Assembly (NCBI RefSeq): GCF_003260975.1
Contig: NZ_CP030041.1
Location: forward strand, 2,961,001-3,025,000
Direction: 5' to 3'
Source of the DNA: Echinicola strongylocentroti
Lineage (GTDB): Bacteria; Bacteroidota; Bacteroidia; Cytophagales; Cyclobacteriaceae
DNA length: 64,000 nucleotides
Shown: piece after piece, positions 1 to 64,000 of the stretch
Position numbering within the stretch: position 1 is the first letter of the stretch
Layout: every line of letters starts with the position of its first letter
Program-made: the position numbers and the translations under genes
The notes under the pieces: model-generated
What the model was told of the DNA's origin: nothing
The model's database searches: none
The model's input: only the letters and a program-made list of their open reading frames with translations

Positions 1-1
1 C

Positions 2-730
2 GACAAGTTGGACTTCGCTGACTGGGTACACCCGATCAGCAAAACCCGCATGCTGAAAGCCCAGCATCCGGATTATGAACTCTTCTCCCTTGGAGTACAT
101 GCCAAAAGGGGTGTATCCTGTGCCGATTGCCACATGCCCTATAAGACTGAAGGTGGTCAGAAATTTACTGACCACCACATCGGCTCTCCACTGAGCAATG
201 TGGAAAACTCCTGTTTCGTCTGCCATCGAGAGAAGAAGGAAGACCTCATTACCGATGTCTATGATCGCCAACGCACCATCAAAAAGGGCTCTCAAAACCT
301 CATGAGGCTCATCGCCAAAGCCCATATCGAAGCAGGCAAAGCTTGGGAACTAGGTGCGTCGGAAGAGCAGATGAAGCCTATCCAAGAAGGAATTCGTCAT
401 GCCCAGTGGCGATGGGACTATGCCGTGGCTTCTCACGGAGCGGCCTTCCATGCCCCATTGCCGACTAGCAGCATCGTCACCTCGGGAACTTCCATCATCG
501 AAGAATCCCGGCTCCAATTGGCCAGGCTCTTGGCCGACTTGGGACATAATAAACCCGTGGAAATGCCGGACTTTAACGACACCGAAGCCCTCCAAGCGTA
601 TATCGGCCTGGACATGGAGAAGGAGCGCGCAGATAAAGCGCAGTTTCTCCAAGAGGTCGTTCCTAAATGGCTGGAAGAAGGCAAAAAAAGAGAGGCCGGC
701 TACTCGATAGAGATGATCTCCAATGAATAA
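2..730 (+). CDS. nrfA: Cytochrome c nitrite reductase NrfA, C-terminal part (cut by window edge)
   Basis: Periplasmic multihaem enzyme that reduces nitrite to ammonium. The frame is already open at base 2, so the true start lies upstream; the TTG at base 8 is internal. About 242 residues are visible. Two haem c attachment sites are seen, CADCH (119-133) and CFVCH (212-226), and later two histidines in the run SHGAAFHAP (CAC 434-436, CAT 449-451) that fit distal haem ligands. The family's special CxxCK catalytic haem site must lie outside the window. ccsBA follows 72 bp downstream on the same strand, the usual nrfHA-ccsBA arrangement in Bacteroidota. Identity is well supported; substrate preference is inferred from the family. 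Confidence 0.9.
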   Translation, partial: DKLDFADWVHPISKTRMLKAQHPDYELFSLGVHAKRGVSCADCHMPYKTEGGQKFTDHHIGSPLSNVENSCFVCHREKKEDLITDVYDRQRTIKKGSQNLMRLIAKAHIEAGKAWELGASEEQMKPIQEGIRHAQWRWDYAVASHGAAFHAPLPTSSIVTSGTSIIEESRLQLARLLADLGHNKPVEMPDFNDTEALQAYIGLDMEKERADKAQFLQEVVPKWLEEGKKREAGYSIEMISNE

Positions 731-802
731 CCGTAAATCCCCAAAAAACCCGTTATTCATTTCCAAAACCCATTATACCATTGCTAAAGTAATTACTTCT
801 CT

Positions 803-3800
803 ATGCGATTTTTAAAGTTGCTGGTATCAAGCAAGTTCATGCTTCTTTTACTGCTTACTTTTGCCACCGCCATGGCAGTGGCCACATTTATGGAAAATGA
901 CTTTGGTACGGCGGTAGCCTGGGCCGTTATCTACGAATCGTGGTGGTTTGAAATGGTCATGGTCCTGCTCGCCGTCAACTTCATCGCCAATATCAAAAGG
1001 TATGGTTTGTTTAGCCGTCAAAAATGGCCTATCGGACTATTTCATGTGGCCTTTATTGTGGTGATCATTGGTGCGGGCATTACCCGGTATTTTAGCCATA
1101 CGGGCACCATTCATATCCGAGAAGGGCAAGCCCAAAATGTTTACTATACCCAAGAAAAATACTTACAGGTACAACAAAACGATCCGAACAATTCACTGCA
1201 TTTTCAAAAACCCTTCAAGCTCACCAGTCAAACATTCCGCCCACAAGAAGTAGCTTTGCCCAATAGCGATGGCCTGAAAATCCGGATCAGCGATTTTATT
1301 CCTCACGGCCGTCCAACATTTCAAAAAGGAGAGGAGGATTACCTGGACATTGCCCTCACCCTAGGCGAAGGCCGAGAAGATATCATCTTGCCCATCGGCA
1401 AAAGCCTCCCCATGAAGGAGCTTCACCTGGCCACCCAACCACAAGCAGCCCACCCCATCAAAATCTATAAAGGTGACAGCAGCTGGATGATCAGCACTGA
1501 TGTGCACCTCCAAGTCATGCAGATGAGCAACCAAAACCTAGGCGTCCTCCATGCTGGGGAAACCAAGCCCCTTAAGCTGCGGAGTCTCTACCAATGGGAA
1601 AATGGCGCTTTCCTCATCAAGGCTACACATGAAGACAGCCAACTGGCCTATAGGGAAGAAAAAGATCCGAAACTGGCCGAGCAGCTCCCCGATGTGGTGA
1701 CCTTAGAAGTACTGGACAAAACCGGAAATCTCCTCCAAAAGAACCACGTACAACTGGTAAAGCTTAACCCCACATGGAACCACTTCACTTATCAAGGTAA
1801 AAACTACCAATTTACCTACGGACCTAAAGCCCAGCAGTTGCCTTTTTCTTTGTACTTGAAGCACTTTGATATGCAACGCTATCCTGGTAGCCAGAGCCCC
1901 TCCAGCTATGCCAGTGAGCTAATTGTGGAAGATGGGCAGCAATCCTTTGATTTTAGGATATATATGAACAATGTACTCGATCACGGTGGCTACCGCTTCT
2001 ACCAAGCCTCTTACGACACGGATGAGCAGGGGACAGTACTCTCCATCAATCAGGATAAACTGGGCAGTACATTGACCTATATCGGCTATTTCCTGCTTGG
2101 CTTGGGGATGTTCTTCACCCTTTTTACACTCAACAGCCGCTTTCAGTACCTTAACAAGCACCTCCAAAAAATCAAAAACGTCGCAACCCTGCTGCTGGTC
2201 TTCGTGAGTGGTGCCAGTATCGCTCAGGAAATGTCCAAAACGGCGGAATGGGTGGTGCCTGAAACGCAGGCCAACCGCTATGGGCAATTGGTCGTTCAGG
2301 ATTTGGACGGCAGAATGAAACCATTGGGCACTCTGGCCAATGAAATCATCCGTAAACTGAACGGCAAGTCCTCCATCGCACTGGACGAAGGACAGCTGGA
2401 ACTAAGCCCAGAGCAATTTCTGCTGGCCATGCAGATGTACCCAGAAATGATGGGTAGCCTTCCGATCATCAATATCGATGAACAAAAAGGCCTTCATATC
2501 TATGAGGCCTTGAAATTGCCCCCTTCGGGCAAAGTGAGTTTTTTGGATTTTGTGGATGATGAAGGTCAGTATAAGTTGCAGACCATGGTAGAAAAAGCCA
2601 ATCTCCTCAAACCATCCGAGAGAAATGAAGGCGACAATGAACTCCTCAAAGTAGATGAGCGATTTAATATTTTCTTCGGACTGCTATCCGGTGATTTTCT
2701 CAAGCTCTTCCCCAACCGGCTGGATGAAAACCACACTTGGTTTACCCGGGACAATTCCACCCAAAACTTCCCGGAAGAGGATATACAATTTGTCCGTTAT
2801 ATTACCGGAATTTATCTAGAGGGACTACAGCAAGGGCTGGAAACTGATAATTGGCAAAAAGCCAATGAGTCCCTCGAATACATCGACTTGTACCAGCGCA
2901 AAGCAGGCGAAGCGGTCTATCCCTCTGACAGCCGGTTACAGGCCGAGCGTTTTTATAATAAACTCAGCCTTGGCAATCGGCTGTTTGGCGTATTCTGGTT
3001 GCTGGGGATTTTCATGATGGTAATAGCCATCTGGCAGACTTTTACCGAAAACAAGTGGACCAAAAGGCTCTGGAGAGCAGGAATGGTATTGAGTGGGTTG
3101 GGCATGCTTGCCTTCACCTTTCATCTAGGTCTCCGCTGGTACATTGCGCAGCATCCTCCTTGGAGTGATGGATTCGAAATGCTCGTATTTGTGGGCTGGG
3201 GAGTTTTGCTTTTCGGGCTGCTCTTTTCACGAAAGTCCAGGTTTACAGTACCACTAGGACTGCTATTTTCGGGTACATTGCTATTCGTGGCCTTTCTGGA
3301 ATGGCTCAATCCGGAGATCACCAACCTCATGCCTGTGCTGCATTCCTACTGGCTCAAGATCCATGTGGCGATCATCGTAAGCAGCTACGCACCCTTGGCA
3401 CTCGCCGCTGTCATGGCCTTGCTCAGCATGATTTTGCTGATTTTCTCCCCGAAAAGCCCCCTTGCCAACTGGTGGAGAAGCCTGCTGGAGCTGACCATTG
3501 TCAATGAAATGGCCATTACCATTGGGCTGTTTTTGCTCACCATCGGCACCTTCTTGGGCGGCGTCTGGGCCAATGAAAGCTGGGGACGCTACTGGGCTTG
3601 GGACCCAAAGGAAACTTGGGCGCTGATTTCCATTCTCGTGTATGCCAGTGTGCTTCATTTGAGGTTGATTCCAGGACTAAAAAACTTCATGGTCTACCAG
3701 CTGGCCAGTCTATGGGCATTTGCCTCCATTGTCATGACATCCTTCGGGGTCAACTATTACCTTTCTGGCTTGCACTCCTACGCCAAAGGCGACCCCGTGC

Positions 3801-3913
3801 CCATTCCATCGTGGGTGTATTGGTGCGTGGCCATATTGTTGGTCATTTCCATCGGGGCTATTTTACGGTACAAAAACTTCCCTGCCACCGTAAAGTCATA
3901 CCTCAAAGTCTAA
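803..3913 (+). CDS. ccsA: Fused ResB-ResC cytochrome c biogenesis protein CcsBA
   Basis: System II cytochrome c synthase that exports haem and attaches it to CxxCH motifs of secreted cytochromes. It is 1036 residues long. The N-terminal half is ResB/CcsB-like, with membrane segments near residues 10-30, 45-65 and 75-95 and a long periplasmic loop, then a segment near 430-450. The C-terminal part (about 730-1036) is CcsA-like, with the haem-handling WWD region WGRYWAWDPKETW near residue 925 and conserved histidines (HPPWSDGFE near 783). It lies directly behind nrfA, so it probably matures the pentahaem NrfA and its NrfH partner. ResB and ResC are separate proteins in many bacteria; the fusion is common in Bacteroidota and Epsilonproteobacteria. 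Confidence 0.92.
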   Translation: MRFLKLLVSSKFMLLLLLTFATAMAVATFMENDFGTAVAWAVIYESWWFEMVMVLLAVNFIANIKRYGLFSRQKWPIGLFHVAFIVVIIGAGITRYFSHTGTIHIREGQAQNVYYTQEKYLQVQQNDPNNSLHFQKPFKLTSQTFRPQEVALPNSDGLKIRISDFIPHGRPTFQKGEEDYLDIALTLGEGREDIILPIGKSLPMKELHLATQPQAAHPIKIYKGDSSWMISTDVHLQVMQMSNQNLGVLHAGETKPLKLRSLYQWENGAFLIKATHEDSQLAYREEKDPKLAEQLPDVVTLEVLDKTGNLLQKNHVQLVKLNPTWNHFTYQGKNYQFTYGPKAQQLPFSLYLKHFDMQRYPGSQSPSSYASELIVEDGQQSFDFRIYMNNVLDHGGYRFYQASYDTDEQGTVLSINQDKLGSTLTYIGYFLLGLGMFFTLFTLNSRFQYLNKHLQKIKNVATLLLVFVSGASIAQEMSKTAEWVVPETQANRYGQLVVQDLDGRMKPLGTLANEIIRKLNGKSSIALDEGQLELSPEQFLLAMQMYPEMMGSLPIINIDEQKGLHIYEALKLPPSGKVSFLDFVDDEGQYKLQTMVEKANLLKPSERNEGDNELLKVDERFNIFFGLLSGDFLKLFPNRLDENHTWFTRDNSTQNFPEEDIQFVRYITGIYLEGLQQGLETDNWQKANESLEYIDLYQRKAGEAVYPSDSRLQAERFYNKLSLGNRLFGVFWLLGIFMMVIAIWQTFTENKWTKRLWRAGMVLSGLGMLAFTFHLGLRWYIAQHPPWSDGFEMLVFVGWGVLLFGLLFSRKSRFTVPLGLLFSGTLLFVAFLEWLNPEITNLMPVLHSYWLKIHVAIIVSSYAPLALAAVMALLSMILLIFSPKSPLANWWRSLLELTIVNEMAITIGLFLLTIGTFLGGVWANESWGRYWAWDPKETWALISILVYASVLHLRLIPGLKNFMVYQLASLWAFASIVMTSFGVNYYLSGLHSYAKGDPVPIPSWVYWCVAILLVISIGAILRYKNFPATVKSYLKV

Positions 3914-4042
3914 CGTCTCATCGCCGCTCTTGATCCAGCTGAGCTTTTCTCTGCGCAGCCTGCTTGAGGATGGTCTTTATTCATTGGGCGACTATTTTTT
4001 GTGCTAAATTCCGCGGTGATTTTCACCTCTTCACCCTCTCTT

Positions 4043-4639
4043 CTAATCATTTAAACCCAAGCCATCAAAGATCCTTGGAATGGCTTTCTCAATCCGGGAC
4101 ACTTTGGTCTTGGACTGTTTGGCTTGGGAAAAATGGAGCAAGTACCCCCGCTGCCTCCCCGGGGTCAGCTTTTCAAAAGCCGCTTTCAGCTCAGGGCGGT
4201 CCTCCAAATATTCCTTAAATTCATCAGGCAGGCTAAACTCTTTTGTCTTCTTGAGCTTTACTTCCAGCCCAGCCTTCTCGACCTCAATGGCTTCGTAGAT
4301 ATATGCTTTCAGTGCCGACCGATGGTTCACGATTTCCTGAACATTGGTAAACCGGATCTGCCGGGCCGCCTGCACATTATCTGTCTGCTGGATCAGCAGA
4401 CCATCCGTATCCTTAAGCAAGGCTCCCTTATGAAAAAGCAGCGCACAGTACTCCTTAAATCCATGGATCAATACCACGTTGGCTTGCTTTCCTGTCTTGC
4501 CAGATGGACTAGTGTAACACGGCACACCCCACTTCAGCTCTTCCGTGAGTCCACATTCAAGCGCTATCTTCCTCAATTGGCCGTACGCTTCCTTCCATTT
4601 GGTGTCTTTATCAAAGAAAAAATCAACTTTTGGGTTCAT
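4043..4639 (-). CDS. YdeI-type protein with DUF1801 domain
   Basis: 198 residues. The N-terminal two thirds form a DUF1801 domain (EELKWGVPCYT, the hydrophobic region around VVLIHGFKEYCALLF). The C-terminus carries the YdeI/OmpD-associated signature, with the FEKLTPGRQRGYLLHFSQAK stretch and KAIPRIFDGLG near the end. The molecular function is not known for the family. It is the last gene of a minus-strand group: the neighbouring DUF1801 gene ends 11 bp upstream, followed by a DoxX-like protein, an AHSA1 protein and an ArsR regulator. That grouping suggests a stress or small-molecule response, which is inference only. Confidence 0.8.
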   Translation of the reverse strand: MNPKVDFFFDKDTKWKEAYGQLRKIALECGLTEELKWGVPCYTSPSGKTGKQANVVLIHGFKEYCALLFHKGALLKDTDGLLIQQTDNVQAARQIRFTNVQEIVNHRSALKAYIYEAIEVEKAGLEVKLKKTKEFSLPDEFKEYLEDRPELKAAFEKLTPGRQRGYLLHFSQAKQSKTKVSRIEKAIPRIFDGLGLND

Positions 4640-4650
4640 CGGTTCTTGAT

Positions 4651-5007
4651 TTATAGTTCATTAATTTCAGCTTGAGCAAGTACTAGGCGTTTTATTATTG
4701 CTGAAGGCACCTCTTGGTCAAACTTAATCTGTATCGTTTTTTTACCGGTTTTATAACCTAATTCTTTAAGGACCTTTCGATCCTCTTCCTGTAGCGAATC
4801 CACCCCGAAGCTTACATGCTGCTTGGCCACAGAAAACCCGACCAATATCCCATGGTATTTGTATATGGGCACATTCCAACTGATACCTTCTTCTGCTTCG
4901 GGCATGGCAGATTTTATGATTCTTCTCAGTTCATCCATGACCGATCGAGCCTCCTCGGTGGCATTGGCTATATATGAATTTACATCTTTGGGCTTGTCCA
5001 TATGCAT
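4651..5007 (-). CDS. DUF1801 domain protein (iron-chaperone-like fold)
   Basis: 118-residue small soluble protein. The DUF1801 pattern is clear: an N-terminal helix (VNSYIANATEEARSVMDELR), the conserved ISWNVPIYKY region, and a lysine-rich C-terminus TGKKTIQIKFDQEVP. Related proteins are annotated as frataxin-like iron chaperones, but nothing in the sequence proves iron binding. It lies 5 bp from the DoxX-like gene upstream and 11 bp from the YdeI gene downstream, so the three are very likely co-transcribed. Confidence 0.8.
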   Translation of the reverse strand: MHMDKPKDVNSYIANATEEARSVMDELRRIIKSAMPEAEEGISWNVPIYKYHGILVGFSVAKQHVSFGVDSLQEEDRKVLKELGYKTGKKTIQIKFDQEVPSAIIKRLVLAQAEINEL

Positions 5008-5012
5008 CGTGA

Positions 5013-5411
5013 TTATTTGGTGATAGCTTTGCGAGCTACTGCAATAGTTTTCCTCTCTTCAGGTCTAAAATACCAAGAAATAACCGTTAATGCTACCAAA
5101 AGTAGAGGTCCAAAAAGTGTAATAGGTTCATCACCAACGGCCAGGTGCGAACACACTGCTCCTGACATCGCAAAGAAAAAACCTGCATATGCCCATTCTT
5201 TCACTAATGGAAATTTAGGGATCAAAATGGCCACCGTACCCAGCATTTTCCATATGCCCAATATCGTAAGTAAGTACACAGGATAGCCCAAGTGTTCCAT
5301 CATCTGCACTTCCTCCTCCATCTGTATCAACTGGACAATGCCCGTCGACACCATCCCCAATGCCAGCCAAACGGTGGCAATCCAATAGATAATCCTGTTC
5401 CGTTTCTTCAT
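5013..5411 (-). CDS. DoxX-like four-helix membrane protein
   Basis: 132 residues from the ATG at 5411 (MKKRNRIIYW). An upstream in-frame ATG at 5447 would add 12 residues that do not look like a signal sequence, so I prefer 5411. Four hydrophobic helices are visible: IATVWLALGMV, VYLLTILGIWKML, AYAGFFFAMSGAV and LFGPLLLVALTVI. The pattern, with GIWKMLGTVAILIP between helices 2 and 3, matches the DoxX-like family (DUF6176/DoxX_2). Its role is unknown; it is an inner-membrane protein in the ArsR-AHSA1-DUF1801 group. A 183-bp gap separates it from the AHSA1 gene. Confidence 0.8.
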   Translation of the reverse strand: MKKRNRIIYWIATVWLALGMVSTGIVQLIQMEEEVQMMEHLGYPVYLLTILGIWKMLGTVAILIPKFPLVKEWAYAGFFFAMSGAVCSHLAVGDEPITLFGPLLLVALTVISWYFRPEERKTIAVARKAITK

Positions 5412-5569
5412 GATTTTTAGTTTAATCAGTACGTTCTCTAAGTTCACCCATTTTTTGCACGCTTCCTGATAGACCGTCTATACAGCGTGGTCCGAAGAAA
5501 AATGGTTGGGTATTTTTTACAGTTAATCCCCGGTTTTTTCTTTGTCCCAACATTACTCCACCTAAGGAT

Positions 5570-5603
5570 TTCATATCTCACGTCTCACTACTAGTCATTT
5601 ACT
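5570..5603. repeat. Family F: short TCTCACGTCTCACTAC repeat tract
   Basis: The stretch with ATCTCACGTCTCACTACTAG lies between the DoxX-like and AHSA1 genes. Related degenerate runs (TCTCACGTCTCATATCTCAC and so on) occur at 61360-61425. The unit is a simple degenerate GTCTCA / ATCTCA iteration. Confidence 0.6.
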
Positions 5604-6059
5604 ACTCTTCTGAACTTCCTCCAATCGGTCGTGTGCCATATTGATGCCTTGGACGAAGGGGAGCTGGAGGATTTTGTCCCTGATGGCTACCGAGCGGTAG
5701 ATGACATGCATGCTGAGTTTGCTAGTGCCCTCATGGAGTGACTCAAACTCCAAAAACTCCAACTGGGCGCCAAAATCTGCATTCTCCATTTCGAAGGTTC
5801 GCGTGATCTTCTCATTGATGACAAAATCATGGATCGTACCATGAAAGCCGTGCTTATTGCCCATTGGATCTGTGGTCTCAAAGTGGTAGCTGCCATGCGT
5901 CCTGTTTTCGAGCTTTAGCACCTTGGTGCCCATCCATTGTTCCACGATTTCAGGTTCCATATATGCCTTGAAAAGCAAGTCCAACGGAAGGTCAAATTCC
6001 CGCGTAATAAGAATTTCCTGCTTGCCATCTTCTGCATGTACGTTTGTCTTGAGTGCCAT
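5595..6059 (-). CDS. SRPBCC / AHSA1 (Aha1-like) domain protein
   Basis: 154-residue soluble protein with the START/Bet v1-like fold of the AHSA1 family. Typical signatures are ITREFDLPLDLLFKAYMEP with VEQWMG (entry strand and helix), the GSYHF turn and the C-terminal helix with MAHDRLEEV. It follows an ArsR regulator by 54 bp, a very common bacterial pair in which the regulator and the SRPBCC protein are co-expressed. These proteins bind hydrophobic small molecules, but the ligand cannot be read from sequence. Confidence 0.85.
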   Translation of the reverse strand: MALKTNVHAEDGKQEILITREFDLPLDLLFKAYMEPEIVEQWMGTKVLKLENRTHGSYHFETTDPMGNKHGFHGTIHDFVINEKITRTFEMENADFGAQLEFLEFESLHEGTSKLSMHVIYRSVAIRDKILQLPFVQGINMAHDRLEEVQKSSK

Positions 6060-6113
6060 GGTAAGTTTAGTGGTTAAGTTTTATGGTTAGTTATTATCGT
6101 ACAACTGAGAATA

Positions 6114-6446
6114 TCAGTCACTATCTTTTTTAGGTTGATAGTTTTTCATTACGGCCTCCAGTTTATTGAACTTCTCATCCCAAAACTGCCGAAAGGGCGC
6201 AATAAAATCAGCGATGGTTTTCAGCTTTTCTGGGTTCAGCTGGTAATAGATTTCCCTACCGGACTGCTCCTGCTCCAGCAATTCACACTCGGTAAGGATC
6301 TGGATATGCTTAGAAATGGTCTGTCTGGAGGAATCAAAGTTCCCCGCGATAGCACTAGGTGTCATGGCCTGAATCGCCACCAACATAATGATTGCCCTCC
6401 GCGTGGGATCGGCAATGGCCTGAAATACATCTCTTCGTAGTTCCAT
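6114..6446 (-). CDS. ArsR-family winged-helix repressor
   Basis: 110-residue winged-helix regulator and first gene of the minus-strand cluster that runs to 4043. The fold is clear: [16 protein letters not shown] (helix 1-2), [20 protein letters not shown] (helix-turn-helix) and the wing [19 protein letters not shown]. It lacks the ELCVCDL metal-binding motif of ArsR/SmtB sensors, so metal sensing is unlikely. It belongs to the subtype usually paired with AHSA1/SRPBCC proteins and probably represses its own operon. The upstream 770 bp is repeat-rich. Confidence 0.88.
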
Positions 6447-6640
6447 AAATGCAGCTATTTGACTGCTAATATAAACGCAATCATTTAACTGCGCAAATTT
6501 TTATATCAATTAATAGTTTCGGCTTGAAGCATTTAGGTATTAAGAAGTTAGGGTATGTGGACGAACTAGTTCGGTTTACCTAGCGGCCAAGGCAATCGCA
6601 TTTAGTGTTTTGAAAGGAAACATTTTTTGTACAGGGTAGG

Positions 6641-6738
6641 TATCATCCGTGCCGCTGGCACTCCTTCTGGAGGGTGAGGAAACCTTAACCTCCTGCGGAT
6701 GAATCCGCAGGTTACAAAATTCATCGTGCCGCTGGCAC
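6641..6738. repeat. Family C palindrome-bounded element, copy 1
   Basis: A ~98-bp element bounded by two copies of the palindrome GTGCCGCTGGCAC (6649-6661 and 6726-6738), with an internal palindrome CCTGCGGATGAATCCGCAGG between them. The same arrangement occurs in reverse at 25729-25826. A single palindrome also stands at 16884-16896. It lies in the 770-bp gene-free interval 6447-7217. No ORF of note is present. Confidence 0.85.
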
Positions 6739-6974
6739 TATACCCCGATTGGTGCATTAGGAATCGAAGTAGCCTATCCCGGCGAATGTAGAGAAGAGCT
6801 TAATGTGTAAGATTTGGAGGTCAAACAACCTTCGCGCCTGCCTGTCCAAATATAGGAGGTGGATTATATAGGTAAAAAGAATATGGCTTTTGTAGTCAGC
6901 AACTACGCATGTTGTCTAATCCGCCTTTGACGGAGGATCATATAGAAAGTACAGGTGACCATCTGCACCCTAAA
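6726..6974. repeat. Family B dispersed repeat, copy 1
   Basis: About 250 bp that recur, diverged, at 16884-17135. Both copies begin at a GTGCCGCTGGCAC palindrome, pass through a GTGCATTAG box, share CCTTCGCGCCTG, and end in the palindrome-containing run TCCGCCTTTGACGGAGGATC, then ATATAGAA and GGTGACC. A short fragment of the left end is recognisable near 21020-21060. Non-coding. Confidence 0.8.
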
Positions 6975-7021
6975 AGGACATTTTTCTAAATGCCTTTGTC
7001 CTGACGCAGCGACAGCAGAGG

Positions 7022-7085
7022 GAACCGTTGTTCCGACAGCTATGCTGCGGAACCACTAGCATTGAGTTTTTAACTCAAATCCACC
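7022..7085. repeat. Family D solitary remnant
   Basis: A single core of the repeat unit that forms the arrays at 30.5-31.5 kb and 52.2-53.7 kb: GTTGTTCCGACAGC, then TGCTGCGGAACCA and the palindrome TTGAGTTTTTAACTCAA. It has the same orientation as the 52-kb array. The rest of the 6447-7217 interval outside families B, C and D shows no gene. Confidence 0.8.
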
Positions 7086-7217
7086 TATTCAGTGATTTCA
7101 AGGGAAGCTTGCTACAGAGTATCCACCAAACCTTTAACATAGGCTTAAGAAAGCTTGGTAACAGCCCTGACACAAAAAGGTTAAATCTATGTAAATCCGT
7201 GTAATTCGTGGACTGCG

Positions 7218-8714
7218 CTACCACCACACCCGCTGCTTCAGTCCCTTCACCATTGGTTTTTGTAAATTGATCAGGTAGCCGTTGACTATGGCATGGGTCC
7301 GCTGACCGTTACTTTCCAGGAAAAAATTGGCAGCGCTACCTGTCGTGGTACCGCTGGGAATGCTGTCCTGCTCAGCAAAAACCAGGATGGGCAACTCATG
7401 CAGTGCCTCTTCAGGTGCATACTTTACCCTAACCGCCAAGTTTCCAGCTCTCAGCAGCTCAAGGGCCTTTTCAGGAGTAATACTGCTAAGTGAATCCAAC
7501 GTCTCCTCGGCCACTTTGCCTTCTTTCAGCACCATTCCGCTGGCATCAAACTCCTTATATCCGTAGTACACCGACAGGTCGCCCACATCATCCAAGCTCC
7601 CCCGCACATGATAATCTCCCTTGCCCGTCTCCACATTACGCCGCTTGATTCCTAAATCCAACTGATATTGGCCATTGGCATCAGCGATGGTTACATTTTT
7701 CAGGAGCAAGTCCATCAGCATATTGTCATTATCTGGAATGCGAAAGTAGTCCTCCACAGCATAGCGGGTATACTCCTCCATGGCAATTTCATAGAGGGCA
7801 TTCAGGATAATCATAAAGTTCAGCTGGCGAATGTATTGCTTATCAGGGTCGTCAGGATAGCCCCCAGACTCGATCAGGATGGTGCTCGTGCCCCACTTTT
7901 GGAAATTATCACCAAACGCTCTCGGCTCAAAGGCATCGTTATACTTGCCCACCTGGCCGGGGGTGACTTTTTGGAGGATTCTGTTCATGCCCACGATCAC
8001 CTGCATGGCCTTGGCACGGACGTCGTTCACTTCCGTCTTGTAATTATAAGCAGGTGCCAATACCGAAATCGTAGCAGGTTTAGGGGTTTGCTCCACATTA
8101 TAATAAATCTGCTGATCGTGAAGGTTAAAGCCAAAATCGGCCTCAAACTCCTCCCGAGCACCTTTGAGGAGCTTGGCCTCTGGAGATACTTCCTTGATGG
8201 CATCCCGGTTCAGGTCAATGCCATAGGCATTGCGGCGGGTAAATCTCTCCGCTCCATCTGGGTTGACCATAGGGATAAAATGCAGTGTCAATTGATCACG
8301 AATGGCTTTTCGGATTGGGTCAAAATCATCACCACTGCCTTCAAGGAAGTTAAACAAGTCAAAAAGCGCCATCGTGGCCGTGCTTTCATCCCCGTGCATC
8401 TGAGACCACAGCAGCACCTTGGTCTCTCCGCTTCCATAAGCGAGCTGTCTGATAGCCCGCCCCTCCACGGACTGTCCAAGATCCGTCACGTCAAACGTCC
8501 CGGCATGCTTCTCGATCAGCGGCTGCAAGTCCGCATGCTTAAACCTCCGATGGGTGATAGCAGCCTCTTTATAATGCTCAAATGCCTTTTCCAGTACTTC
8601 GGGCTGGAGACTTTTTTTGCGCTCTTGGGGCTGCTTGCATGCAAACAAGCACAAGGAAAGCCCTATGCTTACCAGTGTTATAATGCTCCCACGTTTCCTG
8701 TATAATTGATCCAT
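7218..8714 (-). CDS. M14-family zinc carboxypeptidase, predicted lipoprotein
   Basis: 498 residues. The N-terminus is a lipoprotein signal with LFAC lipobox (Cys26), so the enzyme is probably anchored in the cell envelope. The M14 zinc site is visible: HGDE (HxxE) near residue 110, the third ligand in FNLHDQQ near 200, and a catalytic glutamate in ILIESGG near 280. The sequence NPDGAERFTRRNAYGIDLNRD is the usual substrate-binding arginine region. The C-terminal ~170 residues are a non-catalytic extension of unknown role. The likely job is trimming peptides in the periplasm or outside. A dipeptide epimerase is encoded divergently next door, which fits peptide or murein-peptide use, but the link is inferred. 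Confidence 0.88.
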   Translation of the reverse strand: MDQLYRKRGSIITLVSIGLSLCLFACKQPQERKKSLQPEVLEKAFEHYKEAAITHRRFKHADLQPLIEKHAGTFDVTDLGQSVEGRAIRQLAYGSGETKVLLWSQMHGDESTATMALFDLFNFLEGSGDDFDPIRKAIRDQLTLHFIPMVNPDGAERFTRRNAYGIDLNRDAIKEVSPEAKLLKGAREEFEADFGFNLHDQQIYYNVEQTPKPATISVLAPAYNYKTEVNDVRAKAMQVIVGMNRILQKVTPGQVGKYNDAFEPRAFGDNFQKWGTSTILIESGGYPDDPDKQYIRQLNFMIILNALYEIAMEEYTRYAVEDYFRIPDNDNMLMDLLLKNVTIADANGQYQLDLGIKRRNVETGKGDYHVRGSLDDVGDLSVYYGYKEFDASGMVLKEGKVAEETLDSLSSITPEKALELLRAGNLAVRVKYAPEEALHELPILVFAEQDSIPSGTTTGSAANFFLESNGQRTHAIVNGYLINLQKPMVKGLKQRVWW

Positions 8715-8963
8715 ATCTTTGGTCTATTTAAATTTTCCTTTTCCAAAATTGCCCTTCAATTCTCTCCCTTGGCTCACTGATTTCAGGGATTTTTCTTTCA
8801 CAAGGTGCCAAAACTATTGTCAGAATTCACTATTCACTTTTTAATGTCAATCAAAATAATAAACTTCAAGCATATTTTGATTCGAATACAAAAATAACAA
8901 CCATGACCACCACGTGTTTTGAGTTCTTGTGCAGAAGTATCCCCTTCTAATTATATTGAACCT

Positions 8964-9012
8964 AGAATATGCGCTAGCCTATTTACGCCACGGTACACAG
9001 GTATTGCGACCT
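8964..9012 (-). repeat. Family A element, truncated remnant
   Basis: The run AATATGCGCTAGCCTATTTA, continuing ACGCCACGGTACACAGG and TATTGCGACCT, is the reverse complement of the right end of the 194-bp family A element (see 19973-20166), with several substitutions. The rest of the element is missing. Otherwise the 8715-9131 interval is A+T-rich spacer between divergent genes, where promoters for both would be expected, but I cannot point to a box. Confidence 0.75.
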
Positions 9013-9131
9013 AATCCGCAGCGGTGGACAAAACCAACCGCTTCGCTTTAGCCTTCGGAATGGATTCTATCGTAAGCAGGACAAACTCAAGCCACGTTAA
9101 TAGTAGCAACTATAAAAAAACCCACAGCCCA

Positions 9132-10142
9132 ATGAAACTAGAGATATTGATCAAGCAATTGCCACTGAAACACACCTTTACCATCGCCCATCAAAGTCGT
9201 GATGTGCAGGAAACGCTTATCGTCCGTCTCACAGATGGTGAGCGATATGGTCTTGGTGAGTCCACTACCAATCCTTTTTACGGCATGACGGTCGAAAATA
9301 TGACGGAGGCACTGGAAAATGCCCGGCCGATCGTCGAAGCAGGTGACTGGGAAACGCCCGAAAAGCTATGGGAACAGTGTAAAGAAATCTTTGCCCATAA
9401 TCCATTTGCCCAATGTGCGCTGGACTTGGCTGCTTGGGACCTGTTCACCAAAAAGATGGACGTAAAGCTCTATGAATACCTCAAGCTGGATCCGCTGGAC
9501 ATCCCGACGACCAACTTCACCATTGGTATCGCCGAAACCGACAAAATGGTGGAAAAAATGAGGGAGCTGGACTGGCCACTTTATAAAATTAAGCTGGGCA
9601 CAGACCATGACCTGGAGATCGTACGTGAGCTGCGCAAACACACCAAGGCTATTTTTCGCATCGATGCGAATTGTGCTTGGACGGCAGAACAGGCCATCGA
9701 ATACTCCCATGAACTGAAAAAACTCCAAGTGGAATTTATGGAGCAGCCACTGGCCAAAGACGACTTGGAAGGAATGAAGAAAGTATATGAGCACAGCAAG
9801 TTGCCTGTCATCGCAGATGAAAGCTGCATCGTGGAATCAGATGTCAAAAAATGCCACGGTCTCTTTCACGGCATCAATGTCAAGCTGGTCAAGGCAGGAG
9901 GCATCACACCGGGATTGAGGATGCTCTATCAGGCCAAGGAGCTGGGCATGCAGACCATGGTAGGCTGTATGACAGAATCTTCTGTGGGCGTAACGGCCAT
10001 TGCCCATATCGCACCACTACTGGATTATGTAGACATGGACGGGGCCATGCTGCTCGCCAAGGACATTGCCACAGGCGTCCATATCGAACCCGGAAAAGTC
10101 ACTTTCCCAGAAGGACCAGGCATTGGTGCTGAACTGATCTGA
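9132..10142 (+). CDS. Dipeptide epimerase (L-Ala-D/L-Glu epimerase type, enolase superfamily)
   Basis: 336 residues from the ATG at 9132 (MKLEILIKQL). An in-frame start at 9024 would add 36 residues that partly come from repeat sequence, so I reject it. It is a muconate-lactonizing subgroup enolase-superfamily enzyme: N-terminal capping domain, then a barrel with the acid/base lysine in YKIKLGT, metal ligands in RIDANCAW, MEQPL and IADESC, and the second catalytic lysine in NVKLVKAGG. The family isomerises the second residue of dipeptides, notably L-Ala-D-Glu from murein recycling. The 83-bp gap to the PLP enzyme behind it suggests one transcript. Confidence 0.87.
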   Translation: MKLEILIKQLPLKHTFTIAHQSRDVQETLIVRLTDGERYGLGESTTNPFYGMTVENMTEALENARPIVEAGDWETPEKLWEQCKEIFAHNPFAQCALDLAAWDLFTKKMDVKLYEYLKLDPLDIPTTNFTIGIAETDKMVEKMRELDWPLYKIKLGTDHDLEIVRELRKHTKAIFRIDANCAWTAEQAIEYSHELKKLQVEFMEQPLAKDDLEGMKKVYEHSKLPVIADESCIVESDVKKCHGLFHGINVKLVKAGGITPGLRMLYQAKELGMQTMVGCMTESSVGVTAIAHIAPLLDYVDMDGAMLLAKDIATGVHIEPGKVTFPEGPGIGAELI

Positions 10143-10224
10143 TTTCACCAGCCTAAAACCCGAAACATGCATTAGAGCGGCATGGCGCTACTACGATAAC
10201 CATAAAATTTCCTTCCAAAACCAT

Positions 10225-11286
10225 ATGCAGCACCACCCCATACCTCACAAAATCGGTCGGCTTATTCCTTGGCAGGGAAAGGACTACCGCTATTTCAGCG
10301 GCACTGCCTATTTGGGAATGGGCAGTGTGCCGCAATTCGAACAGCTCATTATCCAAGGCATCCAACAATACGGCCCCAATCACGGGGCTAGCCGGTTTAG
10401 CAATGTCCAGCTGGAAGTGTACGAGGAGCTGGAGCAGCAGTTTGCTTCTGGAGCTGGAGCTCCATATGCTGCTTTGCTCAGTAGTGGCTTCATGGCTGGC
10501 TACCTTACGCAGACCTTGCTCTGCGAAATGGCCCACACGGTATGGGCGGCCCCTGATGCCCATCCGGCTATCCTTCCTGCCAACTATCAGCCAGATCCAG
10601 AACAATCCTTTCACGAATTTGCTAACGAATGCATCCAGAAGAGCCATCAGGTAAAAGGCCAGACCATCGCCATTCTCTCCAATGCAGTGGATACTATCCT
10701 GCCGGCCATTCATGATTTTGACTGGGTAAAAGACCTGTCACCAGCAAATACCTATTATTTGCTGGTGGATGACAGCCATGCTTTTGGACTGCTTGGAAAA
10801 GGCATATACGGCACCTACAGCCAGTGGAAGTCCCTCCCGGCACATTTGATCGTGGCAGGTTCACTTGGTAAGGGACTGGCCATTCCTGCGGGCATTGTAT
10901 TGGGAGATGCGCAATTTATCGGGAAGGTAAAAAACAGTGCCATCTTCCGGGGAGCATCACCAGCTGCGCCTGGTTACTGTCAAGCATTCTTGCAGGCTGG
11001 GAAGATCTACAAGCAGCAGCAATCACTTCTTCAAGCTAACATGGAATATTTTTTTAAACTAATCAATAATTCCTCGGATCAGCTAAGGTACGATCCTCGT
11101 TTCCCTGTGATCACCTTCAAAAATAACGGCTGGTCTCCTAAATTACTGGAAGCAGGCATCATGATTTCTTCTTTTTCCTATCCGAGACCCGAAGATCCAC
11201 CCGTGGATCGCATCATCCTCTCGGCCTACCATATGCAGGAAGACTTGGAAAAACTGACAGAAGTACTGACGAATACTTCAATCTAA
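10225..11286 (+). CDS. PLP-dependent alpha-oxoamine-synthase-like enzyme (AONS/KBL family)
   Basis: 353 residues, shorter than typical AONS (about 385-400). Family landmarks are the N-terminal YFSGTAYLGMG, ASRFSNVQLEVYEELEQ, the PLP-ring region VDDSHAFGLLGKG, and the Schiff-base lysine in GSLGKGLAIPAG followed by FRGASPAAPG. These enzymes condense an amino acid with an acyl-CoA. No biotin genes are near, so a BioF role is not implied. It follows the dipeptide epimerase in the same direction, suggesting use of an amino acid released from that pathway (inference). Confidence 0.75.
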   Translation: MQHHPIPHKIGRLIPWQGKDYRYFSGTAYLGMGSVPQFEQLIIQGIQQYGPNHGASRFSNVQLEVYEELEQQFASGAGAPYAALLSSGFMAGYLTQTLLCEMAHTVWAAPDAHPAILPANYQPDPEQSFHEFANECIQKSHQVKGQTIAILSNAVDTILPAIHDFDWVKDLSPANTYYLLVDDSHAFGLLGKGIYGTYSQWKSLPAHLIVAGSLGKGLAIPAGIVLGDAQFIGKVKNSAIFRGASPAAPGYCQAFLQAGKIYKQQQSLLQANMEYFFKLINNSSDQLRYDPRFPVITFKNNGWSPKLLEAGIMISSFSYPRPEDPPVDRIILSAYHMQEDLEKLTEVLTNTSI

Positions 11287-11318
11287 CAAAAGAGACGGGA
11301 AAACCTTGTCCAGAAGGA

Positions 11319-11852
11319 CTACCTTTTCTTTGCTTCAAAGGTGGCGATGAGTTTCTCAAAATCCTCTTGGAGATTTTCGGCAGCAGCTAAAGGAGCTGTC
11401 GTCATGATCTTAAAATTTTGCCCTAACTTTGGGTACATATAAAAGTAACTTATCCACTCTTGCTCACCGCTAAGGGACTGAAATTTTGCCCAAAGAGCAG
11501 TAGCGCCATCTATTTTGGTTTTCCCCCGTTCTATCACCTTGAAATCCTCAACGTCTTCGGCCACATTGTACAACAGCTCAAAATTAAAATCCTCCTTAAA
11601 AGCCGGTTTGTCACCGAGAGACTCTACATAATCATCTCCTTGGGGCCGTTGCACATAAGTGAAGGACACATACGCACCGCTCGAATTAGGGGCGTACACC
11701 TCATAAGTATAGCCATCGTCCTTCACCTCCCAGCCACTGGGTTTGACATAGCTAAACTGAATACTAGGGTCGTTTATCACCACTCGTTCTTGGGCCGAAG
11801 CCACCAAAGGCAACACCCCAAGACAAAAAAGAATTATCGATCTGACTATCAT
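11319..11852 (-). CDS. Secreted protein of unknown function (PsbP/DUF1795-like)
   Basis: 177 residues with a clean signal peptide (MIVRSIILFCLGVLPLVASA). The mature part contains IQFSYVKPSGWEVKDDGYTY, then alternating beta strands and a final helix LQEDFEKLIATFE, a layout seen in PsbP/DcrB-like (DUF1795) domains that are often small periplasmic or lipoproteins. I cannot assign a function. It converges with the PLP enzyme gene, with 32 bp between the stops. Confidence 0.7.
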   Translation of the reverse strand: MIVRSIILFCLGVLPLVASAQERVVINDPSIQFSYVKPSGWEVKDDGYTYEVYAPNSSGAYVSFTYVQRPQGDDYVESLGDKPAFKEDFNFELLYNVAEDVEDFKVIERGKTKIDGATALWAKFQSLSGEQEWISYFYMYPKLGQNFKIMTTAPLAAAENLQEDFEKLIATFEAKKR

Positions 11853-12002
11853 AAAATTACTTGTCTAATTCTATAAAACAATAGCAATAAAAGTGCCTAG
11901 CTTGTTCATAAAAACAGGGCAAGATGAATTATCCCCATGTAAGTTAATGGCTTTCACCTCATTCTAGCGTCTCCAATAAGCTTCTTACCTCATCCCAAAT
12001 TG

Positions 12003-12059
12003 GCTCGGAATATGCATTAAGGCTGCTATTCATAGCCTAATGCATATTCCCGAGTTTAA
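12003..12059. repeat. Family A minimal hairpin (terminal inverted repeats only)
   Basis: A near-perfect inverted repeat: arm CTCGGAATATGCATTAAGGC, 9-base loop, arm AGCCTAATGCATATTCCCGA, then GTTTAA. The arms are the terminal repeats of the 194-bp family A element with the whole internal part missing. It lies between the secreted-protein gene and the end of the GMC gene and may act as a transcription terminator for the latter. Confidence 0.8.
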
Positions 12060-12121
12060 CTAAAATGGTACGGAGGCCCCTTATGGCACTTCAATGGAAA
12101 AAGGAACACCCCGCAACAAAT

Positions 12122-13822
12122 TTATCCTTGGTTTTTCAAGGCATGGTCCACCGCCCTAGCTGCAAAAACCATGTAGGTCAGCGAGGGGTTTTGGGTGCTG
12201 GTGGATGTCATGCAAGCGCCGTCTGTCACATAGACATTGGGACAAGTATGGAGTTGGTGGTGTTTGTTGAGCAGGGATGTCTTGGGATCATGCCCCATGC
12301 GGACGCCGCCCATTTCGTGGATGTCCAAGCCTGGCCGACGTTCATCATCCCAAGTGCGGATATTCTTAAATCCCGCTTCATCAAACATCTCCGATAACTG
12401 GTCGCGGTAATCCTGGATCATGTCAAGGTCGTTTTGGTCATAGTCCACATTGACCTTGAGCTGGGGCATTCCCCATTCGTCTTTTTGGTCCGTGTCGAGT
12501 GCGACGTAATTGCTTTCCTTCGGAATGGTTTCGCCCATCATGTGGGAGCCAACCCTCCATGGACCATAGGATGGATTCATCATGTTTTTAACTAAATCCG
12601 CTCCAGTTCCGCTATAATTAACATCCTTCGATCGGCTACCATGGATGCCTGCTGCATATCCTCTTAGAAACTTCGTTTCTTGTTTATCCACATTCCTGAA
12701 TCGCGGCATATAGCCGCTGGTGGGCCTTTTTCCTTCTGTGGTAAACTCTTTTAGACCGTCATATTCTCCTGATACACCACCGCGGTAATTGTGAAAAGCA
12801 ACGTATTTTCCCATCAAACCATTGTCATTGCCCAGCCCATTGGGAAAACGCTTCGACGTAGAATTCAACAGTATCAAATTGGTATTGAGTGCACTGGCGT
12901 TGACGAAAATAATCGGTGCGAAGTATTCTGTTACTTCTTTAGTATTCGCATCGATTACTCTCACTCCCGTGGCTTTTTGCTGTGCATCGTCATAAATAAT
13001 GGAATGCACCACGGCGTGATTTTTTAGGGTCAGGTTTCCGGTACGTTGCGCCCAGGGAAGTGATGCGGAGTTCGAACTGAAATACCCACCAAAAGGGCAT
13101 CCACGCTGGCAAATGGTGCGGTGCTGGCAGATTCCCCTACCTTGTTTTGCATAATATTCCGCGTTCCCTGTGATATGAGCACAGCGGCCACTGATGACAT
13201 TTCGTCCAGGGTATTTTTGCTCCACGACGGATTTAAAGTATTCTTCTGCAGCAGTCAACTCGATTCCAGGCAAAAACTCTCCATCCGGAAGCTGTGGAAT
13301 ACCATCATGAAAACCGGCCACGCCGACAAACTTTTCCACATAACTGTACCAAGGTGCCAAGTCCTTATACCTGATCGGCCAATCAACGGCAAAACCATCC
13401 CTTGCCGGCCCCTCGAAGTCGTGATCACTCCAGCGCTGGACCTGACGAGCCCACAACAGCGATTTTCCTCCCGTCTGATAGCCCCTGATCCAGTCAAAAG
13501 GCTTTTCTTGGATATAAGGATGCTCTTGATCTTTCACGAAAAAGTGCGCAGCATCCTCTCTGAATGCATAGCAGCGACTGACGACAGGATTTTCCCGCTG
13601 GATGTCTTCCGGCATTTGGCCGCGGTGCTCAAATTCCCACGGCATCATATTCGTAGTGGGGTAATCTTTATTGTGGATAACGCTCCTTCCCCGTTCCAGC
13701 ACCAAGGTTTTGACACCTTTGTCACATAGTTCTTTGGCAGCGAAGCCGCCACTCATGCCAGAGCCAATCACAATGGCTCCATAGGTATTTTCTTGTTTGC
13801 TTTTTATATTCAGATTAGCCAT
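12122..13822 (-). CDS. GMC-family FAD-dependent oxidoreductase
   Basis: 566 residues. FAD-binding motif GSGMSGGFAAKELCDKG at residues 21-37, then the LERGR end of the second strand, YQTGGKSLLWARQ, and the C-terminal GMC pattern HEMGGVRMG ... NVYVTDGACMTSTSTQNPSL with the active-site His region. It overlaps by 8 bp the gene for a gluconate-2-dehydrogenase-subunit-3-like protein, a standard pair in Bacteroidota. The large subunit oxidises a sugar or polyol, and the small subunit probably carries it across the membrane or stabilises it. The substrate is not evident from the sequence. Confidence 0.92.
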   Translation of the reverse strand: MANLNIKSKQENTYGAIVIGSGMSGGFAAKELCDKGVKTLVLERGRSVIHNKDYPTTNMMPWEFEHRGQMPEDIQRENPVVSRCYAFREDAAHFFVKDQEHPYIQEKPFDWIRGYQTGGKSLLWARQVQRWSDHDFEGPARDGFAVDWPIRYKDLAPWYSYVEKFVGVAGFHDGIPQLPDGEFLPGIELTAAEEYFKSVVEQKYPGRNVISGRCAHITGNAEYYAKQGRGICQHRTICQRGCPFGGYFSSNSASLPWAQRTGNLTLKNHAVVHSIIYDDAQQKATGVRVIDANTKEVTEYFAPIIFVNASALNTNLILLNSTSKRFPNGLGNDNGLMGKYVAFHNYRGGVSGEYDGLKEFTTEGKRPTSGYMPRFRNVDKQETKFLRGYAAGIHGSRSKDVNYSGTGADLVKNMMNPSYGPWRVGSHMMGETIPKESNYVALDTDQKDEWGMPQLKVNVDYDQNDLDMIQDYRDQLSEMFDEAGFKNIRTWDDERRPGLDIHEMGGVRMGHDPKTSLLNKHHQLHTCPNVYVTDGACMTSTSTQNPSLTYMVFAARAVDHALKNQG

Positions 13823-14378
13823 TGATGTTCACTTTTTCTCCTGGTACGATTTCTTTTTTTCCATTGAACTCCGGCCCGGGCACCAACTGGAAGGGCATGA
13901 GTTCGGTCATCACATATTCGGAATTCAAATAACCTTGGATGGTGTATTTTTTGGTGGTTTGCAAAAAATATTTCGTGGCCATTTCATCATCCGATGTTGG
14001 TTTGTCTTCCAAAATGGCATTGACAGTTTTTTCTGCTTCTACATTGTCCATTTTGGTAAACCGGGTACCGGACGTCTTTTTGGTATAATCATCAAATCCT
14101 TTCAGGCCACCGAGGAATTGTTTTTGTTCTTCAGCGCTCATGCAGTCATTGGCCATGACTAAGACAAAATTATGCACACCAAGCTCCGTTGCACCTTTGA
14201 GGTCTGTTTTAGGAATAATGGTATCCACCAGTTTTTGGAGCAATTGCTGCTGACTTTCAGTGATCTGCAGCTCATCATAAGCGGCCAGTACTTTTTCCTC
14301 ACTGAAATCACAGGAAGGAATCAGAGCCAGGCCACCTGCCGCCATGGCGAGTTGTTTTAAGGCTAATCGTCTGTTCAT
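13815..14378 (-). CDS. Gluconate 2-dehydrogenase subunit 3-like protein, predicted Tat lipoprotein
   Basis: 187 residues from ATG 14378; the longer frame to 14444 adds 22 residues ahead of the signal and is not preferred. The N-terminus MNRRLALKQLAMAAGG has twin arginines followed by LALIPSC, so Tat export with lipid attachment is likely. The body (LQKLVDTIIPKTDLKGATEL, FVLVMANDCM) matches the Gluconate_2-dh3 family. It partners the GMC oxidoreductase whose start codon it overlaps. The GMC protein itself shows no signal, so it may be exported by hitch-hiking on this subunit (known for related dehydrogenases, inferred here). Confidence 0.88.
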   Translation of the reverse strand: MNRRLALKQLAMAAGGLALIPSCDFSEEKVLAAYDELQITESQQQLLQKLVDTIIPKTDLKGATELGVHNFVLVMANDCMSAEEQKQFLGGLKGFDDYTKKTSGTRFTKMDNVEAEKTVNAILEDKPTSDDEMATKYFLQTTKKYTIQGYLNSEYVMTELMPFQLVPGPEFNGKKEIVPGEKVNING

Positions 14379-14972
14379 AGGTTTGTCATTAGGGGTATTT
14401 TGGGTTAATGAGAATTTTGTGAAAAGATAAAACGGTTTAGCCAATTTTTCAATGAATTAGTGATTTAATCCATCGGTAGCAAATTTTATTGATTTCAGCT
14501 TTTTGGCAATTTTAATAAGAACTTGGATTCCAATATATGTTTATCCGGAATGATACCATTAATCACAGGGAAATTAAATAGGTGCTCACAGAAAACATGG
14601 AAATATCAGAAAAGCCTTATCTCATTCTAGGTGTTCAGTGCGTTCCGTGAGAAATAAAACCTGCCGGCAATAAAGCGTATAATCAGATTCCAATATATCG
14701 AAAAAAGTAGAGCAATACAGCTAACTTATGGGAGAACCACATTAGGCACATAGAGTACAATAGGGTGAAGTTCGGTGATCATTTTTGGCTTTCACACCAT
14801 TTGATTAAACGTAGCGAGCATACTATAAATTGGATTCCTTATCACATCAACAAAATGGAGTTTTTAACTCAATTTTAGAGGTTCCGCAACACAGCTGGTC
14901 GAAACAACCTGGGAAGCAACTCGGTACCCGTTCGTCACTTTTGAGTCTTTAGCCTCACCACCTTCATAACCA
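14379..14972. other. Gene-free interval with degenerate repeat remnants
   Basis: No credible ORF. It contains a degenerate family E piece (GAAATAAAACCTGCCGGCAA near 14652) and a family D core at 14853-14918, with GGAGTTTTTAACTCAATTTT followed by GGTTCCGCAACACAGCTGG. Promoter elements for the minus-strand dehydrogenase pair must lie at its left end, but none is clear. Confidence 0.6.
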
Positions 14973-15008
14973 TAAAAAAGAGCCGGAAAGCAAATGGGCT
15001 TTCCGGCT
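14973..15008 (-). terminator. Rho-independent terminator of the phosphoesterase gene
   Basis: Inverted repeat AGCCGGAAAGC / GCTTTCCGGCT with a 6-base loop, followed on the minus strand by CTTTTTTATG. It sits 20 bp after the stop of the phosphoesterase gene. Confidence 0.9.
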
Positions 15009-15027
15009 ACAAACTAAATCTAAAAAA

Positions 15028-16590
15028 TTAGCGAATGTGATAAGTCTTCTTACCGTAATGTTTTTTGCCAAACATATCGGTTGCTTCCACTTCGATAGTG
15101 TGTACCCCTTTATCCTGTTTGGCATTTATTCCAGCACGCCACAGGTGGGTACTTTTTACAGGATTGGAAGGTCGTCTGCCATCCAGAAGCTCTTCGGTGG
15201 TGTCCCACTTATATACATCCATCATGTAGCTTGGGTCATATTCCTCCAGATAGGTCATTTTTTTCCAAGGGCCATCATCGATTCTGTAGCGGACTTCGTC
15301 ATCGGCAGTACCCATAAAGAAATTTACAAAGATACCAGCAGAGGTACGTTTGTCCTTTTCAAGCACTTTCGGTGCGAAAATGGCCATTTGATAGTCTTCA
15401 TTTTGGTCCACCACCTTGTACCTTACTTCATATTGATTTCCAGTGATGTCCAAGAATGCATAACCTTTTGGTGTTCCATCTCGCATGGTGGACTTGGGGA
15501 CCCCTTTCTCATTGAGCTCACCAGAGTACCAGTCTCCAGAGGTAGTGCCTACGTTATAGTGATGGTGTGGATTTTCTTGACCCCAGCCGTCCTTCTCAAA
15601 AAAGAAGTCTTGTCGCTGCAAGTGGGTATGGGCAGAAAGTGAAAGCGTATGTGGATAATCCTTCAGCAGATCAAACAGCTGTTGGCGTTCTTCATCGTTA
15701 AATGGATCACCACTTGGCTCACTCAATGGAATATGGAAAGCCAAAACAATTAAGTGGTCCTTTGGTACATACTTAAGATCATTTTTGACAAACTCCAATT
15801 GATCTGGACGAAAACCTCCCCAGTAGCCCTTACCATCCCGAGGGTCAGGATACATCACGTCGTCCAATACGATAAAGTGAACTTTGCCATGATTAAAGGC
15901 ATAATTGGCCGGGCCAAAATGCGCTTCAAACGTTTCGTCTGCTAGATGGTCTTCCTTGGCATCGAAGTTAAGGTCATGATTTCCCAATACATTGTACCAA
16001 GGGACGCCCACCTTGGCGGTAGCTGCAATATACGGATCAAAAAGATCCAAGTCATTACCAACCAAATCTCCCAATGACAACCCAAAGTCTATGTCCTCAA
16101 TGCCTTCTACTTCTGAGACTACGCCATTGTCAAAGTGGTTGATCTCCTCAATGGTGTAAGGCTGTGGATCACCAAAGATCAGCGCGGTAAAATTCGTCTT
16201 GTCCGAAATGGGCAACAGGCCGAAGTCTACTTTCTTTGGAAGCTTGCCAGTGGGTGCTACTCCCTCAAAATCCATTTCAGGAGAACCTTCAGGCTTGTGA
16301 ATGTAGAAATACTGAGGAAGGTTTTGCTCATTTACGGGAGCTTGGTAGCCGGCCGGTTTGATGACAAAGATGATCTGATCTTGGCCTATTGGCAGTTCGT
16401 ACCGGCCTTTTTTGTCCGTCAGGACGACATCCACCCCGTTCGAAACGGCTACTTGTGCTATTCCATCTTCTTTTCGGTCTTTTTTGCCGTTGTTGTTAAG
16501 GTCTTCATAGACCGTTCCTTTGGCAGTTTCTTGTGCAAAAGCTGACCAAGAGGCCGCCACAATTAAGCTTGATAAAAGCAGTTTTTTCAT
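15028..16590 (-). CDS. Secreted calcineurin-like phosphoesterase with N-terminal SdrD-B-like domain
   Basis: 520 residues with signal peptide (cleavage probably after SWSAFA). Residues about 20-110 form a small beta domain (GTVYEDLNNNGKKDRKEDG, then a GRYELPI strand) like the SdrD-B/CNA-B modules that decorate surface proteins. The metallophosphatase domain follows: GDPQPY, GDLVGNDLD, GNHD, AFHIPL and SAHTHLQ supply the two-metal ligands. The C-terminal ~130 residues are a further beta domain. It is probably a periplasmic or cell-surface phosphodiesterase. Standing alone between repeat-filled intervals, it has its own terminator. Confidence 0.88.
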   Translation of the reverse strand: MKKLLLSSLIVAASWSAFAQETAKGTVYEDLNNNGKKDRKEDGIAQVAVSNGVDVVLTDKKGRYELPIGQDQIIFVIKPAGYQAPVNEQNLPQYFYIHKPEGSPEMDFEGVAPTGKLPKKVDFGLLPISDKTNFTALIFGDPQPYTIEEINHFDNGVVSEVEGIEDIDFGLSLGDLVGNDLDLFDPYIAATAKVGVPWYNVLGNHDLNFDAKEDHLADETFEAHFGPANYAFNHGKVHFIVLDDVMYPDPRDGKGYWGGFRPDQLEFVKNDLKYVPKDHLIVLAFHIPLSEPSGDPFNDEERQQLFDLLKDYPHTLSLSAHTHLQRQDFFFEKDGWGQENPHHHYNVGTTSGDWYSGELNEKGVPKSTMRDGTPKGYAFLDITGNQYEVRYKVVDQNEDYQMAIFAPKVLEKDKRTSAGIFVNFFMGTADDEVRYRIDDGPWKKMTYLEEYDPSYMMDVYKWDTTEELLDGRRPSNPVKSTHLWRAGINAKQDKGVHTIEVEATDMFGKKHYGKKTYHIR

Positions 16591-16883
16591 TTTGCTATAT
16601 TAATTTTAGTAGTGTTTACTCATTTTATGACATCATCATTATAACTAAAAACCAATGCAACAATAGATGAGAATCTCTTCTTTTCGCCGCACTGTCACTT
16701 CACTTATGTGGCTCAAAGTGGGCACTTATTCTTAACAATGATAACAATGACTAGTTACTAGATAAGTATCATTAAAGGGGTAGAACTACCGAAAATTCTG
16801 ATTATAGAATTGTTATTAATTAATTAAATTGATGATGTTATATTAATATGGAAAATTTTCGTGTAGGTATATAGCTATCATCA

Positions 16884-17135
16884 GTGCCGCTGGCACGTTA
16901 ATCCAGTTCGTGCATTAGAAACTGTAGCATCCTGTCCCAGCCTACGGGCCAGAATGTCTGAAAGAACAAGGACATCTGTGAACATGGCGTTCGATAAAGC
17001 CTTCGCGCCTGGCTGCTCAAGTATGGCGGATGGCTTAGATTAAAGAATTTTGTGAGTTAGCAACTGGCCATGCTGTCTAATCCGCCTTTGGCGGAGGATC
17101 ATATAGAAGGTGAAGGTGACCGCCTGTACCTTAAA
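16884..17135. repeat. Family B dispersed repeat, copy 2
   Basis: Second, diverged copy of the 6726-6974 element, in the same orientation. It begins with GTGCCGCTGGCAC (16884-16896), contains CCTTCGCGCCTGGCTG, and ends with AATCCGCCTTTGGCGGAGGA. The rest of the 16591-17258 interval is A+T-rich and shows no gene. Confidence 0.8.
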
Positions 17136-17258
17136 CTGTAACGCACGTGAATATAAACGACAGATATAAATGCTATTGTCTGAAAAGGCTGCTACGGATA
17201 GTGGGATTTTACCGACCAAAGCTTAGTTTTGTAAGCTCAATGCTTACCCAAACAGCAG

Positions 17259-17711
17259 ATGCAAAATACACCGCCAAATACCGACCAAGCTATGCCCCGC
17301 TATACCATGCCGATGCGGGGAGTTATCCTCATTTCGGGGATGGTGACCGTGGCCTGGGGAGCATTTTTTAGATGGATGGGAGACCCGCTACTATCCTGGT
17401 TGGCGATGACACCTCAACAAACAATCCCTGCAGACGCCACCATTTATGGCACCTTTGTGTTGATCATTGGCTTTTTGTTATTTTTAAGTGCTTTTTATCC
17501 CATTTCGTGGATATACCTTACCATGATAGGTATCGCGGGAAAGCTCATCTCTGCCATTTGGTTTGTGGTTTCCTATGTGGATATCCTCGGATGGAATAAA
17601 AGAACGATATTCCATTTGGGCTTTAACGAGATTTTTTGGCTGATTCCACTCACCTATGTATTATGGAAAGCACTACAGGTAAAGGATTTTCTAAAAACTT
17701 ACGAGGAGTAA
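17259..17711 (+). CDS. Four-helix membrane protein of unknown function
   Basis: 150 residues. Four hydrophobic helices: GVILISGMVTVAWGAFF, ATIYGTFVLIIGFLLFLSAF, IYLTMIGIAGKLISAIWFVV and FWLIPLTYVLWKAL. The first ~18 residues are polar, and a start at one of the later methionines (MPRYTMPMRG) is possible. I recognise no family with confidence. Solitary, it precedes the TM2/M48 cluster by 210 bp. Confidence 0.7.
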   Translation: MQNTPPNTDQAMPRYTMPMRGVILISGMVTVAWGAFFRWMGDPLLSWLAMTPQQTIPADATIYGTFVLIIGFLLFLSAFYPISWIYLTMIGIAGKLISAIWFVVSYVDILGWNKRTIFHLGFNEIFWLIPLTYVLWKALQVKDFLKTYEE

Positions 17712-17921
17712 ATTAAATAACTTCATGGCGCAATAAAAGCGATTTCCCTGTGTCATTCATTTACGATTTTTTACCTTTTGAGTTTTGTGTTATATTAGCA
17801 AATTCTTATCAAACCTAAATTCATTTTTTTATAGGGCTTCGAAATTTCAGAGGCCATACACTAAATCAATTGACCCATCTCATACTCTTTGAATTTGATC
17901 TATCACTTATAACACACACAA

Positions 17922-18305
17922 ATGGACATTTCTAAAGTAGATTTATTTCTGATGATGAATGCTAAATATTTTGAAAGCCATCACCTACCATTTATCCGTG
18001 AACATCTAATTCGACTAGATGATTCTGCATGGCAGAGCATTCAAATCTTGCAGTTTTACGACCCCAGCAGCACACAAGTTGTGTCACTGGTAGGTGGCCA
18101 AATGGGCATTGACCGCTTTATGGTAGGCGACGTAGGTTTAGGAGTACTAAAATTACTCACTTGTGGCGGAATGGGTATTTGGGCGATCATAGATTGGTTT
18201 ATGATCCAAGGTATCGTTCGCGAAAAGAACGGGATAAAACTCAAAGAAGCATTGGCCTCTATGTCAAAGTCACTTCCAAACCCTGACACCAATGAACAGG
18301 AATAA
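17922..18305 (+). CDS. TM2 domain membrane protein
   Basis: 127 residues. The TM2 signature is at residues 60-105: GGQMGIDRFMVGDVGLGVLK followed by LLTCGGMGIWAIIDWFMI, two helices joined by a tight turn. The N-terminal ~50 residues (FLMMNAKYFESHHLPFIRE) form a soluble helix pair seen in Bacteroidota TM2 proteins. It is the first gene of a four-gene plus-strand cluster, and its last 14 bases overlap the DUF2752 gene. Confidence 0.87.
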   Translation: MDISKVDLFLMMNAKYFESHHLPFIREHLIRLDDSAWQSIQILQFYDPSSTQVVSLVGGQMGIDRFMVGDVGLGVLKLLTCGGMGIWAIIDWFMIQGIVREKNGIKLKEALASMSKSLPNPDTNEQE

Positions 18306-18702
18306 ACTTTATTCGTTTTTGGCCATTGCTTTCGCTGCAGGCTACGGTTGGTTGGGTTACCAACTGCTGTCTGCCGCGCAGCATAGCCATGGACCTACCG
18401 TATGCCTTATCAAGAATGTTACTGGCGTGCCGTGTCCTTCCTGTGGCACCACTCGTGCGGTAGTGTCCATAGCCTATGGGGATTTTGGTGGTGCTTTTTT
18501 CAGTAACCCCCTTGGATTTGTGGTGGCGCTGGGATTATTGGTAGGACCAGCTTGGCTGCTCTACGATGTTATTTCAAGTAAAAGCACCTTGTGGATAAGT
18601 TATCAGCAATTCGAGATTTGGCTTAAAAATCCCGTCCGGGCCATTCCATTGGCCGTGCTAGTGCTGATCAATTGGTTTTGGAATATATACAAAGGCATAT
18701 GA
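18292..18702 (+). CDS. DUF2752 membrane protein
   Basis: 136 residues. The DUF2752 hallmark VPCPSCGTTRAV is at about residues 44-55, with the following NPLGF turn and three hydrophobic helices. The Cys-Pro-Ser-Cys motif is strictly kept in the family and may bind a metal or be redox active, but the function is unknown. Its start overlaps the TM2 gene by 14 bp, and its stop codon is interlocked with the next start (ATGA at 18699-18702). Confidence 0.87.
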   Translation: MNRNKLYSFLAIAFAAGYGWLGYQLLSAAQHSHGPTVCLIKNVTGVPCPSCGTTRAVVSIAYGDFGGAFFSNPLGFVVALGLLVGPAWLLYDVISSKSTLWISYQQFEIWLKNPVRAIPLAVLVLINWFWNIYKGI

Positions 18703-19133
18703 TACACATTGGCAATTTCAGTTATAAACCCAGCGACCACGAGGCCGAAAAAGCATCCAACAGCTATTTGATGTCCCTGATTGCGGTGATTGCGGGATTA
18801 CCTCTGCCCATTATCAACCTATTGGCCACACTGATCTTTTATTTAGGTAACCGAAAAGGAACCTATTTTGTGCGCTGGCACTGCACACAAGCTTTAGTTT
18901 CCCAGTTTTCACTTTTTATTATCAACACCATTGGGTTTTGGTGGACACTTTCATTGATTTTTAAAGACACTGAATTGAGCAATATGTATATCGCTTATAT
19001 GATTATGGTCATGCTAGCGAACCTTACAGAATTTATAGTGACCATCTATAGCGCCATTCAGATTCGGAAAGGAATTCACATCGAATGGTGGCTATATGGA
19101 AGTCTCACCCATAAAATTTGTAAGGAGTCATGA
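18699..19133 (+). CDS. DUF4870-like membrane protein
   Basis: 144 residues from the ATG at 18699, chosen because it forms an ATGA overlap with the DUF2752 stop; an in-frame start 27 bases earlier is less likely. Three or four hydrophobic segments and the run NRKGTYFVRWHCTQALVSQ resemble DUF4870 proteins, which share the F/Y-V-R-x-H-x-x-Q-A pattern. Function unknown. It ends in another ATGA overlap (19130-19133) with the M48 peptidase gene, so all four genes are likely translationally coupled. Confidence 0.75.
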   Translation: MIHIGNFSYKPSDHEAEKASNSYLMSLIAVIAGLPLPIINLLATLIFYLGNRKGTYFVRWHCTQALVSQFSLFIINTIGFWWTLSLIFKDTELSNMYIAYMIMVMLANLTEFIVTIYSAIQIRKGIHIEWWLYGSLTHKICKES

Positions 19134-19939
19134 AGAACAATATATTTCTCCAAGGAATTGTCGTAGTAGGGTCATTTTTGATGGGATGGTTTTTGCTAGC
19201 TCAGGTAGATTGGCTAGAGCTCTTCAAATGGGAAGAATCCACTGATAAGCTCGAAGAAAGGCTAGGTGAGGAGTTGTGGGAACTTTATTCGCGAGAATCC
19301 GATGAAGTCACCAATGATACCTTACGCACCGCCATGGACAGTATCATCAGCGTGATATGTGATGCCAATGCCATCGATGTGGATAACATCAAGCTTCGGA
19401 TCTTAAAAAAAGATGAGGTCAATGCCTTCGCCATGCCAGACGGGTATTTGGTGCTTTATACAGGCTTGATCAAGAATGTGGATAAACAGGAGGAGCTGAC
19501 GGGGGTGATCTGTCATGAAATCGCCCATATCCAACAAAACCATGTGATGAAGAAACTGGCCAAAGAAGTGGGCATTTCAGTGTTGGTTTCGCTGACGACG
19601 GGAAGTTCGGGAACGGGGATCGCTGAGGTAGCAAAGCTGCTTTCTTCTACTGCCTTTGACCGTGATCAAGAGCGGGAAGCGGATATGAAAGCTGCCGAAT
19701 ACATGAAAAATGCCCAAGTCAGTCCTGAGCATTTGGCCAATTTCCTCTATAAAATGTCCTTGGATGATCACGAAGCAGTAACGTATTTTACTTGGATCAG
19801 CTCACATCCTGACAGTAAGGAGCGCTCCACGGCCATTGTGGATAACTTTCGAGATGATGAAATACAAAACGAGCCTATTTTAAGTGAGACTTCTTGGGAA
19901 GATGTAGTGACAATCGTTCGTCATCTCGATGTCAGATAG
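19130..19939 (+). CDS. M48-family zinc metalloprotease
   Basis: 269 residues with one N-terminal helix (FLQGIVVVGSFLMGWFLLA), so probably membrane-anchored. The zinc site is HEIAH (residues 129-133) with the third ligand in FDRDQEREAD (near residue 185). The NAFAMPDGYLVLYTGLI strand is the usual substrate-edge strand of the M48 family. It resembles HtpX/BepA/Oma1-type quality-control peptidases. Being last in a coupled cluster with three small membrane proteins, it could process or control them (inference). Confidence 0.9.
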   Translation: MKNNIFLQGIVVVGSFLMGWFLLAQVDWLELFKWEESTDKLEERLGEELWELYSRESDEVTNDTLRTAMDSIISVICDANAIDVDNIKLRILKKDEVNAFAMPDGYLVLYTGLIKNVDKQEELTGVICHEIAHIQQNHVMKKLAKEVGISVLVSLTTGSSGTGIAEVAKLLSSTAFDRDQEREADMKAAEYMKNAQVSPEHLANFLYKMSLDDHEAVTYFTWISSHPDSKERSTAIVDNFRDDEIQNEPILSETSWEDVVTIVRHLDVR

Positions 19940-19972
19940 GAATGAGAATCCCACCACAAAACAGTAAGTGGA

Positions 19973-20166
19973 TTAAACCCGGATTATGCGTTAGGAATCG
20001 TAGTGAGAGCTGAAATTGCAAGAAAATCAGTTAGTTTGGAGGCATTAGCGTAGCACCGCTACGGTTATGCCGAAAACTAAAGTGAAACGGCTGATTTTGA
20101 AGCAGTTTCAGGTCGCAACACCTGTGCGCCGTGGCGTAGATAGGCTAATGCATATTCCGGGTTTAA
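19973..20166 (+). repeat. Family A snap-back element, copy 1 (intact, 194 bp)
   Basis: Ends are TTAAACCCGGATTATGCGTT and, inverted, CTAATGCATATTCCGGGTTT followed by AA, so about 22-bp terminal inverted repeats. Inside are nested inverted repeats: GCTGAAATTGC / GCAGTTTCAGG, AAAATCAG / CTGATTTT, TTAGTTT / AAACTAA, and a central GGCATTAGCGTAGC / GCTACGGTTATGCC stem. The whole element can fold on itself. It does not code. Nearly the same sequence is found at 38953-39146 and 57430-57604. The remainder of 19940-20336 holds only the terminator at 20267. Confidence 0.92.
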
Positions 20167-20266
20167 GTAATTATTGAAGTGGTTATTAATTTAAGCTGCT
20201 GATAAACTAATCGGGGATAACAATACTGATAATCAGTATATTATGAAAAACCCAATTCAGAAATAC

Positions 20267-20318
20267 AAAAGAGGCTGATCCCGTATATTTTTCCCAACGG
20301 TGAATCAGCCTCTTTTTT
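20267..20318 (-). terminator. Terminator of the small membrane-protein gene
   Basis: Perfect arms AAAAGAGGCTGAT / ATCAGCCTCTTTT separated by 24 bases. A T-run follows on either strand, so it may act in both directions. It lies just after the stop of the 20337-20654 gene. Confidence 0.85.
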
Positions 20319-20336
20319 GCAGGATGCAATACCTTT

Positions 20337-20654
20337 TTAAGTTACCAAGATCAATACTAATAGGATGATGATGATAGCTCCTACAGAAAGGTAAATGCCT
20401 TCTCCCATGGTTTTAGCTTCTTTTTTCATTCCTCTGAGTTCATCACGAACATCTTTAATTTCGTCTTTGCTCATTTCAGAAAAGTCCATGGATTTGATTT
20501 CGTCCACCCGCTCATTGATCTCAGCAAGCCTAGTTTCCTCCTCGGGTGACAATTCGGTTTTTTCTTTTTCCTTTTTTACGGGTGCTGCCATGGCCGCTGG
20601 CGAAAACGCAGCAAAGCAAAACATGACCGCTAAAAAGTAGGCGATTTTTTTCAT
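20337..20654 (-). CDS. Small secreted coiled-coil protein with C-terminal membrane anchor
   Basis: 105 residues from ATG 20654 (MKKIAYFLAV). A longer frame to 20762 adds residues upstream of a clear signal peptide and is rejected. Layout: signal peptide to AAMAAP, charged coiled-coil region (KEKEKTELSPEEETRLAEIN, then ERVDEIKSMD and DEIKDVRDELRGMKKEA), and a C-terminal helix SVGAIIIILLVLILVT. Similar short proteins are common in Cytophagales, but I know no function. Confidence 0.78.
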   Translation of the reverse strand: MKKIAYFLAVMFCFAAFSPAAMAAPVKKEKEKTELSPEEETRLAEINERVDEIKSMDFSEMSKDEIKDVRDELRGMKKEAKTMGEGIYLSVGAIIIILLVLILVT

Positions 20655-21265
20655 ATTCATTTTTGATTTAGTGATAAACAATATGCTATAATTGGTTTTG
20701 AATTTACGAAAATAAAACGCACTGTAAAACCTACAATACGCCAACGGCAAATAGCTCATCAAATTTTAAACCAAAGTACTGACGATGATTAAAAAAAATT
20801 TACCGCATTTATACCTGAAATGAGGTTAACAACCTGAGCTCGACTTATTTTAAGTATTAAAAGCGTCAATGCGAACCTGTCTGCCCAGTCAGGCCCTTTT
20901 TAGTAGGATGTGGGTTGGAAAAGGGTGTGGCAACTCGCCGCGGCGAGCTGCCACGGCTTCCACCCCTTAAATCCCCCCTAAGCCTCGCAGTGACGATTTT
21001 AGAATCGAACTGAGCTTAACACAGTTTTCGCATTAGAAATCCTTATAGCTTGTCCCTGCGGATCTCTGGAAAACCTATAATTACATGGGAAGTAGGCTAC
21101 CTAGTGATTTATTTCAACTACCTGACTATAAGACACATTTATATTGGTTTACAAAGCAGGGTCATTGATTGTGATTTTTACGAACATAATTTACCTTTAA
21201 TAGGTAGATTATTGGCATTGTCTTTGATTTTCTATCCCGTTGAAAACTAAACCAACTATATTATT
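20655..21265. other. Gene-free interval with one GC-rich hairpin and a family B fragment
   Basis: A strong hairpin GGCAACTCGCCG / CGGCGAGCTGCC lies at 20938-20961, followed by CACCCCTTAAATCCCCCCTA, a degenerate form of the CCCCTTTAGGGG motif used elsewhere. Near 21022-21060, TTCGCATTAGAAATCC resembles the left end of family B. A 66-codon frame at 21050-21250 lacks any coding character. Confidence 0.55.
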
Positions 21266-22072
21266 ATGAAAAAGTCTTTTGGAATCTTTCTGACCGCTTT
21301 GGTCCTCTTTGCTTCTTGTAACAATGATGAGGAGCCAATGCCGGAGCAATCAGAAAAACCAGCACTTCCCCCTGAAGCCAGCATGGCGCCAGATATGAGC
21401 ATGTTTGAGGATGAGGACGGTGAAGGAGCTCGTGTTACTGCCGCTACCCACTGGGCATATGCAGCTATTAATGTAGGGGTCTACTCTTCCATATTGTATA
21501 CCCATTTGGCCATCCCGGTTACAGCTTTTAAAGCCACTATCGGTACAGATGCTTCCTTCGATGAAGATGCAGGGGTTTGGGTTTGGGAAAGAGCCTTTGA
21601 TGTAGAGGGGCACGGCTCGTATGACATTCGCCTTACAGCTAATGTGCAAGATGAAAATGTCAACTGGATGGGATATATTTCCGGCGAAGGGATTGTGGAT
21701 AACTTCGTTTGGTTCACCGGAACTTCCAATATGACCGGAGAAACGGGATATTGGGAGCTCTATGAATCACCTGAGTCCACCTCAGTATGGCTCTCCAATT
21801 CTTGGGAATATGATAAGGAAACCGGCAATGGCGCCACCACCTTTACAGTAGAGAAAGAGGGAGACAACCTCGGAAGCGCTATCACTTACCGAATCGATGA
21901 TACTCTGGAAATGGACAGAGGTGTGATCATCACCAACACCGATCTGGACAGTGAAATCTACGTGAATTGGAGTAGGTCAGATAAATTTGGTCAAGTAAAA
22001 AGTGAAAGTCATTTTGACAGCAATACCTATTTTTGCTGGGATGCCAGCTTACAAAATACAAGTTGCGAATAA
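21266..22072 (+). CDS. Lipoprotein of unknown function
   Basis: 268 residues. Lipoprotein signal MKKSFGIFLTALVLFASC (Cys18) followed by an acidic stretch NNDEEPMPEQSEK, typical for outer-membrane lipoproteins of Bacteroidota. The remainder is rich in short beta strands (YDIRLTANVQDENVNWMGYI, ATTFTVEKEGDNLGSAITYR) and probably forms a beta sandwich or barrel. I recognise no family. Monocistronic, with its own terminator 30 bp downstream. Confidence 0.8.
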   Translation: MKKSFGIFLTALVLFASCNNDEEPMPEQSEKPALPPEASMAPDMSMFEDEDGEGARVTAATHWAYAAINVGVYSSILYTHLAIPVTAFKATIGTDASFDEDAGVWVWERAFDVEGHGSYDIRLTANVQDENVNWMGYISGEGIVDNFVWFTGTSNMTGETGYWELYESPESTSVWLSNSWEYDKETGNGATTFTVEKEGDNLGSAITYRIDDTLEMDRGVIITNTDLDSEIYVNWSRSDKFGQVKSESHFDSNTYFCWDASLQNTSCE

Positions 22073-22095
22073 TCACCTCCACTGACGTGATCAAC

Positions 22096-22139
22096 AAAAA
22101 AGGCGATGAGATTAATTTCCCATCGCCTTTTCTCTTTTT
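22096..22139 (+). terminator. Terminator of the lipoprotein gene
   Basis: Arms AAAAGGCGATG / CATCGCCTTTT with a 12-base loop, followed by CTCTTTTTA. Just past it, near 22255-22295, lies a family E fragment (CATCTGCGTCATCAGCGTTC). Confidence 0.9.
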
Positions 22140-22350
22140 AAGCTATAAACGTTGTCCCGTTAAAGGAGTATTGTCGGATTAAGGAATACTTCTGGGAGAA
22201 TACTTTTCGATACACTTTCTTAAAATTGCTTTTTCAGTTTAAGAATAAAATCAGTGCAAATCATAATCATCTGCGTCATCAGCGTTCTATCAGCCCCCTT
22301 GCTTTTCCTCTTGATCCATATTGTCCTAGTCGATCATACTGCTACTGAAA

Positions 22351-23379
22351 TCAGCTCGCAACTTTTGTATTCCCTAACCAGTGCAACATTTTGAAGTGAG
22401 ACTTCAGGGCCTGGAAGAAGGTAACCTTGGAATAATAAGGCAGTTCGTACTCAGCAGCTGTCTTGCGGACGATCGGTGCTAATTTTCGATAATGCACATG
22501 ACAAATATCAGGAAATAAGTGGTGCTCAATCTGATAGTTAAGCCCACCAATCAACCAAGAAAAGACCCGGTTTTTCTCTGAATAATTGCAAGTGGTCAGC
22601 AGCTGGTGAATCATACGTTCCCCTTCCACTTTACCTTCACTGTCCACGGTAGGGAAAGTCACATCGGGCATAATATGCGCTGTCTGAAACACTAATGAAA
22701 TACTCAAGCCCGTCACAAAGTGCAAAGCGATAAATGCAAGAAAGACCTGACCAATGCTAAAGGGCGAAAAGAGAATAGGAAGGACCAAGATAAAGGTATA
22801 ATAAAGGACTTTCCAAGCAATTATCTTCAGCACGGTGTTCCTATAAATATTTTTTCCTCTCAGCAAACCCATTTTGTAATACCTGTTTAGCCTTACAAAA
22901 TCCTTGGTGGTAACCCAAGAAAGGGTAGAAAGCCCATAAAAAAACCAAGTATATAAATGCTGATAGGAATGAATGACATTCTTTTTGGCATTGGGGGAGA
23001 AGCGCAGGAAGAATGGCATATTGATATCATCATCACCTTCATGGATATTGGTAAAGGAATGATGGAGAACATTATGCTGGATCTTCCACAAAGTAGCATT
23101 TGCCCCTACTAGGTTAAGGGTATAGCCAAGGAGTTTGTTGATATGCTTGTTTTTAGAGTAGGTGCCGTGTATAGCATCGTGCATGACTCCCATGCCTATT
23201 CCCGCCATTCCCAATCCACTTAGGATAAAGCAAAGGAAAAGCTGCCAAGTTTGTCCCACTACTCCCACGGTAACCAATAACACTGGCACAAAGTAGAGGC
23301 TAAGCATAAATAACGTCTTGAGAATCATTTCCAGATTGCCATATCTGGACTTTTGGGTCTGCTTAAAATAAGCATTCAC
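22351..23379 (-). CDS. Fatty acid (acyl-CoA/acyl-lipid) desaturase, start uncertain
   Basis: 342 residues from a GTG at 23379. Membrane di-iron desaturase with the three histidine boxes HDAIH (67-71), HNVLHH (102-107) and QIEHH near the C-terminus; the last box, with Q for the first H, marks the front-end / linoleoyl-CoA desaturase group. No cytochrome b5 domain. Four or more hydrophobic helices. The frame remains open another 33 codons upstream and reads IKTIRFTESALSDFSITLRS, which looks like the family's N-terminus, yet no ATG, GTG or TTG is present there before the stop. The true start may be an ATC at 23442 or the sequence may have lost its ATG; GTG 23379 is the conservative choice. Confidence 0.88.
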   Translation of the reverse strand: MNAYFKQTQKSRYGNLEMILKTLFMLSLYFVPVLLVTVGVVGQTWQLFLCFILSGLGMAGIGMGVMHDAIHGTYSKNKHINKLLGYTLNLVGANATLWKIQHNVLHHSFTNIHEGDDDINMPFFLRFSPNAKKNVIHSYQHLYTWFFYGLSTLSWVTTKDFVRLNRYYKMGLLRGKNIYRNTVLKIIAWKVLYYTFILVLPILFSPFSIGQVFLAFIALHFVTGLSISLVFQTAHIMPDVTFPTVDSEGKVEGERMIHQLLTTCNYSEKNRVFSWLIGGLNYQIEHHLFPDICHVHYRKLAPIVRKTAAEYELPYYSKVTFFQALKSHFKMLHWLGNTKVAS

Positions 23380-23442
23380 CCGGCTTCTTAGTGTAATGGA
23401 GAAATCAGACAGTGCTGATTCCGTAAATCGGATAGTCTTGAT

Positions 23443-23988
23443 ATTGGATGTAATTAAATGGTAAATTAATTAATTTCGATGCACGCAATGTGAAAACCTG
23501 CGAAATGTGTTCATTACCAATCTTTTCTGGTTGTGAACCACGCTGTAGAACAAAAAGAATTAAACCTTTATCGAGAGAAAATTCTTGGATAACTACGTAG
23601 GCTATATATTTGGGCCCTTAGGTCTAGGTAAATGTGTGTAAAATACTTGTTACTTTTTGTTCAAAACTTAATACCTGAGGCTTGAGAAGCAAAAGCAGCT
23701 TACCTGCACAGAAGCTAATTCAAGGTGATGTAAGATTTGCCTCAGTATTAATTTTATAATTTCCTGTGTGTAGCACCATCTTACCTTATACCAAATGTAG
23801 CTAAACTAAACGGATATATTGGCAAACGAAGATGTTAAATCTTCCTAAACTTCCTTAATAACTGGAATACAGTTCTTCTTAAAATCCCTAATAAATCGTT
23901 TTTAACTCGCTAACTATCAATAAGAAAGGATTTTTCAATAAAACAGACATGTTTACGGTTATGATAAAAATCATTAACTTTTAGCCAA
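23443..23988. other. A+T-rich spacer, nothing recognised
   Basis: About 545 bp between the divergently transcribed desaturase and TPR-like genes. I see no ORF with coding character, no dispersed repeat and no strong hairpin. Promoters of both genes should lie here. Confidence 0.5.
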
Positions 23989-24018
23989 ATGGAAACCATA
24001 ACAGCTCCTATAAAATGA
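23989..24018 (+). other. Possible nine-codon leader ORF coupled to the TPR-like gene
   Basis: ATG at 23989 gives METITAPIK and stops at TGA 24016-24018, interlocked with the ATG at 24015. The overlap is of the type used for translational coupling. It could equally be chance. Confidence 0.3.
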
Positions 24019-24707
24019 ATAAAGCTCAACTACAACGGGGTTGTATGCCCAAAGAACTGGTACTGAAACTTAATCAAGACCTCTCGCCCTCCGATTGGAA
24101 GGAAAAAATTCGCTTGCTGGAGGAGTTCTTTGCCAGTCAGGAAGATAAAATGGATGCAGACGTCCTCTTTATTCGGAAAAACGAAAAATTCGCTTTTTAT
24201 TATTGGGAAGCGGAGCAATATGAGCTTTCCATTATCCATTACGAAAAAGCACTTACGCTGCTCCAGCCGACTGATTACCCTTTTCTATATCACTTTATTA
24301 CCTTACAGCTCATCACCTGTTATCGCCATCTAGGGAAATATGATGCGGCGCTTGTTTGGTTCGAGACGGCTTTGGTGAACTTTACGGAAGAAAACCACTC
24401 GTTCGAGTTATTGAATTTGCTGAAAAGCTATGTGGATATCTTGGAGGCTACCGACGGTTTTTTTGACGAAAATCACATGCCTTTCATCCAGCGGGTGGTC
24501 GCTGATGCGGGTTTTCCACAGCCCGATGACAATCCCAAAACAGCCATTAAGTCACTATCTGCCATGCATTTAGAATGGAACATGAAACTGTCCATGCTGT
24601 ATATCGATTCAAACGACGGCAAGATCGACCGGAAAACAGCACTTAAAGAGTATGCAGCTACTTGCCCTATTGGTTGGTACCGTGACTATGCCAAGGAACG
24701 GCTATAG
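24015..24707 (+). CDS. TPR-like helical protein of unknown function
   Basis: 230 residues, no signal or membrane segment. Repeated helix pairs around residues 30-150 (FAFYYWEAEQYELSIIHYEK, ITCYRHLGKYDAALVWFETA) have the spacing of tetratricopeptide repeats. No catalytic motif. The start at 24015 overlaps (ATGA) the stop of a nine-codon frame METITAPIK that begins at 23989; the longer N-terminus could alternatively start at the second methionine (MPKELV). Solitary gene. Confidence 0.7.
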   Translation: MNKAQLQRGCMPKELVLKLNQDLSPSDWKEKIRLLEEFFASQEDKMDADVLFIRKNEKFAFYYWEAEQYELSIIHYEKALTLLQPTDYPFLYHFITLQLITCYRHLGKYDAALVWFETALVNFTEENHSFELLNLLKSYVDILEATDGFFDENHMPFIQRVVADAGFPQPDDNPKTAIKSLSAMHLEWNMKLSMLYIDSNDGKIDRKTALKEYAATCPIGWYRDYAKERL

Positions 24708-24807
24708 CAGAACATGACTTATCCACATAATTGGCTCGAAAGGAAGTTGCTTTCTCTCCACATTCCTCATGGGTGTGTATGCTCCCAAGGTCATTTTCCT
24801 ATTGAAG

Positions 24808-25539
24808 TCAACCTTCAAACGTTTTACTCGAACCGGCCACTTGGTGGTTGATCTCAGCAAGTTCCTCTGCTGTGAGGTAGCGCCATTTCCCGACAGGGGT
24901 ATCCAGTTGGACATTCATGATCCGGATACGCTTTAGCTTGGTGACTTCGTATCCCAAGTGGGTACACATTCGTCTGATTTGCCGGTTAAGGCCTTGTGTA
25001 AGGATGATCTTAAACTTCCGCTTACCGATCTGCTCCACCTTGCACTCCTTGGTGACGGTGTCCAAGATAGGAACGCCATTGGCCATTTTGTGGATAAACG
25101 CTAGGCTGATGGGCTTATCCACCGTGACGACGTATTCCTTTTCATGGTGGTTTTTGGCACGCAGGATCTTGTTCACAATATCACCATCATTGGTAAGAAA
25201 TATCAACCCTTCACTGGGCTTGTCAAGCCTGCCAATGGGAAAAATCCGCTTGGGGTAGTTGATATAATCGATGATATTGTCCTTTTCTCTTTTGGTATCG
25301 GTGGTGCAAACAATGCCCACAGGTTTGTGAAAGGCGATATAGATAAAATCCTCCTTTGGCGGTGACACTAGCTGGCCATTGACACGGACCTCATCACCAG
25401 GGCTTACCTTGGTCCCCAGCTCGGGAACTTGGCCATTGATGGTAATGCGGCCTTCCTCTAGCAGCTTATCAGCAGCCCTTCTGGAGCAATAGCCAATTTC
25501 ACTTAAGTATTTATTGATCCTTACCGTGTCTTTTTCCAT
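24808..25539 (-). CDS. rluF: 23S rRNA pseudouridine synthase, RluF/RluB type
   Basis: 243 residues from ATG 25539; a GTG four codons upstream is possible. N-terminal S4 RNA-binding domain (VRINKYLSEIGYCSRRAADK, ITINGQVPELG) followed by the RsuA-family catalytic core, with the catalytic aspartate in GRLDKPSEGLIFLTNDGD and the LTQGLNRQIRRMCTHLGYEV motif. The sequence TEECKV-like insert and length fit RluF better than RluB or RsuA, but substrate position (U2604/U2605) is inferred. Monocistronic. Confidence 0.85.
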   Translation of the reverse strand: MEKDTVRINKYLSEIGYCSRRAADKLLEEGRITINGQVPELGTKVSPGDEVRVNGQLVSPPKEDFIYIAFHKPVGIVCTTDTKREKDNIIDYINYPKRIFPIGRLDKPSEGLIFLTNDGDIVNKILRAKNHHEKEYVVTVDKPISLAFIHKMANGVPILDTVTKECKVEQIGKRKFKIILTQGLNRQIRRMCTHLGYEVTKLKRIRIMNVQLDTPVGKWRYLTAEELAEINHQVAGSSKTFEG

Positions 25540-25619
25540 ATATGCCTTCACCGTTTGTGCACAAAGTTAGGAGATTATTTGCAAAACCGCCTGATGATGT
25601 CGCTTGGATCCAGGGCAAA

Positions 25620-25637
25620 CGCATATTCGGGGTTTAA
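25620..25637. repeat. Family A terminal repeat, solitary end
   Basis: CGCATATTCGGGGTTTAA matches one terminal inverted repeat of family A with a small change. No matching partner end is nearby. Confidence 0.55.
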
Positions 25638-25728
25638 CCTCAACCAAATCAACTCATCATTCTTTCAGCCCATCCCGCCATTCAGTAAGATAGGCTACTG
25701 CGGTTTCCAATGTACAAACCGGGGCAAA

Positions 25729-25826
25729 GTGCCAGCGGCACGATGAATTTAGTAACCTGCGGATTCATCCGCAGGAGCTTAAGCTCTCCTCAACCTCCCG
25801 AAGGAGTGCCATCGGCACGGATGATG
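25729..25826. repeat. Family C palindrome-bounded element, copy 2 (inverted)
   Basis: Reverse complement of the 6641-6738 element: GTGCCAGCGGCAC (25729-25741), internal CCTGCGGATTCATCCGCAGG, and a second, mutated palindrome GTGCCATCGGCAC (25806-25818). It fills much of the 25552-26165 gene-free interval, which otherwise shows only ordinary spacer. Confidence 0.85.
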
Positions 25827-26165
25827 GTGCCCAATACGAAATTAATATTATATGAATTTGCCCAGATTCAGCGCCATATTTTAAGCCTCGAATTCATCAG
25901 GTCCCCAAGTCATTTGTAACATAACTTAAACTATAACTTGGTGCCTTAGAGCCTTTGTGGCCACCCATCTTTTTTCCAAGAGCAAACAATCAAAAGTAAA
26001 TCAGCCATAAGTCGTCCAATCAGCGTCACCTGTCCCGCCAAGGTTAATCTGCATAGCATTAATAACGGCTTTGACTTTGTCATTTGGAAAGGTACCACTA
26101 ACTCCCGGCCCATTTGCTTCATCCATATGACTGACGAGGAAGGCAAAAGCCTGTTGATACCTCGC

Positions 26166-27674
26166 TCAGTCTTTCTCCACCAGCCTAAAAATCAGATCAC
26201 GTGCCAAAGTGCCGATGGTCTTTACATTGTACCAAACGGCATTGACATCCATCAAAATTCCATTGGCAATATGGCCCACGGCATAGATGCCTCCACCTCC
26301 CTTGGGAGAGATGACCTGCATGGTGCGTTCGTTGATGATGGCTCCTCCCACCTCGTAAGGCTGGATAAATTGCCGCTCCAACAAGCGGTGGATAAGTGGA
26401 CTTTCCATCTGGTCAAGAGCTGATGAGCTACCGGTGGCATTGACCAAAAAATCCACAGCCATGACTTTTTCTTCGCTAGTCTTTATATTAAAAGCAGGCT
26501 TTTCATAGGATACAGCATCGCCACCCATCATCGCACAAACATCCAGCTGACCTTCTTCAAATAACCCTAGGAGTTTTTTAGCATTATGCAGCGGCATGGG
26601 ATGTCTGTTGATGGCCCAGTCGTTTCCAACCCATTTTTTGAACAGCACCTTTTGGTCCATATCCATCCAGCTCCAGATGGTGGAAGCATCGTAACGTAGG
26701 GCATCGGCGATATTGAGCAATGCATCACCTCCTTCTTCTGAAGAGGAAATGTCCCATTGGAGCAATTCCTCTGCAGCGGATTGGCGGGAAGTAAGCTGCT
26801 GCCAATCCACCGGGTGCCCCTCATAATGCTCCACTTCTTCCATAAAGAGCCGTATCAGGGATTTTACTCGGGGCTTTTCCAATGTTTTGCGCTTGATCTT
26901 GTGGATATTTTCCAGCGTGAGGTAAACACGTTCGTATGCTTTATTTTCTAAAGGCTGAACGCGAGGAAGCTTTCCGTCGGGTGAAAAAAGCGTGATATTT
27001 CCCTGATGGCCATTATCCACAAGCGTCATTACCGTATCAATGGCACTCAGGCTAGTACCCAAAACGCCCACATGAGCTTTGGTTGGTATGGTAGCTTTGA
27101 TCCTGGAAGCAGGCCAAGGAAAATCCAAATACCGCTGGTGTTTTCTGAAGGAAGTGAAATTATTGGGTTTAGGTGTCCCCAAGGCCAAAATGACATAGTC
27201 GCTCGTAATGGTCTCGCCCTTCCCCAGCCTGACCTGATACCGCTCTTCTGAAGTAGCAATGTCCACGGCCTCGTCTTTTATCACGGTGACGGAAAAGCCA
27301 TATTCCCTAGCTTTCTTTAAAAAAATAGAAGCCTGCTCAGCTATATAGTCACCATAAAAAATCCGTGTGGTATAGGCGTTATCCAAGTCGCCTTTACCTT
27401 TGACATTGTTGTCTTTGCGGTGGTCTTGCTTTTTTAGCCAGTCGGCAAAGTGTGCCGGCTCATGGGCAAAGATCCCCATCAGATCCGCTTGGGTATTTAG
27501 AATATGACCCGGCTGTGGCGTTCCAAAAGCGAGTCCATAACCCAGTTTTTCATCCTTTTCCACAATGGTAACCTCCACGGCTCGTTCCAAACCTGCCGTG
27601 GTGACCTGTATAAACAGTTCAATAAAAGCCGAAATGCCATTGGCACCGCCGCCAATAATAGTGATGTTTTTCAT
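26166..27674 (-). CDS. FAD/NAD(P)-binding protein (NAD_binding_9 family)
   Basis: 502 residues. N-terminal dinucleotide motif IIGGGANGISAFIELF, then VTIVEKDEKLGYGLAFG, the family's PGHILNTQADLMG block and DYVILALGTPKP. A second nucleotide-binding segment HVGVLGTSLSAIDTVM is seen near residue 200. Proteins of this family are annotated as hydroxyacylglutathione-hydrolase-linked or simply FAD/NAD(P)-binding; the substrate is unknown. Soluble, no signal. It is divergent from the large M14 peptidase, with 127 bp between the starts. Confidence 0.83.
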   Translation of the reverse strand: MKNITIIGGGANGISAFIELFIQVTTAGLERAVEVTIVEKDEKLGYGLAFGTPQPGHILNTQADLMGIFAHEPAHFADWLKKQDHRKDNNVKGKGDLDNAYTTRIFYGDYIAEQASIFLKKAREYGFSVTVIKDEAVDIATSEERYQVRLGKGETITSDYVILALGTPKPNNFTSFRKHQRYLDFPWPASRIKATIPTKAHVGVLGTSLSAIDTVMTLVDNGHQGNITLFSPDGKLPRVQPLENKAYERVYLTLENIHKIKRKTLEKPRVKSLIRLFMEEVEHYEGHPVDWQQLTSRQSAAEELLQWDISSSEEGGDALLNIADALRYDASTIWSWMDMDQKVLFKKWVGNDWAINRHPMPLHNAKKLLGLFEEGQLDVCAMMGGDAVSYEKPAFNIKTSEEKVMAVDFLVNATGSSSALDQMESPLIHRLLERQFIQPYEVGGAIINERTMQVISPKGGGGIYAVGHIANGILMDVNAVWYNVKTIGTLARDLIFRLVEKD

Positions 27675-27801
27675 TGCTGATGTTTAAAAGTCAAGCGTTG
27701 TTCAAGATAGTTAAAATAATTTCATAAAAGATAAGTTGTCCTCCTTCAGGAAAGCCCTTATTTTGTGAATTGCTTGCATCTCATGTCTTAAGTCCCGCTA
27801 T

Positions 27802-30309
27802 ATGAAACGAAAATTACTGATAACTCTCTCATTCATTATCCTGAGCTTTATTGCACAGGGCCAAACCAAAAGTCCCGCAGTATTTTTGGGCTATCAATTG
27901 GGGGAGCGGTTTACGCCACACCATCGCATTGTGGATTATTTTGAACATGTGGCGGCGCATAATGACAATGTCAAGCTGGAGTACTACGGGGAAACGTTCG
28001 AAAAACGTCCCTTAATGGTCGTATGGGTCTCGGCACAGGGTAATATCGACCAACTGGAAGAAATCCGTATGGATAACCTCCGGCGCACAGGTCTAGAAAC
28101 GGGCAGTCCCAGCAATCAAATCCCCATCACCTGGCTGAGCTATAATGTTCATGGCAATGAAGCGGTTTCTTCCGAAGCAGCGATGAAAACACTCTGGGCA
28201 CTGGTGGATCCTGCAAAAAGTAACAACAAAACCTGGCTACAAAACAACATGGTGGTCATCGACCCATGTGTCAATCCCGACGGCCGTGACCGCTATGTCA
28301 ACTGGTACAATCAAAAGATGAATACCCAGCTCCAACCGGACATCCAGTCCACAGAGCACCAAGAGCCTTGGCCCGGAGGAAGGGCAAACCATTATCTATT
28401 TGACCTGAACAGGGACTGGGCTTGGCAGACACAGCAGGAATCCCAGCAGCGCATGGCACTTTATCAACAATGGATGCCCAATATCCATTTGGATTTTCAT
28501 GAACAAGGCATCAACAGCCCCTATTATTTTGCTCCTGCGGCGGTTCCGCTCCATCGTCAGCTTAGTGATTATCAACTGGAGTTTCAGGAAACGTTTGGTC
28601 GTCAGAATGCTGCCTATTTTGACAAAAACGACTGGTTTTATTTTACCAAGGAAGTGTTTGACCTGCTGTACCCCAGTTATGGTGATACCTACCCGATGTT
28701 TAACGGAGCCATCGGCATGACCATCGAGCAAGGTGGATCAGGAGCCGCTGGCATAGGTGTCCATACGGCGGAAAGTGATACCTTGACGCTGAAAGAGCGT
28801 ATCAAGCACCACCACACCACAGGACTCACTGCCATCGAAGTCACCTCCAAGAACGCTTCGCGGCTCTTGAGTGAATTTGAAGCCTACTTCGACCAATCAC
28901 CCCAAGGAAAGTACAAGAGCTTTGTCATCAAAGGCGACAATTCCGAGGGCCGCATTACGGGCCTTCTGGCGCTCCTGGACAAGAATAAAATCCAATACAG
29001 CCAAAGTGGAAAATCCACCAGTCTTCGCGGCTATTCTTACCAAAAAGGAAAAGAGGAGGCATTTAACCTGGAAAAAGAAGATATCATCATTAATGCCTGG
29101 CAGCCCAAGTCGGTGCTCACCCAAGTACTGTTCGAACCCGAAGCTCAGCTACAGGATAGCTTGACTTATGACATTACCAGCTGGGCCCTTCCCTATGCCT
29201 ATGGTCTTGCAGCCTATGCCTTAGAAGAAAAACTCGAAGGAAGCACCACTTATCCACAGCCAGAAGTGGTCAACAATGAGGTGGATAACTCCACTCTTGG
29301 CTACCTAGTCGCGTGGAACGATGTTAAACAGGCTACATTTTTGGCAGAGCTGCTCCAAGAAGGCATACGTATCAGGTCTGCTGCTTATCCTTTTGCGGTC
29401 GATGGCAAAAGCTATCCTACAGGAAGCCTGATCATCACGCGGGGCGGGAATGATTACGTGAAGAATTTCCACCAAAAAGTCACACAACTAGCAAATAAAC
29501 ACCAAATCACCTTGGGTACTGCCAGCACTGGTTTTATGGATAGTGGAAAGGACTTTGGCTCCTCAACGGTAAGGACCATCAAAGCACCAAAAATAGCAGT
29601 TTTCAGCGGCGAGGGTGTTTCTTCCTTGAATTTTGGAGAAGTATGGCACTTCTTCGAGCAGCAGCTAAATTACCCGATTGCAGTACTGAATGCTTCAGAT
29701 GCAGGCCATTTGAACTTGGAAAAATACGATGTCCTCATCTTGCCCAGTGGCAGTTATAATTGGGAAAATGGCGAGATGAAGAATATCACTGAATGGACCA
29801 AAGCAGGAGGTAAGCTTATTGCAATAGAAGGGGCGTTGGAGCTATTTGTGGATAAAGAAGGTTTCGGGTTATCCACATTTATTTCGGACCAACAAAAAGT
29901 AACCTTTGATACCGACCAAGAGGAAGACCTTACTTCTCCTTACCGAGATCGGGAACGCCAGGCCATTTCCAATTATGCGGCAGGAGCAGTATTCGAGGTG
30001 GACATGGACAGCACCTATTCACTGGGGTTTGGTACCGGAGGAAAATACTACAGCCTCAAAAACAATCCAAACCGCTATTCCTTCCTTAACAACTGCATCA
30101 ATGCAGGAGTTATCCACAGCCTGGATCAGCACCGTGCTGGTTTTATCGGCTACAAGGCAAAAGCCAAAATGAAGGAAAGTCTGGTGTTCGGTGTCGAAAA
30201 CATGGGCAAAGGCCAACTCATATACCTTGTGGATAACCCACTTTTCAGGAGCTTTTGGGAAAATGGCAAACTTATTATGGCCAATGCGGTCTTTTTGGTG
30301 GGAAATTGA
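27802..30309 (+). CDS. Large secreted M14-family zinc metallopeptidase
   Basis: 835 residues with signal peptide ending near SFIAQGQ. Catalytic domain about 40-360: zinc ligands in NVHGNEAVSSEA (HxxE) and HLDFHEQG, FDLNRDWAWQTQ for substrate binding, and a catalytic Glu in MTIEQGGSG. The long C-terminal part (about 360-835) is non-catalytic and includes a flavodoxin/GATase-like stretch (KYDVLILPSGSYNWENG, EWTKAGGKLIAIEGA) seen in other large Bacteroidota M14 proteins. Probably digests peptides outside the inner membrane. Seven copies of the octamer TTATCCAC/GTGGATAA fall inside or at the end of this gene. Confidence 0.88.
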   Translation: MKRKLLITLSFIILSFIAQGQTKSPAVFLGYQLGERFTPHHRIVDYFEHVAAHNDNVKLEYYGETFEKRPLMVVWVSAQGNIDQLEEIRMDNLRRTGLETGSPSNQIPITWLSYNVHGNEAVSSEAAMKTLWALVDPAKSNNKTWLQNNMVVIDPCVNPDGRDRYVNWYNQKMNTQLQPDIQSTEHQEPWPGGRANHYLFDLNRDWAWQTQQESQQRMALYQQWMPNIHLDFHEQGINSPYYFAPAAVPLHRQLSDYQLEFQETFGRQNAAYFDKNDWFYFTKEVFDLLYPSYGDTYPMFNGAIGMTIEQGGSGAAGIGVHTAESDTLTLKERIKHHHTTGLTAIEVTSKNASRLLSEFEAYFDQSPQGKYKSFVIKGDNSEGRITGLLALLDKNKIQYSQSGKSTSLRGYSYQKGKEEAFNLEKEDIIINAWQPKSVLTQVLFEPEAQLQDSLTYDITSWALPYAYGLAAYALEEKLEGSTTYPQPEVVNNEVDNSTLGYLVAWNDVKQATFLAELLQEGIRIRSAAYPFAVDGKSYPTGSLIITRGGNDYVKNFHQKVTQLANKHQITLGTASTGFMDSGKDFGSSTVRTIKAPKIAVFSGEGVSSLNFGEVWHFFEQQLNYPIAVLNASDAGHLNLEKYDVLILPSGSYNWENGEMKNITEWTKAGGKLIAIEGALELFVDKEGFGLSTFISDQQKVTFDTDQEEDLTSPYRDRERQAISNYAAGAVFEVDMDSTYSLGFGTGGKYYSLKNNPNRYSFLNNCINAGVIHSLDQHRAGFIGYKAKAKMKESLVFGVENMGKGQLIYLVDNPLFRSFWENGKLIMANAVFLVGN

Positions 30310-30377
30310 GGCACATGCCAATAGTGAAGGGGGTATAAGTCGGAAAAACGGTCATTGTGCCAAGTAGCGTTAAGGTC

Positions 30378-30475
30378 ATTTTGAATGGCACGCTGATGAC
30401 GCTGATTGGGCAGATTTTCGCTGATTTTTTTTATTGGCCACAAAGTCACAAAGGGGGGATGAATTGGGGCTTGTC
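30378..30475. repeat. Family E-type flank of repeat array I
   Basis: TGGCACGCTGATGACGCTGA, then TTGGGCAGATTTTCGCTGAT and a GGCCACAAAGTCACAAAG block. The reverse complement of this block occurs at 53600-53715, at the far end of array II, so the inverted similarity of the two arrays extends beyond the units. Confidence 0.8.
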
Positions 30476-31540
30476 GCATACTTTATCTATTATTTTCTAA
30501 AAACACTTAGCGCCTTGGTGCCTTTGTGGCTTTTTATTGTCCCACTGTAAGGCAGCAGCTGACTAGATCCACATCATCCTACTGTGCCCTATGTGCCTAT
30601 GTTGTTACCCAAAAACGAGCTCCAAAGAATAACTTCTGTATGTGGTATGGAGTTAAAAACTCAATTTTAGGTGGTCCCGCAGCACAGCTGTCGGAACAAC
30701 CGAATACCCCTAAATCCCCTAAAGGGGACTTTCTGATCCTCCTAATGAGGACGAGGTAATTTTAAAAAATCAAAAAAATCTTTTCTCTTTACGTTTAAAC
30801 GTACTTCTTTTGAGTATTTAAAATTTAGTCGGAACAACCGATTGTCATTTACTTGATCTATTATTATCTAAAAATACTTAGCGTCTTGGTGTCTTAGTGG
30901 CTTCTTACTATTCCAGTATTAGTCAGCAGCTGACTAAATGCATATCATCCTATTGTGCCCTATGTGCCTATGTTGTTACACATAAATCATACTTCAAAGC
31001 ATAACTTCTGTATGTGGTATGGAGTTAAAAACTCAATTTTACCTGGTTCCGCAGCACAGCTGTCGGAACAACCAATTATCGCATACTTGATCTATTATTA
31101 TCTAAAAATACTTAGCGTCTTAGTGCCTTAGTGGCTTCTTACTATTCCAGTATTAGTCAGCAGCTGACTAGATGCACATCATCCTACTGTGCCCTATGTG
31201 CCTATGTTGTTACCCAAAAACGAGCTCCAAAGCATAACTTCTGTAAGTAGCATTGAGTTAAAAACTCAATTTTACCTGGTTCCGCAGCAGAGCTGTCGGA
31301 ACAACCAATTATCGCATACTTTATCTATTATTTTCTAAAAACAATAGTGTCTTGGTGCCTTAGTGGCTTTTTATTGTCCCACTTTAAGGCAGCAGCTGAC
31401 TAGATGCATATCATCCTATTGTGCCCTATGTGCCTATGTTGTTACCCAAAAACGAGCTCCAAAGCATAACTTCTGTAAGTGGTATGGAGTTAAAAACTCA
31501 ATTTTACTTGGTTCCGCAGCACAGCTGTCGGAACAACCAT
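30475..31540 (+). repeat. Family D repeat array I (four ~232-bp units plus a spacer unit)
   Basis: Units end at 30701, 31073, 31307 and 31538, giving periods of about 231-234 bp. Each has CTTAGCG..CTTGGTGCC, a palindrome AGTCAGCAGCTGACT (less regular in units 1 and 4), TGTGCCCTATGTGCCTATGT, palindrome GAGTTAAAAACTC, and the imperfect inverted repeat GGTTCCGCAGCACAGCTGTC / GGAACAACC. Between units 1 and 2 lies a different ~138-bp spacer (30702-30839) with CCCCTAAAGGGG, TCCTCATGAGG-like and ACGTTTAAACGT palindromes. Short ORFs inside are by-products of the repeat. No genes. Confidence 0.9.
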
Positions 31541-31600
31541 TAACGGATATTGAGAAATAGATCAATAAACATTTGCATCCTCCCATTCGTTTATTCAACT

Positions 31601-31753
31601 ATGGGCAAAAAAGACAAGAAAAAGCAACAAGAGGAGGCCACAGAATGGGATGTGAGCGAGGGTTTTGGAGGTATTCCGGAGGATGTGGAACTCACCAAAA
31701 ACATCGGCTGTGCTTCCAATAGCAGTAAGAAGAACAAAAAAAAGGAGGACTGA
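31601..31753 (+). CDS. 50-residue lysine-rich protein
   Basis: From ATG 31601: a basic head MGKKDKKKQQEE, acidic middle WDVSEGFGGIPEDVELTKNI, then a single Cys and a basic tail KKNKKKED. The stop codon lies inside the terminator hairpin, which is good evidence that this short frame is a real gene. The charge pattern suggests nucleic-acid or ribosome contact, but I know no family and offer no function. Confidence 0.65.
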   Translation: MGKKDKKKQQEEATEWDVSEGFGGIPEDVELTKNIGCASNSSKKNKKKED

Positions 31754-31770
31754 GCAGTCCTCCTTTTTTT
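31741..31770 (+). terminator. Terminator containing the stop codon of the 50-residue ORF
   Basis: AAAGGAGGACTG / CAGTCCTCCTTT with a 2-base centre, followed by a T-run. The TGA stop (31751-31753) is part of the stem. It may also serve the convergent MscS gene. Confidence 0.9.
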
Positions 31771-31787
31771 ATCGGTACTATCTATGA

Positions 31788-32666
31788 TTAACTCTCGGAT
31801 TTTCCATCAGGATAGAAATGGTTTACATCCCTTTGTGGAAATGGAATTTCGATGTCATTGGCTTCAAAGGCCTCTTTCATGGCTTCCATATTGTCAAAAT
31901 ACACTGGCCATAGATTTCCGGCGTCTGTCCATACACGGATGACCAAGTCAAGGGAGCTATCACCAAAGCTATTGAAGAATACCACAGGAGCGGGGTCTTG
32001 GTGTACCCTTTCGTCCTTGGCAAATACGCCCAAGATGATTTCCCTGGTTTTCTTCAGATCAGTCCCGTAGGCCACACCCACGTTAAAATCCGCCCTTCTG
32101 GTTGGCTTGTTGGACATGTTGATAATGTCTGAATTGGCCAGCGCACCATTAGGGATGACGATGTCTTTGTTATCAAAAGAGTGCATTTTGGTATACAGGA
32201 TGTCGATGGACTCTACTACGCCCAGGTGGCCCTGTCCTTCGATGACATCACCCACCTTGAAGGGCTTAAAGAGCAGGATCAACACCCCACCGGCAAAATT
32301 GGCCAAGGAACCTTGGAGCGCCAAACCAATCGCCAAGCCGGCAGCACCAATAATAGCCACAAATGAAGTAACCGGTATGCCTATCACATAGGCTATGGTC
32401 AGGAATAATAAAATATAGAGAATCGCACTCAACAGAGAGACTAAAAAGTTGGTCAATGAGGGATCCGAATTCTTCTTGGCAATGATGGCCTTTACGGATT
32501 TAAGAATTCGTGAAATAATAATCTTACCTACAATATAGATAAGAATAGCATAAAGAAGACTTGGGATAATTGCCCACAAGAGCTCAATTCCTTGATCAAT
32601 CATTGATTGCAAGGTTTCTGCATTAACATTTCCCAATTGCAAGGTATCTGCATTAGTGTTTTCCAT
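31788..32666 (-). CDS. mscS: MscS-family mechanosensitive channel
   Basis: 292 residues. Three membrane helices at about 30-50, 70-95 and 100-125, the last with the MscS TM3 glycine/alanine pattern AIIGAAGLAIGLALQGSLAN, followed by FAGGVLILLFKPFKVGDVIE at the start of the beta domain. The C-terminal cage region (VAYGTDLKKTREIILGV, VIRVWTDAGN) ends with IEIPFPQRDV. It opens on membrane tension to release osmolytes. Solitary, converging with the 50-residue ORF. Confidence 0.93.
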   Translation of the reverse strand: MENTNADTLQLGNVNAETLQSMIDQGIELLWAIIPSLLYAILIYIVGKIIISRILKSVKAIIAKKNSDPSLTNFLVSLLSAILYILLFLTIAYVIGIPVTSFVAIIGAAGLAIGLALQGSLANFAGGVLILLFKPFKVGDVIEGQGHLGVVESIDILYTKMHSFDNKDIVIPNGALANSDIINMSNKPTRRADFNVGVAYGTDLKKTREIILGVFAKDERVHQDPAPVVFFNSFGDSSLDLVIRVWTDAGNLWPVYFDNMEAMKEAFEANDIEIPFPQRDVNHFYPDGKSES

Positions 32667-33036
32667 GAGGTATAAAATAAATTGTTAAAAACTTAGATTT
32701 TTATTGGCTACAACTAATTTGCCAAAGGATGATTTCACTTTATCAATTCTTAAGATAAACGAAAATAGATAAATATTAAAGAATAAACTGGACATTTGTA
32801 GGTAAAAAAATCGTTATCATGGATAAAAAAATCATAATCTCTAATCAATTAATATGATAACCGGAATCAAGCATGTAGCTTCCCATTTCGTAAATTGTCA
32901 AAAAATGAACGATTAGAGGCAGTTAACTGGTTCTATTACAAAAGTAAGAAAGATATCACGGGGCATAAAAGTGCGGTAATTAGATGAATTTAGCTTATTT
33001 TTACCCAAACGAATTGCCCAATAATACCGAAAGTTT
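32667..33036. other. A+T-rich divergent spacer
   Basis: 370 bp between the divergent mscS and Fur-family genes. I see no repeat family or gene. A Fur-box-like inverted AT-rich tract may lie at 32800-32850 (CGTTATCATGGATAAAAAAA), but I would not defend it. Confidence 0.4.
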
Positions 33037-33456
33037 ATGTCTACAAAATCAGCAAAAATACTCAAGGGACATCAGCTCCGCGTTACCAGCTGCAGGAGGG
33101 ACGTGCTGGACACCTTTTTGGACAGGGACATTGCATTATCCCATTCAGACCTGGAGGAAGAGTTAAAAGAGAATTTTGATCGGGTAACCATTTACAGGAC
33201 TTTAAAGACGTTTTTGGACAGTGATCTTATCCACAAGGTCCTCGATGACACAGGAGTGACTAAATATGCACTTTGTCACCACGATGCTGCAGAGGAGCAC
33301 CATGACCATGAACACGTTCATTTTAAATGTGATGTCTGTGGCCAGACGCAGTGTATTGCAGAAATAGCACTTCCCGATATCCATTTGCCACAAGGATTTA
33401 TCGTCAAAGAAAAAAGTCTTTTGATACAAGGAACCTGCAATAAATGCAGCAATTGA
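33037..33456 (+). CDS. Fur-family metal-responsive regulator
   Basis: 139 residues. The winged-helix part (VTSCRRDVLDTFLDRDIALS, NFDRVTIYRTLKTFLDSDLI) is followed by a histidine-rich metal region HHDAAEEHHDHEHVHFKC and two structural zinc CxxC pairs, CDVC and CNKC, the latter near the C-terminus. The layout fits Fur/Zur; a choice between iron and zinc cannot be made from sequence alone. A small membrane-protein gene converges on it with 4 bp between the stops. Confidence 0.9.
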   Translation: MSTKSAKILKGHQLRVTSCRRDVLDTFLDRDIALSHSDLEEELKENFDRVTIYRTLKTFLDSDLIHKVLDDTGVTKYALCHHDAAEEHHDHEHVHFKCDVCGQTQCIAEIALPDIHLPQGFIVKEKSLLIQGTCNKCSN

Positions 33457-33460
33457 ACCG

Positions 33461-33691
33461 CTAAACCTCCATGGGCGGCGCAGGATCCTTGGCTTTTGGG
33501 CCGTCTGACGGCCAGATCACACCCGGTGGCAAATCGATCTTTGGCGTATCCGGGATGTCAATGCCACCATCGCCATCATCATTTTTGTCTCTATTAGGCA
33601 AATGCGGCGGTCTGATCATCGTCATGACCAAGTATACAAGCAGCACATATGCCATCCCAAAAACAATCATATCCACTACCATAATGCTCAT
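33461..33691 (-). CDS. Small membrane protein with acidic/proline-rich tail
   Basis: 76 residues. One N-terminal helix (MSIMVVDMIVFGMAYVLLVYLVMTMI), then the polar tail HLPNRDKNDDGDGGIDIPDT followed by PKIDLPPGVIWPSDGPKAKD. Strong codon structure and an intact frame argue it is real; function unknown. Confidence 0.6.
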   Translation of the reverse strand: MSIMVVDMIVFGMAYVLLVYLVMTMIRPPHLPNRDKNDDGDGGIDIPDTPKIDLPPGVIWPSDGPKAKDPAPPMEV

Positions 33692-33969
33692 GTGCCTTAA
33701 ATTTTCTGGTTTACGATAATTTACAAGAAAATTTAAAATAAGTCAATAGCACTGAGAGCAAAGCGCTGGTATTTGGATATACATTTTTCCCCAAGGAAAT
33801 AGGTAAGGAGATAAAAGCCATCAAACAATCTCTCCTAACTTCAGCTTTCATCTTGCCCATTACCACCGAAGGATGGTATAAAAATACCAAAAATTTTCGT
33901 GGCTATTTCCTGATCTATTTGTTAAATACCTCATATCATCAGATATTTGCCGTTCGAAAAACTAGTGTC

Positions 33970-34446
33970 ATGATCGTAAAAACAAAAAAATATAAACTCG
34001 AAACAGGAACGTATGTCAAACTGGGATTGAAAAATGTCCTTAGGGAACAATGGTGGGTGGCTTTGATTGCTATAGCTATTGCCTGTGGATATTTTTGGAT
34101 CGCTTCCTGGTGGTGGATCAGCATGGCTATTGTAGCCTTGTTGCTATACGTGCTGTTTTGGGTCATCCAATTTGCTGGTGTCAGCCAAATGGAACAAAAC
34201 AAGGTGATGTTCGAGAAACTGGCCTATGAGATCGATAGCCGCCAGGTCCTGATGAAGATCAACACCAAACAGGGCATGCCGATCAACTGGGGAATGATCA
34301 AAAAAGCGGAAATCCACAAGGATGCTTTTGTGCTGATCATGTCAAAGGCCCAATTTGTTTACTTGCCATTCAAAATATTCAACACAGAAAACGAACGGAA
34401 ATTTGTCGAAACTATTCTGAAGAGGAAGGGGCTTATCACGGCCTAA
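33970..34446 (+). CDS. YcxB-like membrane protein
   Basis: 158 residues from ATG 33970 (MIVKTKKYKLETGTYVKLGL); the frame extends upstream to 33853, but those residues lack coding character. Two central membrane helices (WWVALIAIAIACGYFWIASW, MAIVALLLYVLFWVIQF), then a soluble C-terminal domain with YEIDSRQVLMK, WGMIKKAEIHKDAFVLIMS and YLPFKIF, the pattern of YcxB-like proteins. Function unknown. The next gene converges; the terminator lies inside that gene. Confidence 0.78.
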   Translation: MIVKTKKYKLETGTYVKLGLKNVLREQWWVALIAIAIACGYFWIASWWWISMAIVALLLYVLFWVIQFAGVSQMEQNKVMFEKLAYEIDSRQVLMKINTKQGMPINWGMIKKAEIHKDAFVLIMSKAQFVYLPFKIFNTENERKFVETILKRKGLITA

Positions 34447-34455
34447 GTAAGCAAC

Positions 34456-35280
34456 TTACGTAAACATTGCCCTTAAATATGTAACCACAGGTGGAAACAA
34501 TGGATTTTGTACCTGTGGTTTTTTATTTCTTCGAAAATACTTTCTATGATAGAACTGGTGTTTGGCGCAAACACGGGTTTTGATATCAGTTTCGGATAGA
34601 GAGGGGCAAGTCGCTGAAAGGCTTTTTTCTGGCCATTCCATGCAAGTGACATGATAGCCCTTTTGGAGAAAAAACTGGCTTAGTCCAATTTCTCCTTTTA
34701 GGATAATTTGCAATCGCTCTTCTTCACTTTCTGCGGGAAAGGCTTCTCCAAACATCGTGAGAAACTTTTGCTGTGTGATAAAGGCATAGGTCTGCACATG
34801 CGGCATCAGGCTATTGCTCCGGCAATGATGGTCCTTAAAATTGATGGTGCTACCACACAAAGCTACATTGGGAAAATAGTTCAATTGATCCACAAATGCT
34901 TTCAGCCAATTATTTTCAAAAGGTCCAAACCCACTTCTATTTTGGAAAAAAATATAGTCTTCTACATTGGCAAGTTGCTTTACTTTTCGATAAAGAACAG
35001 CGTAACTGCTAAAATCACGTCCCTTATTCTCCTTAAAACAAATATCATGAAGCACAATCGTCGGGTGGTCGGAAAACAATTTTTTGACAGTATTCACGAA
35101 TAGTCGATCCATAAAGCCAATGGACTTCACCTTGCTGATCGCAATGTAGAGGTTTACTTTTTCCACGCCCGAATGGACGCACTTTAAGCGGACCAGGTTA
35201 AGGATATCTTTGGTAAAAAGCCGATTATCATTAGCTGTGGCATAGCAATGAAAAAATTGGGCCTTTTGATTTGATTGCAT
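34456..35280 (-). CDS. Glycan-biosynthesis-type protein (rhamnan synthesis F-like)
   Basis: 274 residues, soluble. The motif NKGRDFSSYAVLYRKV with the preceding IVLHDICFKE matches the N-x-G-x-D region of RgpF-like/Glyco_transf_49-type domains involved in cell-wall polysaccharide synthesis; later YIFFQNRSGFGPFENNW and VALCGSTINFKDH support this. No DxD motif is obvious. It stands alone, away from other polysaccharide genes, so the family call is tentative. Confidence 0.55.
   Translation of the reverse strand: MQSNQKAQFFHCYATANDNRLFTKDILNLVRLKCVHSGVEKVNLYIAISKVKSIGFMDRLFVNTVKKLFSDHPTIVLHDICFKENKGRDFSSYAVLYRKVKQLANVEDYIFFQNRSGFGPFENNWLKAFVDQLNYFPNVALCGSTINFKDHHCRSNSLMPHVQTYAFITQQKFLTMFGEAFPAESEEERLQIILKGEIGLSQFFLQKGYHVTCMEWPEKSLSATCPSLSETDIKTRVCAKHQFYHRKYFRRNKKPQVQNPLFPPVVTYLRAMFT
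34482..34526 (+). terminator. Terminator of the YcxB-like gene, inside the opposing gene
   Basis: AACCACAGGT / ACCTGTGGTT with an 18-19-base loop, then TTTTATTTC. The hairpin falls within the last codons of the minus-strand gene 34456-35280 (region PQVQNPLFPPVV). Confidence 0.75.
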
Positions 35281-35422
35281 ACGTTTTTGCTTTATTAGCT
35301 GCCCTACTCCCCAAAGAGAAATTTTCAGCCTTTTCTAATCAAGCAAACTACCATTTTTTATATCGCAAAACAAAATGTCATCAGTAAATCCTATTGATTA
35401 AAATTATCAAAAAAATTTATAT

Positions 35423-35451
35423 CCCTGTGGATAACTGAGTTATCCACAGGG
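35423..35451 (-). terminator. Perfect 14-bp inverted repeat made of two DnaA boxes; probable terminator
   Basis: CCCTGTGGATAACT - G - AGTTATCCACAGGG. Each arm contains the 9-mer TTATCCACA. On the minus strand it lies 18 bp after the oxidoreductase stop and is followed by ATATAAATTTTTTTG, which fits a terminator. The same sequence could bind DnaA as a head-to-head box pair. Confidence 0.75.
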
Positions 35452-35469
35452 AATAAAGGCCATTTTGAC

Positions 35470-36789
35470 CTAAGCGTCTAGCGAATAGCCATTTTCATAA
35501 TCATAATGTAGCATAGCTTCTGCTTCTGCATCCTGCTCAAAAGTCTGCTGTGTAGGATTCCATTTTAGCTTTCGGCCGAGTTTATTGGAGATGTTTCCAA
35601 GTGTGCATACCGTACAGGTGCTATGTCCTATTTCTACTGAAGCAATCGGATCTTTTCTACGAATCACACTTTCTATAAAATCCACATGGTGTGGGTGGGC
35701 ATTTATGGTTGATTTTTCGGCTTCTGGTACAGCTAGATCAGGAATAGATGACTTAAAACCTTGTCTGGAGACTTGGATCCAGCCTTTGTCACCGATAAAG
35801 CGTACACCTCGCGTACCTCCATCAAAAGGCTCAGCGGTCATGACAATTCCATTTGCATAGGTGAAGGTTAGCGGATTATTGTCTTTTTCAGGAGCGACTT
35901 CTACCGGACCATGTCGGTCCATGCCGATTCCCCACTGGGCAATATCAAACATATGGGCTCCCCAGTCGGTCATCAACCCGCCACCAGTCTCCCAATACCA
36001 TCTCCAAGCTCCCCAGATATTTTCATTTTTTTTCGGATCCAACGAAATAGGAGGATTTAGCTCAGCATTATAATGCACTGGCTTGATAGGTCCCAGCCAT
36101 AAATCCCAGTTCAGGTCAGCAGGGATGGATTCTTTGGAGAGATCATAAGGTTTTGGTGAAGTAGGCTGACCCACATGGGCTTTTACATGGTTTACTTTCC
36201 CAATATGGCCTTTTTGGACCATTCTGACAGCATATTGGAAGTTGGCCTCAGACCGTTGCTGACTACCCACGGCCAAGACCACGCTATTATCACGAACGGC
36301 CTTAACCAGCTCTTGACCTTCTTTCACAGTATAAGTGAGTGGTTTTTCCAAGTAAATATCCTTTTTGGCACGACAGGCATCTATGGCGATCAGGGCATGC
36401 CAAAAATCCGGCGTGGCAATCACCACTGCATCCACATCAGCTCGCTGAAGCAAGTCTTGGTATTTCTCATAAACAGGAATAGATGAAGGCTCTTTCCCAT
36501 ATTGCTCAGCTACGACATGCTGGAAGCGCTCTCGCTTCACTCCATATACATCACAACCAGCGATGATTTCCACATTGGGAATATTCATCATGTTTCTAAG
36601 AAGTCCGGATGCCTGTCTTCCCAGACCGATAAATCCCAGACGTACTTTGCTGGTACCTAAAGAGGATGAGGTGAATTGCTGCGGTTTACTGAAGCCTAGG
36701 TAAGGCAAAAATGAAAGGCCAGTGGCACCGAGGGCCGAAGCGCCCATAAATTTTCTTCTGGAGAGTCCAGCATTCTTTTTCTTTTGCAT
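35470..36789 (-). CDS. Gfo/Idh/MocA-family oxidoreductase with Tat-type signal
   Basis: 439 residues. The N-terminal LSRRKFMGASALGATGLSFL is a Tat signal, so the enzyme is exported folded, probably with its cofactor. NAD(P)-binding motif GFIGLGRQASGLLRNM near 50-65, the EKPLTYT block (catalytic lysine in EKP) and the C-terminal substrate domain with GGLMTDWGAHMFD. The family oxidises or reduces sugars; many secreted Bacteroidota members act on glycosides. No sugar-transport genes are adjacent, so the substrate is open. Confidence 0.9.
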   Translation of the reverse strand: MQKKKNAGLSRRKFMGASALGATGLSFLPYLGFSKPQQFTSSSLGTSKVRLGFIGLGRQASGLLRNMMNIPNVEIIAGCDVYGVKRERFQHVVAEQYGKEPSSIPVYEKYQDLLQRADVDAVVIATPDFWHALIAIDACRAKKDIYLEKPLTYTVKEGQELVKAVRDNSVVLAVGSQQRSEANFQYAVRMVQKGHIGKVNHVKAHVGQPTSPKPYDLSKESIPADLNWDLWLGPIKPVHYNAELNPPISLDPKKNENIWGAWRWYWETGGGLMTDWGAHMFDIAQWGIGMDRHGPVEVAPEKDNNPLTFTYANGIVMTAEPFDGGTRGVRFIGDKGWIQVSRQGFKSSIPDLAVPEAEKSTINAHPHHVDFIESVIRRKDPIASVEIGHSTCTVCTLGNISNKLGRKLKWNPTQQTFEQDAEAEAMLHYDYENGYSLDA

Positions 36790-36887
36790 GGAATATTTCG
36801 GGTTAAAATTAGTTGTCTCAAAATAATTTCTCCAAAATAAAGCGATACAATGTATTTACCAAGAACAATGCTGTTTTAGGTAGTTAT

Positions 36888-37925
36888 TTAGAAGGCCTCC
36901 TCTATCTCATATTTATCGATAGTAAAAAACATCCTGGCGCCTTTCTCAAAAACCCTTCCAGGAGCAGCCTTGATGCTGAGCTGCTTCCCTTCGTCATCTT
37001 CCAGCTTTACGATCTGATGGTCTCCGTAAAACAATATTCGGGAAACGACGCCACTAAGAGGTTGTTCGGTATTTTTCTTGATTTTAGCATCCTCGGACCG
37101 AAAGAGTATTTTTACCTTCCCCGTATAATTTCCAGCCTCTAAATGGGGGATAAATCCAAATCCCGCATAAAATCCATCTTCTGTAGGCGTCGCCAAAATC
37201 TCATTGCGCTTACCGAAAAAGTTGGCCACATAGGCATTGGCAGGTTGCTTATATATTTCTATAGGCGTACCCACTTGCTGCAACAGGCCCTTGTGCAAAA
37301 TAGCGATACTATCCGCTAAGGACAAAGCATCCTTGGCATGGTGACTCGCAATTATAGCGGTGATTCCTGTACTCTTGACGATATCTTGAATGTCTTCACT
37401 GATTTCATTTTTGAACCGCGTGTCCAAACTGCGAAAAGGATCATCCAGTAGCAGCAGCTTGGGGCGCGAGGCCAAAGCCCTCGCCAGTGCTGCCCGCTGT
37501 CGCTGGCCAGAGGAAAGCTGGTGTGGATAAGTATTAAAACTGTCTTCTAATCCAGCTAGTGCTAAGCTATCCTTGGCTATTTGTCGGGCGTTTCGGGTCT
37601 CTTGATGCAACGCTTGGCGTACATTATCCAAAATAGTCATCTGAGGAAACAAGGCATACTCTTCAAAAATCACCCCAACTTCTCGCTGATTGGCGGGTAC
37701 AGCAGTTTTGCCATTTACGATGGTCTGGCCAGAAAAGATGATGTCCCCTTTATCAGGGTGCTCCAATCCAGCAATCAACTTTAGCAGGGTGCTTTTGCCA
37801 GAGCCATTTTCCCCTACAATAGCCTGAATGCTGCCCTCTTCGATAGCTATGTGGATATCCTTTACGGCAAATTGCTTGGATTGCGGAAATTTCTTGGTGA
37901 TTCCATGAAGCTGGAGTAAACTCAT
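36888..37925 (-). CDS. ABC transporter ATP-binding protein with C-terminal TOBE-like region (orphan)
   Basis: 345 residues. Walker A GENGSGKST (about 38-46), Q-loop area EYALFPQMT, a slightly unusual signature LSSGQRQRAALARAL in place of LSGGQ, Walker B LLLLDDPFRSLD and the H-loop ASHHAKDA. The C-terminal ~110 residues (VSRILFYGDHQIVKLEDDEG) resemble the TOBE domain of MalK/FbpC/PotA-type importers. No permease or binding-protein gene is in the window next to it, so its transporter partners must be elsewhere. Substrate unknown. Confidence 0.87.
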   Translation of the reverse strand: MSLLQLHGITKKFPQSKQFAVKDIHIAIEEGSIQAIVGENGSGKSTLLKLIAGLEHPDKGDIIFSGQTIVNGKTAVPANQREVGVIFEEYALFPQMTILDNVRQALHQETRNARQIAKDSLALAGLEDSFNTYPHQLSSGQRQRAALARALASRPKLLLLDDPFRSLDTRFKNEISEDIQDIVKSTGITAIIASHHAKDALSLADSIAILHKGLLQQVGTPIEIYKQPANAYVANFFGKRNEILATPTEDGFYAGFGFIPHLEAGNYTGKVKILFRSEDAKIKKNTEQPLSGVVSRILFYGDHQIVKLEDDEGKQLSIKAAPGRVFEKGARMFFTIDKYEIEEAF

Positions 37926-38221
37926 TTTTCTATAAGCTTTGGGGGTTAGAAATGGCCTATGGGGATAAATTTAACTGTATTTATCTGAATAGCCACCCTA
38001 AATTAGAAGGAAAACTGATCAAAATTATTCCAAATTGATATTACGTGATCAAAACGAGGCGCATGTAGGTACTGCTGTGTACCTTCTTTTTTGATAGCCT
38101 ATAAATTCCTTTAGGTGATAAATAACGCAGTAGAAAATGGTGCAATGGAAAAATAACATCAATAAAGTGCTTTATCTGAATAATGTTAATTTATTATAAA
38201 TCAATGATTAATAAAACAAAA

Positions 38222-38893
38222 TCACTTATCCACCTTCCTCAATGCTTCCTTTCGGCTGAGGGCGGCCAACTCCGTGTTATCCACAAATTGCCTTACCCAA
38301 TCGGGGTTGGTTTTGCTGTATTGGCGGAGGATCCAGCCGATGGCCTTGTTGATAAAAAATTCCTTCGAGCCCAGTAGCTTGTGGATAACCTCTTGGAGGA
38401 GTTCAGTATCTAATTTTTCTTTATAGTTCAGCTGAAAGAGCAGGGCGCACCGTTGCAGCCAGATATTGTCCGAGGCGAGCCACTTATCCACATATGGTTT
38501 TATTTGCGCTGGATACTCCCAAAAATAGTTGGCCACTAGCTTTACCGCTATAAAATCCACCGTATCCCACCAAGACTTATTCACCATCATGTACTCCAGC
38601 AGGTCAATATCGGCCTTTTCCGGTTTGCTGAAGTACTTCTGCACCAGTTCCTGAGCAAAAAGCTGGAATTCCCGTTCTGGCATATTCCAGAGCAATTCTA
38701 CCATCTCTGGTATTTTATACCTTTCTGGCAAAGCAGCCTTTGCCAAAAATGGTCCCTGGAGTTTTCTCCGTACTGGCGTCTTTAGACCGATAAACTCAAA
38801 CTGCCCCTTCATGTATGCCTTTTGGCCTTTGGCAACGACATTATTTCCATGACGGCGAAACTCATTTTCAAGAGTGCGGAGGTACGATTTCAT
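38222..38893 (-). CDS. AlkD-type DNA alkylation repair protein
   Basis: 223 residues, all helical HEAT-like repeats. Family markers are the N-terminal KAYMKGQFEFIGLKTPVRRK, SWWDTVDFIAVKLVANYFW with the catalytic aspartate after WW, and the C-terminal FINKAIGWILRQYSKTNPDW. AlkD-like glycosylases remove bulky or charged N3/N7 alkyl adducts without flipping the base. It stands alone. A family A element begins about 60 bp upstream of its start. Unusually, four TTATCCAC octamers lie within 266 bp of its coding sequence. Confidence 0.9.
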   Translation of the reverse strand: MKSYLRTLENEFRRHGNNVVAKGQKAYMKGQFEFIGLKTPVRRKLQGPFLAKAALPERYKIPEMVELLWNMPEREFQLFAQELVQKYFSKPEKADIDLLEYMMVNKSWWDTVDFIAVKLVANYFWEYPAQIKPYVDKWLASDNIWLQRCALLFQLNYKEKLDTELLQEVIHKLLGSKEFFINKAIGWILRQYSKTNPDWVRQFVDNTELAALSRKEALRKVDK

Positions 38894-38952
38894 GCCTAAA
38901 ATTAGGAAAAGAATCGATGTATCGATACGTCATGATTACCAATCTCTAAAAA

Positions 38953-39146
38953 TTTAACCCGGATTATGCATTAGGAATCGTAGTGAGAGCTGAAAGTGCA
39001 AGAAAATCAGTTAGTTTGGAGGCATTAGCGTAGCACCGCTACGGTTATGCCGAAAACTAAAGTGAAACGGCTGATTTTGAAGCAGTTTCAGGTCGCAACA
39101 CCTGTGCGCCGTGGCGTAGATAGGCTAATACATATTCCGGGTTTAA
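38953..39146 (+). repeat. Family A snap-back element, copy 2
   Basis: Nearly identical to 19973-20166: begins TTAACCCGGATTATGCATTA and ends CATATTCCGGGTTTAA, with all internal inverted repeats kept. It lies in the presumed promoter side of alkD. The rest of 39147-39505 holds only degenerate repeat debris (for example TGGTCACAAAGCC and a worn family D core near 39422-39450). Confidence 0.9.
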
Positions 39147-39505
39147 CGAGGGAACAGGTTGAGTAGATTTTTGCTGATTTAGATTTGCTATCTAATGAGG
39201 ATTTATGGTCACAAAGCCTCTAAGTCACCAAGGATACATCCTATAAATAGCTTAGTTTCTTAGTGGCCTATTCTTACCTACTGTTCTTTGCTGTTTGGGA
39301 TATATAATCTCTAACGGAGATAATGGGGATTTGAAATCCCCCTGGGCCACTTGTGAAGAGCAAAGACATCAATAAGAAAATAGATTTTCAGCGACTAACA
39401 GACCTTAGCCTCACACCTATGGCTGTTCCCCACAACTATGCTGCGGAAGCAGGCACATGAAGTTGGTGACTCCAACCCGTTGGAATTTTTTCTAATCCTA
39501 CTTTA

Positions 39506-40051
39506 TCAAAACGACCCTTTATGTGCCAAGGCCTGTTCGATATGTGCCAAATGGTGCTTACAGTGCCAACTGTACATACTTGTGGTCGTTCCTAGGTTCG
39601 TTTCTTTCCTGTGCTCCGGATGATAGAATGTCCGCTGCAACTGCTCCTCGCTAAGCGTATTTAGCAAAACAGCCCATCGGCGATGGATGCCAGCAATGAT
39701 CATCAGGGAATCAGAAATCTCATCCATTGTGCCATCCGGCAATTCCGCCCAACGATCCTCATAATACGGTTTGATTTTTGGCGTATCTTCTGTCAGTGCC
39801 AACTTATAGCGCATAAAGCTGTTCATATGGCTATCTGCACAGTGATGCACCAATTGCTTTATCGTCCATCCGTCGGGGCGATGAAGCCAGTTGAGTTCAT
39901 CAGTGGTGAGGCTTTCGGTAAGCGAGGTGATCTGTTGTGGAAATTGTGCGATATCACCTATCCAGCTACGTACATCTTCCATCGTGTACTTAATTTGCTC
40001 ATGGTGCTGGCCGATGGGATATTTGAGTCTTTCTAGCTCTTGTGGGTTCAT
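39506..40051 (-). CDS. YfiT-family DinB-fold transferase
   Basis: 181 residues. DinB four-helix bundle with the expected metal-binding histidines in QLVHHCADSHMNS and YSWHCKHHLAHIE, and the YfiT start LERLKYPIGQ. The B. subtilis relative is a metal-dependent hydrolase/bacillithiol S-transferase; bacillithiol is made by several Bacteroidota. Solitary gene. Confidence 0.87.
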   Translation of the reverse strand: MNPQELERLKYPIGQHHEQIKYTMEDVRSWIGDIAQFPQQITSLTESLTTDELNWLHRPDGWTIKQLVHHCADSHMNSFMRYKLALTEDTPKIKPYYEDRWAELPDGTMDEISDSLMIIAGIHRRWAVLLNTLSEEQLQRTFYHPEHRKETNLGTTTSMYSWHCKHHLAHIEQALAHKGSF

Positions 40052-40285
40052 GGATAATGTTCTTTTATGTCCTAAACTGAAATATGCTGCAACTGACGGT
40101 ATAGTTATACATTCTATTTACCCCGGCCAGTTATATCATAGTGAAAATTACAAATTACAGGCCAATAGCACAGGCTCCAATAGAGAAAATTCCCTTTTTT
40201 GTTTCCCAAGCTCATCATACCATCAGCCGTCATCTATATCGCAGCCTTACACTGATTTTTTTGTTAAATCGGCCAATGAATGCTA

Positions 40286-40972
40286 TCAAAGCCCCCTTTC
40301 AAAACTTTTCCACAGCCGCTCAAACTCCCTTTCGAAGGCCCTTACCGTGTGGATATCTTCCAGCAAGACGATATTTTCGTAGTTAAATTCTGCTGCTGAC
40401 CGGGTCCAGTTATAACTTCCCGTGAGCACCTTTTTCTGGTCAAAGATGGCAAACTTGTGGTGCATATGGGCAGCACTGTGGTCTGTTTGCACAGGAATGC
40501 CAGCTTGCCTGATCCGATCGATATCCGATCCGAGATCAAAGCATTTTTCATCATCGGTCAAGACCTTTACGGCCACATTCCGTTGGTGGGCATGGATCAA
40601 TTCATCCGAAATCTGGTTATCACTGATCGTAAATACACAGATGTGGATAAGCGATTGCGCCAACCTGATTTCCTGCATAATGGCCTCCCTGCACGTATTT
40701 CCCGGGCTGAAAAAGACATCCGCAGTGGCCTGAGGGCTGTCCTTTTCCTGAAGGATCTTCACCGCTTCATAAAACCAAGCGATCAGGTTTTCGGTGTGGA
40801 CATCCGGTGCTTTGGCTTGGACCATCTGAAACAAATCCGACAACAGCACCTGTCGATCATGTGTCGTCAGCGCTGTCAGATAAGACTTGATCTCCCGCTT
40901 CTCCGACCGCGACAGCGCATGGTCATCCAAGCTTTCTTTGAATTCAGACAGTAGTTTTGTAAATGTGGTCAT
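40286..40972 (-). CDS. Phospholipase D-like protein with one HKD motif
   Basis: 228 residues from ATG 40972 (MTTFTKLLSEF); the upstream ATG at 41011 is less likely. A helical N-terminal half (DHALSRSEKREIKSYLTALT) is followed by a single PLD domain: HMHHKFAIFDQKKVLTGSYN gives the HxKx4D motif, then WTRSAAEFNYENIVLLED. Single-HKD proteins usually dimerise and include Nuc/BfiI-type nucleases. The N-terminal domain does not resemble a transmembrane or signal segment. It sits next to the Vsr/McrB locus and could be part of that island (inference). Confidence 0.8.
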   Translation of the reverse strand: MTTFTKLLSEFKESLDDHALSRSEKREIKSYLTALTTHDRQVLLSDLFQMVQAKAPDVHTENLIAWFYEAVKILQEKDSPQATADVFFSPGNTCREAIMQEIRLAQSLIHICVFTISDNQISDELIHAHQRNVAVKVLTDDEKCFDLGSDIDRIRQAGIPVQTDHSAAHMHHKFAIFDQKKVLTGSYNWTRSAAEFNYENIVLLEDIHTVRAFEREFERLWKSFERGL

Positions 40973-41242
40973 GGTGATGTAAAAGTGATTTGGAACAATA
41001 TCAGTGAACAAAATATACTGACTTCAATTATCATAATCAATCTCCACCCTGCATATAAAATTAGTTTTTGTAATATAATGAGTCTCCTGAATTGTGCAGA
41101 TAGCAAAACTTTCGAAACCAAATTTTATAATGGCTCCATTTCGTGTAATATCACGGATAGTCATTTATACTATTATGGATATCCAATGCGCTCCCTTTCC
41201 GTATAATCACTGAGTAAAAACACCAGATCAAATTGCTCAAAT

Positions 41243-41704
41243 ATGAAAAAGCCTTATCCAGCGCAAAAGATCAACGTGCCTCGGTTCAATGAGGAAAACG
41301 GCTTCTACACTACGAAGCAGCGGTCTTTTATGATGTCTCGGATCAAGGGCAAAAACACCAAACCAGAAAAGCTCCTCAAAAAAGCCCTCTGGCACACTGG
41401 CCTCCATCACCGCTCCAACACACGCAAACTACCGGGCAAACCAGACATTACATTTATCAAGTACAAACTGGTCATCTTTATCGACGGCTCCTTCTGGCAC
41501 GGTCACAACTGGCCCGAACGCAAACATGCCATCAAATCCAACCGCGACTTCTGGATCCCCAAAATCGAACGCAACATGCAGCGCGACCAAGAAATCAATA
41601 CGTATTACAAAAGAAATGGATGGACGGTTCTACGATTTTGGGATTTTGAGGTAAAGAAGGAATTGGGGATTTGTGTGAGGAGGGTTTTGGAGCATATTCG
41701 TTAA
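41243..41704 (+). CDS. vsr: Vsr-like mismatch endonuclease lacking the usual zinc cysteines
   Basis: 153 residues. Vsr landmarks are MSRIKGKNTKPEKLLKKALW, LPGKPDITF with the catalytic Asp, VIFIDGSFWHGHNW, and the C-terminal GWTVLRFWDFEVKK. In E. coli Vsr the stretch is G-C-F-W-H-R-H-x-x-C, where cysteines bind zinc; here the first is Ser and no Cys follows. Vsr normally nicks at T:G mismatches that arise by deamination of 5-methylcytosine, yet no cytosine methyltransferase gene is in this window. The gene converges on the DUF2357 nuclease gene, with 16 bp between the stops. Confidence 0.85.
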   Translation: MKKPYPAQKINVPRFNEENGFYTTKQRSFMMSRIKGKNTKPEKLLKKALWHTGLHHRSNTRKLPGKPDITFIKYKLVIFIDGSFWHGHNWPERKHAIKSNRDFWIPKIERNMQRDQEINTYYKRNGWTVLRFWDFEVKKELGICVRRVLEHIR

Positions 41705-41720
41705 TAATGCAGGTAGTTGA

Positions 41721-44003
41721 TTATTTCACTTTATTTTTCATTAATTCAGAAAGTGTTGCGAAAAATGGATAGGCAGAGGCATTTTTTGAACTATAATTCT
41801 TTAATGATCTAAAGTCAAAGTGTAGACCGCTAAGTTCTGGCTCATTGACTTTCTCTACATCCACTACCAAATAATGACTTTTTATGCTAGCTGAAGGATA
41901 ATTTCTATTCTCCATATCCCTTTGGGAAAAAATTTTGGGACCTTTGTTTTTAATTCTCCATAACTCCTTTGTCTTATTATCACCCTTCGAATGCAATAAT
42001 AAATATTCGGCATTAACCACCTCATGACTTAAGCGAAGAGAACCTGCTCTGGAGCCTGTTCTAAAGTTGTACAAGTGATTTTTCTTGATCCAATTTAGAT
42101 GATCCGCATTCTTATAATAGCCAACTAGAACATAAGTTTCATCAGGCAATAGATGTCTATTATCATGATAAAGTTCTGGAAGTGGCTCATTTAGTTCGGA
42201 TCCTTCTTCTGGTGGGGATTTATGTATTTTGTAAGTACGGTAAGCTGCTTTTTCTCTTTGAGAGGCCCTGTTGACAAAATGCTTTACCACCTCTAAAATA
42301 AATCCCTTGAGTTCATTAACTCCGCTATCTGTTTTAGACGGTTGGACAGGAAAAGCTCCTAGCCCCGGGATAATTTCATGAAACCCCTTAGTATTATAGT
42401 GCTTTTCGCCTGGATATAGTACATAAGCGCCACCAGTCCTTCTAATAGCATCCTTGTATGCATGCATTTTTAAGAGATCTGCATTATTATAGATTCCAGC
42501 TTTATTTTGTTTTTTCTCATCATCCAAGTTTTGGCAGGAAGGGTCAGGAATGATATCTCTAAGGTTACTTATTTTATATTTTGCATCAAAATGCACATGC
42601 ACAATTAGCTCTTGGTCCTCTGCTTCTTCTTCCGTTATTCCCAAAGGCCAAATAGACAAAGTATAATCGGGACGCAGAGAGGCTGACCAACTGCCACTTT
42701 GTGGATAAGTTCGTCCCCCTTTAAAAGACCTATTAAAATTAAACCTTACATTGAACTTTCTACTTCCTGCATCATATATTCCTTTTAGAGGAGTACTTTT
42801 TCCTTGCTTTAGTGTAAGGTGTAGACCTTCTTTTGTGGGCTTTATTAATTCTTGGATTGATTTCGGTTTTATTTTAAAAATGGAACCAAATAACTCCAAA
42901 AGTTTGAAAAAGAGCCAATATTCATATAACGTCGCCACATCTTTTTTGCCTCCCTTATAAACATCTTCTCCACCTTCCCAGATTAGTTTTGCAGCCAAAT
43001 CAAACATTAACCAAACTCGTAAGATTTCTCTATAACCTTCTTTTCTCTGTAATACTGGACTGTTGAGTTTTAATGTAGCTGGTCTATTGATTTCATTAAA
43101 AACAGCATGGTGAAGGTAAGCACTTAAGCGATCTACAAAAACACCCGCCTCATTATATAGTTTTGCCCCAACATTCGATTTTTGTCTTATATCATTACCA
43201 AATTGTAAAAACGATTGTAATGCATACTTGATAAATCTATTTTCAGGTGTATCTACTGAATCACTTTTTACCGCATATTCAATACGTTGTGGAGCTGTGT
43301 TCATTCCTTGATTTCGCAGATAATGTCTATCAGGAATTCTCGTTCGATTACTGCCTTTTTTCAGATCTTTTATGTTCTTATTTGAAAACCTTCTGATCCG
43401 TCTAATGTCCCGGTTTTCATAAGCGTCAGCCCACTTAGTTACTGGGTTAGTAATAATCCTATGTACCGCTTCTGTAAATTCATAGCTTCCTACTATGGAA
43501 TTTACAAAGGCAAATTTTTGGTATAGCGATTGGCTATCTCCTGAAAAATCCACTTCCAAATTCTGAAGGGCAGGGGATTCTGCCTGCAACAGAATGTCCG
43601 TACATTTCTCCGTGATATATTCTAACATATCACGATAATCTTCCCTATAAGATGACTTTACAGACCGAACCTCAACTGCTATACAACCAATTTGCCGATT
43701 TTCAGATCGAAGGAAGAGTGGAATTTGAAGATTTCCGACAAAAATATTCGGAACAATTCTTCCCACATAAGGTATTTTTGAATGGGGTTGGATGATCTTC
43801 ATTCCTGGATCGCCCAATAGATACTCTGCTTTATTCAAACTGTAATCATACTGAAAACCTTCCATCAACTGAAAACGTGCTTCTCCAAATAAATGAGCAT
43901 CCTTTCCCATGTCATAGATAGGAGCTCCATTTTTGGGATTAATCTCTAATTCTAGCCCATGACAATAGTTATCTAGCGATATTTTCAGGTTGGTGCCCTC
44001 CAT
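41721..44003 (-). CDS. DUF2357 PD-(D/E)XK nuclease, McrC-like partner
   Basis: 760 residues. The N-terminal ~440 residues match DUF2357 (for example DTPENRFIKYALQSFL near 251 and LYEYWLFFKLLEL near 359). A PD-(D/E)XK nuclease core follows: RPDY with D446, HFDAKYK with D473-x-K475, and the helix KMHAYKDAI (512-520). The last ~145 residues (from about 617) are an extra domain beginning YVLVGYYKNADHLNWIKKNH. It starts 3 bp after the McrB-type ATPase gene ends, so the two are one operon. By analogy with McrBC it would be the DNA-cutting subunit recruited by the ATPase. The region is more A+T-rich than its neighbours. Confidence 0.85.
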   Translation of the reverse strand: MEGTNLKISLDNYCHGLELEINPKNGAPIYDMGKDAHLFGEARFQLMEGFQYDYSLNKAEYLLGDPGMKIIQPHSKIPYVGRIVPNIFVGNLQIPLFLRSENRQIGCIAVEVRSVKSSYREDYRDMLEYITEKCTDILLQAESPALQNLEVDFSGDSQSLYQKFAFVNSIVGSYEFTEAVHRIITNPVTKWADAYENRDIRRIRRFSNKNIKDLKKGSNRTRIPDRHYLRNQGMNTAPQRIEYAVKSDSVDTPENRFIKYALQSFLQFGNDIRQKSNVGAKLYNEAGVFVDRLSAYLHHAVFNEINRPATLKLNSPVLQRKEGYREILRVWLMFDLAAKLIWEGGEDVYKGGKKDVATLYEYWLFFKLLELFGSIFKIKPKSIQELIKPTKEGLHLTLKQGKSTPLKGIYDAGSRKFNVRFNFNRSFKGGRTYPQSGSWSASLRPDYTLSIWPLGITEEEAEDQELIVHVHFDAKYKISNLRDIIPDPSCQNLDDEKKQNKAGIYNNADLLKMHAYKDAIRRTGGAYVLYPGEKHYNTKGFHEIIPGLGAFPVQPSKTDSGVNELKGFILEVVKHFVNRASQREKAAYRTYKIHKSPPEEGSELNEPLPELYHDNRHLLPDETYVLVGYYKNADHLNWIKKNHLYNFRTGSRAGSLRLSHEVVNAEYLLLHSKGDNKTKELWRIKNKGPKIFSQRDMENRNYPSASIKSHYLVVDVEKVNEPELSGLHFDFRSLKNYSSKNASAYPFFATLSELMKNKVK

Positions 44004-44006
44004 AGA

Positions 44007-45587
44007 TTATGCTTCAGCAAAACTGGCAAAGCCATTTTCTAAACAGCTATAGTACATCCTATGGATTTTTTCAAAAGATAAGGGGTACCTGATATTGGGG
44101 TCTTGAGCAACAGTTATTGATTTCTTATCAAACAGTTCCCGTACGCTCGTCGAATCTTCCAAGCAAAAGCCTCCAAGCCGTTCCAGTGAGCCACGAAGTT
44201 TTCTTTGGGAACCATGAAGTTTGGGAAGTAACTTTTGCATAATAGCCACATCCATCAGCGTAGGTTTTTCTAGCGCTGTATCCAGTTGGGAAAGGTGATG
44301 GATCAATTGCAAAATCTCTGTGGCCGTACGATAACCAAACTCTGCACCTACTTTTTTTAATTCGGCGAAAAATTTTAATAATTCACTTTTAATTTCTTCG
44401 TCAAGGCTGATCTCTTTTGTTCCTGCCATTTCCAGAAAGCTTGACGCCATCATCGCACCTTTTGTTTTTAATGCCTCCATGTTTATTTGTCCTGTTTTTT
44501 CAAAGAAACTTTTCATTTCCTCTTCAGATACCCTGAATTCGATAGTATTAGCGCGATCCAATACTTTAGGACTGAACATATTGGTAGTTTCATCGATGTT
44601 CACGGTACCGATAATAAATAAGTTCTTCGGTAAGGATAATTTGGAAGGAACCCCATCAATATCATTTCCCGAATAGAGTAATATCCCATCATTTGATTCC
44701 ATTACACTCAGGAAATCAGCAAAATACCTCTCCACATGGCTCAGGTTCATTTCATCTAAAATCAAAAAATAAGGTAATTGTGGATGTTTTTGGGCTGATA
44801 GAATCAAATCCAAAACACCTGTATCAGGCCTTATATATTCCTCAGTATTTAGTGCATTGGGGTAACCCAATAAAGGCTCCCTGTTCGTCCAATCTGCCCC
44901 TACAGGGACAATACGGTACTGGCTTTCATCCTGACAGATCCAATGTACAAATGCCTGTGCCAACTTGGTTTTTCCGGAGCCCGCTAAACCGGTAAGAATT
45001 ACAAAGGGTTTTGTTAAGAGAGAAGCGATGAATCTTTTAACCAATAAATTTGAGTAAATCAGATTTGAGGTTGGAAGACATTGTATAAAAGAAGTGATGC
45101 TAAATACTTCTACTTTGGTGCCATCTATACTCTCGCTTTGAAAATCCATCGTTTTATAAAAATTAATAAGGTCGTCCAAATCTTTGTCTAAACTATTCCT
45201 ATTTGGCAAATTATTTCTATCGTATACGTTGTAAACGAAAGAGTTACCATATCTTTTTGGTTTTTCCAAGCCGTTCTCTTCAAAGTAATTTTTTATGGTT
45301 TGAAGATTGTTCATTGGCCAAATATAATTTGGGTCTTTGGTTTCACTTACCCCATATGCTAATATTAAAATTTCCTCCTGCTTAAAATAAAGATAAACTG
45401 GATAGATTCCATTACTTGTGGTATTGGGATCCCTTAAGAACGAAATCCATGGTATATGAGCAGGAACTGTCATTCCAAAACTCACTCGAACCTTTGTTCT
45501 TTGGTACTCATTTATATAATGTTTCGTTTTAAGGTTTCCAGAATCAGCTTCATCTAAAAACTGTTTTAATTGATTATAAAAACTCAT
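44007..45587 (-). CDS. McrB-type AAA+ NTPase with N-terminal DUF3578-like domain
   Basis: 526 residues. The N-terminal ~110 residues (PWISFLRDPNTTSNGIYPVY, LILAYGVSET) resemble the DUF3578 (MrcB N-terminal) module thought to recognise DNA. AAA+ motifs: Walker A GLAGSGKT (200-207), Walker B LILDEMNLSHVE (275-286), sensor region GTVNIDETTNMFS (327-339) and arginine finger LDRAN (R345). The McrB GTP-specificity motif MNxxDR is not matched, so the nucleotide used is uncertain. Upstream of and co-transcribed with the DUF2357 nuclease: an McrBC-like, type IV restriction arrangement. Confidence 0.88.
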   Translation of the reverse strand: MSFYNQLKQFLDEADSGNLKTKHYINEYQRTKVRVSFGMTVPAHIPWISFLRDPNTTSNGIYPVYLYFKQEEILILAYGVSETKDPNYIWPMNNLQTIKNYFEENGLEKPKRYGNSFVYNVYDRNNLPNRNSLDKDLDDLINFYKTMDFQSESIDGTKVEVFSITSFIQCLPTSNLIYSNLLVKRFIASLLTKPFVILTGLAGSGKTKLAQAFVHWICQDESQYRIVPVGADWTNREPLLGYPNALNTEEYIRPDTGVLDLILSAQKHPQLPYFLILDEMNLSHVERYFADFLSVMESNDGILLYSGNDIDGVPSKLSLPKNLFIIGTVNIDETTNMFSPKVLDRANTIEFRVSEEEMKSFFEKTGQINMEALKTKGAMMASSFLEMAGTKEISLDEEIKSELLKFFAELKKVGAEFGYRTATEILQLIHHLSQLDTALEKPTLMDVAIMQKLLPKLHGSQRKLRGSLERLGGFCLEDSTSVRELFDKKSITVAQDPNIRYPLSFEKIHRMYYSCLENGFASFAEA

Positions 45588-45749
45588 ATTCGGTCTAGAA
45601 ATTACAAAACTGTTTCAAATACCAAGATAACACATTCCCAAAAATCCTCCATCTAAAATATCATATCTATTCTTTACTAACCCTCTCCCATAACAAACCA
45701 ATAACTTCCATTTCCTTCCCAATCCCACAAAAAGCCCTAATTTTGCGGC

Positions 45750-46406
45750 ATGGAAAATTTTGCAGTGATATTTGATATGGACGGGGTGATTTGTCATACC
45801 AATCCGTTCCATTCCCAGGCCTTTGATCGGTTTTTTGAAAAGCGCGGCATGAAGGCCAGCAAGGAGGAATATGCCGACCATATGTACGGGAAACCCAATA
45901 GCTATATTTTCAGCTATTTTCTGAAACGAGAGGTGACGCCGGAAGAGTTGGTCGAACTGGAGAATGAGAAGGAGGGGCTTTTCCGCGAAATCTACAGTTC
46001 ACAGGTAACCCCCGTGCCGGGCTATATGGAATTCTTGGCGAGCCTAAAGGAACAAGGCTTCCGGACGGGCGTGGGCACTTCCGCTCCCCGTGCCAATATG
46101 GACTTGATCATCGATACCCTTGGCATCCGCAACAACATGGAATCCCTCATGGCCAGCGAAGATGTCACCACCCACAAGCCTGAGCCGGAAGTCTATCTCA
46201 AATCGGCCGATAACTTATCCACAAAACCAGCCAATTGCGTGGTTTTCGAGGATTCCTACTCCGGCGTTTCCGCGGGGATCAATGCGGGGATGAAGGTCGT
46301 CGGCGTGCTTACTTCCCACACTAAAGAAGAACTGCCGCCATGCGATATTTACATCAAAGACTACAACGAAATTACCGTAGAAAAAGTACAGGAACTGCTG
46401 CAATAA
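45750..46406 (+). CDS. HAD-superfamily hydrolase, beta-phosphoglucomutase-like
   Basis: 218 residues. HAD motif I FDMDGVICHTNPFHSQAF, motif II VGTSAPRANM, and motifs III/IV around HKPEPEVYLK and VVFEDSYSGVSAGINAGM. The DMDG start and helical cap put it in the beta-phosphoglucomutase/phosphatase subgroup. A TAATTTTG box (TAnnTTTG, the Bacteroidota -7 type) lies at 45738-45745, only 4 bp before the ATG, so the transcript could be leaderless. A strong terminator follows the gene. Confidence 0.88.
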   Translation: MENFAVIFDMDGVICHTNPFHSQAFDRFFEKRGMKASKEEYADHMYGKPNSYIFSYFLKREVTPEELVELENEKEGLFREIYSSQVTPVPGYMEFLASLKEQGFRTGVGTSAPRANMDLIIDTLGIRNNMESLMASEDVTTHKPEPEVYLKSADNLSTKPANCVVFEDSYSGVSAGINAGMKVVGVLTSHTKEELPPCDIYIKDYNEITVEKVQELLQ

Positions 46407-46438
46407 TTTTTAAAAGCAATTTCCTGTATATAAAAACT

Positions 46439-46488
46439 AAAACCGTGTGGAAAAGTCTGTGGATTACAGCTTTTTACACGGTTTTTTT
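46439..46488. terminator. Bidirectional terminator between HAD and yjbQ genes
   Basis: Arms AAAACCGTGTGGAAAAG / CTTTTTACACGGTTTT with an inner CTGTGGATTACAG hairpin, flanked by T-runs on both strands. The yjbQ stop codon (46487-46489) touches it. Confidence 0.88.
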
Positions 46489-46909
46489 ATTTCCCCATGG
46501 CAGTGATCACCAACTTCCTTGAGCCACCATGATCCCGAAATTCACCAAGATAAATGCCCTGCCAAGTCCCTAGAGCCAGTTTTCCCCCTGAAATAGGAAT
46601 AGAAACGGAGCAACCAAACAAGCTGCTTTTGATATGGGCGGGCATATCATCTGGCCCTTCGTAAGTGTGGATAAACCGTGGATAACTTTCAGGAATCATG
46701 TCATTAATGAACGTTTCGAAGTCTTTTCGGACGGTTGGGTCGGCATTTTCATTGATGGTGAGACCAGCAGAGGTATGTTGGATAAACACCTGTAAAGTAC
46801 CCGTTTGGATTTCCCCAATTTCCGGAATTCCAGCCTCCACCTCCCTGGTAATCAAATGGAACCCTCTAGCATAAGGCCTTAACGTCGTATGTTTCTGAAA
46901 GAATTTCAT
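46487..46909 (-). CDS. yjbQ: YjbQ (UPF0047) family protein
   Basis: 140 residues. The conserved pattern is complete: GFHLITREV, QVFIQHTSAGLTINENADPT, YPRFIHTYEGPDDMPAHIKS, and the C-terminal LALGTWQGIYLGEFRDHGG. Family members show weak thiamine-phosphate-synthase activity, but their cellular role is unsettled. Two TTATCCAC-family boxes lie head to tail 11 bp apart inside the gene (46667 and 46678). Confidence 0.9.
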   Translation of the reverse strand: MKFFQKHTTLRPYARGFHLITREVEAGIPEIGEIQTGTLQVFIQHTSAGLTINENADPTVRKDFETFINDMIPESYPRFIHTYEGPDDMPAHIKSSLFGCSVSIPISGGKLALGTWQGIYLGEFRDHGGSRKLVITAMGK

Positions 46910-46945
46910 ATGTGGTATAGTTTATAATATTATCAAATGCTTTAT

Positions 46946-47708
46946 GGAACGCTGATGACGCTGATCTCTTAAGATCATCACTGATTTACCTTTTTTCACC
47001 TCCCCTTTTAGGGGACTGAGGGGTAATCGCTGGTCCTTTTTTTAATTATACGATTTCCTGCCAGCAGGTTTTATTTCTTACATAACACACAAAATACCCA
47101 GAATAAAATATAGCTCTTCTGGGATTTCAGTGGCTTCTGTGCGAACCTATTTATTACATCCGTGATTACTGGTGTCATTGCAGATAAACACATCTATTTT
47201 TTTCACCCATTCCACTTCCCTTTTGGTGAAACATTCATCAGTGCAAATCATAACCATCTGCGCTATCTGCGTGCTATAAATTGGTGGAACGCTGATGACG
47301 CTGATTTCTTAAGATCATCACTGATTTACCTTTTTTTACCTCCCCTTTTAGGGGACTGAGGGGTAATATTCGAAGAATTATACATGTTCCTGCCAGCAGG
47401 TTTTATTTCTTACATAACACACAAAATACCCAGAATAAAATATAGCTCTTCTGGGATTTCAGTGGCTTCTGTGCGAACCTATTTATTATATCTGTGATTA
47501 CTGGTGTCATTGCAGATAAACACATCTATTTTTTTCACCTATTCCACTTCCCTTTTGGTGAAGCATTCATCAGTGCAAATCATAACCATCTGCGCTGTCT
47601 GCGTGCTATAAATTGGTGGAACCCTGATGACGCTGATTTCTTAAGATCATCACTGATTTATCTTTTTTCACCTCCCCTTTTAGGGGATCGAGGGGTAATA
47701 TCCACAGG
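46946..47708. repeat. Family E tandem repeat, 332-340-bp period, 2.3 copies
   Basis: Copies begin at GGAACGCTGATGACGCTGAT (46946, 47286) and GGAACCCTGATGACGCTGAT (47618). Each includes CTTAAGATCATCACTGATTT, CCCCTTTTAGGGGACTGAGG, the palindrome CCTGCCAGCAGG, and GTGCAAATCATAACCATCTG. The last copy is cut off 8 bases before the radA stop codon. The CGCTGATGACGCTGAT core also occurs at 30385, 22270 (inverted) and 53690 (inverted). The two long frames inside are repeat by-products. Confidence 0.9.
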
Positions 47709-49085
47709 TCAGCTGAACAATCGCTGGTACATCTCATCCAGCTTGGTGACGGGGATTACTTCAATGCCAAATGTGGATAAGTCAACGCCTTTTACGGCGT
47801 ATTTGGAAACGATGATTTTTTTGAAACCTAGTTTATCTGCTTCGGCGATGCGATTTTCGATGCGGTTTACGGCGCGGATTTCACCACCTAACCCCACTTC
47901 ACCTGCAAAGCACAAGTCTGGCGATACCGGTGTATCCTCGTAGGAAGAAAGCAATGCTGCGCACACTGCCAAATCCAAGCCTGGATCATCCACACGCATA
48001 CCGCCTGCCACATTCAAGAAAACATCCTGCTGGCCCAACCGCATTCCGCCGCGTTTCTCCAGGACAGCCAAGAGCATGTTCAGCCGTTTGGAATCATGGC
48101 CGGTGCTGCTTCGCTGTGGAGTGCCATAAGTGGCGGGACTGATCAGTGATTGGATCTCGATCAGTAGTGGACGGTTTCCTTCCAGCATGGCACCGATGGC
48201 CACACCATTGAGCACCTCTTCGCGTTGGCTGAGCAGAATCTCTGAGGGATTGGCTACGCCACGGAGGCCTTCCGCGCGCATTTCATAGATGCCGAGCTCA
48301 TTGGTAGAACCAAAACGGTTTTTGGAAGTACGCAAAATCCGGTAGGAAAGGTGCCGGTCTCCTTCAAATTGCAACACGGTATCCACCATGTGTTCCAAGA
48401 TCTTTGGCCCAGCGATGGAGCCGTCTTTGGTAATATGGCCAATTAGAAAAACCGGTGTGCCTGTTTCTTTCGCAAACTTCATCAGCTCCGCCGTACACTC
48501 CCGCACCTGGGAAACGGAGCCTGCCGCAGATTCCACATGCTTGCTGTGCAAGGTCTGTATGGAGTCGATCACCAATACTTCTGGCTTTAGTGCTTCTATT
48601 TGTTGGAAGATCACCTGTGTGTTGGTCTCAGAAAGCACAAAACAGTTTTCACTGTGATATTGCATCCGATCAGCCCGCATCTTGATCTGGCTCTCGCTTT
48701 CCTCACCGGATACATACAGCACACTGGTTTGGTTTAGGATCAGGGCTATCTGGAGCATCAAGGTGGACTTGCCTATGCCCGGTTCGCCACCAATGAGCGT
48801 CAGTGAACCCGGAACGATCCCGCCTCCCAAAACACGGTCCAACTCTGCGTCTTCGGTGACCAATCGAGGGTGCTCTTCGTAATTTATTTCATGTAATTTT
48901 CTGGGCGAATTGCTTCGTTTATTTTTTTCGGAACCTTGTTTCCAGCTTCCACGGGCATTTTCTTCCTTGTGGATAACCTCTTCTACAAAAGTATTCCACT
49001 CCCCACAGGCCGGACATTTACCGACCCACTTGGGACTTTGGGCACCACAATTTTGGCAGAAATAAGCCGTCTTGATTTTTGGCAT
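47709..49085 (-). CDS. radA: DNA repair protein RadA
   Basis: 458 residues from ATG 49085 (MPKIKTAYFC); the frame upstream to 49193 is not coding. N-terminal zinc finger CQNCGAQSPKWVGKCPACGE, RecA-like Walker A GGEPGIGKST, Walker B VLVIDSIQT, the RadA-specific KNRFGSTNELGIYEM, and a Lon-type C-terminal domain (SSYEDTPVSPDLCFAGEVGL). It helps to process recombination intermediates by driving branch migration. Next upstream gene on the same strand is polA, but the 175-bp gap leaves separate promoters possible. Confidence 0.95.
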   Translation of the reverse strand: MPKIKTAYFCQNCGAQSPKWVGKCPACGEWNTFVEEVIHKEENARGSWKQGSEKNKRSNSPRKLHEINYEEHPRLVTEDAELDRVLGGGIVPGSLTLIGGEPGIGKSTLMLQIALILNQTSVLYVSGEESESQIKMRADRMQYHSENCFVLSETNTQVIFQQIEALKPEVLVIDSIQTLHSKHVESAAGSVSQVRECTAELMKFAKETGTPVFLIGHITKDGSIAGPKILEHMVDTVLQFEGDRHLSYRILRTSKNRFGSTNELGIYEMRAEGLRGVANPSEILLSQREEVLNGVAIGAMLEGNRPLLIEIQSLISPATYGTPQRSSTGHDSKRLNMLLAVLEKRGGMRLGQQDVFLNVAGGMRVDDPGLDLAVCAALLSSYEDTPVSPDLCFAGEVGLGGEIRAVNRIENRIAEADKLGFKKIIVSKYAVKGVDLSTFGIEVIPVTKLDEMYQRLFS

Positions 49086-49260
49086 GTTGATAGGATAGTT
49101 TACATGTGCTGTTGGAAAACGCTCCTTAGCCGGAAGGTGTCCACCAATTGCACAAATGAACCCAAGGTAACTGATGAAATGACAGCCGTGCAATCACCTA
49201 TCTCAACATCAAGACTACTCTACTGGGCTACAATTTTTCAATACTATAATCTTCCAATTT

Positions 49261-52077
49261 TTAATGCGCTTCCAGCCAATCCTTGCCGACACCGACTTCC
49301 ACCTGCATGGGGACTTCGATCTCTAGGGCCTTGGTCATGATGGACGGAATTTCCTTTTTCAACAAATCCACCTCGTCCTTATGCGCATCAAAAACCAGTT
49401 CATCGTGTACCTGAAGGATCATTTTGGATTTCAGCTGTTGTTCCTGCATCCACTTATGCACATGGATCATGGCCACTTTGATCATGTCCGCAGCGCTTCC
49501 CTGGATAGGAGCATTGATGGCGTTTCGCTCGGAATAGCCGCGCATGGTGGCATTGCGGCTGTTGATATCCCTGAGATAGCGACGACGACCAAGGATAGTC
49601 TCGACATACTCGTTTTTGCGGGCCTTCTCGATGCAGTCATTCATGTATTGGCTCACCGCAGGAAATTCCTTGAAATAGGCATCGATGATTTCCTTGGCTT
49701 CCCCCCGAGGGATATTAAGGCGCTGGGACAGTCCGAAGGCAGAAATCCCATAGATAATGCCAAAATTGGCCGTTTTGGCCTTTCGGCGCATGTCGCTGGT
49801 CACTTCGTCCAACGGCACTTGGAAGATCTTGGCCGCAGTGGTGCTGTGGATATCCCGTCCTTCCTTAAATGCCTCGATCATGGATTCATCCTGCGAAAAA
49901 GCCGCCATGATGCGCAGTTCGATCTGACTGTAATCTGCTGCCAAGATCACATGGTCCTCATCCCTAGGTACAAAAGCCTTTCTGATCTCCCTGCCTCGCT
50001 CTGTTCGAATGGGAATGTTTTGCAAATTGGGGTTGATAGAGGAAAGCCTTCCTGTAGCAGCAACTACCTGATTATAAGTCGTATGTATGCGTCCAGTTTT
50101 AGGATTGATCAAAGTAGGTAAGGTATCCACATAGGTGTTTTTCAACTTTACCAATTCCCGGTAATCCAATATGGCTTGAGCAATCTCATGCTTTGGCGCC
50201 AACTTGGAAAGCACCTCCTCGCCAGTGGCAAACTGGCCCGTTTTGGTTTTCTTGGCCTTTGGGTCGAGCTCCATCTTCACGAAGAGCACTTCACCCAATT
50301 GCTTCGGAGAAGCCAAATTAAATTTGACCCCTGCCAACTCATACACTTTCGCCTCAATCTGGACAATGTCTTTCTCCAAGGCTGTGGATAACTCCGCCAA
50401 ACTGTCCTTATCGATCTTTACTCCCTCATATTCCATGGCCGTCAGCACGGGAATCAACGGGGTTTCCACTTCATAAAAAAGTTTCTCCAAACCACCTTCT
50501 TTTAGGTCTGGATTCAGTTTTTGTGCCAGTTGCAAGGTGATGTCGGCATCCTCGGAGGCGTATTCTACCACTTTATCCACATCGGCGTCCCGCATATTGC
50601 CTTGGGATTTTCCTTTCTTGCCAATAAGCGTTTCGATAGACACCGGCCGGTAATTCAAATAATGTTCTGCCAGCCAGTCCATATTGTGTTTCCCTTCTGG
50701 TTCGATCAGGTAATGCGCCAGCATGGTATCGTAGAGTTTACCCTTCAGCCCAATATCATAGTTCTTAAGCACCAGCGCATCATATTTTAAGTTTTGGCCG
50801 ATCTTGGTGATGTCTTCATTTTCAAAAATAGCCCGTAGTGGTTCCAAGAGCTTTTTGGTCTCTTTTTGGTCTGCAGGAACAGGAATGTAAAATGCCTCTC
50901 CCGCCACGTAGGCAAAGGACAAGCCCACCAATTCTGCTTTATTGGGATCGAGGTCTGTCGTTTCGGTATCAAAACAAAGTTCCTCCTGTATTTCCAAATA
51001 TTCCACCAATTCCTTGATGGCTTCCAGTCCATCCACCTTGTGGTAGGAATGCACCATAGAAGTCACCGAGCTCAGCTGTTCTGGTTCCGGAATGGGGTTG
51101 ATTTCTGCTATTTCCTCTTCTTCCTCCGCTTGGTCTTCTGGACCGGTAAACAGCCCCAATTGGTCATTGACTTTTACGGCGGGCTTTTTCATCTTCTCGC
51201 CAAAAACGCGTTGGGTCAATGTGCGGAACTCCATTTCTGCAAAAAGGGCCTTGAGTTTTTCTTCATCAGGCCCGTCATATTTCAGGTCCTTAGGATTAAA
51301 TTCGATAGGCACATCTTGTTTGATCGTGGCCAGTTCTTTGGAGAGCAGGCCTTGCTGGCCAAAGTTTTCCACATTTTCCTTTTGCTTGCCTTTCAGGTCA
51401 TCGACATGCTCCAAGAGCCCTTCGATGGTACCATAAGCTTTCAGCAGCTTTTTGGCCGTTTTTTCGCCAATTCCCGGGATGCCTGGAATGTTATCCACAG
51501 CATCTCCCATCAGGCCAAGGATATCCCGCACCTGATCAGGATCTTCGATTTCCCACTTGGCACAGACTTCCTTTGGCCCCATTACATCCACCGCATTGCC
51601 CATAAAAGCAGGCTTGTACAGGAAGATATGCTCTTCCACGAGCTGTCCATAATCCTTGTCAGGCGTCATCATGTACACCTCAAAATCCTTGTATTCGGCC
51701 TTCTTGGCTATCGTCCCGATAATATCATCGGCCTCAAAGCCATCCAACTCCAAAATAGGGATGTTAAAACCCTCCACAATCTGCTTTACCCAGGGAATGC
51801 CAATGGTGATATCTTCTGGCTGCTCCTGCCGATTGGCCTTATAAGCCTCAAACTGCTCATGGCGAAATGTCGGTGCCGCCGTATCAAAAGCCACGGCAAC
51901 ATGACTGGGAGCCTGCTTCTCGATCACCTCCAAAAGGGTATTGGTAAACCCTAACATAATTCCGGTGTTCAAGCCTTTGGAATTGATTCTAGGATTTTTG
52001 CTAAACGCAAAATGGGCCCGATAGATCAGGGCCATGGCATCTAAAAGAAAGAGTTTTTTCTTGTCGGGACTGGGCAT
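49261..52077 (-). CDS. polA: DNA polymerase I
   Basis: 938 residues with all three domains. 5'-nuclease (1-290: DAMALIYRAHFAFSKNPRIN, FEADDIIGTIAKKAE, GDAVDNIPGIPGIGEKTAKK), then a 3'-5' exonuclease with intact catalytic residues (FDTETTD near 378 and YASEDAD near 535), and the polymerase (AADYSQIELRIMAAF, RRKAKTANFGIIYG, VHDELVFDAH near the end). Proofreading looks functional, unlike the degenerate domain in some Firmicutes. Replaces RNA primers and repairs gaps. Confidence 0.96.
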   Translation of the reverse strand: MPSPDKKKLFLLDAMALIYRAHFAFSKNPRINSKGLNTGIMLGFTNTLLEVIEKQAPSHVAVAFDTAAPTFRHEQFEAYKANRQEQPEDITIGIPWVKQIVEGFNIPILELDGFEADDIIGTIAKKAEYKDFEVYMMTPDKDYGQLVEEHIFLYKPAFMGNAVDVMGPKEVCAKWEIEDPDQVRDILGLMGDAVDNIPGIPGIGEKTAKKLLKAYGTIEGLLEHVDDLKGKQKENVENFGQQGLLSKELATIKQDVPIEFNPKDLKYDGPDEEKLKALFAEMEFRTLTQRVFGEKMKKPAVKVNDQLGLFTGPEDQAEEEEEIAEINPIPEPEQLSSVTSMVHSYHKVDGLEAIKELVEYLEIQEELCFDTETTDLDPNKAELVGLSFAYVAGEAFYIPVPADQKETKKLLEPLRAIFENEDITKIGQNLKYDALVLKNYDIGLKGKLYDTMLAHYLIEPEGKHNMDWLAEHYLNYRPVSIETLIGKKGKSQGNMRDADVDKVVEYASEDADITLQLAQKLNPDLKEGGLEKLFYEVETPLIPVLTAMEYEGVKIDKDSLAELSTALEKDIVQIEAKVYELAGVKFNLASPKQLGEVLFVKMELDPKAKKTKTGQFATGEEVLSKLAPKHEIAQAILDYRELVKLKNTYVDTLPTLINPKTGRIHTTYNQVVAATGRLSSINPNLQNIPIRTERGREIRKAFVPRDEDHVILAADYSQIELRIMAAFSQDESMIEAFKEGRDIHSTTAAKIFQVPLDEVTSDMRRKAKTANFGIIYGISAFGLSQRLNIPRGEAKEIIDAYFKEFPAVSQYMNDCIEKARKNEYVETILGRRRYLRDINSRNATMRGYSERNAINAPIQGSAADMIKVAMIHVHKWMQEQQLKSKMILQVHDELVFDAHKDEVDLLKKEIPSIMTKALEIEVPMQVEVGVGKDWLEAH

Positions 52078-52234
52078 GGGTTTAATCTGCTTAGAATGTA
52101 CGAATTAGCCTGCTGGCCAATCTATGGCCCAACACAGGGAAGGCTAAATTACAAATTATAATGGAAAGGAAACGCAGTCTCTACCGAGTTATTGGTAATC
52201 TCATCTGCTACATCCTTCCAGTTGTTCCACCAGC
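52078..52234. other. Short spacer upstream of polA
   Basis: Ordinary A+T-rich sequence where the polA promoter should lie; a partial family D core (GTTGTTCCACCAGC) begins near 52220. Confidence 0.5.
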
Positions 52235-53715
52235 ACAACTGTTGTTCCGACAGCTCTGCTGCGGAACCACGTAAAATTGAGTTTTTAACTCAATACCACA
52301 TACAGAAGTTATGCTTTGGAGTATAATTTATGGGTAACAACATAGGAACATAGGCCACAGTAGGGGGAAAGGCAGCTAATCGGCCACTGCCTTATGCAGG
52401 AACAGTAAGAAGCCACGAAGGCACCAAGGCGCTAAGTGTTTTTGGAAAATAATAGATCAAGTAAATGACAATCGGTTGTTCCGACAGCTGGGCTGCGGAA
52501 CCACCTAAAATTGAGTTTTTAACTCAATACCACATACAGAAGTTATTCTTTGAAGTATGATTTATGGGTAACAACATAGGAACATAGGGCACAATAGGGG
52601 GAAAGGCAGCTAATCGGCCACTGCCTCATGCAAGAACAGTAAGAAGCCACGAAGGCACCAAGGCGCTAAGTATTTTTTGAAAGTAATTGGCCAAGTACAT
52701 GACAATCGGTTGTTCCGACTAAATTTTACATACTGAGAAGAAGTACCTTTAAACGTAAAGAGAAAAGATTCTTTCGATTTGTTAAATTACCTCGTCCTCA
52801 TGAGGGTGATCAGAAAGTCCCCTTTAGGGGATTTAGGGGTAGGTTTCGGCAGATTTTTTTCGAAAGCAGAATCCCGGTTGTTCCGACAGCTGGGCTGCGG
52901 AACCACGTAAAATTGAGTTTTTAACTCAATACCACATACAGAAGTTATACTTTGAAGCATCGTTTATGGGTAACAACATAGGAACATAGGCCACAGTAGG
53001 GGGAAAGGCAGCTAATCGGCCACTGCCTTATGCAGGAACAGTAAGAAACCACGAAGGCACCAAGGCGCTAAGTGTTTTTGGAAAGTAATTGGCCAAGTAC
53101 ATGACAATCGGTTGTTCCGACTAAATTTTACATACTGAGAAGAAGTACCTTTAAACGTAAAGAGAAAAGATTCTTTCGATTTGTTAAATTCACTCGTCTT
53201 CATGAGGGTGATCAGGAAGTCCCCTTTAGGGGATTTAGGGGTAGGTTTCGGCAGATTTTTTTCGAAAGCAGAATCCCGGTTGTTCCGACAGCTGGGCTGC
53301 GGAACCACGTAAAATTGAGTTTTTAACTCAATACCACATACAGAAGTTATTCTTTGAAGTATGATTTATGGGTAACAACATAGGAACATAGGGCACAATA
53401 GGATGATATGCATTTAGTCAGCCGCTGACTAATACTGGAATAGTAAGAAGCCACGAAGGCACCAAGTATTTTTTGAAAGTAATAGATAAAGTACACGACA
53501 ACACCCGATTCATCCTTCTTGGTGACTTCGAGACTTTGTGGCAAAAAGAGTAAGCCACGAAGGCACCAAGTCACTAAGTATTTTTTGAAAGTAATAGACC
53601 AAGTACTCGACAACCCCCAATTCATTCCCCCTTTGTGACTTCGAGACTTTGTGGCCAACCAAAAAAAATCAGCGAAAATCTGCCCAATCAGCGTCATCAG
53701 CGTGCCATTCAAAAC
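52235..53715 (-). repeat. Family D repeat array II (inverted relative to array I)
   Basis: Units start with GTTGTTCCGACAGCTGGGCT near 52242, 52474, 52875 and 53280; the first period is 232 bp. After units 2 and 3 a ~167-bp spacer unit is inserted (52708-52874 and 53112-53278), the same sequence that stands once in array I. Internal palindromes: TTGAGTTTTTAACTCAA, TACCTTTAAACGTA, CCCCTTTAGGGG, CCTCATGAGG. The end (53600-53715) matches the flank of array I in reverse. The two arrays lie about 20.7 kb apart. No gene inside. Confidence 0.9.
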
Positions 53716-53769
53716 GATTCCGCTTGACCCGAAATATAATCAAGAAATTAAAAAAGTAGCGTTAAACAC

Positions 53770-53794
53770 AAAAAGCCGCGATTAAGCGGCTTTT
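53770..53794. terminator. Terminator after the tRNA genes
   Basis: Perfect AAAAGCCGC / GCGGCTTTT stem with a 6-base loop, 4 bp beyond the tRNA-Leu 3' end on the minus strand. Confidence 0.93.
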
Positions 53795-53797
53795 CTG

Positions 53798-53881
53798 TAC
53801 CAGGAGCGGGACTTGAACCCGCACGTCCTAATGGACACAAGATTTTAAGTCTTGCGTGTCTACCAATTCCACCATCCCGGC
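53798..53881 (-). tRNA. tRNA-Leu (UAA)
   Basis: Minus strand 84 nt beginning GCCGGGATGGTGGAATTGGT and ending with GGTTCAAGTCCCGC in the T arm. Acceptor stem GCCGGGA / TCCTGGT (two G-T pairs), long variable arm typical of leucine tRNAs, anticodon TAA in GACTTAAAATC. CCA is not encoded. Confidence 0.96.
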
Positions 53882-53978
53882 TTCTTCTATGGGTATAGAA
53901 GTAATGTGGTTTCTTGTTTGGATCATCGTGAAAATAAACCCAGAAACAAGAAAGCCCTTTCTTTCAAGGGCTCTTGAG

Positions 53979-54051
<73 letters not shown>

Positions 54052-54202
54052 TTGTGATGAAAATCGTGACGTTGACCGTTTTATCTCCGTCATTGTGAGT
54101 GCAAATGTACGCAGCTTTTTCAAAACCACAAATATCACACTCAATATTTTTTAAGATTTCTCACATTATGGTGCTACCTTACTGATTTTCAAGGAGATTT
54201 TT

Positions 54203-56812
54203 TTAGTCCAGTTTTTTCTTGATTTCATTGAGTTTTAGCAAGGCTTCCACGGGGGAAATGGTGTTGATGTCTATGCTGTCCAATAATTCCTGGGCTTCTT
54301 TGAACTTCGGATCGATCTCAAAAAGACTCAGCTGAAAGTTGTTTTTAGGCACATCTTTCATCTTTTCTTTCTGCTGGTTCATGTCTTTGTCCTTTTCCAA
54401 ATGCCCCATGATTTCAGAAGCACGAAGCACCACCGGATTAGGCATACCGGCCATCTGTGCCACGTGGATCCCAAAGCTGTGCTCACTGCCACCTTCTTTT
54501 AGTTTTCGCATAAAGATCACCTTGTCGGCCACCTCCTTTACAGAAACGTTGAAGTTTTTCACCTTTGGAAAATCTTCTGCCAGCTGGTTAAGCTCATGAT
54601 AGTGCGTCGCAAAGAGCGTTTTGGCATTGAACTTAGGGTGATTGTGCAGGAACTCCACGATGGACCAGGCAATGGATATCCCATCATAGGTGGAAGTGCC
54701 ACGGCCGATTTCGTCCATAAGCACCAAGCTGCGATCAGAGAGGTTGTTCAGAATACTGGCTGTTTCGGTCATTTCCACCATAAAGGTAGATTCTCCCTTG
54801 GATAGATTATCCGATGCGCCCACTCGCGTAAACACTTTATCGATAATGCCAATTCGCGCATACGAAGCAGGGACAAAACTCCCCATCTGGGCCATCAGCA
54901 CAATCAATGCAGTCTGGCGAAGCAATGCCGACTTACCCGCCATATTGGGGCCGGTGATGATGATGATCTGCTGGGTGCTATTGTCCAGGTAGATGTCATT
55001 GGGCACATAGTCTTCCCCGATGGGAAGTTGCTTTTCGATCACTGGATGACGACCATCTTTGATTTCCAGGCTTTCTGTATCGGCGACTTTTGGACGACAG
55101 TAGCCATTTTGGGCTGCAATGAACGCAAAGGAAAGCAAACAATCCACAGTGGCCAATATCCGGGCATTCTCCTGAATTTGGATGACATATTCACCGGCAC
55201 TTTGCACCAAGAGATTAAAGTACTTGTGCTCCAAGACCACCAACTTTTCCTCCGCATGGAGGATTTTATCTTCGTATTCTTTGAGTTCTTCGGTGATGTA
55301 TCTTTCCGCATTGACCAAAGTCTGCTTTCTGATCCATTCGGAAGGCACTTTATCTTTATGGGTATTGGAGACTTCAAGGTAATAGCCGAAGACTTTGTTA
55401 TAGGCGATCTTTAGGGAGCTGATGCCGGTACGTTGGATTTCCCTTTGCTGTATCTGCACGAGGTAGTCCTTACCGGAAGTGGACAGTTTGCGGTACTCGT
55501 CCAGTTCTGGGTCCACGCCGTCACAGATGATATTGCCCTGATGGGTGAGCATGGGGGCATCTTCCTTGAGCTCCTTTTCTATTTTTTCTAGTAGAAATTC
55601 GCAAGCATTGATCTGGTCACCTAGCTTTTTGAGGGAAGGATTCTTTTGCTTCTTGAGCAATTCCTTGATAGGCATGGTGCTTTTCAGGGCCTTTTTTAGC
55701 TGGTTCATCTCACGGGGATTGATCCGTGCCACGGCCACTTTGGAGATCAGCCTTTCCAAGTCACCAATATGTTTCAGGTGATTGAGGATTTCTTCGGCCA
55801 GGTCCTGCTCTGCATGGAAATGGTCCACGACTTTCAGCCGCTCTTCGATGGGGGCTTTTTCCTTCAGGGGCAGTACCATCCATTTTTTCATCATCCGTGA
55901 GCCCATCGGAGTCACCGTCTGGTCAAGGATTTGGATCAGGGGCACTCCACCGTCCTGCTGTGGATAAACCAGCTCTAGGTTTCGAATGGTGAATTTGTCC
56001 AGCCAGACAAATTTCTCCTCGGCAATCCGTGAAATCGCTGCAATGTGCTTGACTTCCTTGTGCTCGGTTTCTTCCAGGTAATAGAGAATGGCTCCTGCCG
56101 CGATGATGCCCTGCTCTAGGTTTTCGATGCCAAAGCCCTTGAGATTGGCTGTTTGGAAGTGATCAGTAAGCCTTTCATAGGTGTAGTCAAACTGGAATAC
56201 CCAGTCTTCGCAGTGGAAGGTGGTGAAATCATCCTTTAACAATTCTGCTGCTTTGATTTTATCCGCCTTGGAATAAATGATCTCAGATGGGCTAAAGCTC
56301 TGGAGGAGTTTTTCGATATAGGAAGCATTGCCCTCGGCAGACATAAATTCTCCTGTGGATAAGTCCAAGAATGCGATCCCTAAGCTCTGTTTGCCAAAAT
56401 AGATCGAGGCCAGGTAATTGTTGCGGCGCTTGTCGAGGACGTTGTCGTTAAAGGACAGTCCCGGGGTGACCAGCTCGGTGACGCCTCTTTTGACGATGCC
56501 CTTGACTTCTTTAGGATCTTCCAGTTGGTCACAAATGGCCACACGATTGCCGGCGCGCACCAGCTTGGGCAGGTAGCTGTCCAGCGAATGGTGTGGAAAA
56601 CCCGCCAACTCGATATGACTGGCGGCACCATTGGCACGCTTGGTGAGGACGATGTCCAAAACCTTGCTGGCTTTGACAGCATCTTCCCCAAATGTCTCGT
56701 AGAAATCCCCCACCCTGAACAGCAGCAAAGCGCCTGGGTGCTTGGCTTTGATGCTGTTGTACTGCTTCATCAGGGGCGTTTCCTTCGCTGCTTTTGCCTT
56801 TGCTTTGGCCAT
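54203..56812 (-). CDS. mutS: DNA mismatch repair protein MutS
   Basis: 869 residues. N-terminal mismatch-binding domain with [11 protein letters not shown] (the F-x-E motif), connector and clamp regions ([20 protein letters not shown]), ATPase with Walker [16 protein letters not shown], Walker [17 protein letters not shown] and ATHYHEL. The C-terminal tail is of normal length. Recognises base-base mismatches and small loops. A DnaA-box 9-mer is built into the conserved DLSTGE codons (56355-56362) and another near 55960. Divergent from the SpoU-type methyltransferase, with 89 bp between. Confidence 0.97.
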
Positions 56813-56840
56813 CTTTTACCGGATTTTAAATCTTTCGTGT

Positions 56841-56848
56841 TAATTTTG
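56841..56848 (+). promoter_or_regulatory. Possible -7 box of the RNA methyltransferase gene
   Basis: TAATTTTG fits the Bacteroidota sigma-A -7 consensus TAnnTTTG, 53 bp before the ATG. No TTG -33 box at the proper distance, so weak. Confidence 0.3.
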
Positions 56849-56901
56849 GTAATTATTCAAAGGCTGAAATTAATCGATTCAAAAAGGTAAACAAAAACCG
56901 A

Positions 56902-57450
56902 ATGAAAAAATTAACCATGGATGAGCTTAACCGCTTGTCCGTCGATGAGTTCAAATCATCCGATAAAATCCCTCTGGTCATCGCCCTCGACAACATCCGT
57001 AGCCTGAACAATGTAGGATCGGCTTTTCGGACTTCGGATGCTTTTAGGATTCAGAAGATCTACCTCTGCGGCATCACCGGCACCCCGCCACATCGTGATA
57101 TTCAGAAAACGGCCCTTGGCGCCACCGAATCCGTGGAATGGGAATATGCAACGAGTACATTGGAAGCCATTGCCAGGTTAAAAGAGCAAAATTTTACAAT
57201 CTGTTCACTGGAGCAAGTGGAAAACAGCACAAAGCTAAATGAGTTCATCCCTGATAAGGACGAAAGGTACGCATTAGTATTTGGCAATGAGGTATTTGGG
57301 GTAGAAGAAGAAGTCATCTTGGCCAGTGACCATGTCTTGGAAATCCCCCAAATGGGCACCAAGCATTCCCTAAATATCTCGGTGAGCATGGGTATTGCCA
57401 TTTGGGATTTTGTATCAAAAGTGGGTGGATTAACCCGGATTATGCGTTAG
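56902..57450 (+). CDS. SpoU/TrmH-family RNA 2'-O-methyltransferase, 3' end supplied by a repeat
   Basis: 182 residues. SPOUT-fold motifs: ALDNIRSLNNVGSAFRTSDA (motif 1), LVFGNEVFGVEEEVI (motif 2) and HSLNISVSMGIAIWDF (motif 3, knot). It methylates a ribose in tRNA or rRNA; which one cannot be told from sequence. The last residues (LTRIMR) and the stop codon TAG (57448-57450) are encoded by the left terminal repeat of a family A element, so the natural C-terminus was probably replaced when the element arrived. Confidence 0.87.
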   Translation: MKKLTMDELNRLSVDEFKSSDKIPLVIALDNIRSLNNVGSAFRTSDAFRIQKIYLCGITGTPPHRDIQKTALGATESVEWEYATSTLEAIARLKEQNFTICSLEQVENSTKLNEFIPDKDERYALVFGNEVFGVEEEVILASDHVLEIPQMGTKHSLNISVSMGIAIWDFVSKVGGLTRIMR

Positions 57451-57604
57451 GAATCGTAGTGAGAGCTGAAATTGCAAGAAAATCAGTTAGTTTGGAGGCA
57501 TTAGCGTAGCACCGCTACGGTAATGCCGAAAACTAAAGTGAAACGGCTGATTTTTAAGCAGTTTAAGGTCGCAACAGATAGGCTAATGCATATTCCGGGT
57601 TTAA
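57430..57604 (+). repeat. Family A snap-back element, copy 3 (internal 18-bp deletion)
   Basis: Starts TTAACCCGGATTATGCGTTA and ends CATATTCCGGGTTTAA. Compared with copies 1 and 2 it lacks the run ACCTGTGCGCCGTGGCGT before the right end. It overlaps the end of the RNA methyltransferase gene by 21 bp. Confidence 0.9.
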
Positions 57605-57712
57605 TACCAAAGGAATAATCGTCCAGCTACTGCAAAACGAATTGGTAACCTTCGGAAAATCAGCTAAGACCTTTGCACTAAAATTCTCCTATTAATTTCC
57701 AAGAAAACTTTA

Positions 57713-58645
57713 TTATTTGAACTTCACCACTTTACCATGTGCTTTAGAGGTCATATCTTCAGGAATGGCTTCAGTGACTTCATTATAGAGCAATTCTACC
57801 AGACGCTTTTTCAAAAAACTCCTGGTCAGCACAATGCTCACTTCTCTCGTAGGCTCCTCCCCACCAAAAGACCTTATGCGTGATTTTTCTTCCTCACTAA
57901 GGTCAAAAGTAGCCAATTCCGGAAGCAGGGTAACTCCTTGATAGCGATTGACCATATTTTTTAAGCCTTCCAACGAGCCACTTTCATAATGAAAGTTCAT
58001 TCGCTGAAACTTTGACTGATCGCAGATACTTAATACTTGATCCCGGAAACAATGTCCCTGCTGAAGTACCCAAAAATCGTCTGCCATAAGATCTTTCACC
58101 TCAATATTTTGCTTTGACAATAGCCGATGGTTTTTGGAAAGATAGGCATAAAACCGTTCATAAAACATGGGTTTTTCCACAATTCCCTGTTCTTCTAATG
58201 GCGTCACCACGATGCCCATATCCAGCTCATCATTTCGCAGGCGCTTGATGATTTCTTCGGTGATCAACTCTTCCACCTGTAGCTGCACATTGGGATACTT
58301 CTCTAGAAAATTGCGGATAAAAAGATGCAAAAGGTAGGGGGCCAAGGTCGGAATAATGCCCAGTTTGATCACTCCACTAATATTTCCTTTGGCTTGTGAA
58401 ATCATCTCATAAATGCCCTTGCTCTCAGAGACCACCCTTTTGGCTTGCTCGATCAGCTGTTGGCCGATCTCTGTCGGAATCACCGGCATCTTCGAACGGT
58501 CAAAAATTACCACGTCCAACTCCCTTTCCAACTTGTGTATTTGGGCACTTAGGGTGGGTTGGGTGACAAAACAAGCTTCGGCTGCATGTCCAAAATGGCG
58601 GTGCTTATCCACAGCCAGCACATATTCTAATTGCTGAATAGTCAT
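57713..58645 (-). CDS. oxyR: OxyR, LysR-type peroxide sensor
   Basis: 310 residues. LysR helix-turn-helix (FGHAAEACFVTQPTLSAQIH) and effector domain. The redox pair is present at C199 (QQGHCFRDQ) and C208 (LSICDQS), the same numbers as in E. coli OxyR, where they form the peroxide-induced disulphide; GHCFRD is the diagnostic motif. It probably activates catalase and peroxiredoxin genes elsewhere. A TATATTTG box lies 35 bp before the ATG. No target gene is adjacent; the upstream side is a tandem repeat array. Confidence 0.93.
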   Translation of the reverse strand: MTIQQLEYVLAVDKHRHFGHAAEACFVTQPTLSAQIHKLERELDVVIFDRSKMPVIPTEIGQQLIEQAKRVVSESKGIYEMISQAKGNISGVIKLGIIPTLAPYLLHLFIRNFLEKYPNVQLQVEELITEEIIKRLRNDELDMGIVVTPLEEQGIVEKPMFYERFYAYLSKNHRLLSKQNIEVKDLMADDFWVLQQGHCFRDQVLSICDQSKFQRMNFHYESGSLEGLKNMVNRYQGVTLLPELATFDLSEEEKSRIRSFGGEEPTREVSIVLTRSFLKKRLVELLYNEVTEAIPEDMTSKAHGKVVKFK

Positions 58646-58679
58646 TTGCTAAATTGTTTTTAGCGATCAAAAACTTATG

Positions 58680-58687
58680 CAAATATA
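58680..58687 (-). promoter_or_regulatory. Possible -7 box of oxyR
   Basis: TATATTTG on the minus strand, matching the Bacteroidota TAnnTTTG consensus, 35 bp ahead of the start codon. A -33 TTG is not evident. Confidence 0.4.
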
Positions 58688-58790
58688 AAGCTTTCTTTTT
58701 ATTTAGACTCATTTTAAATAAAAAACACCTAGGAAATCGCTTTTATACCAGTTTATGCTATCAAGCTCAATCATTCGTCGTTATAAAAAC

Positions 58791-59770
58791 CATAACTCAC
58801 TCTGTGCCCTTCGTGAACCTTGGTGACCTCTATGGTTAAAAAGACTAACCACTAAGTGCACAAAGCAACGCACTGAGGTCACAAAGACTCGCCAAACCAA
58901 AAAATTGATTATCCGTCTATATTCAAGTACTAACTGAATTACCCATTATTCCAAAAATCATAACTCACTCTGTGCCCTTCGTGAACCTTGGTGACCTCTG
59001 TGGTTAAAAAGACTAACCACTAAGTGCACAAAGCAACGCACTGAGGTCACAAAGACTCGCCAAACCAAAAAATTGATTATCCGTCTATATTCAAGTACTA
59101 ACTGAATTACCCATTATTCCAAAAATCATAACTCACTCTGCGCCCTTCGTGAACCTTGGTGACCTCTGTGGTTAAAACAACTAACCACTAAGTCCACAAA
59201 GCCATGCACTGAGGTCTCTAAGATTCCCTATACCAAAAATTCCTTATCCGTCTATATTCAAGTACTAACTGAATTACCCATTATTCCAAAAATCATAATT
59301 CACTCTGCGCCCTTCGTGAACCTTGGTGACCTCTGTGGTTAAAACAACTAACCACTAAGTCCACAAAGCAACGCACTGAGGTCTCTAAGATTACTTAAAC
59401 CAAAAATTCCTTATCCGTCTATATTCAAGTACTAACTGAATTACCCATTATTCCAAAAATCATAACTCACTCTGCGACCTTTGTGAACCTTGGTGACCTC
59501 TGTGGTTAAAAAGACTAACCACTAAGTACACTAAGCAAGCACTGAGGTCACAAAGACTCGCCAAACCAAAAAATTGATTATCCGTCTATATTAAAGTACT
59601 AACTGAATTACCCATTATCCCAAAAATCATAACTCACTCTGTGCCCTTTGTGAACCTTGGTGACCTTTGTGGTTAAAACAACTAACCACTAAGTGCACAA
59701 AGTCACGCACTGAGGTCTCTAAGATTCCCTATACCAAAAATTCCTTATCCATTAATATTCAAGGTTCTAA
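58791..59770. repeat. Tandem array, six units of 167-168 bp
   Basis: Units begin CATAACTCAC at 58791, 58959, 59127, 59294 (CATAATTCAC), 59461 and 59628. Each unit has an imperfect ~40-nt inverted repeat: TTCGTGAACCTTGGTGACCT then CTGTGGTTA, a 7-base centre, and TAACCACTAAGTGCACAAAG continuing to GAGGTCACAAAG. A unique tail follows: TTATCCGTCTATATTCAAGT, ACTAACTGAATTACCCATTA. Units 1-3 and 5 share more with each other than with 4 and 6. Not CRISPR: no short repeat/spacer alternation. Fills the space between oxyR and the decarboxylase. Confidence 0.93.
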
Positions 59771-59805
59771 ACATGTTATCCACATAGTCTTAAGAAGAAT
59801 ACTTT

Positions 59806-61236
59806 TTAAATGGTAAACACCCTTTTCACAGTTTCCAGTTCGGATTTTAGGCAATCGCAAGCCATTAGGACATGCTCCCTTTTTACGTCCGTCTGGCCGA
59901 TGACCCATCGAATCACGAATGCTCCGTTTAATATAGTCGAAGTGAAAAAGACTTTTCCACTGGCATTTACTCCATCCATCCAAGCCTTGTTAAAGGCATT
60001 TTGTTGGGGTGTGGATAGTGACTTTTCCACAAATCGGAAACAAATGACATTCAAAACACTAGCTGTTTCCACTATTACATTTTCTTCATTTTCAATCCAT
60101 TTTTTTGCCAATTTCGTATGTCTAATATGCCCTCTGAGCTTTTCACGAATTCCTGCCAAACCATAGGACCTGATCACCCACCAAAGCTTCAAAGCGCGAA
60201 ACCTACGTCCCAACTGAATCCCCCAATCACGGTAGTTATGCACATGCTCATCTTGATCAGTTTTAAGGTATTCGGTGGTCATGGAAAATGTGTGGACAAG
60301 ATCATCAGCATTTTTTACAAAAAGCACCGAGCAATCAAAGTTTGTAAACATCCATTTGTGCGGATTGAAGACATAGCTGTCGGCCAACTCATGTCCCTCA
60401 ATCATCCAGCGAAATTCCGGAAGTAGGAGGGCAGTGCCGGCATAGGCTGCGTCGATATGATGCCACATTTCAAATCGAGCAGCTAATTTTCCGATCTCTC
60501 CAATAGGGTCAATGGCCGCCGAACTGGTCGTTCCCAAAGCCGAAACTACGCACAATGGTGTAAATCCATTTTGTATATCCGCTTCTATAGCGCTTTCCAA
60601 AGCCTCCGGGATCATGGCGAAACTGGTGTCCACGGGGATTTTTACCAGATTTTGATGCCCCAGTCCCGCTATTCGCATTGCCTTATCCACCGACGAATGG
60701 GCGTGCTCAGAGCTATACACCCTGAATTTCTCCTGGCCACAGAAGCCCTTTTCATTAACAGAAAATTTGCTTGCTCGTTCCCTAGCGGCCAAAATAGCAC
60801 ATAGCGTAGCCGTAGAAGCAGTATCCTGGATGACACCTTTCCACGTGGAATTCAGTCCTTTGGCATCTCGCAGCCAATTGACCACTCTTTCTTCCAGTTC
60901 GGTAGCAGCCGGAGACGTTAGCCAGGACATACACTGGGCACCCAATGTGGACATGAGCATCTCGGCCATGATAGATGGCGCAGAAGTATTTGCTGGAAAG
61001 TAACCGAAAAACATCGGATGTTGCCAGTGCGTCATTCCAGGCAGTATCACTTCTTCAAAATCCGCAAAAATCTCATCAAACGTTGCGGGATCTTCCGGTG
61101 CCTTGTCGGGAAACTTATCATAAATCTCTCCCGGCTTAATATCAGGAGTTACGGGATAGTTCTCTTTTTGCTCCAAATAATCAGCCATCCAGTCGACCAA
61201 CTGATGGGCATGCTTTCTAAAGTCGCGGTTATCCAT
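59806..61236 (-). CDS. PLP-dependent aromatic L-amino-acid decarboxylase
   Basis: 476 residues of the group II decarboxylase family. Motifs: AHQLVDWMADYLE (start), MTHWQHPMFFGYFPANTSAP, CVVSALGTTSSAAIDPI, HIDAAYAGTALLLPEFR, and the PLP lysine in NPHKWMFTNFDCS. Residues near the active site (HPMFFGYFPA) are as in tryptophan/DOPA decarboxylases, so an aromatic amino acid substrate is likely but not proven. A DnaA-type box lies just after its stop (59776). Monocistronic. Confidence 0.92.
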   Translation of the reverse strand: MDNRDFRKHAHQLVDWMADYLEQKENYPVTPDIKPGEIYDKFPDKAPEDPATFDEIFADFEEVILPGMTHWQHPMFFGYFPANTSAPSIMAEMLMSTLGAQCMSWLTSPAATELEERVVNWLRDAKGLNSTWKGVIQDTASTATLCAILAARERASKFSVNEKGFCGQEKFRVYSSEHAHSSVDKAMRIAGLGHQNLVKIPVDTSFAMIPEALESAIEADIQNGFTPLCVVSALGTTSSAAIDPIGEIGKLAARFEMWHHIDAAYAGTALLLPEFRWMIEGHELADSYVFNPHKWMFTNFDCSVLFVKNADDLVHTFSMTTEYLKTDQDEHVHNYRDWGIQLGRRFRALKLWWVIRSYGLAGIREKLRGHIRHTKLAKKWIENEENVIVETASVLNVICFRFVEKSLSTPQQNAFNKAWMDGVNASGKVFFTSTILNGAFVIRWVIGQTDVKREHVLMACDCLKSELETVKRVFTI

Positions 61237-61336
61237 TTAAGGTCGATTATTCGTTTTCATTATCAATTATTGTAATCGCTAGTCATTTACTAAAATCCTA
61301 TTGTGTTTCTCTTTGCTCCAAAATAACCCCACCTAA

Positions 61337-61425
61337 CCTCCCCGCCGTGGCGGGGAGGATCTCAAGTCTCACGTCTCATATCTCACTACTCATGTCTCAA
61401 GACTCACATCTCACTACTAACCCCA
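61337..61425. repeat. GC-rich hairpin and family F degenerate tract
   Basis: Perfect hairpin CCTCCCCGCC - GT - GGCGGGGAGG (61337-61358) followed by a run of TCTCAAGTCTCACGTCTCAT-type units to the end of the SDR gene. It may terminate the SDR gene; a related tract occurs at 5570. Confidence 0.7.
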
Positions 61426-62184
61426 CTAATGCACATAAGAACCAGCATTAATATCGATGGTGCTACCGGTCGCATGGTCTGCAAGGCCAGAAACCAGCAA
61501 ACATACCATCGGTGCAATATCTTTTGGCTCAGTAAGTCGCTCCAGTGCAATGTCATGGAGGGCGAAGTCCTCGCCGTATTGATCCATAAAATCCTGAGCC
61601 ATGTCCGTTCGGACAAATCCCGGGGCAATGATAAATGCCCGAATGCCTTCTTTGCCATAATACCGCGCAACAGACCTCGTAAATCCTACCAAAGCGGACT
61701 TAGAGGAAGCATAGGCCAAATAATCGGGCGTATCTCCTTGAAAAGCTGCACGCGAACTGATATTGACCACTCTTCCGCTTTTATGGAGGCGGGCGTGTTG
61801 GACAAATTCCTTCGTAATGACTGCCAAGGCATTGACATTGACCGTCATCGTGTGGAGCCAGGTGGCTGTCCACTGATCGGTAGCCGCCTCATCCGATACA
61901 GAAACTGCAATGCCAGCATTATTGATTACTGCATCGATTTCCCCATATTTATCCACCAACCGTGGAATCCAGCCCTTCACCTGCTCCAAATCACCAAGAT
62001 CGCACGGGACGATATGGCTGGTAGTAGGTAATTGCTGCTGCAACTCCTTGGCCGCGGCTTGGTTTTTATGGTAATGGATCAACACTTCTGCGCCCGAGGC
62101 AGAAAGTTGCTCCGCAATAGCGCAGCCTATTCCACGGGAAGCGCCAGTGACGAGAATGCGTTGGTTTTCTAAAGAAATATTCAT
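61426..62184 (-). CDS. SDR-family NAD(P)-dependent oxidoreductase (FabG-like)
   Basis: 252 residues. Cofactor motif VTGASRGIG (12-20), NNAG (near 89), catalytic Ser in VVNISSRAAF and Tyr-x3-Lys in YLAYASSKSAL, ending with GSTIDINAGSYVH. The sequence is closest in style to 3-oxoacyl-ACP reductases, but many SDRs look alike and no other fatty acid genes are nearby. The GGCT-like gene upstream on the same strand is 27 bp away, so the two may be co-transcribed. Confidence 0.9.
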   Translation of the reverse strand: MNISLENQRILVTGASRGIGCAIAEQLSASGAEVLIHYHKNQAAAKELQQQLPTTSHIVPCDLGDLEQVKGWIPRLVDKYGEIDAVINNAGIAVSVSDEAATDQWTATWLHTMTVNVNALAVITKEFVQHARLHKSGRVVNISSRAAFQGDTPDYLAYASSKSALVGFTRSVARYYGKEGIRAFIIAPGFVRTDMAQDFMDQYGEDFALHDIALERLTEPKDIAPMVCLLVSGLADHATGSTIDINAGSYVH

Positions 62185-62211
62185 AGTAGGATCGAAAATT
62201 TTGTTGTTCGG

Positions 62212-62841
62212 TTACTTACTAGAGCTAATCAATTTTTTTAGATCAGCTTGGACGGGGGTGTTCCTAATGCCCTCTTTCATTGCCAAATAGTCAAAAATTT
62301 CTTCATCAGTCAATCCATGCACCTCTTTTATTCCCCTGATTATGGTTCCGAGGTAGGATTCATGCGGCTCCACATATGGCTGAAACAATTCCTTGGCGGT
62401 AAAAGTAAAGATGGGTTCACCATCCTCCTTGCCGAGGTACAGTAACTGGTCATACCAACGCTCTTTTCCAAGTAACATCTTTCCCTGAGCAATCACCTTA
62501 TCCAAATCAATTTCTGGTCGTTGCGGAAGCCCATTTTCCTGCTTGACCACGTCATAAAACTGCTCTTCAGTAATCCGGTACATGCAGGCCAAGGTCCTTT
62601 CGGAACCACGGCCATCACTGTGGATAAATGCTACGCCACCGCCATTCCATATTTTCGCTTGCTGCGCAAAATATAGTCCATAAGGCATTTCAAGTCCCTT
62701 TTTAGCGGTTGGAAGCGACTTATCCACACAGCCTTCGTAGGTTTTCGTGGCGCCCAAGGGTTTACCACCCCTGATATAACAAAGGAACCTTTCTTCCAAA
62801 AGGTTAGAACCGTAACTGGCATACCAAAGGTATTTGGTCAT
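62212..62841 (-). CDS. Gamma-glutamylcyclotransferase-fold (GGCT-like) protein
   Basis: 209 residues. The N-terminal WYASYGSNLLEERFLCYIRG carries the YGSNL signature of the GGCT fold. The expected catalytic glutamate is not certain; GGGVAFIHSDGRGSERTLAC and MYRITEEQFYDVVKQENG follow the fold. Function may be cyclotransferase on gamma-glutamyl compounds or something else. Lies 27 bp upstream of the SDR gene. Confidence 0.75.
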   Translation of the reverse strand: MTKYLWYASYGSNLLEERFLCYIRGGKPLGATKTYEGCVDKSLPTAKKGLEMPYGLYFAQQAKIWNGGGVAFIHSDGRGSERTLACMYRITEEQFYDVVKQENGLPQRPEIDLDKVIAQGKMLLGKERWYDQLLYLGKEDGEPIFTFTAKELFQPYVEPHESYLGTIIRGIKEVHGLTDEEIFDYLAMKEGIRNTPVQADLKKLISSSK

Positions 62842-62878
62842 ATTATCTTTTTGTATGTTGTCGAGCGTAATGGGCTGC

Positions 62879-62928
62879 TGCTTTTTTGGTTGGTGGAGTC
62901 AGCGACTCAGTGCTGTTTGATGCTGGGA
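62879..62928. repeat. Direct repeat flanking the small membrane-protein gene, copy 1
   Basis: About 49 bp beginning TGCTTTTTTGGTTGGTGGAG and containing the palindrome GAGTCAGCGACTC; repeated at 63488-63536 with one or two changes. Confidence 0.9.
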
Positions 62929-62961
62929 AGGAGACCACAAACAACTTGAAGCCTATTCAAT

Positions 62962-63462
62962 TCAAGGAATTTGGGGACTATAAATGATTATTCCGTCCAC
63001 AGCTATGCTTTGCCTAAATACCTTGATAAGTGATTTATACTGACCATTCTCATCCGTTTTTTTTAATTCAAAAACGTATCTTTTCTTTCCAGCATTAACT
63101 TTTAAAATCCTTACTGGCCAAAAAGCCTCATATAAAGAAAATATCCCTATAAACCCCAGTAGCCCAAACATAATCAACCAAACAAATAATACGCGCATAA
63201 TTGAGCCAGTATTTTTAAAATTATCGTAACCACTTATAAAACCTTGACTTATTTCCAGCACAGTACTGGCTGAATAAATAGCCATACTGAGGAGGGCTAT
63301 TCCAAAAAAACCAAGCAATAGTGGATTGTTAACTTTAGAGCCTTTGGTAAATTCTACCTTATCAATCTCCCGTAAAACTATCCGCTTATAGGGAAAACCT
63401 TTTCTTAGTAACACTAATTCCTGTCCTTCAATTCTAAATTGGGCTGTAGATATTGGAGTCAT
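62962..63462 (-). CDS. Membrane protein with PH-like domain, unknown function
   Basis: 166 residues. Two membrane helices (PLLLGFFGIALLSMAIYSAS, VLFVWLIMFGLLGFIGIFSL) between a short N-terminal strand region (FRIEGQELVLLRKGFPYKRI) and a C-terminal strand/helix part (VNAGKKRYVFELKKTDENG). This layout resembles bacterial PH-domain membrane proteins. The gene is framed by 49-bp direct repeats at 62879 and 63488. Confidence 0.7.
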   Translation of the reverse strand: MTPISTAQFRIEGQELVLLRKGFPYKRIVLREIDKVEFTKGSKVNNPLLLGFFGIALLSMAIYSASTVLEISQGFISGYDNFKNTGSIMRVLFVWLIMFGLLGFIGIFSLYEAFWPVRILKVNAGKKRYVFELKKTDENGQYKSLIKVFRQSIAVDGIIIYSPQIP

Positions 63463-63487
63463 AAGTATTGAGTAGAAAGCATTGAGG

Positions 63488-63536
63488 TGCTTTTTTGGTT
63501 GGTGGAGTCAGCGACTCAGTGCTGTTTGGTGCTGGG
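63488..63536. repeat. Direct repeat flanking the small membrane-protein gene, copy 2
   Basis: Second copy of the 62879-62928 sequence in the same orientation, 609 bp away; GAGTCAGCGACTC palindrome kept. Confidence 0.9.
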
Positions 63537-63583
63537 GCGAAGACCTAGCACAACGTCCATAATTTTAAATTATCAGCTAACAT

Positions 63584-63955
63584 TCATACATGTTGGTCTA
63601 TCAAAATGGGATTTCCGTCAGGATCGGATAGGACGATGCTGGCTGGCCCTTTTGTTGATGGATTGGCTTCCTGGTCTAGCTGCAGACCACTTTCTTTAAG
63701 TTTTCGTTGAATTTCGCGGACATCATCAAAGCCTTCCAGCTTTTGGGCATTTTCATCCCAACCTGGATTGAAGGTAAGTATATTTTTGTCAAACATCCCC
63801 TGAAATAGGCCAATCGAGGCATTGCCATTTTTCATGATCAGGTAATGATGGTCTTCACTGCCGCCAAATACGGTAAACCCTAATTTTTCGTAAAACGATT
63901 TGGAAGCCTTTAGGTCCTTGACTGTAAGACTTATGGAAAAAGTACCGAGTTTCAT
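63584..63955 (-). CDS. VOC-superfamily (glyoxalase/bleomycin-resistance fold) protein
   Basis: 123 residues. Two beta-alpha-beta3 modules: LGTFSISLTVKDLKASKSFY and EKLGFTVFGGSEDHHYLIMK start the first; ASIVLSDPDGNPILIDQHV ends the second with the expected DPDGNPI. Metal ligands cannot be fixed with certainty. Such proteins act as dioxygenases, epimerases, glyoxalases or drug-binding proteins; no substrate can be named. It is the last complete gene of the window. Confidence 0.85.
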   Translation of the reverse strand: MKLGTFSISLTVKDLKASKSFYEKLGFTVFGGSEDHHYLIMKNGNASIGLFQGMFDKNILTFNPGWDENAQKLEGFDDVREIQRKLKESGLQLDQEANPSTKGPASIVLSDPDGNPILIDQHV

Positions 63956-64000
63956 GGTTGATCAATTTGGTTTCCCATGAATTTACGAATAATTGTGATA

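What the first reader, a model, noticed from the sequence alone, without database searches (positions are those of the whole stretch)
11450..62727. Massive over-representation of the DnaA box TTATCCACA, spread through genes and spacers
Reading the window by eye I count 46 copies of TTATCCAC/GTGGATAA; 38 are the full 9-mer TTATCCACA. With about 45% G+C the 9-mer should appear about 0.6 times in 64 kb on both strands. Positions of the octamers: 11450, 12684, 13673, 15651, 18591, 19379, 19488, 19838, 21695, 24719, 25090, 25115, 26388, 27013, 29250, 29281, 29848, 29869, 30110, 30229, 33227, 35427, 35440, 37523, 38226, 38277, 38381, 38484, 40643, 42701, 46215, 46667, 46678, 47773, 48969, 50384, 50573, 51491, 55960, 56355, 58605, 59776, 60683, 61949, 62620, 62720. 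Copies lie in all three coding frames (VDN, LST, YPQ, IHK), so protein needs do not explain them. Strands are nearly equal (25 to 21), which argues against a Chi- or KOPS-like polar signal. None is in the first 11.4 kb or within the repeat arrays. Possible roles: titration of DnaA, a nucleoid-protein or methylase site, or a DNA-uptake-type signal.
Basis: partly seen in the sequence, partly recalled or inferred. Interest (0 to 1): 0.87.

Follow-up and report, generated by a model that had tools for sequence, protein, structure and literature searches.

The report
Origin-side DnaA-box reservoir, 50 kb
Beside the replication origin of an Echinicola chromosome, a 50-kb stretch of ordinary genes is packed with perfect binding sites for the replication initiator DnaA, kept by selection at the DNA level, and it most likely acts as a sponge that helps time and limit the start of DNA replication.

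Summary
In detail: 38 TTATCCACA, 0.7 expected; 45 of 46 octamer positions exact. It is local: 38 of 126 genomic copies lie in 50 of 6252 kb. Skew, gene orientation, parS and a conserved weak-box cluster place oriC at about 3,036,104, so the domain lies 12-62 kb from oriC, on the parS side. In 11 genomes of the genus that side of parS holds 250 boxes in 590 kb, the other 17 in 627 kb; one genome (G002) lacks the domain. 34 of 38 boxes are inside genes, in all five possible frames; synonymous shuffling gives 3.8. Boxes are kept far above matched 9-mers, e.g. 23 of 35 against 4.3 expected at 79% identity. Domain genes permit boxes three to four times more often than genes elsewhere. oriC has nine one-mismatch boxes, none perfect. 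Best reading: an origin-side DnaA titration zone, copied first after initiation. E. coli shows a weaker, broader version (PMC12371093). DnaA binding is inferred, not shown. Methylase and uptake-signal readings are not supported.

The parts
12684..62728 (.). Box-rich domain (genome 2973684-3023728), 38 TTATCCACA in ordinary chromosomal genes; octamers from 11450
   Evidence: oriC (genome about 3036104-3036500) and parS (3031413-3031590) lie outside the window to the right
12684..12692 (+). TTATCCACA
13672..13680 (-). TTATCCACA
15650..15658 (-). TTATCCACA
18590..18598 (-). TTATCCACA
19378..19386 (-). TTATCCACA
19477..19485 (-). TTATCCACA
19837..19845 (-). TTATCCACA
21694..21702 (-). TTATCCACA
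24719..24727 (+). TTATCCACA, outside the CDS set used
25089..25097 (-). TTATCCACA
27013..27021 (+). TTATCCACA
29250..29258 (+). TTATCCACA
29847..29855 (-). TTATCCACA
29869..29877 (+). TTATCCACA
30110..30118 (+). TTATCCACA
30228..30236 (-). TTATCCACA
33227..33235 (+). TTATCCACA
35426..35434 (-). TTATCCACA, outside the CDS set used; inverted pair with the next
35440..35448 (+). TTATCCACA, outside the CDS set used; inverted pair with the previous
37522..37530 (-). TTATCCACA
38277..38285 (+). TTATCCACA
38380..38388 (-). TTATCCACA
38484..38492 (+). TTATCCACA
40642..40650 (-). TTATCCACA
42700..42708 (-). TTATCCACA
46215..46223 (+). TTATCCACA
46666..46674 (-). TTATCCACA
47772..47780 (-). TTATCCACA (AAA/Lon-like ORF, radA-like)
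   Evidence: the name radA is recalled
48968..48976 (-). TTATCCACA (AAA/Lon-like ORF, radA-like)
   Evidence: the name radA is recalled
50383..50391 (-). TTATCCACA (DNA polymerase A gene)
50573..50581 (+). TTATCCACA (DNA polymerase A gene)
51491..51499 (+). TTATCCACA (DNA polymerase A gene)
55959..55967 (-). TTATCCACA (mutS)
56354..56362 (-). TTATCCACA (mutS)
58605..58613 (+). TTATCCACA (lysR-type gene)
59776..59784 (+). TTATCCACA, outside the CDS set used
62619..62627 (-). TTATCCACA, inner edge of the domain
62720..62728 (+). TTATCCACA, inner edge of the domain

Best explanation
The domain is an origin-side reservoir of high-affinity DnaA sites. Perfect boxes 12-62 kb from oriC hold DnaA away from the nine weak, one-mismatch boxes of oriC until the reservoir is full; oriC then fires; the fork crosses the domain within about the first 2% of its replichore and doubles 38 of the 126 perfect boxes (30%) at once, so free DnaA falls and a second start is prevented. 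Shown: the local excess, its place beside the inferred oriC, conservation of the boxes as DNA, only one-mismatch boxes at that oriC. Inferred: that this region is oriC, that DnaA binds the boxes with higher affinity than oriC, and that the effect is titration.
For: Locality: 38 of 126 copies in 50 of 6252 kb. Origin: skew switch; gene strand bias 39+/67- in samples left, 68+/28- right; five parS-like sites within 2 mismatches just upstream of mnmG; a cluster of one-mismatch boxes 4.5-4.7 kb from parS with shared spacing in 11 of 11 genomes of the genus, a perfect box in 1 of 11; a cluster of 5 or more relaxed boxes in 450 bp in the same interval in 66 of 71 full-length named loci, against 1 of 284 background windows. 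Domain at -5 to -55 kb of parS, near zero from 0 to +35 kb. Conservation: boxes kept 25/37, 25/36, 23/35, 9/23 and 10/23 against 11.3, 8.0, 4.3, 1.6 and 1.5 expected in G006, G003, G004, G007, G008 (all ten relatives in the full report). Position: kept 94 of 156 inside relatives' domains (23.4 expected), 18 of 62 outside (7.7 expected) (9 of 10 relatives). Codon null 3.8 against 34. Permitted box positions 9.4 per 10 kb CDS against 2.4 and 3.1, filled 182/294 against 8/93 and 5/94. DnaA carries GRDHSTVIHA (that this is the box-binding signature is recalled). No Hda-like second Bac_DnaA match: besides DnaA, PF00308 finds four weak, equal-scoring matches, and the one read is an ORF beside a transposase-like ORF (the names IstB and transposase are recalled). 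[quoted passage not shown]
Against: No binding data. The enriched near-variants are not simply TTWTNCACA: ATATCCACA, TTTTCCACA and TTATCAACA rise, TTATACACA does not (13 against 13.2). G002, same genus, has only 5 boxes on that side. In G006, G007 and G008, orthologs of domain genes lying outside the domain, 65-125 kb from parS, carry 9 boxes each, as dense as inside (6.7-10.1 per 10 kb); of the own box positions there 9 of 9, 3 of 13 and 3 of 13 are kept. Some family members have a genome-wide excess without a domain at parS (G022). Titration does not require one-sidedness. Having no perfect box at oriC is not special to this genus: 34 of 71 named loci have none. Skew minima of the fetched slices scatter from -12.7 to +7.6 kb of parS and do not pin oriC by themselves.
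Confidence: 0.6

Rival explanations
1. The boxes nucleate a DnaA (or DnaA plus ParA/ParB) nucleoprotein domain that organises or segregates the origin region; titration is a side effect.
For: In the 10 genomes that have it, the domain is on the parS side of oriC, starts 4-15 kb from parS, and the other side is nearly empty.
Against: parS, mnmG and oriC stay together in the genus, so nearness to parS and to oriC cannot be told apart. Random spacing and no strand bias show no ordered array.
Confidence: 0.2
2. Another DNA-binding protein, with a specificity like DnaA's, reads the boxes (an origin-domain protein analogous to Noc or MatP; these names are recalled).
For: The variant profile departs from TTWTNCACA; an A[CG] context upstream is preferred (108 of 245 in domains, but also 32 of 103 boxes outside).
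Against: The inferred oriC of the same genomes is built of one-mismatch versions of the same 9-mer. No candidate gene was sought.
Confidence: 0.13
3. Codon or peptide usage, or a repeat family, makes the words without selection on DNA.
For: 34 of 38 are in genes.
Against: Synonymous shuffle mean 3.8, maximum 9 in 1000; flanks differ; kept beyond matched 9-mers.
Confidence: 0.02
4. The boxes are many small DnaA-dependent regulatory sites of the genes there.
For: DnaA also acts as a transcription factor (PMC12371093 passages); a polA-like gene is in the domain.
Against: 34 of 38 lie inside coding sequences.
Confidence: 0.03

Closest known systems
Origin-proximal DnaA-box enrichment of E. coli and Salmonella (Olivi et al. 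2025, PMC12371093; abstract, section 6 and passages seen)
   Same: More DnaA boxes near oriC than elsewhere, beyond the boxes of oriC itself; proposed to serve titration.
datA / DARS loci of E. coli (recalled; also in PMC12371093 passages)
   Same: DnaA-box clusters away from oriC that lower or raise active DnaA.
   Different: Those are noncoding clusters of a few boxes (five at datA, nine at DARS1 and DARS2 together, PMC12371093) with IHF/Fis sites; this is 50 kb of mostly coding DNA with scattered boxes. Two small noncoding clusters elsewhere in this genome look more like them.
Initiator titration model with sites near the origin (Berger and ten Wolde 2022, PMC9640692; passages seen)
   Different: A model; its authors say that such placing is not consistent with experiments in E. 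coli.

Membership tests
Origin-proximal DnaA titration region | DnaA boxes enriched beside oriC over background | tested here: met
   (oriC inferred, not shown by experiment)
Origin-proximal DnaA titration region | Boxes maintained by selection as DNA | tested here: met
Origin-proximal DnaA titration region | Bound by DnaA with higher affinity than oriC sites | not testable with these tools
   only inferred from perfect against one-mismatch boxes
Origin-proximal DnaA titration region | Conserved in relatives | tested here: met
   10 of 11 genomes of the genus, two of them seen only to -33 and -36 kb; G002 lacks it. Outside the genus uneven within 51 kb of parS: G120 17 boxes, G057 9, G022 6
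datA/DARS | Short noncoding cluster with IHF/Fis sites | tested here: not met
   34 of 38 boxes coding, 50 kb; IHF/Fis sites were not sought
DNA uptake sequence or methylase motif | Over-represented genome-wide | tested here: not met
   126 against 84 for the reversed word, excess mostly local
KOPS/Chi-type polar motif | Strand bias along the replichore | tested here: not met
   16 + and 22 - in the domain
Mobile element or prophage with its own boxes | Element genes | tested here: not met
   Pfam scan of 40 of the 71 window ORFs listed: mutS, polA and metabolic families, no phage or integrase family; two tRNAs

The most novel reading that the evidence does not exclude
Echinicola runs replication timing largely by counting: a 50-kb initiator sink written into protein-coding DNA beside oriC, with only weak boxes at oriC and no Hda, so that the sink is the main brake on reinitiation; selection for the boxes is strong enough to have changed the amino-acid sequences of the resident proteins, and most genes lying outside the zone lack the boxes that their orthologs carry inside it.
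Probability: 0.4. Interest if true: 0.92.

Novelty: new variant of a known kind. Interest (0 to 1): 0.82.

Why it matters
Whether bacteria time replication by titrating DnaA was proposed decades ago and is still debated (PMC12371093, abstract), and modelling says that titration copes with fast growth only if the sites lie near the origin (PMC9640692, passages). This genus appears to have built that arrangement in a compact form that can be removed with mostly silent mutations, so it offers a direct test. It also shows a DNA-level constraint that overlays dozens of ordinary genes and probably bends their protein sequences.

Tried and rejected
1) Terminus reading: the box cluster at 57-64 kb first looked like oriC and the domain like a terminus domain (note 1); skew and gene orientation reversed this. 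2) Tight box groups at the inner edge of the domain, 6-8 kb from parS, were next taken for oriC; no oriC-like sequence was seen in the own genome there. 3) Then the 3-box noncoding cluster at 3,334,976; the weak-box cluster beside mnmG, found in most family loci, replaced it. Notes 3 to 6 carry readings 2 and 3. 4) mutS as anchor was misleading because it moves between genomes (that script stopped with an error at G005, so G005 and G002 were not covered there). 5) The 16S rRNA search in the own genome found nothing and was not used. 6) G022: box count high but no domain at parS; G097: 13 boxes in 12.5 kb whose place relative to oriC is unknown. 7) Rows dropped: G002 left out (10 of 11 genus genomes used), of the distance profile, and (9 of 10 relatives used); G007 and G008 slices end at about -33 and -36 kb from parS. 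In pooled counts orthologous boxes are counted once per genome, so they are not independent. 8) Literature: searches found 0 papers; some searches gave capped listings (15 of 4064, 15 of 41, 12 of 20, 11 of 11, 10 of 24; the term datA also matched 'data') in which I saw no title or abstract start on such a domain in Bacteroidota. 'Not seen in print' rests on these seven searches of an open-licence library; only PMC12371093 and PMC9640692 were opened, in parts.

Full report
Observation. TTATCCACA occurs 38 times in the window, with 0.70 expected from dinucleotide shuffles. The word tops the 9-mers of the stretch. Flanks are unrelated apart from a weak preference at -1 and -2, so it is not a repeat family.

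It is local. The window is 2961001-3025000 of a single 6,252,144-bp contig; the genome holds 126 copies, the reversed control word 84. 38 of the 126 lie between 2973684 and 3023728. The 40 ORFs scanned with Pfam (of 71 listed in the window) are ordinary chromosomal genes: GMC oxidoreductase, metallophosphatase, peptidases, desaturase, polA, mutS and a radA-like ORF; there are two tRNAs.

Where it is. In sampled 20-kb stretches GC skew is mostly negative from about 0.06 to 3.025 Mb and mostly positive from 3.025 Mb to the end, with exceptions (for example weakly positive at 2.75 Mb, negative at 3.105-3.145 and 3.185-3.225 Mb). ORFs of 200 aa or more in sampled stretches run 39+/67- in 0.3-2.77 Mb and 68+/28- in 3.4-6.0 Mb. 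Five parS-like sites (two exact, one with 1 and two with 2 mismatches) at 3031413-3031590 stand directly upstream of mnmG; all 11 genomes of the genus have at least one exact parS. At 3036104, 4.6 kb beyond, lies an AT-rich region with nine one-mismatch DnaA boxes and no perfect one; it is intergenic except that its first box overlaps the end of the upstream ORF. Box offsets are shared across the genus, and 66 of 71 full-length named family loci have 5 or more relaxed boxes in 450 bp in the same interval, against 1 of 284 background windows. I take this as oriC. Skew minima of the 11 genus slices lie between -12.7 and +7.6 kb of parS. The domain lies 12.4-62.4 kb to the left of oriC.

The genus. 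On the domain side of parS (up to 60 kb), 11 genomes hold 38, 26, 31, 34, 18, 24, 12, 17, 24, 21 and 5 boxes (250 in 590 kb); on the other side 0, 0, 2, 2, 6, 0, 1, 1, 0, 0 and 5 (17 in 627 kb) (order G000, G001, G003-G010, G002). In the pooled domain side the word is the most frequent 9-mer. In the 10 genomes without G002, density is 4.6 to 7 per 10 kb from -5 to -45 kb, 2.5 to 3.9 from -45 to -55 kb, and at most 0.4 from 0 to +35 kb. G002 is the exception, and also the only one of 11 with a perfect box in oriC; one case proves nothing.

Selection on DNA. Own boxes aligned to relatives are identical in 25 of 37 (G006), 25 of 36 (G003), 23 of 35 (G004), 9 of 23 (G007), 10 of 23 (G008), 5 of 21 (G009), 4 of 12 (G001), 6 of 12 (G010), 5 of 19 (G005) and 2 of 14 (G002); phase-matched 9-mers predict 11.3, 8.0, 4.3, 1.6, 1.5, 1.6, 0.8, 0.9, 1.3 and 1.0. 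Inside relatives' domains 94 of 156 are kept (23.4 expected), outside 18 of 62 (7.7 expected) (without G002). The outside figure is above chance too, half of it from G006, where a block with mutS lies 88-100 kb from parS and kept 9 of 9.

Genes or place. Orthologs of own-domain genes that lie outside the relative's domain have few boxes in six relatives (G001, G002, G003, G004: 0; G005 and G009: 2 each, 1.4 and 1.6 per 10 kb) but as many as inside in three (G006, G007, G008: 9 each, 6.7-10.1 per 10 kb). In G001, G008, G009 and G010, domain ORFs without an ortholog in the fetched own slice carry 4.2-5.7 boxes per 10 kb; in G002 to G007 such ORFs carry 0-0.9. So place matters, but it is not a clean rule, and the direction of the moves was not determined.

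Coding sequence. 34 of 38 boxes are inside the CDS set I used, in all five stop-free frames; shuffling synonymous codons within genes gives 3.8 on average, at most 9 in 1000. Those CDS have 42 positions where the protein would permit a box; 34 are filled. With automatic ORFs in 10 genomes: 9.4 permitted positions per 10 kb in the domain, 182 of 294 filled; 2.4 on the other side, 8 of 93 filled; 3.1 in 20 other own samples, 5 of 94 filled. Filled sites alone (5.8 per 10 kb) exceed all permitted sites elsewhere, so amino-acid choice has probably been bent as well; that last step is inference.

Specificity. Enriched near-variants are ATATCCACA (56 against 6.2 scaled from the other side), TTTTCCACA (84/19.3), TTATCAACA (36/3.5), TTATCCACG (19/0.9), TTGTCCACA (18/4.4), TTAACCACA (17/3.5), and more weakly TTATCCACC (28/14.1) and TTATGCACA (16/7.9); TTATACACA is not (13/13.2), TTATTCACA hardly (16/10.5). 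This partly departs from the E. coli consensus. The A[CG] context upstream (108 of 245; 32 of 103 boxes outside) is strongest in two coding frames and remains unexplained.

Mechanism. The simplest account is titration: strong sites 12-62 kb from oriC, weak sites at oriC. 30% of the perfect boxes are doubled when the left fork has copied about 2% of its arm (arithmetic). [quoted passage not shown] PMC12371093 (abstract, section 6, passages) reports a broader, weaker enrichment around oriC in E. coli. As a yardstick, E. coli K-12 has 4 perfect boxes in 100 kb around oriC. The only strong Bac_DnaA match in the genome is DnaA; four weak ones score alike and the one read looks like a transposon ATPase, so no Hda-like protein was seen with that family. 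DnaA binding, affinity and any effect on timing are untested.

Breadth. Genome-wide counts in 145 genomes of the order vary: some are far above the reversed word (G233 225 against 78, G122 144 against 57, G163 76 against 16), many are not. Sequence around parS was examined in 14 genomes; for G000, G003, G022 and G097 the first 100 genome positions were listed. In the family G120 has 17 boxes within 51 kb of parS, 16 on one side; G057 has 9, four at its oriC; G022 has 6 and no cluster.

Noticed in passing
L254 / genome 3334976-3335081; also G002, G003, G005, G007, G008, G009, G010: Recurring noncoding AT-rich cluster of 3-4 perfect boxes (two direct boxes 20 bp apart and an inverted one about 77 bp away; G002 and G003 have a fourth) on the far side of oriC from the domain; a datA/DARS-like candidate.
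   Followed up: partly
L016 / genome 57414-64368; G003 3956527-3968115: Nine perfect boxes in 7 kb near the GC-skew maximum; three of them with spacing 83 and 110 bp recur near the antipode of parS in G003. In the own genome they lie upstream of an ORF that reads like a DtxR-type regulator (recalled, not searched).
   Followed up: partly
G097:C1:618780-631341 (L255): 13 perfect boxes in 12.5 kb in another genus of the family; position relative to its oriC unknown.
   Followed up: partly
window 30828-31553, 46945-47701, 52241-53466, 58785-59763: Tandem arrays with units of 167-402 bp between ORFs; those at 30828 and 52241 share a GTTGTTCCGAC core. They hold no perfect box.
   Followed up: no
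window 41243-45587: Vsr-like, DUF2357/PDDEXK and MrcB_N/AAA ORFs: a restriction island resembling McrBC inside the domain (the comparison is recalled); it contains one perfect box.
   Followed up: no
genome 731935, 777506, 1343263, 2933690: Four equal-scoring ATPase matches; the one read (L042) lies beside a transposase-like ORF, as in an IS21-like element (name recalled).
   Followed up: no
genome 2847496-2849237: Six same-strand boxes, three of the gaps 266-268 bp, probably a repetitive gene.
   Followed up: no
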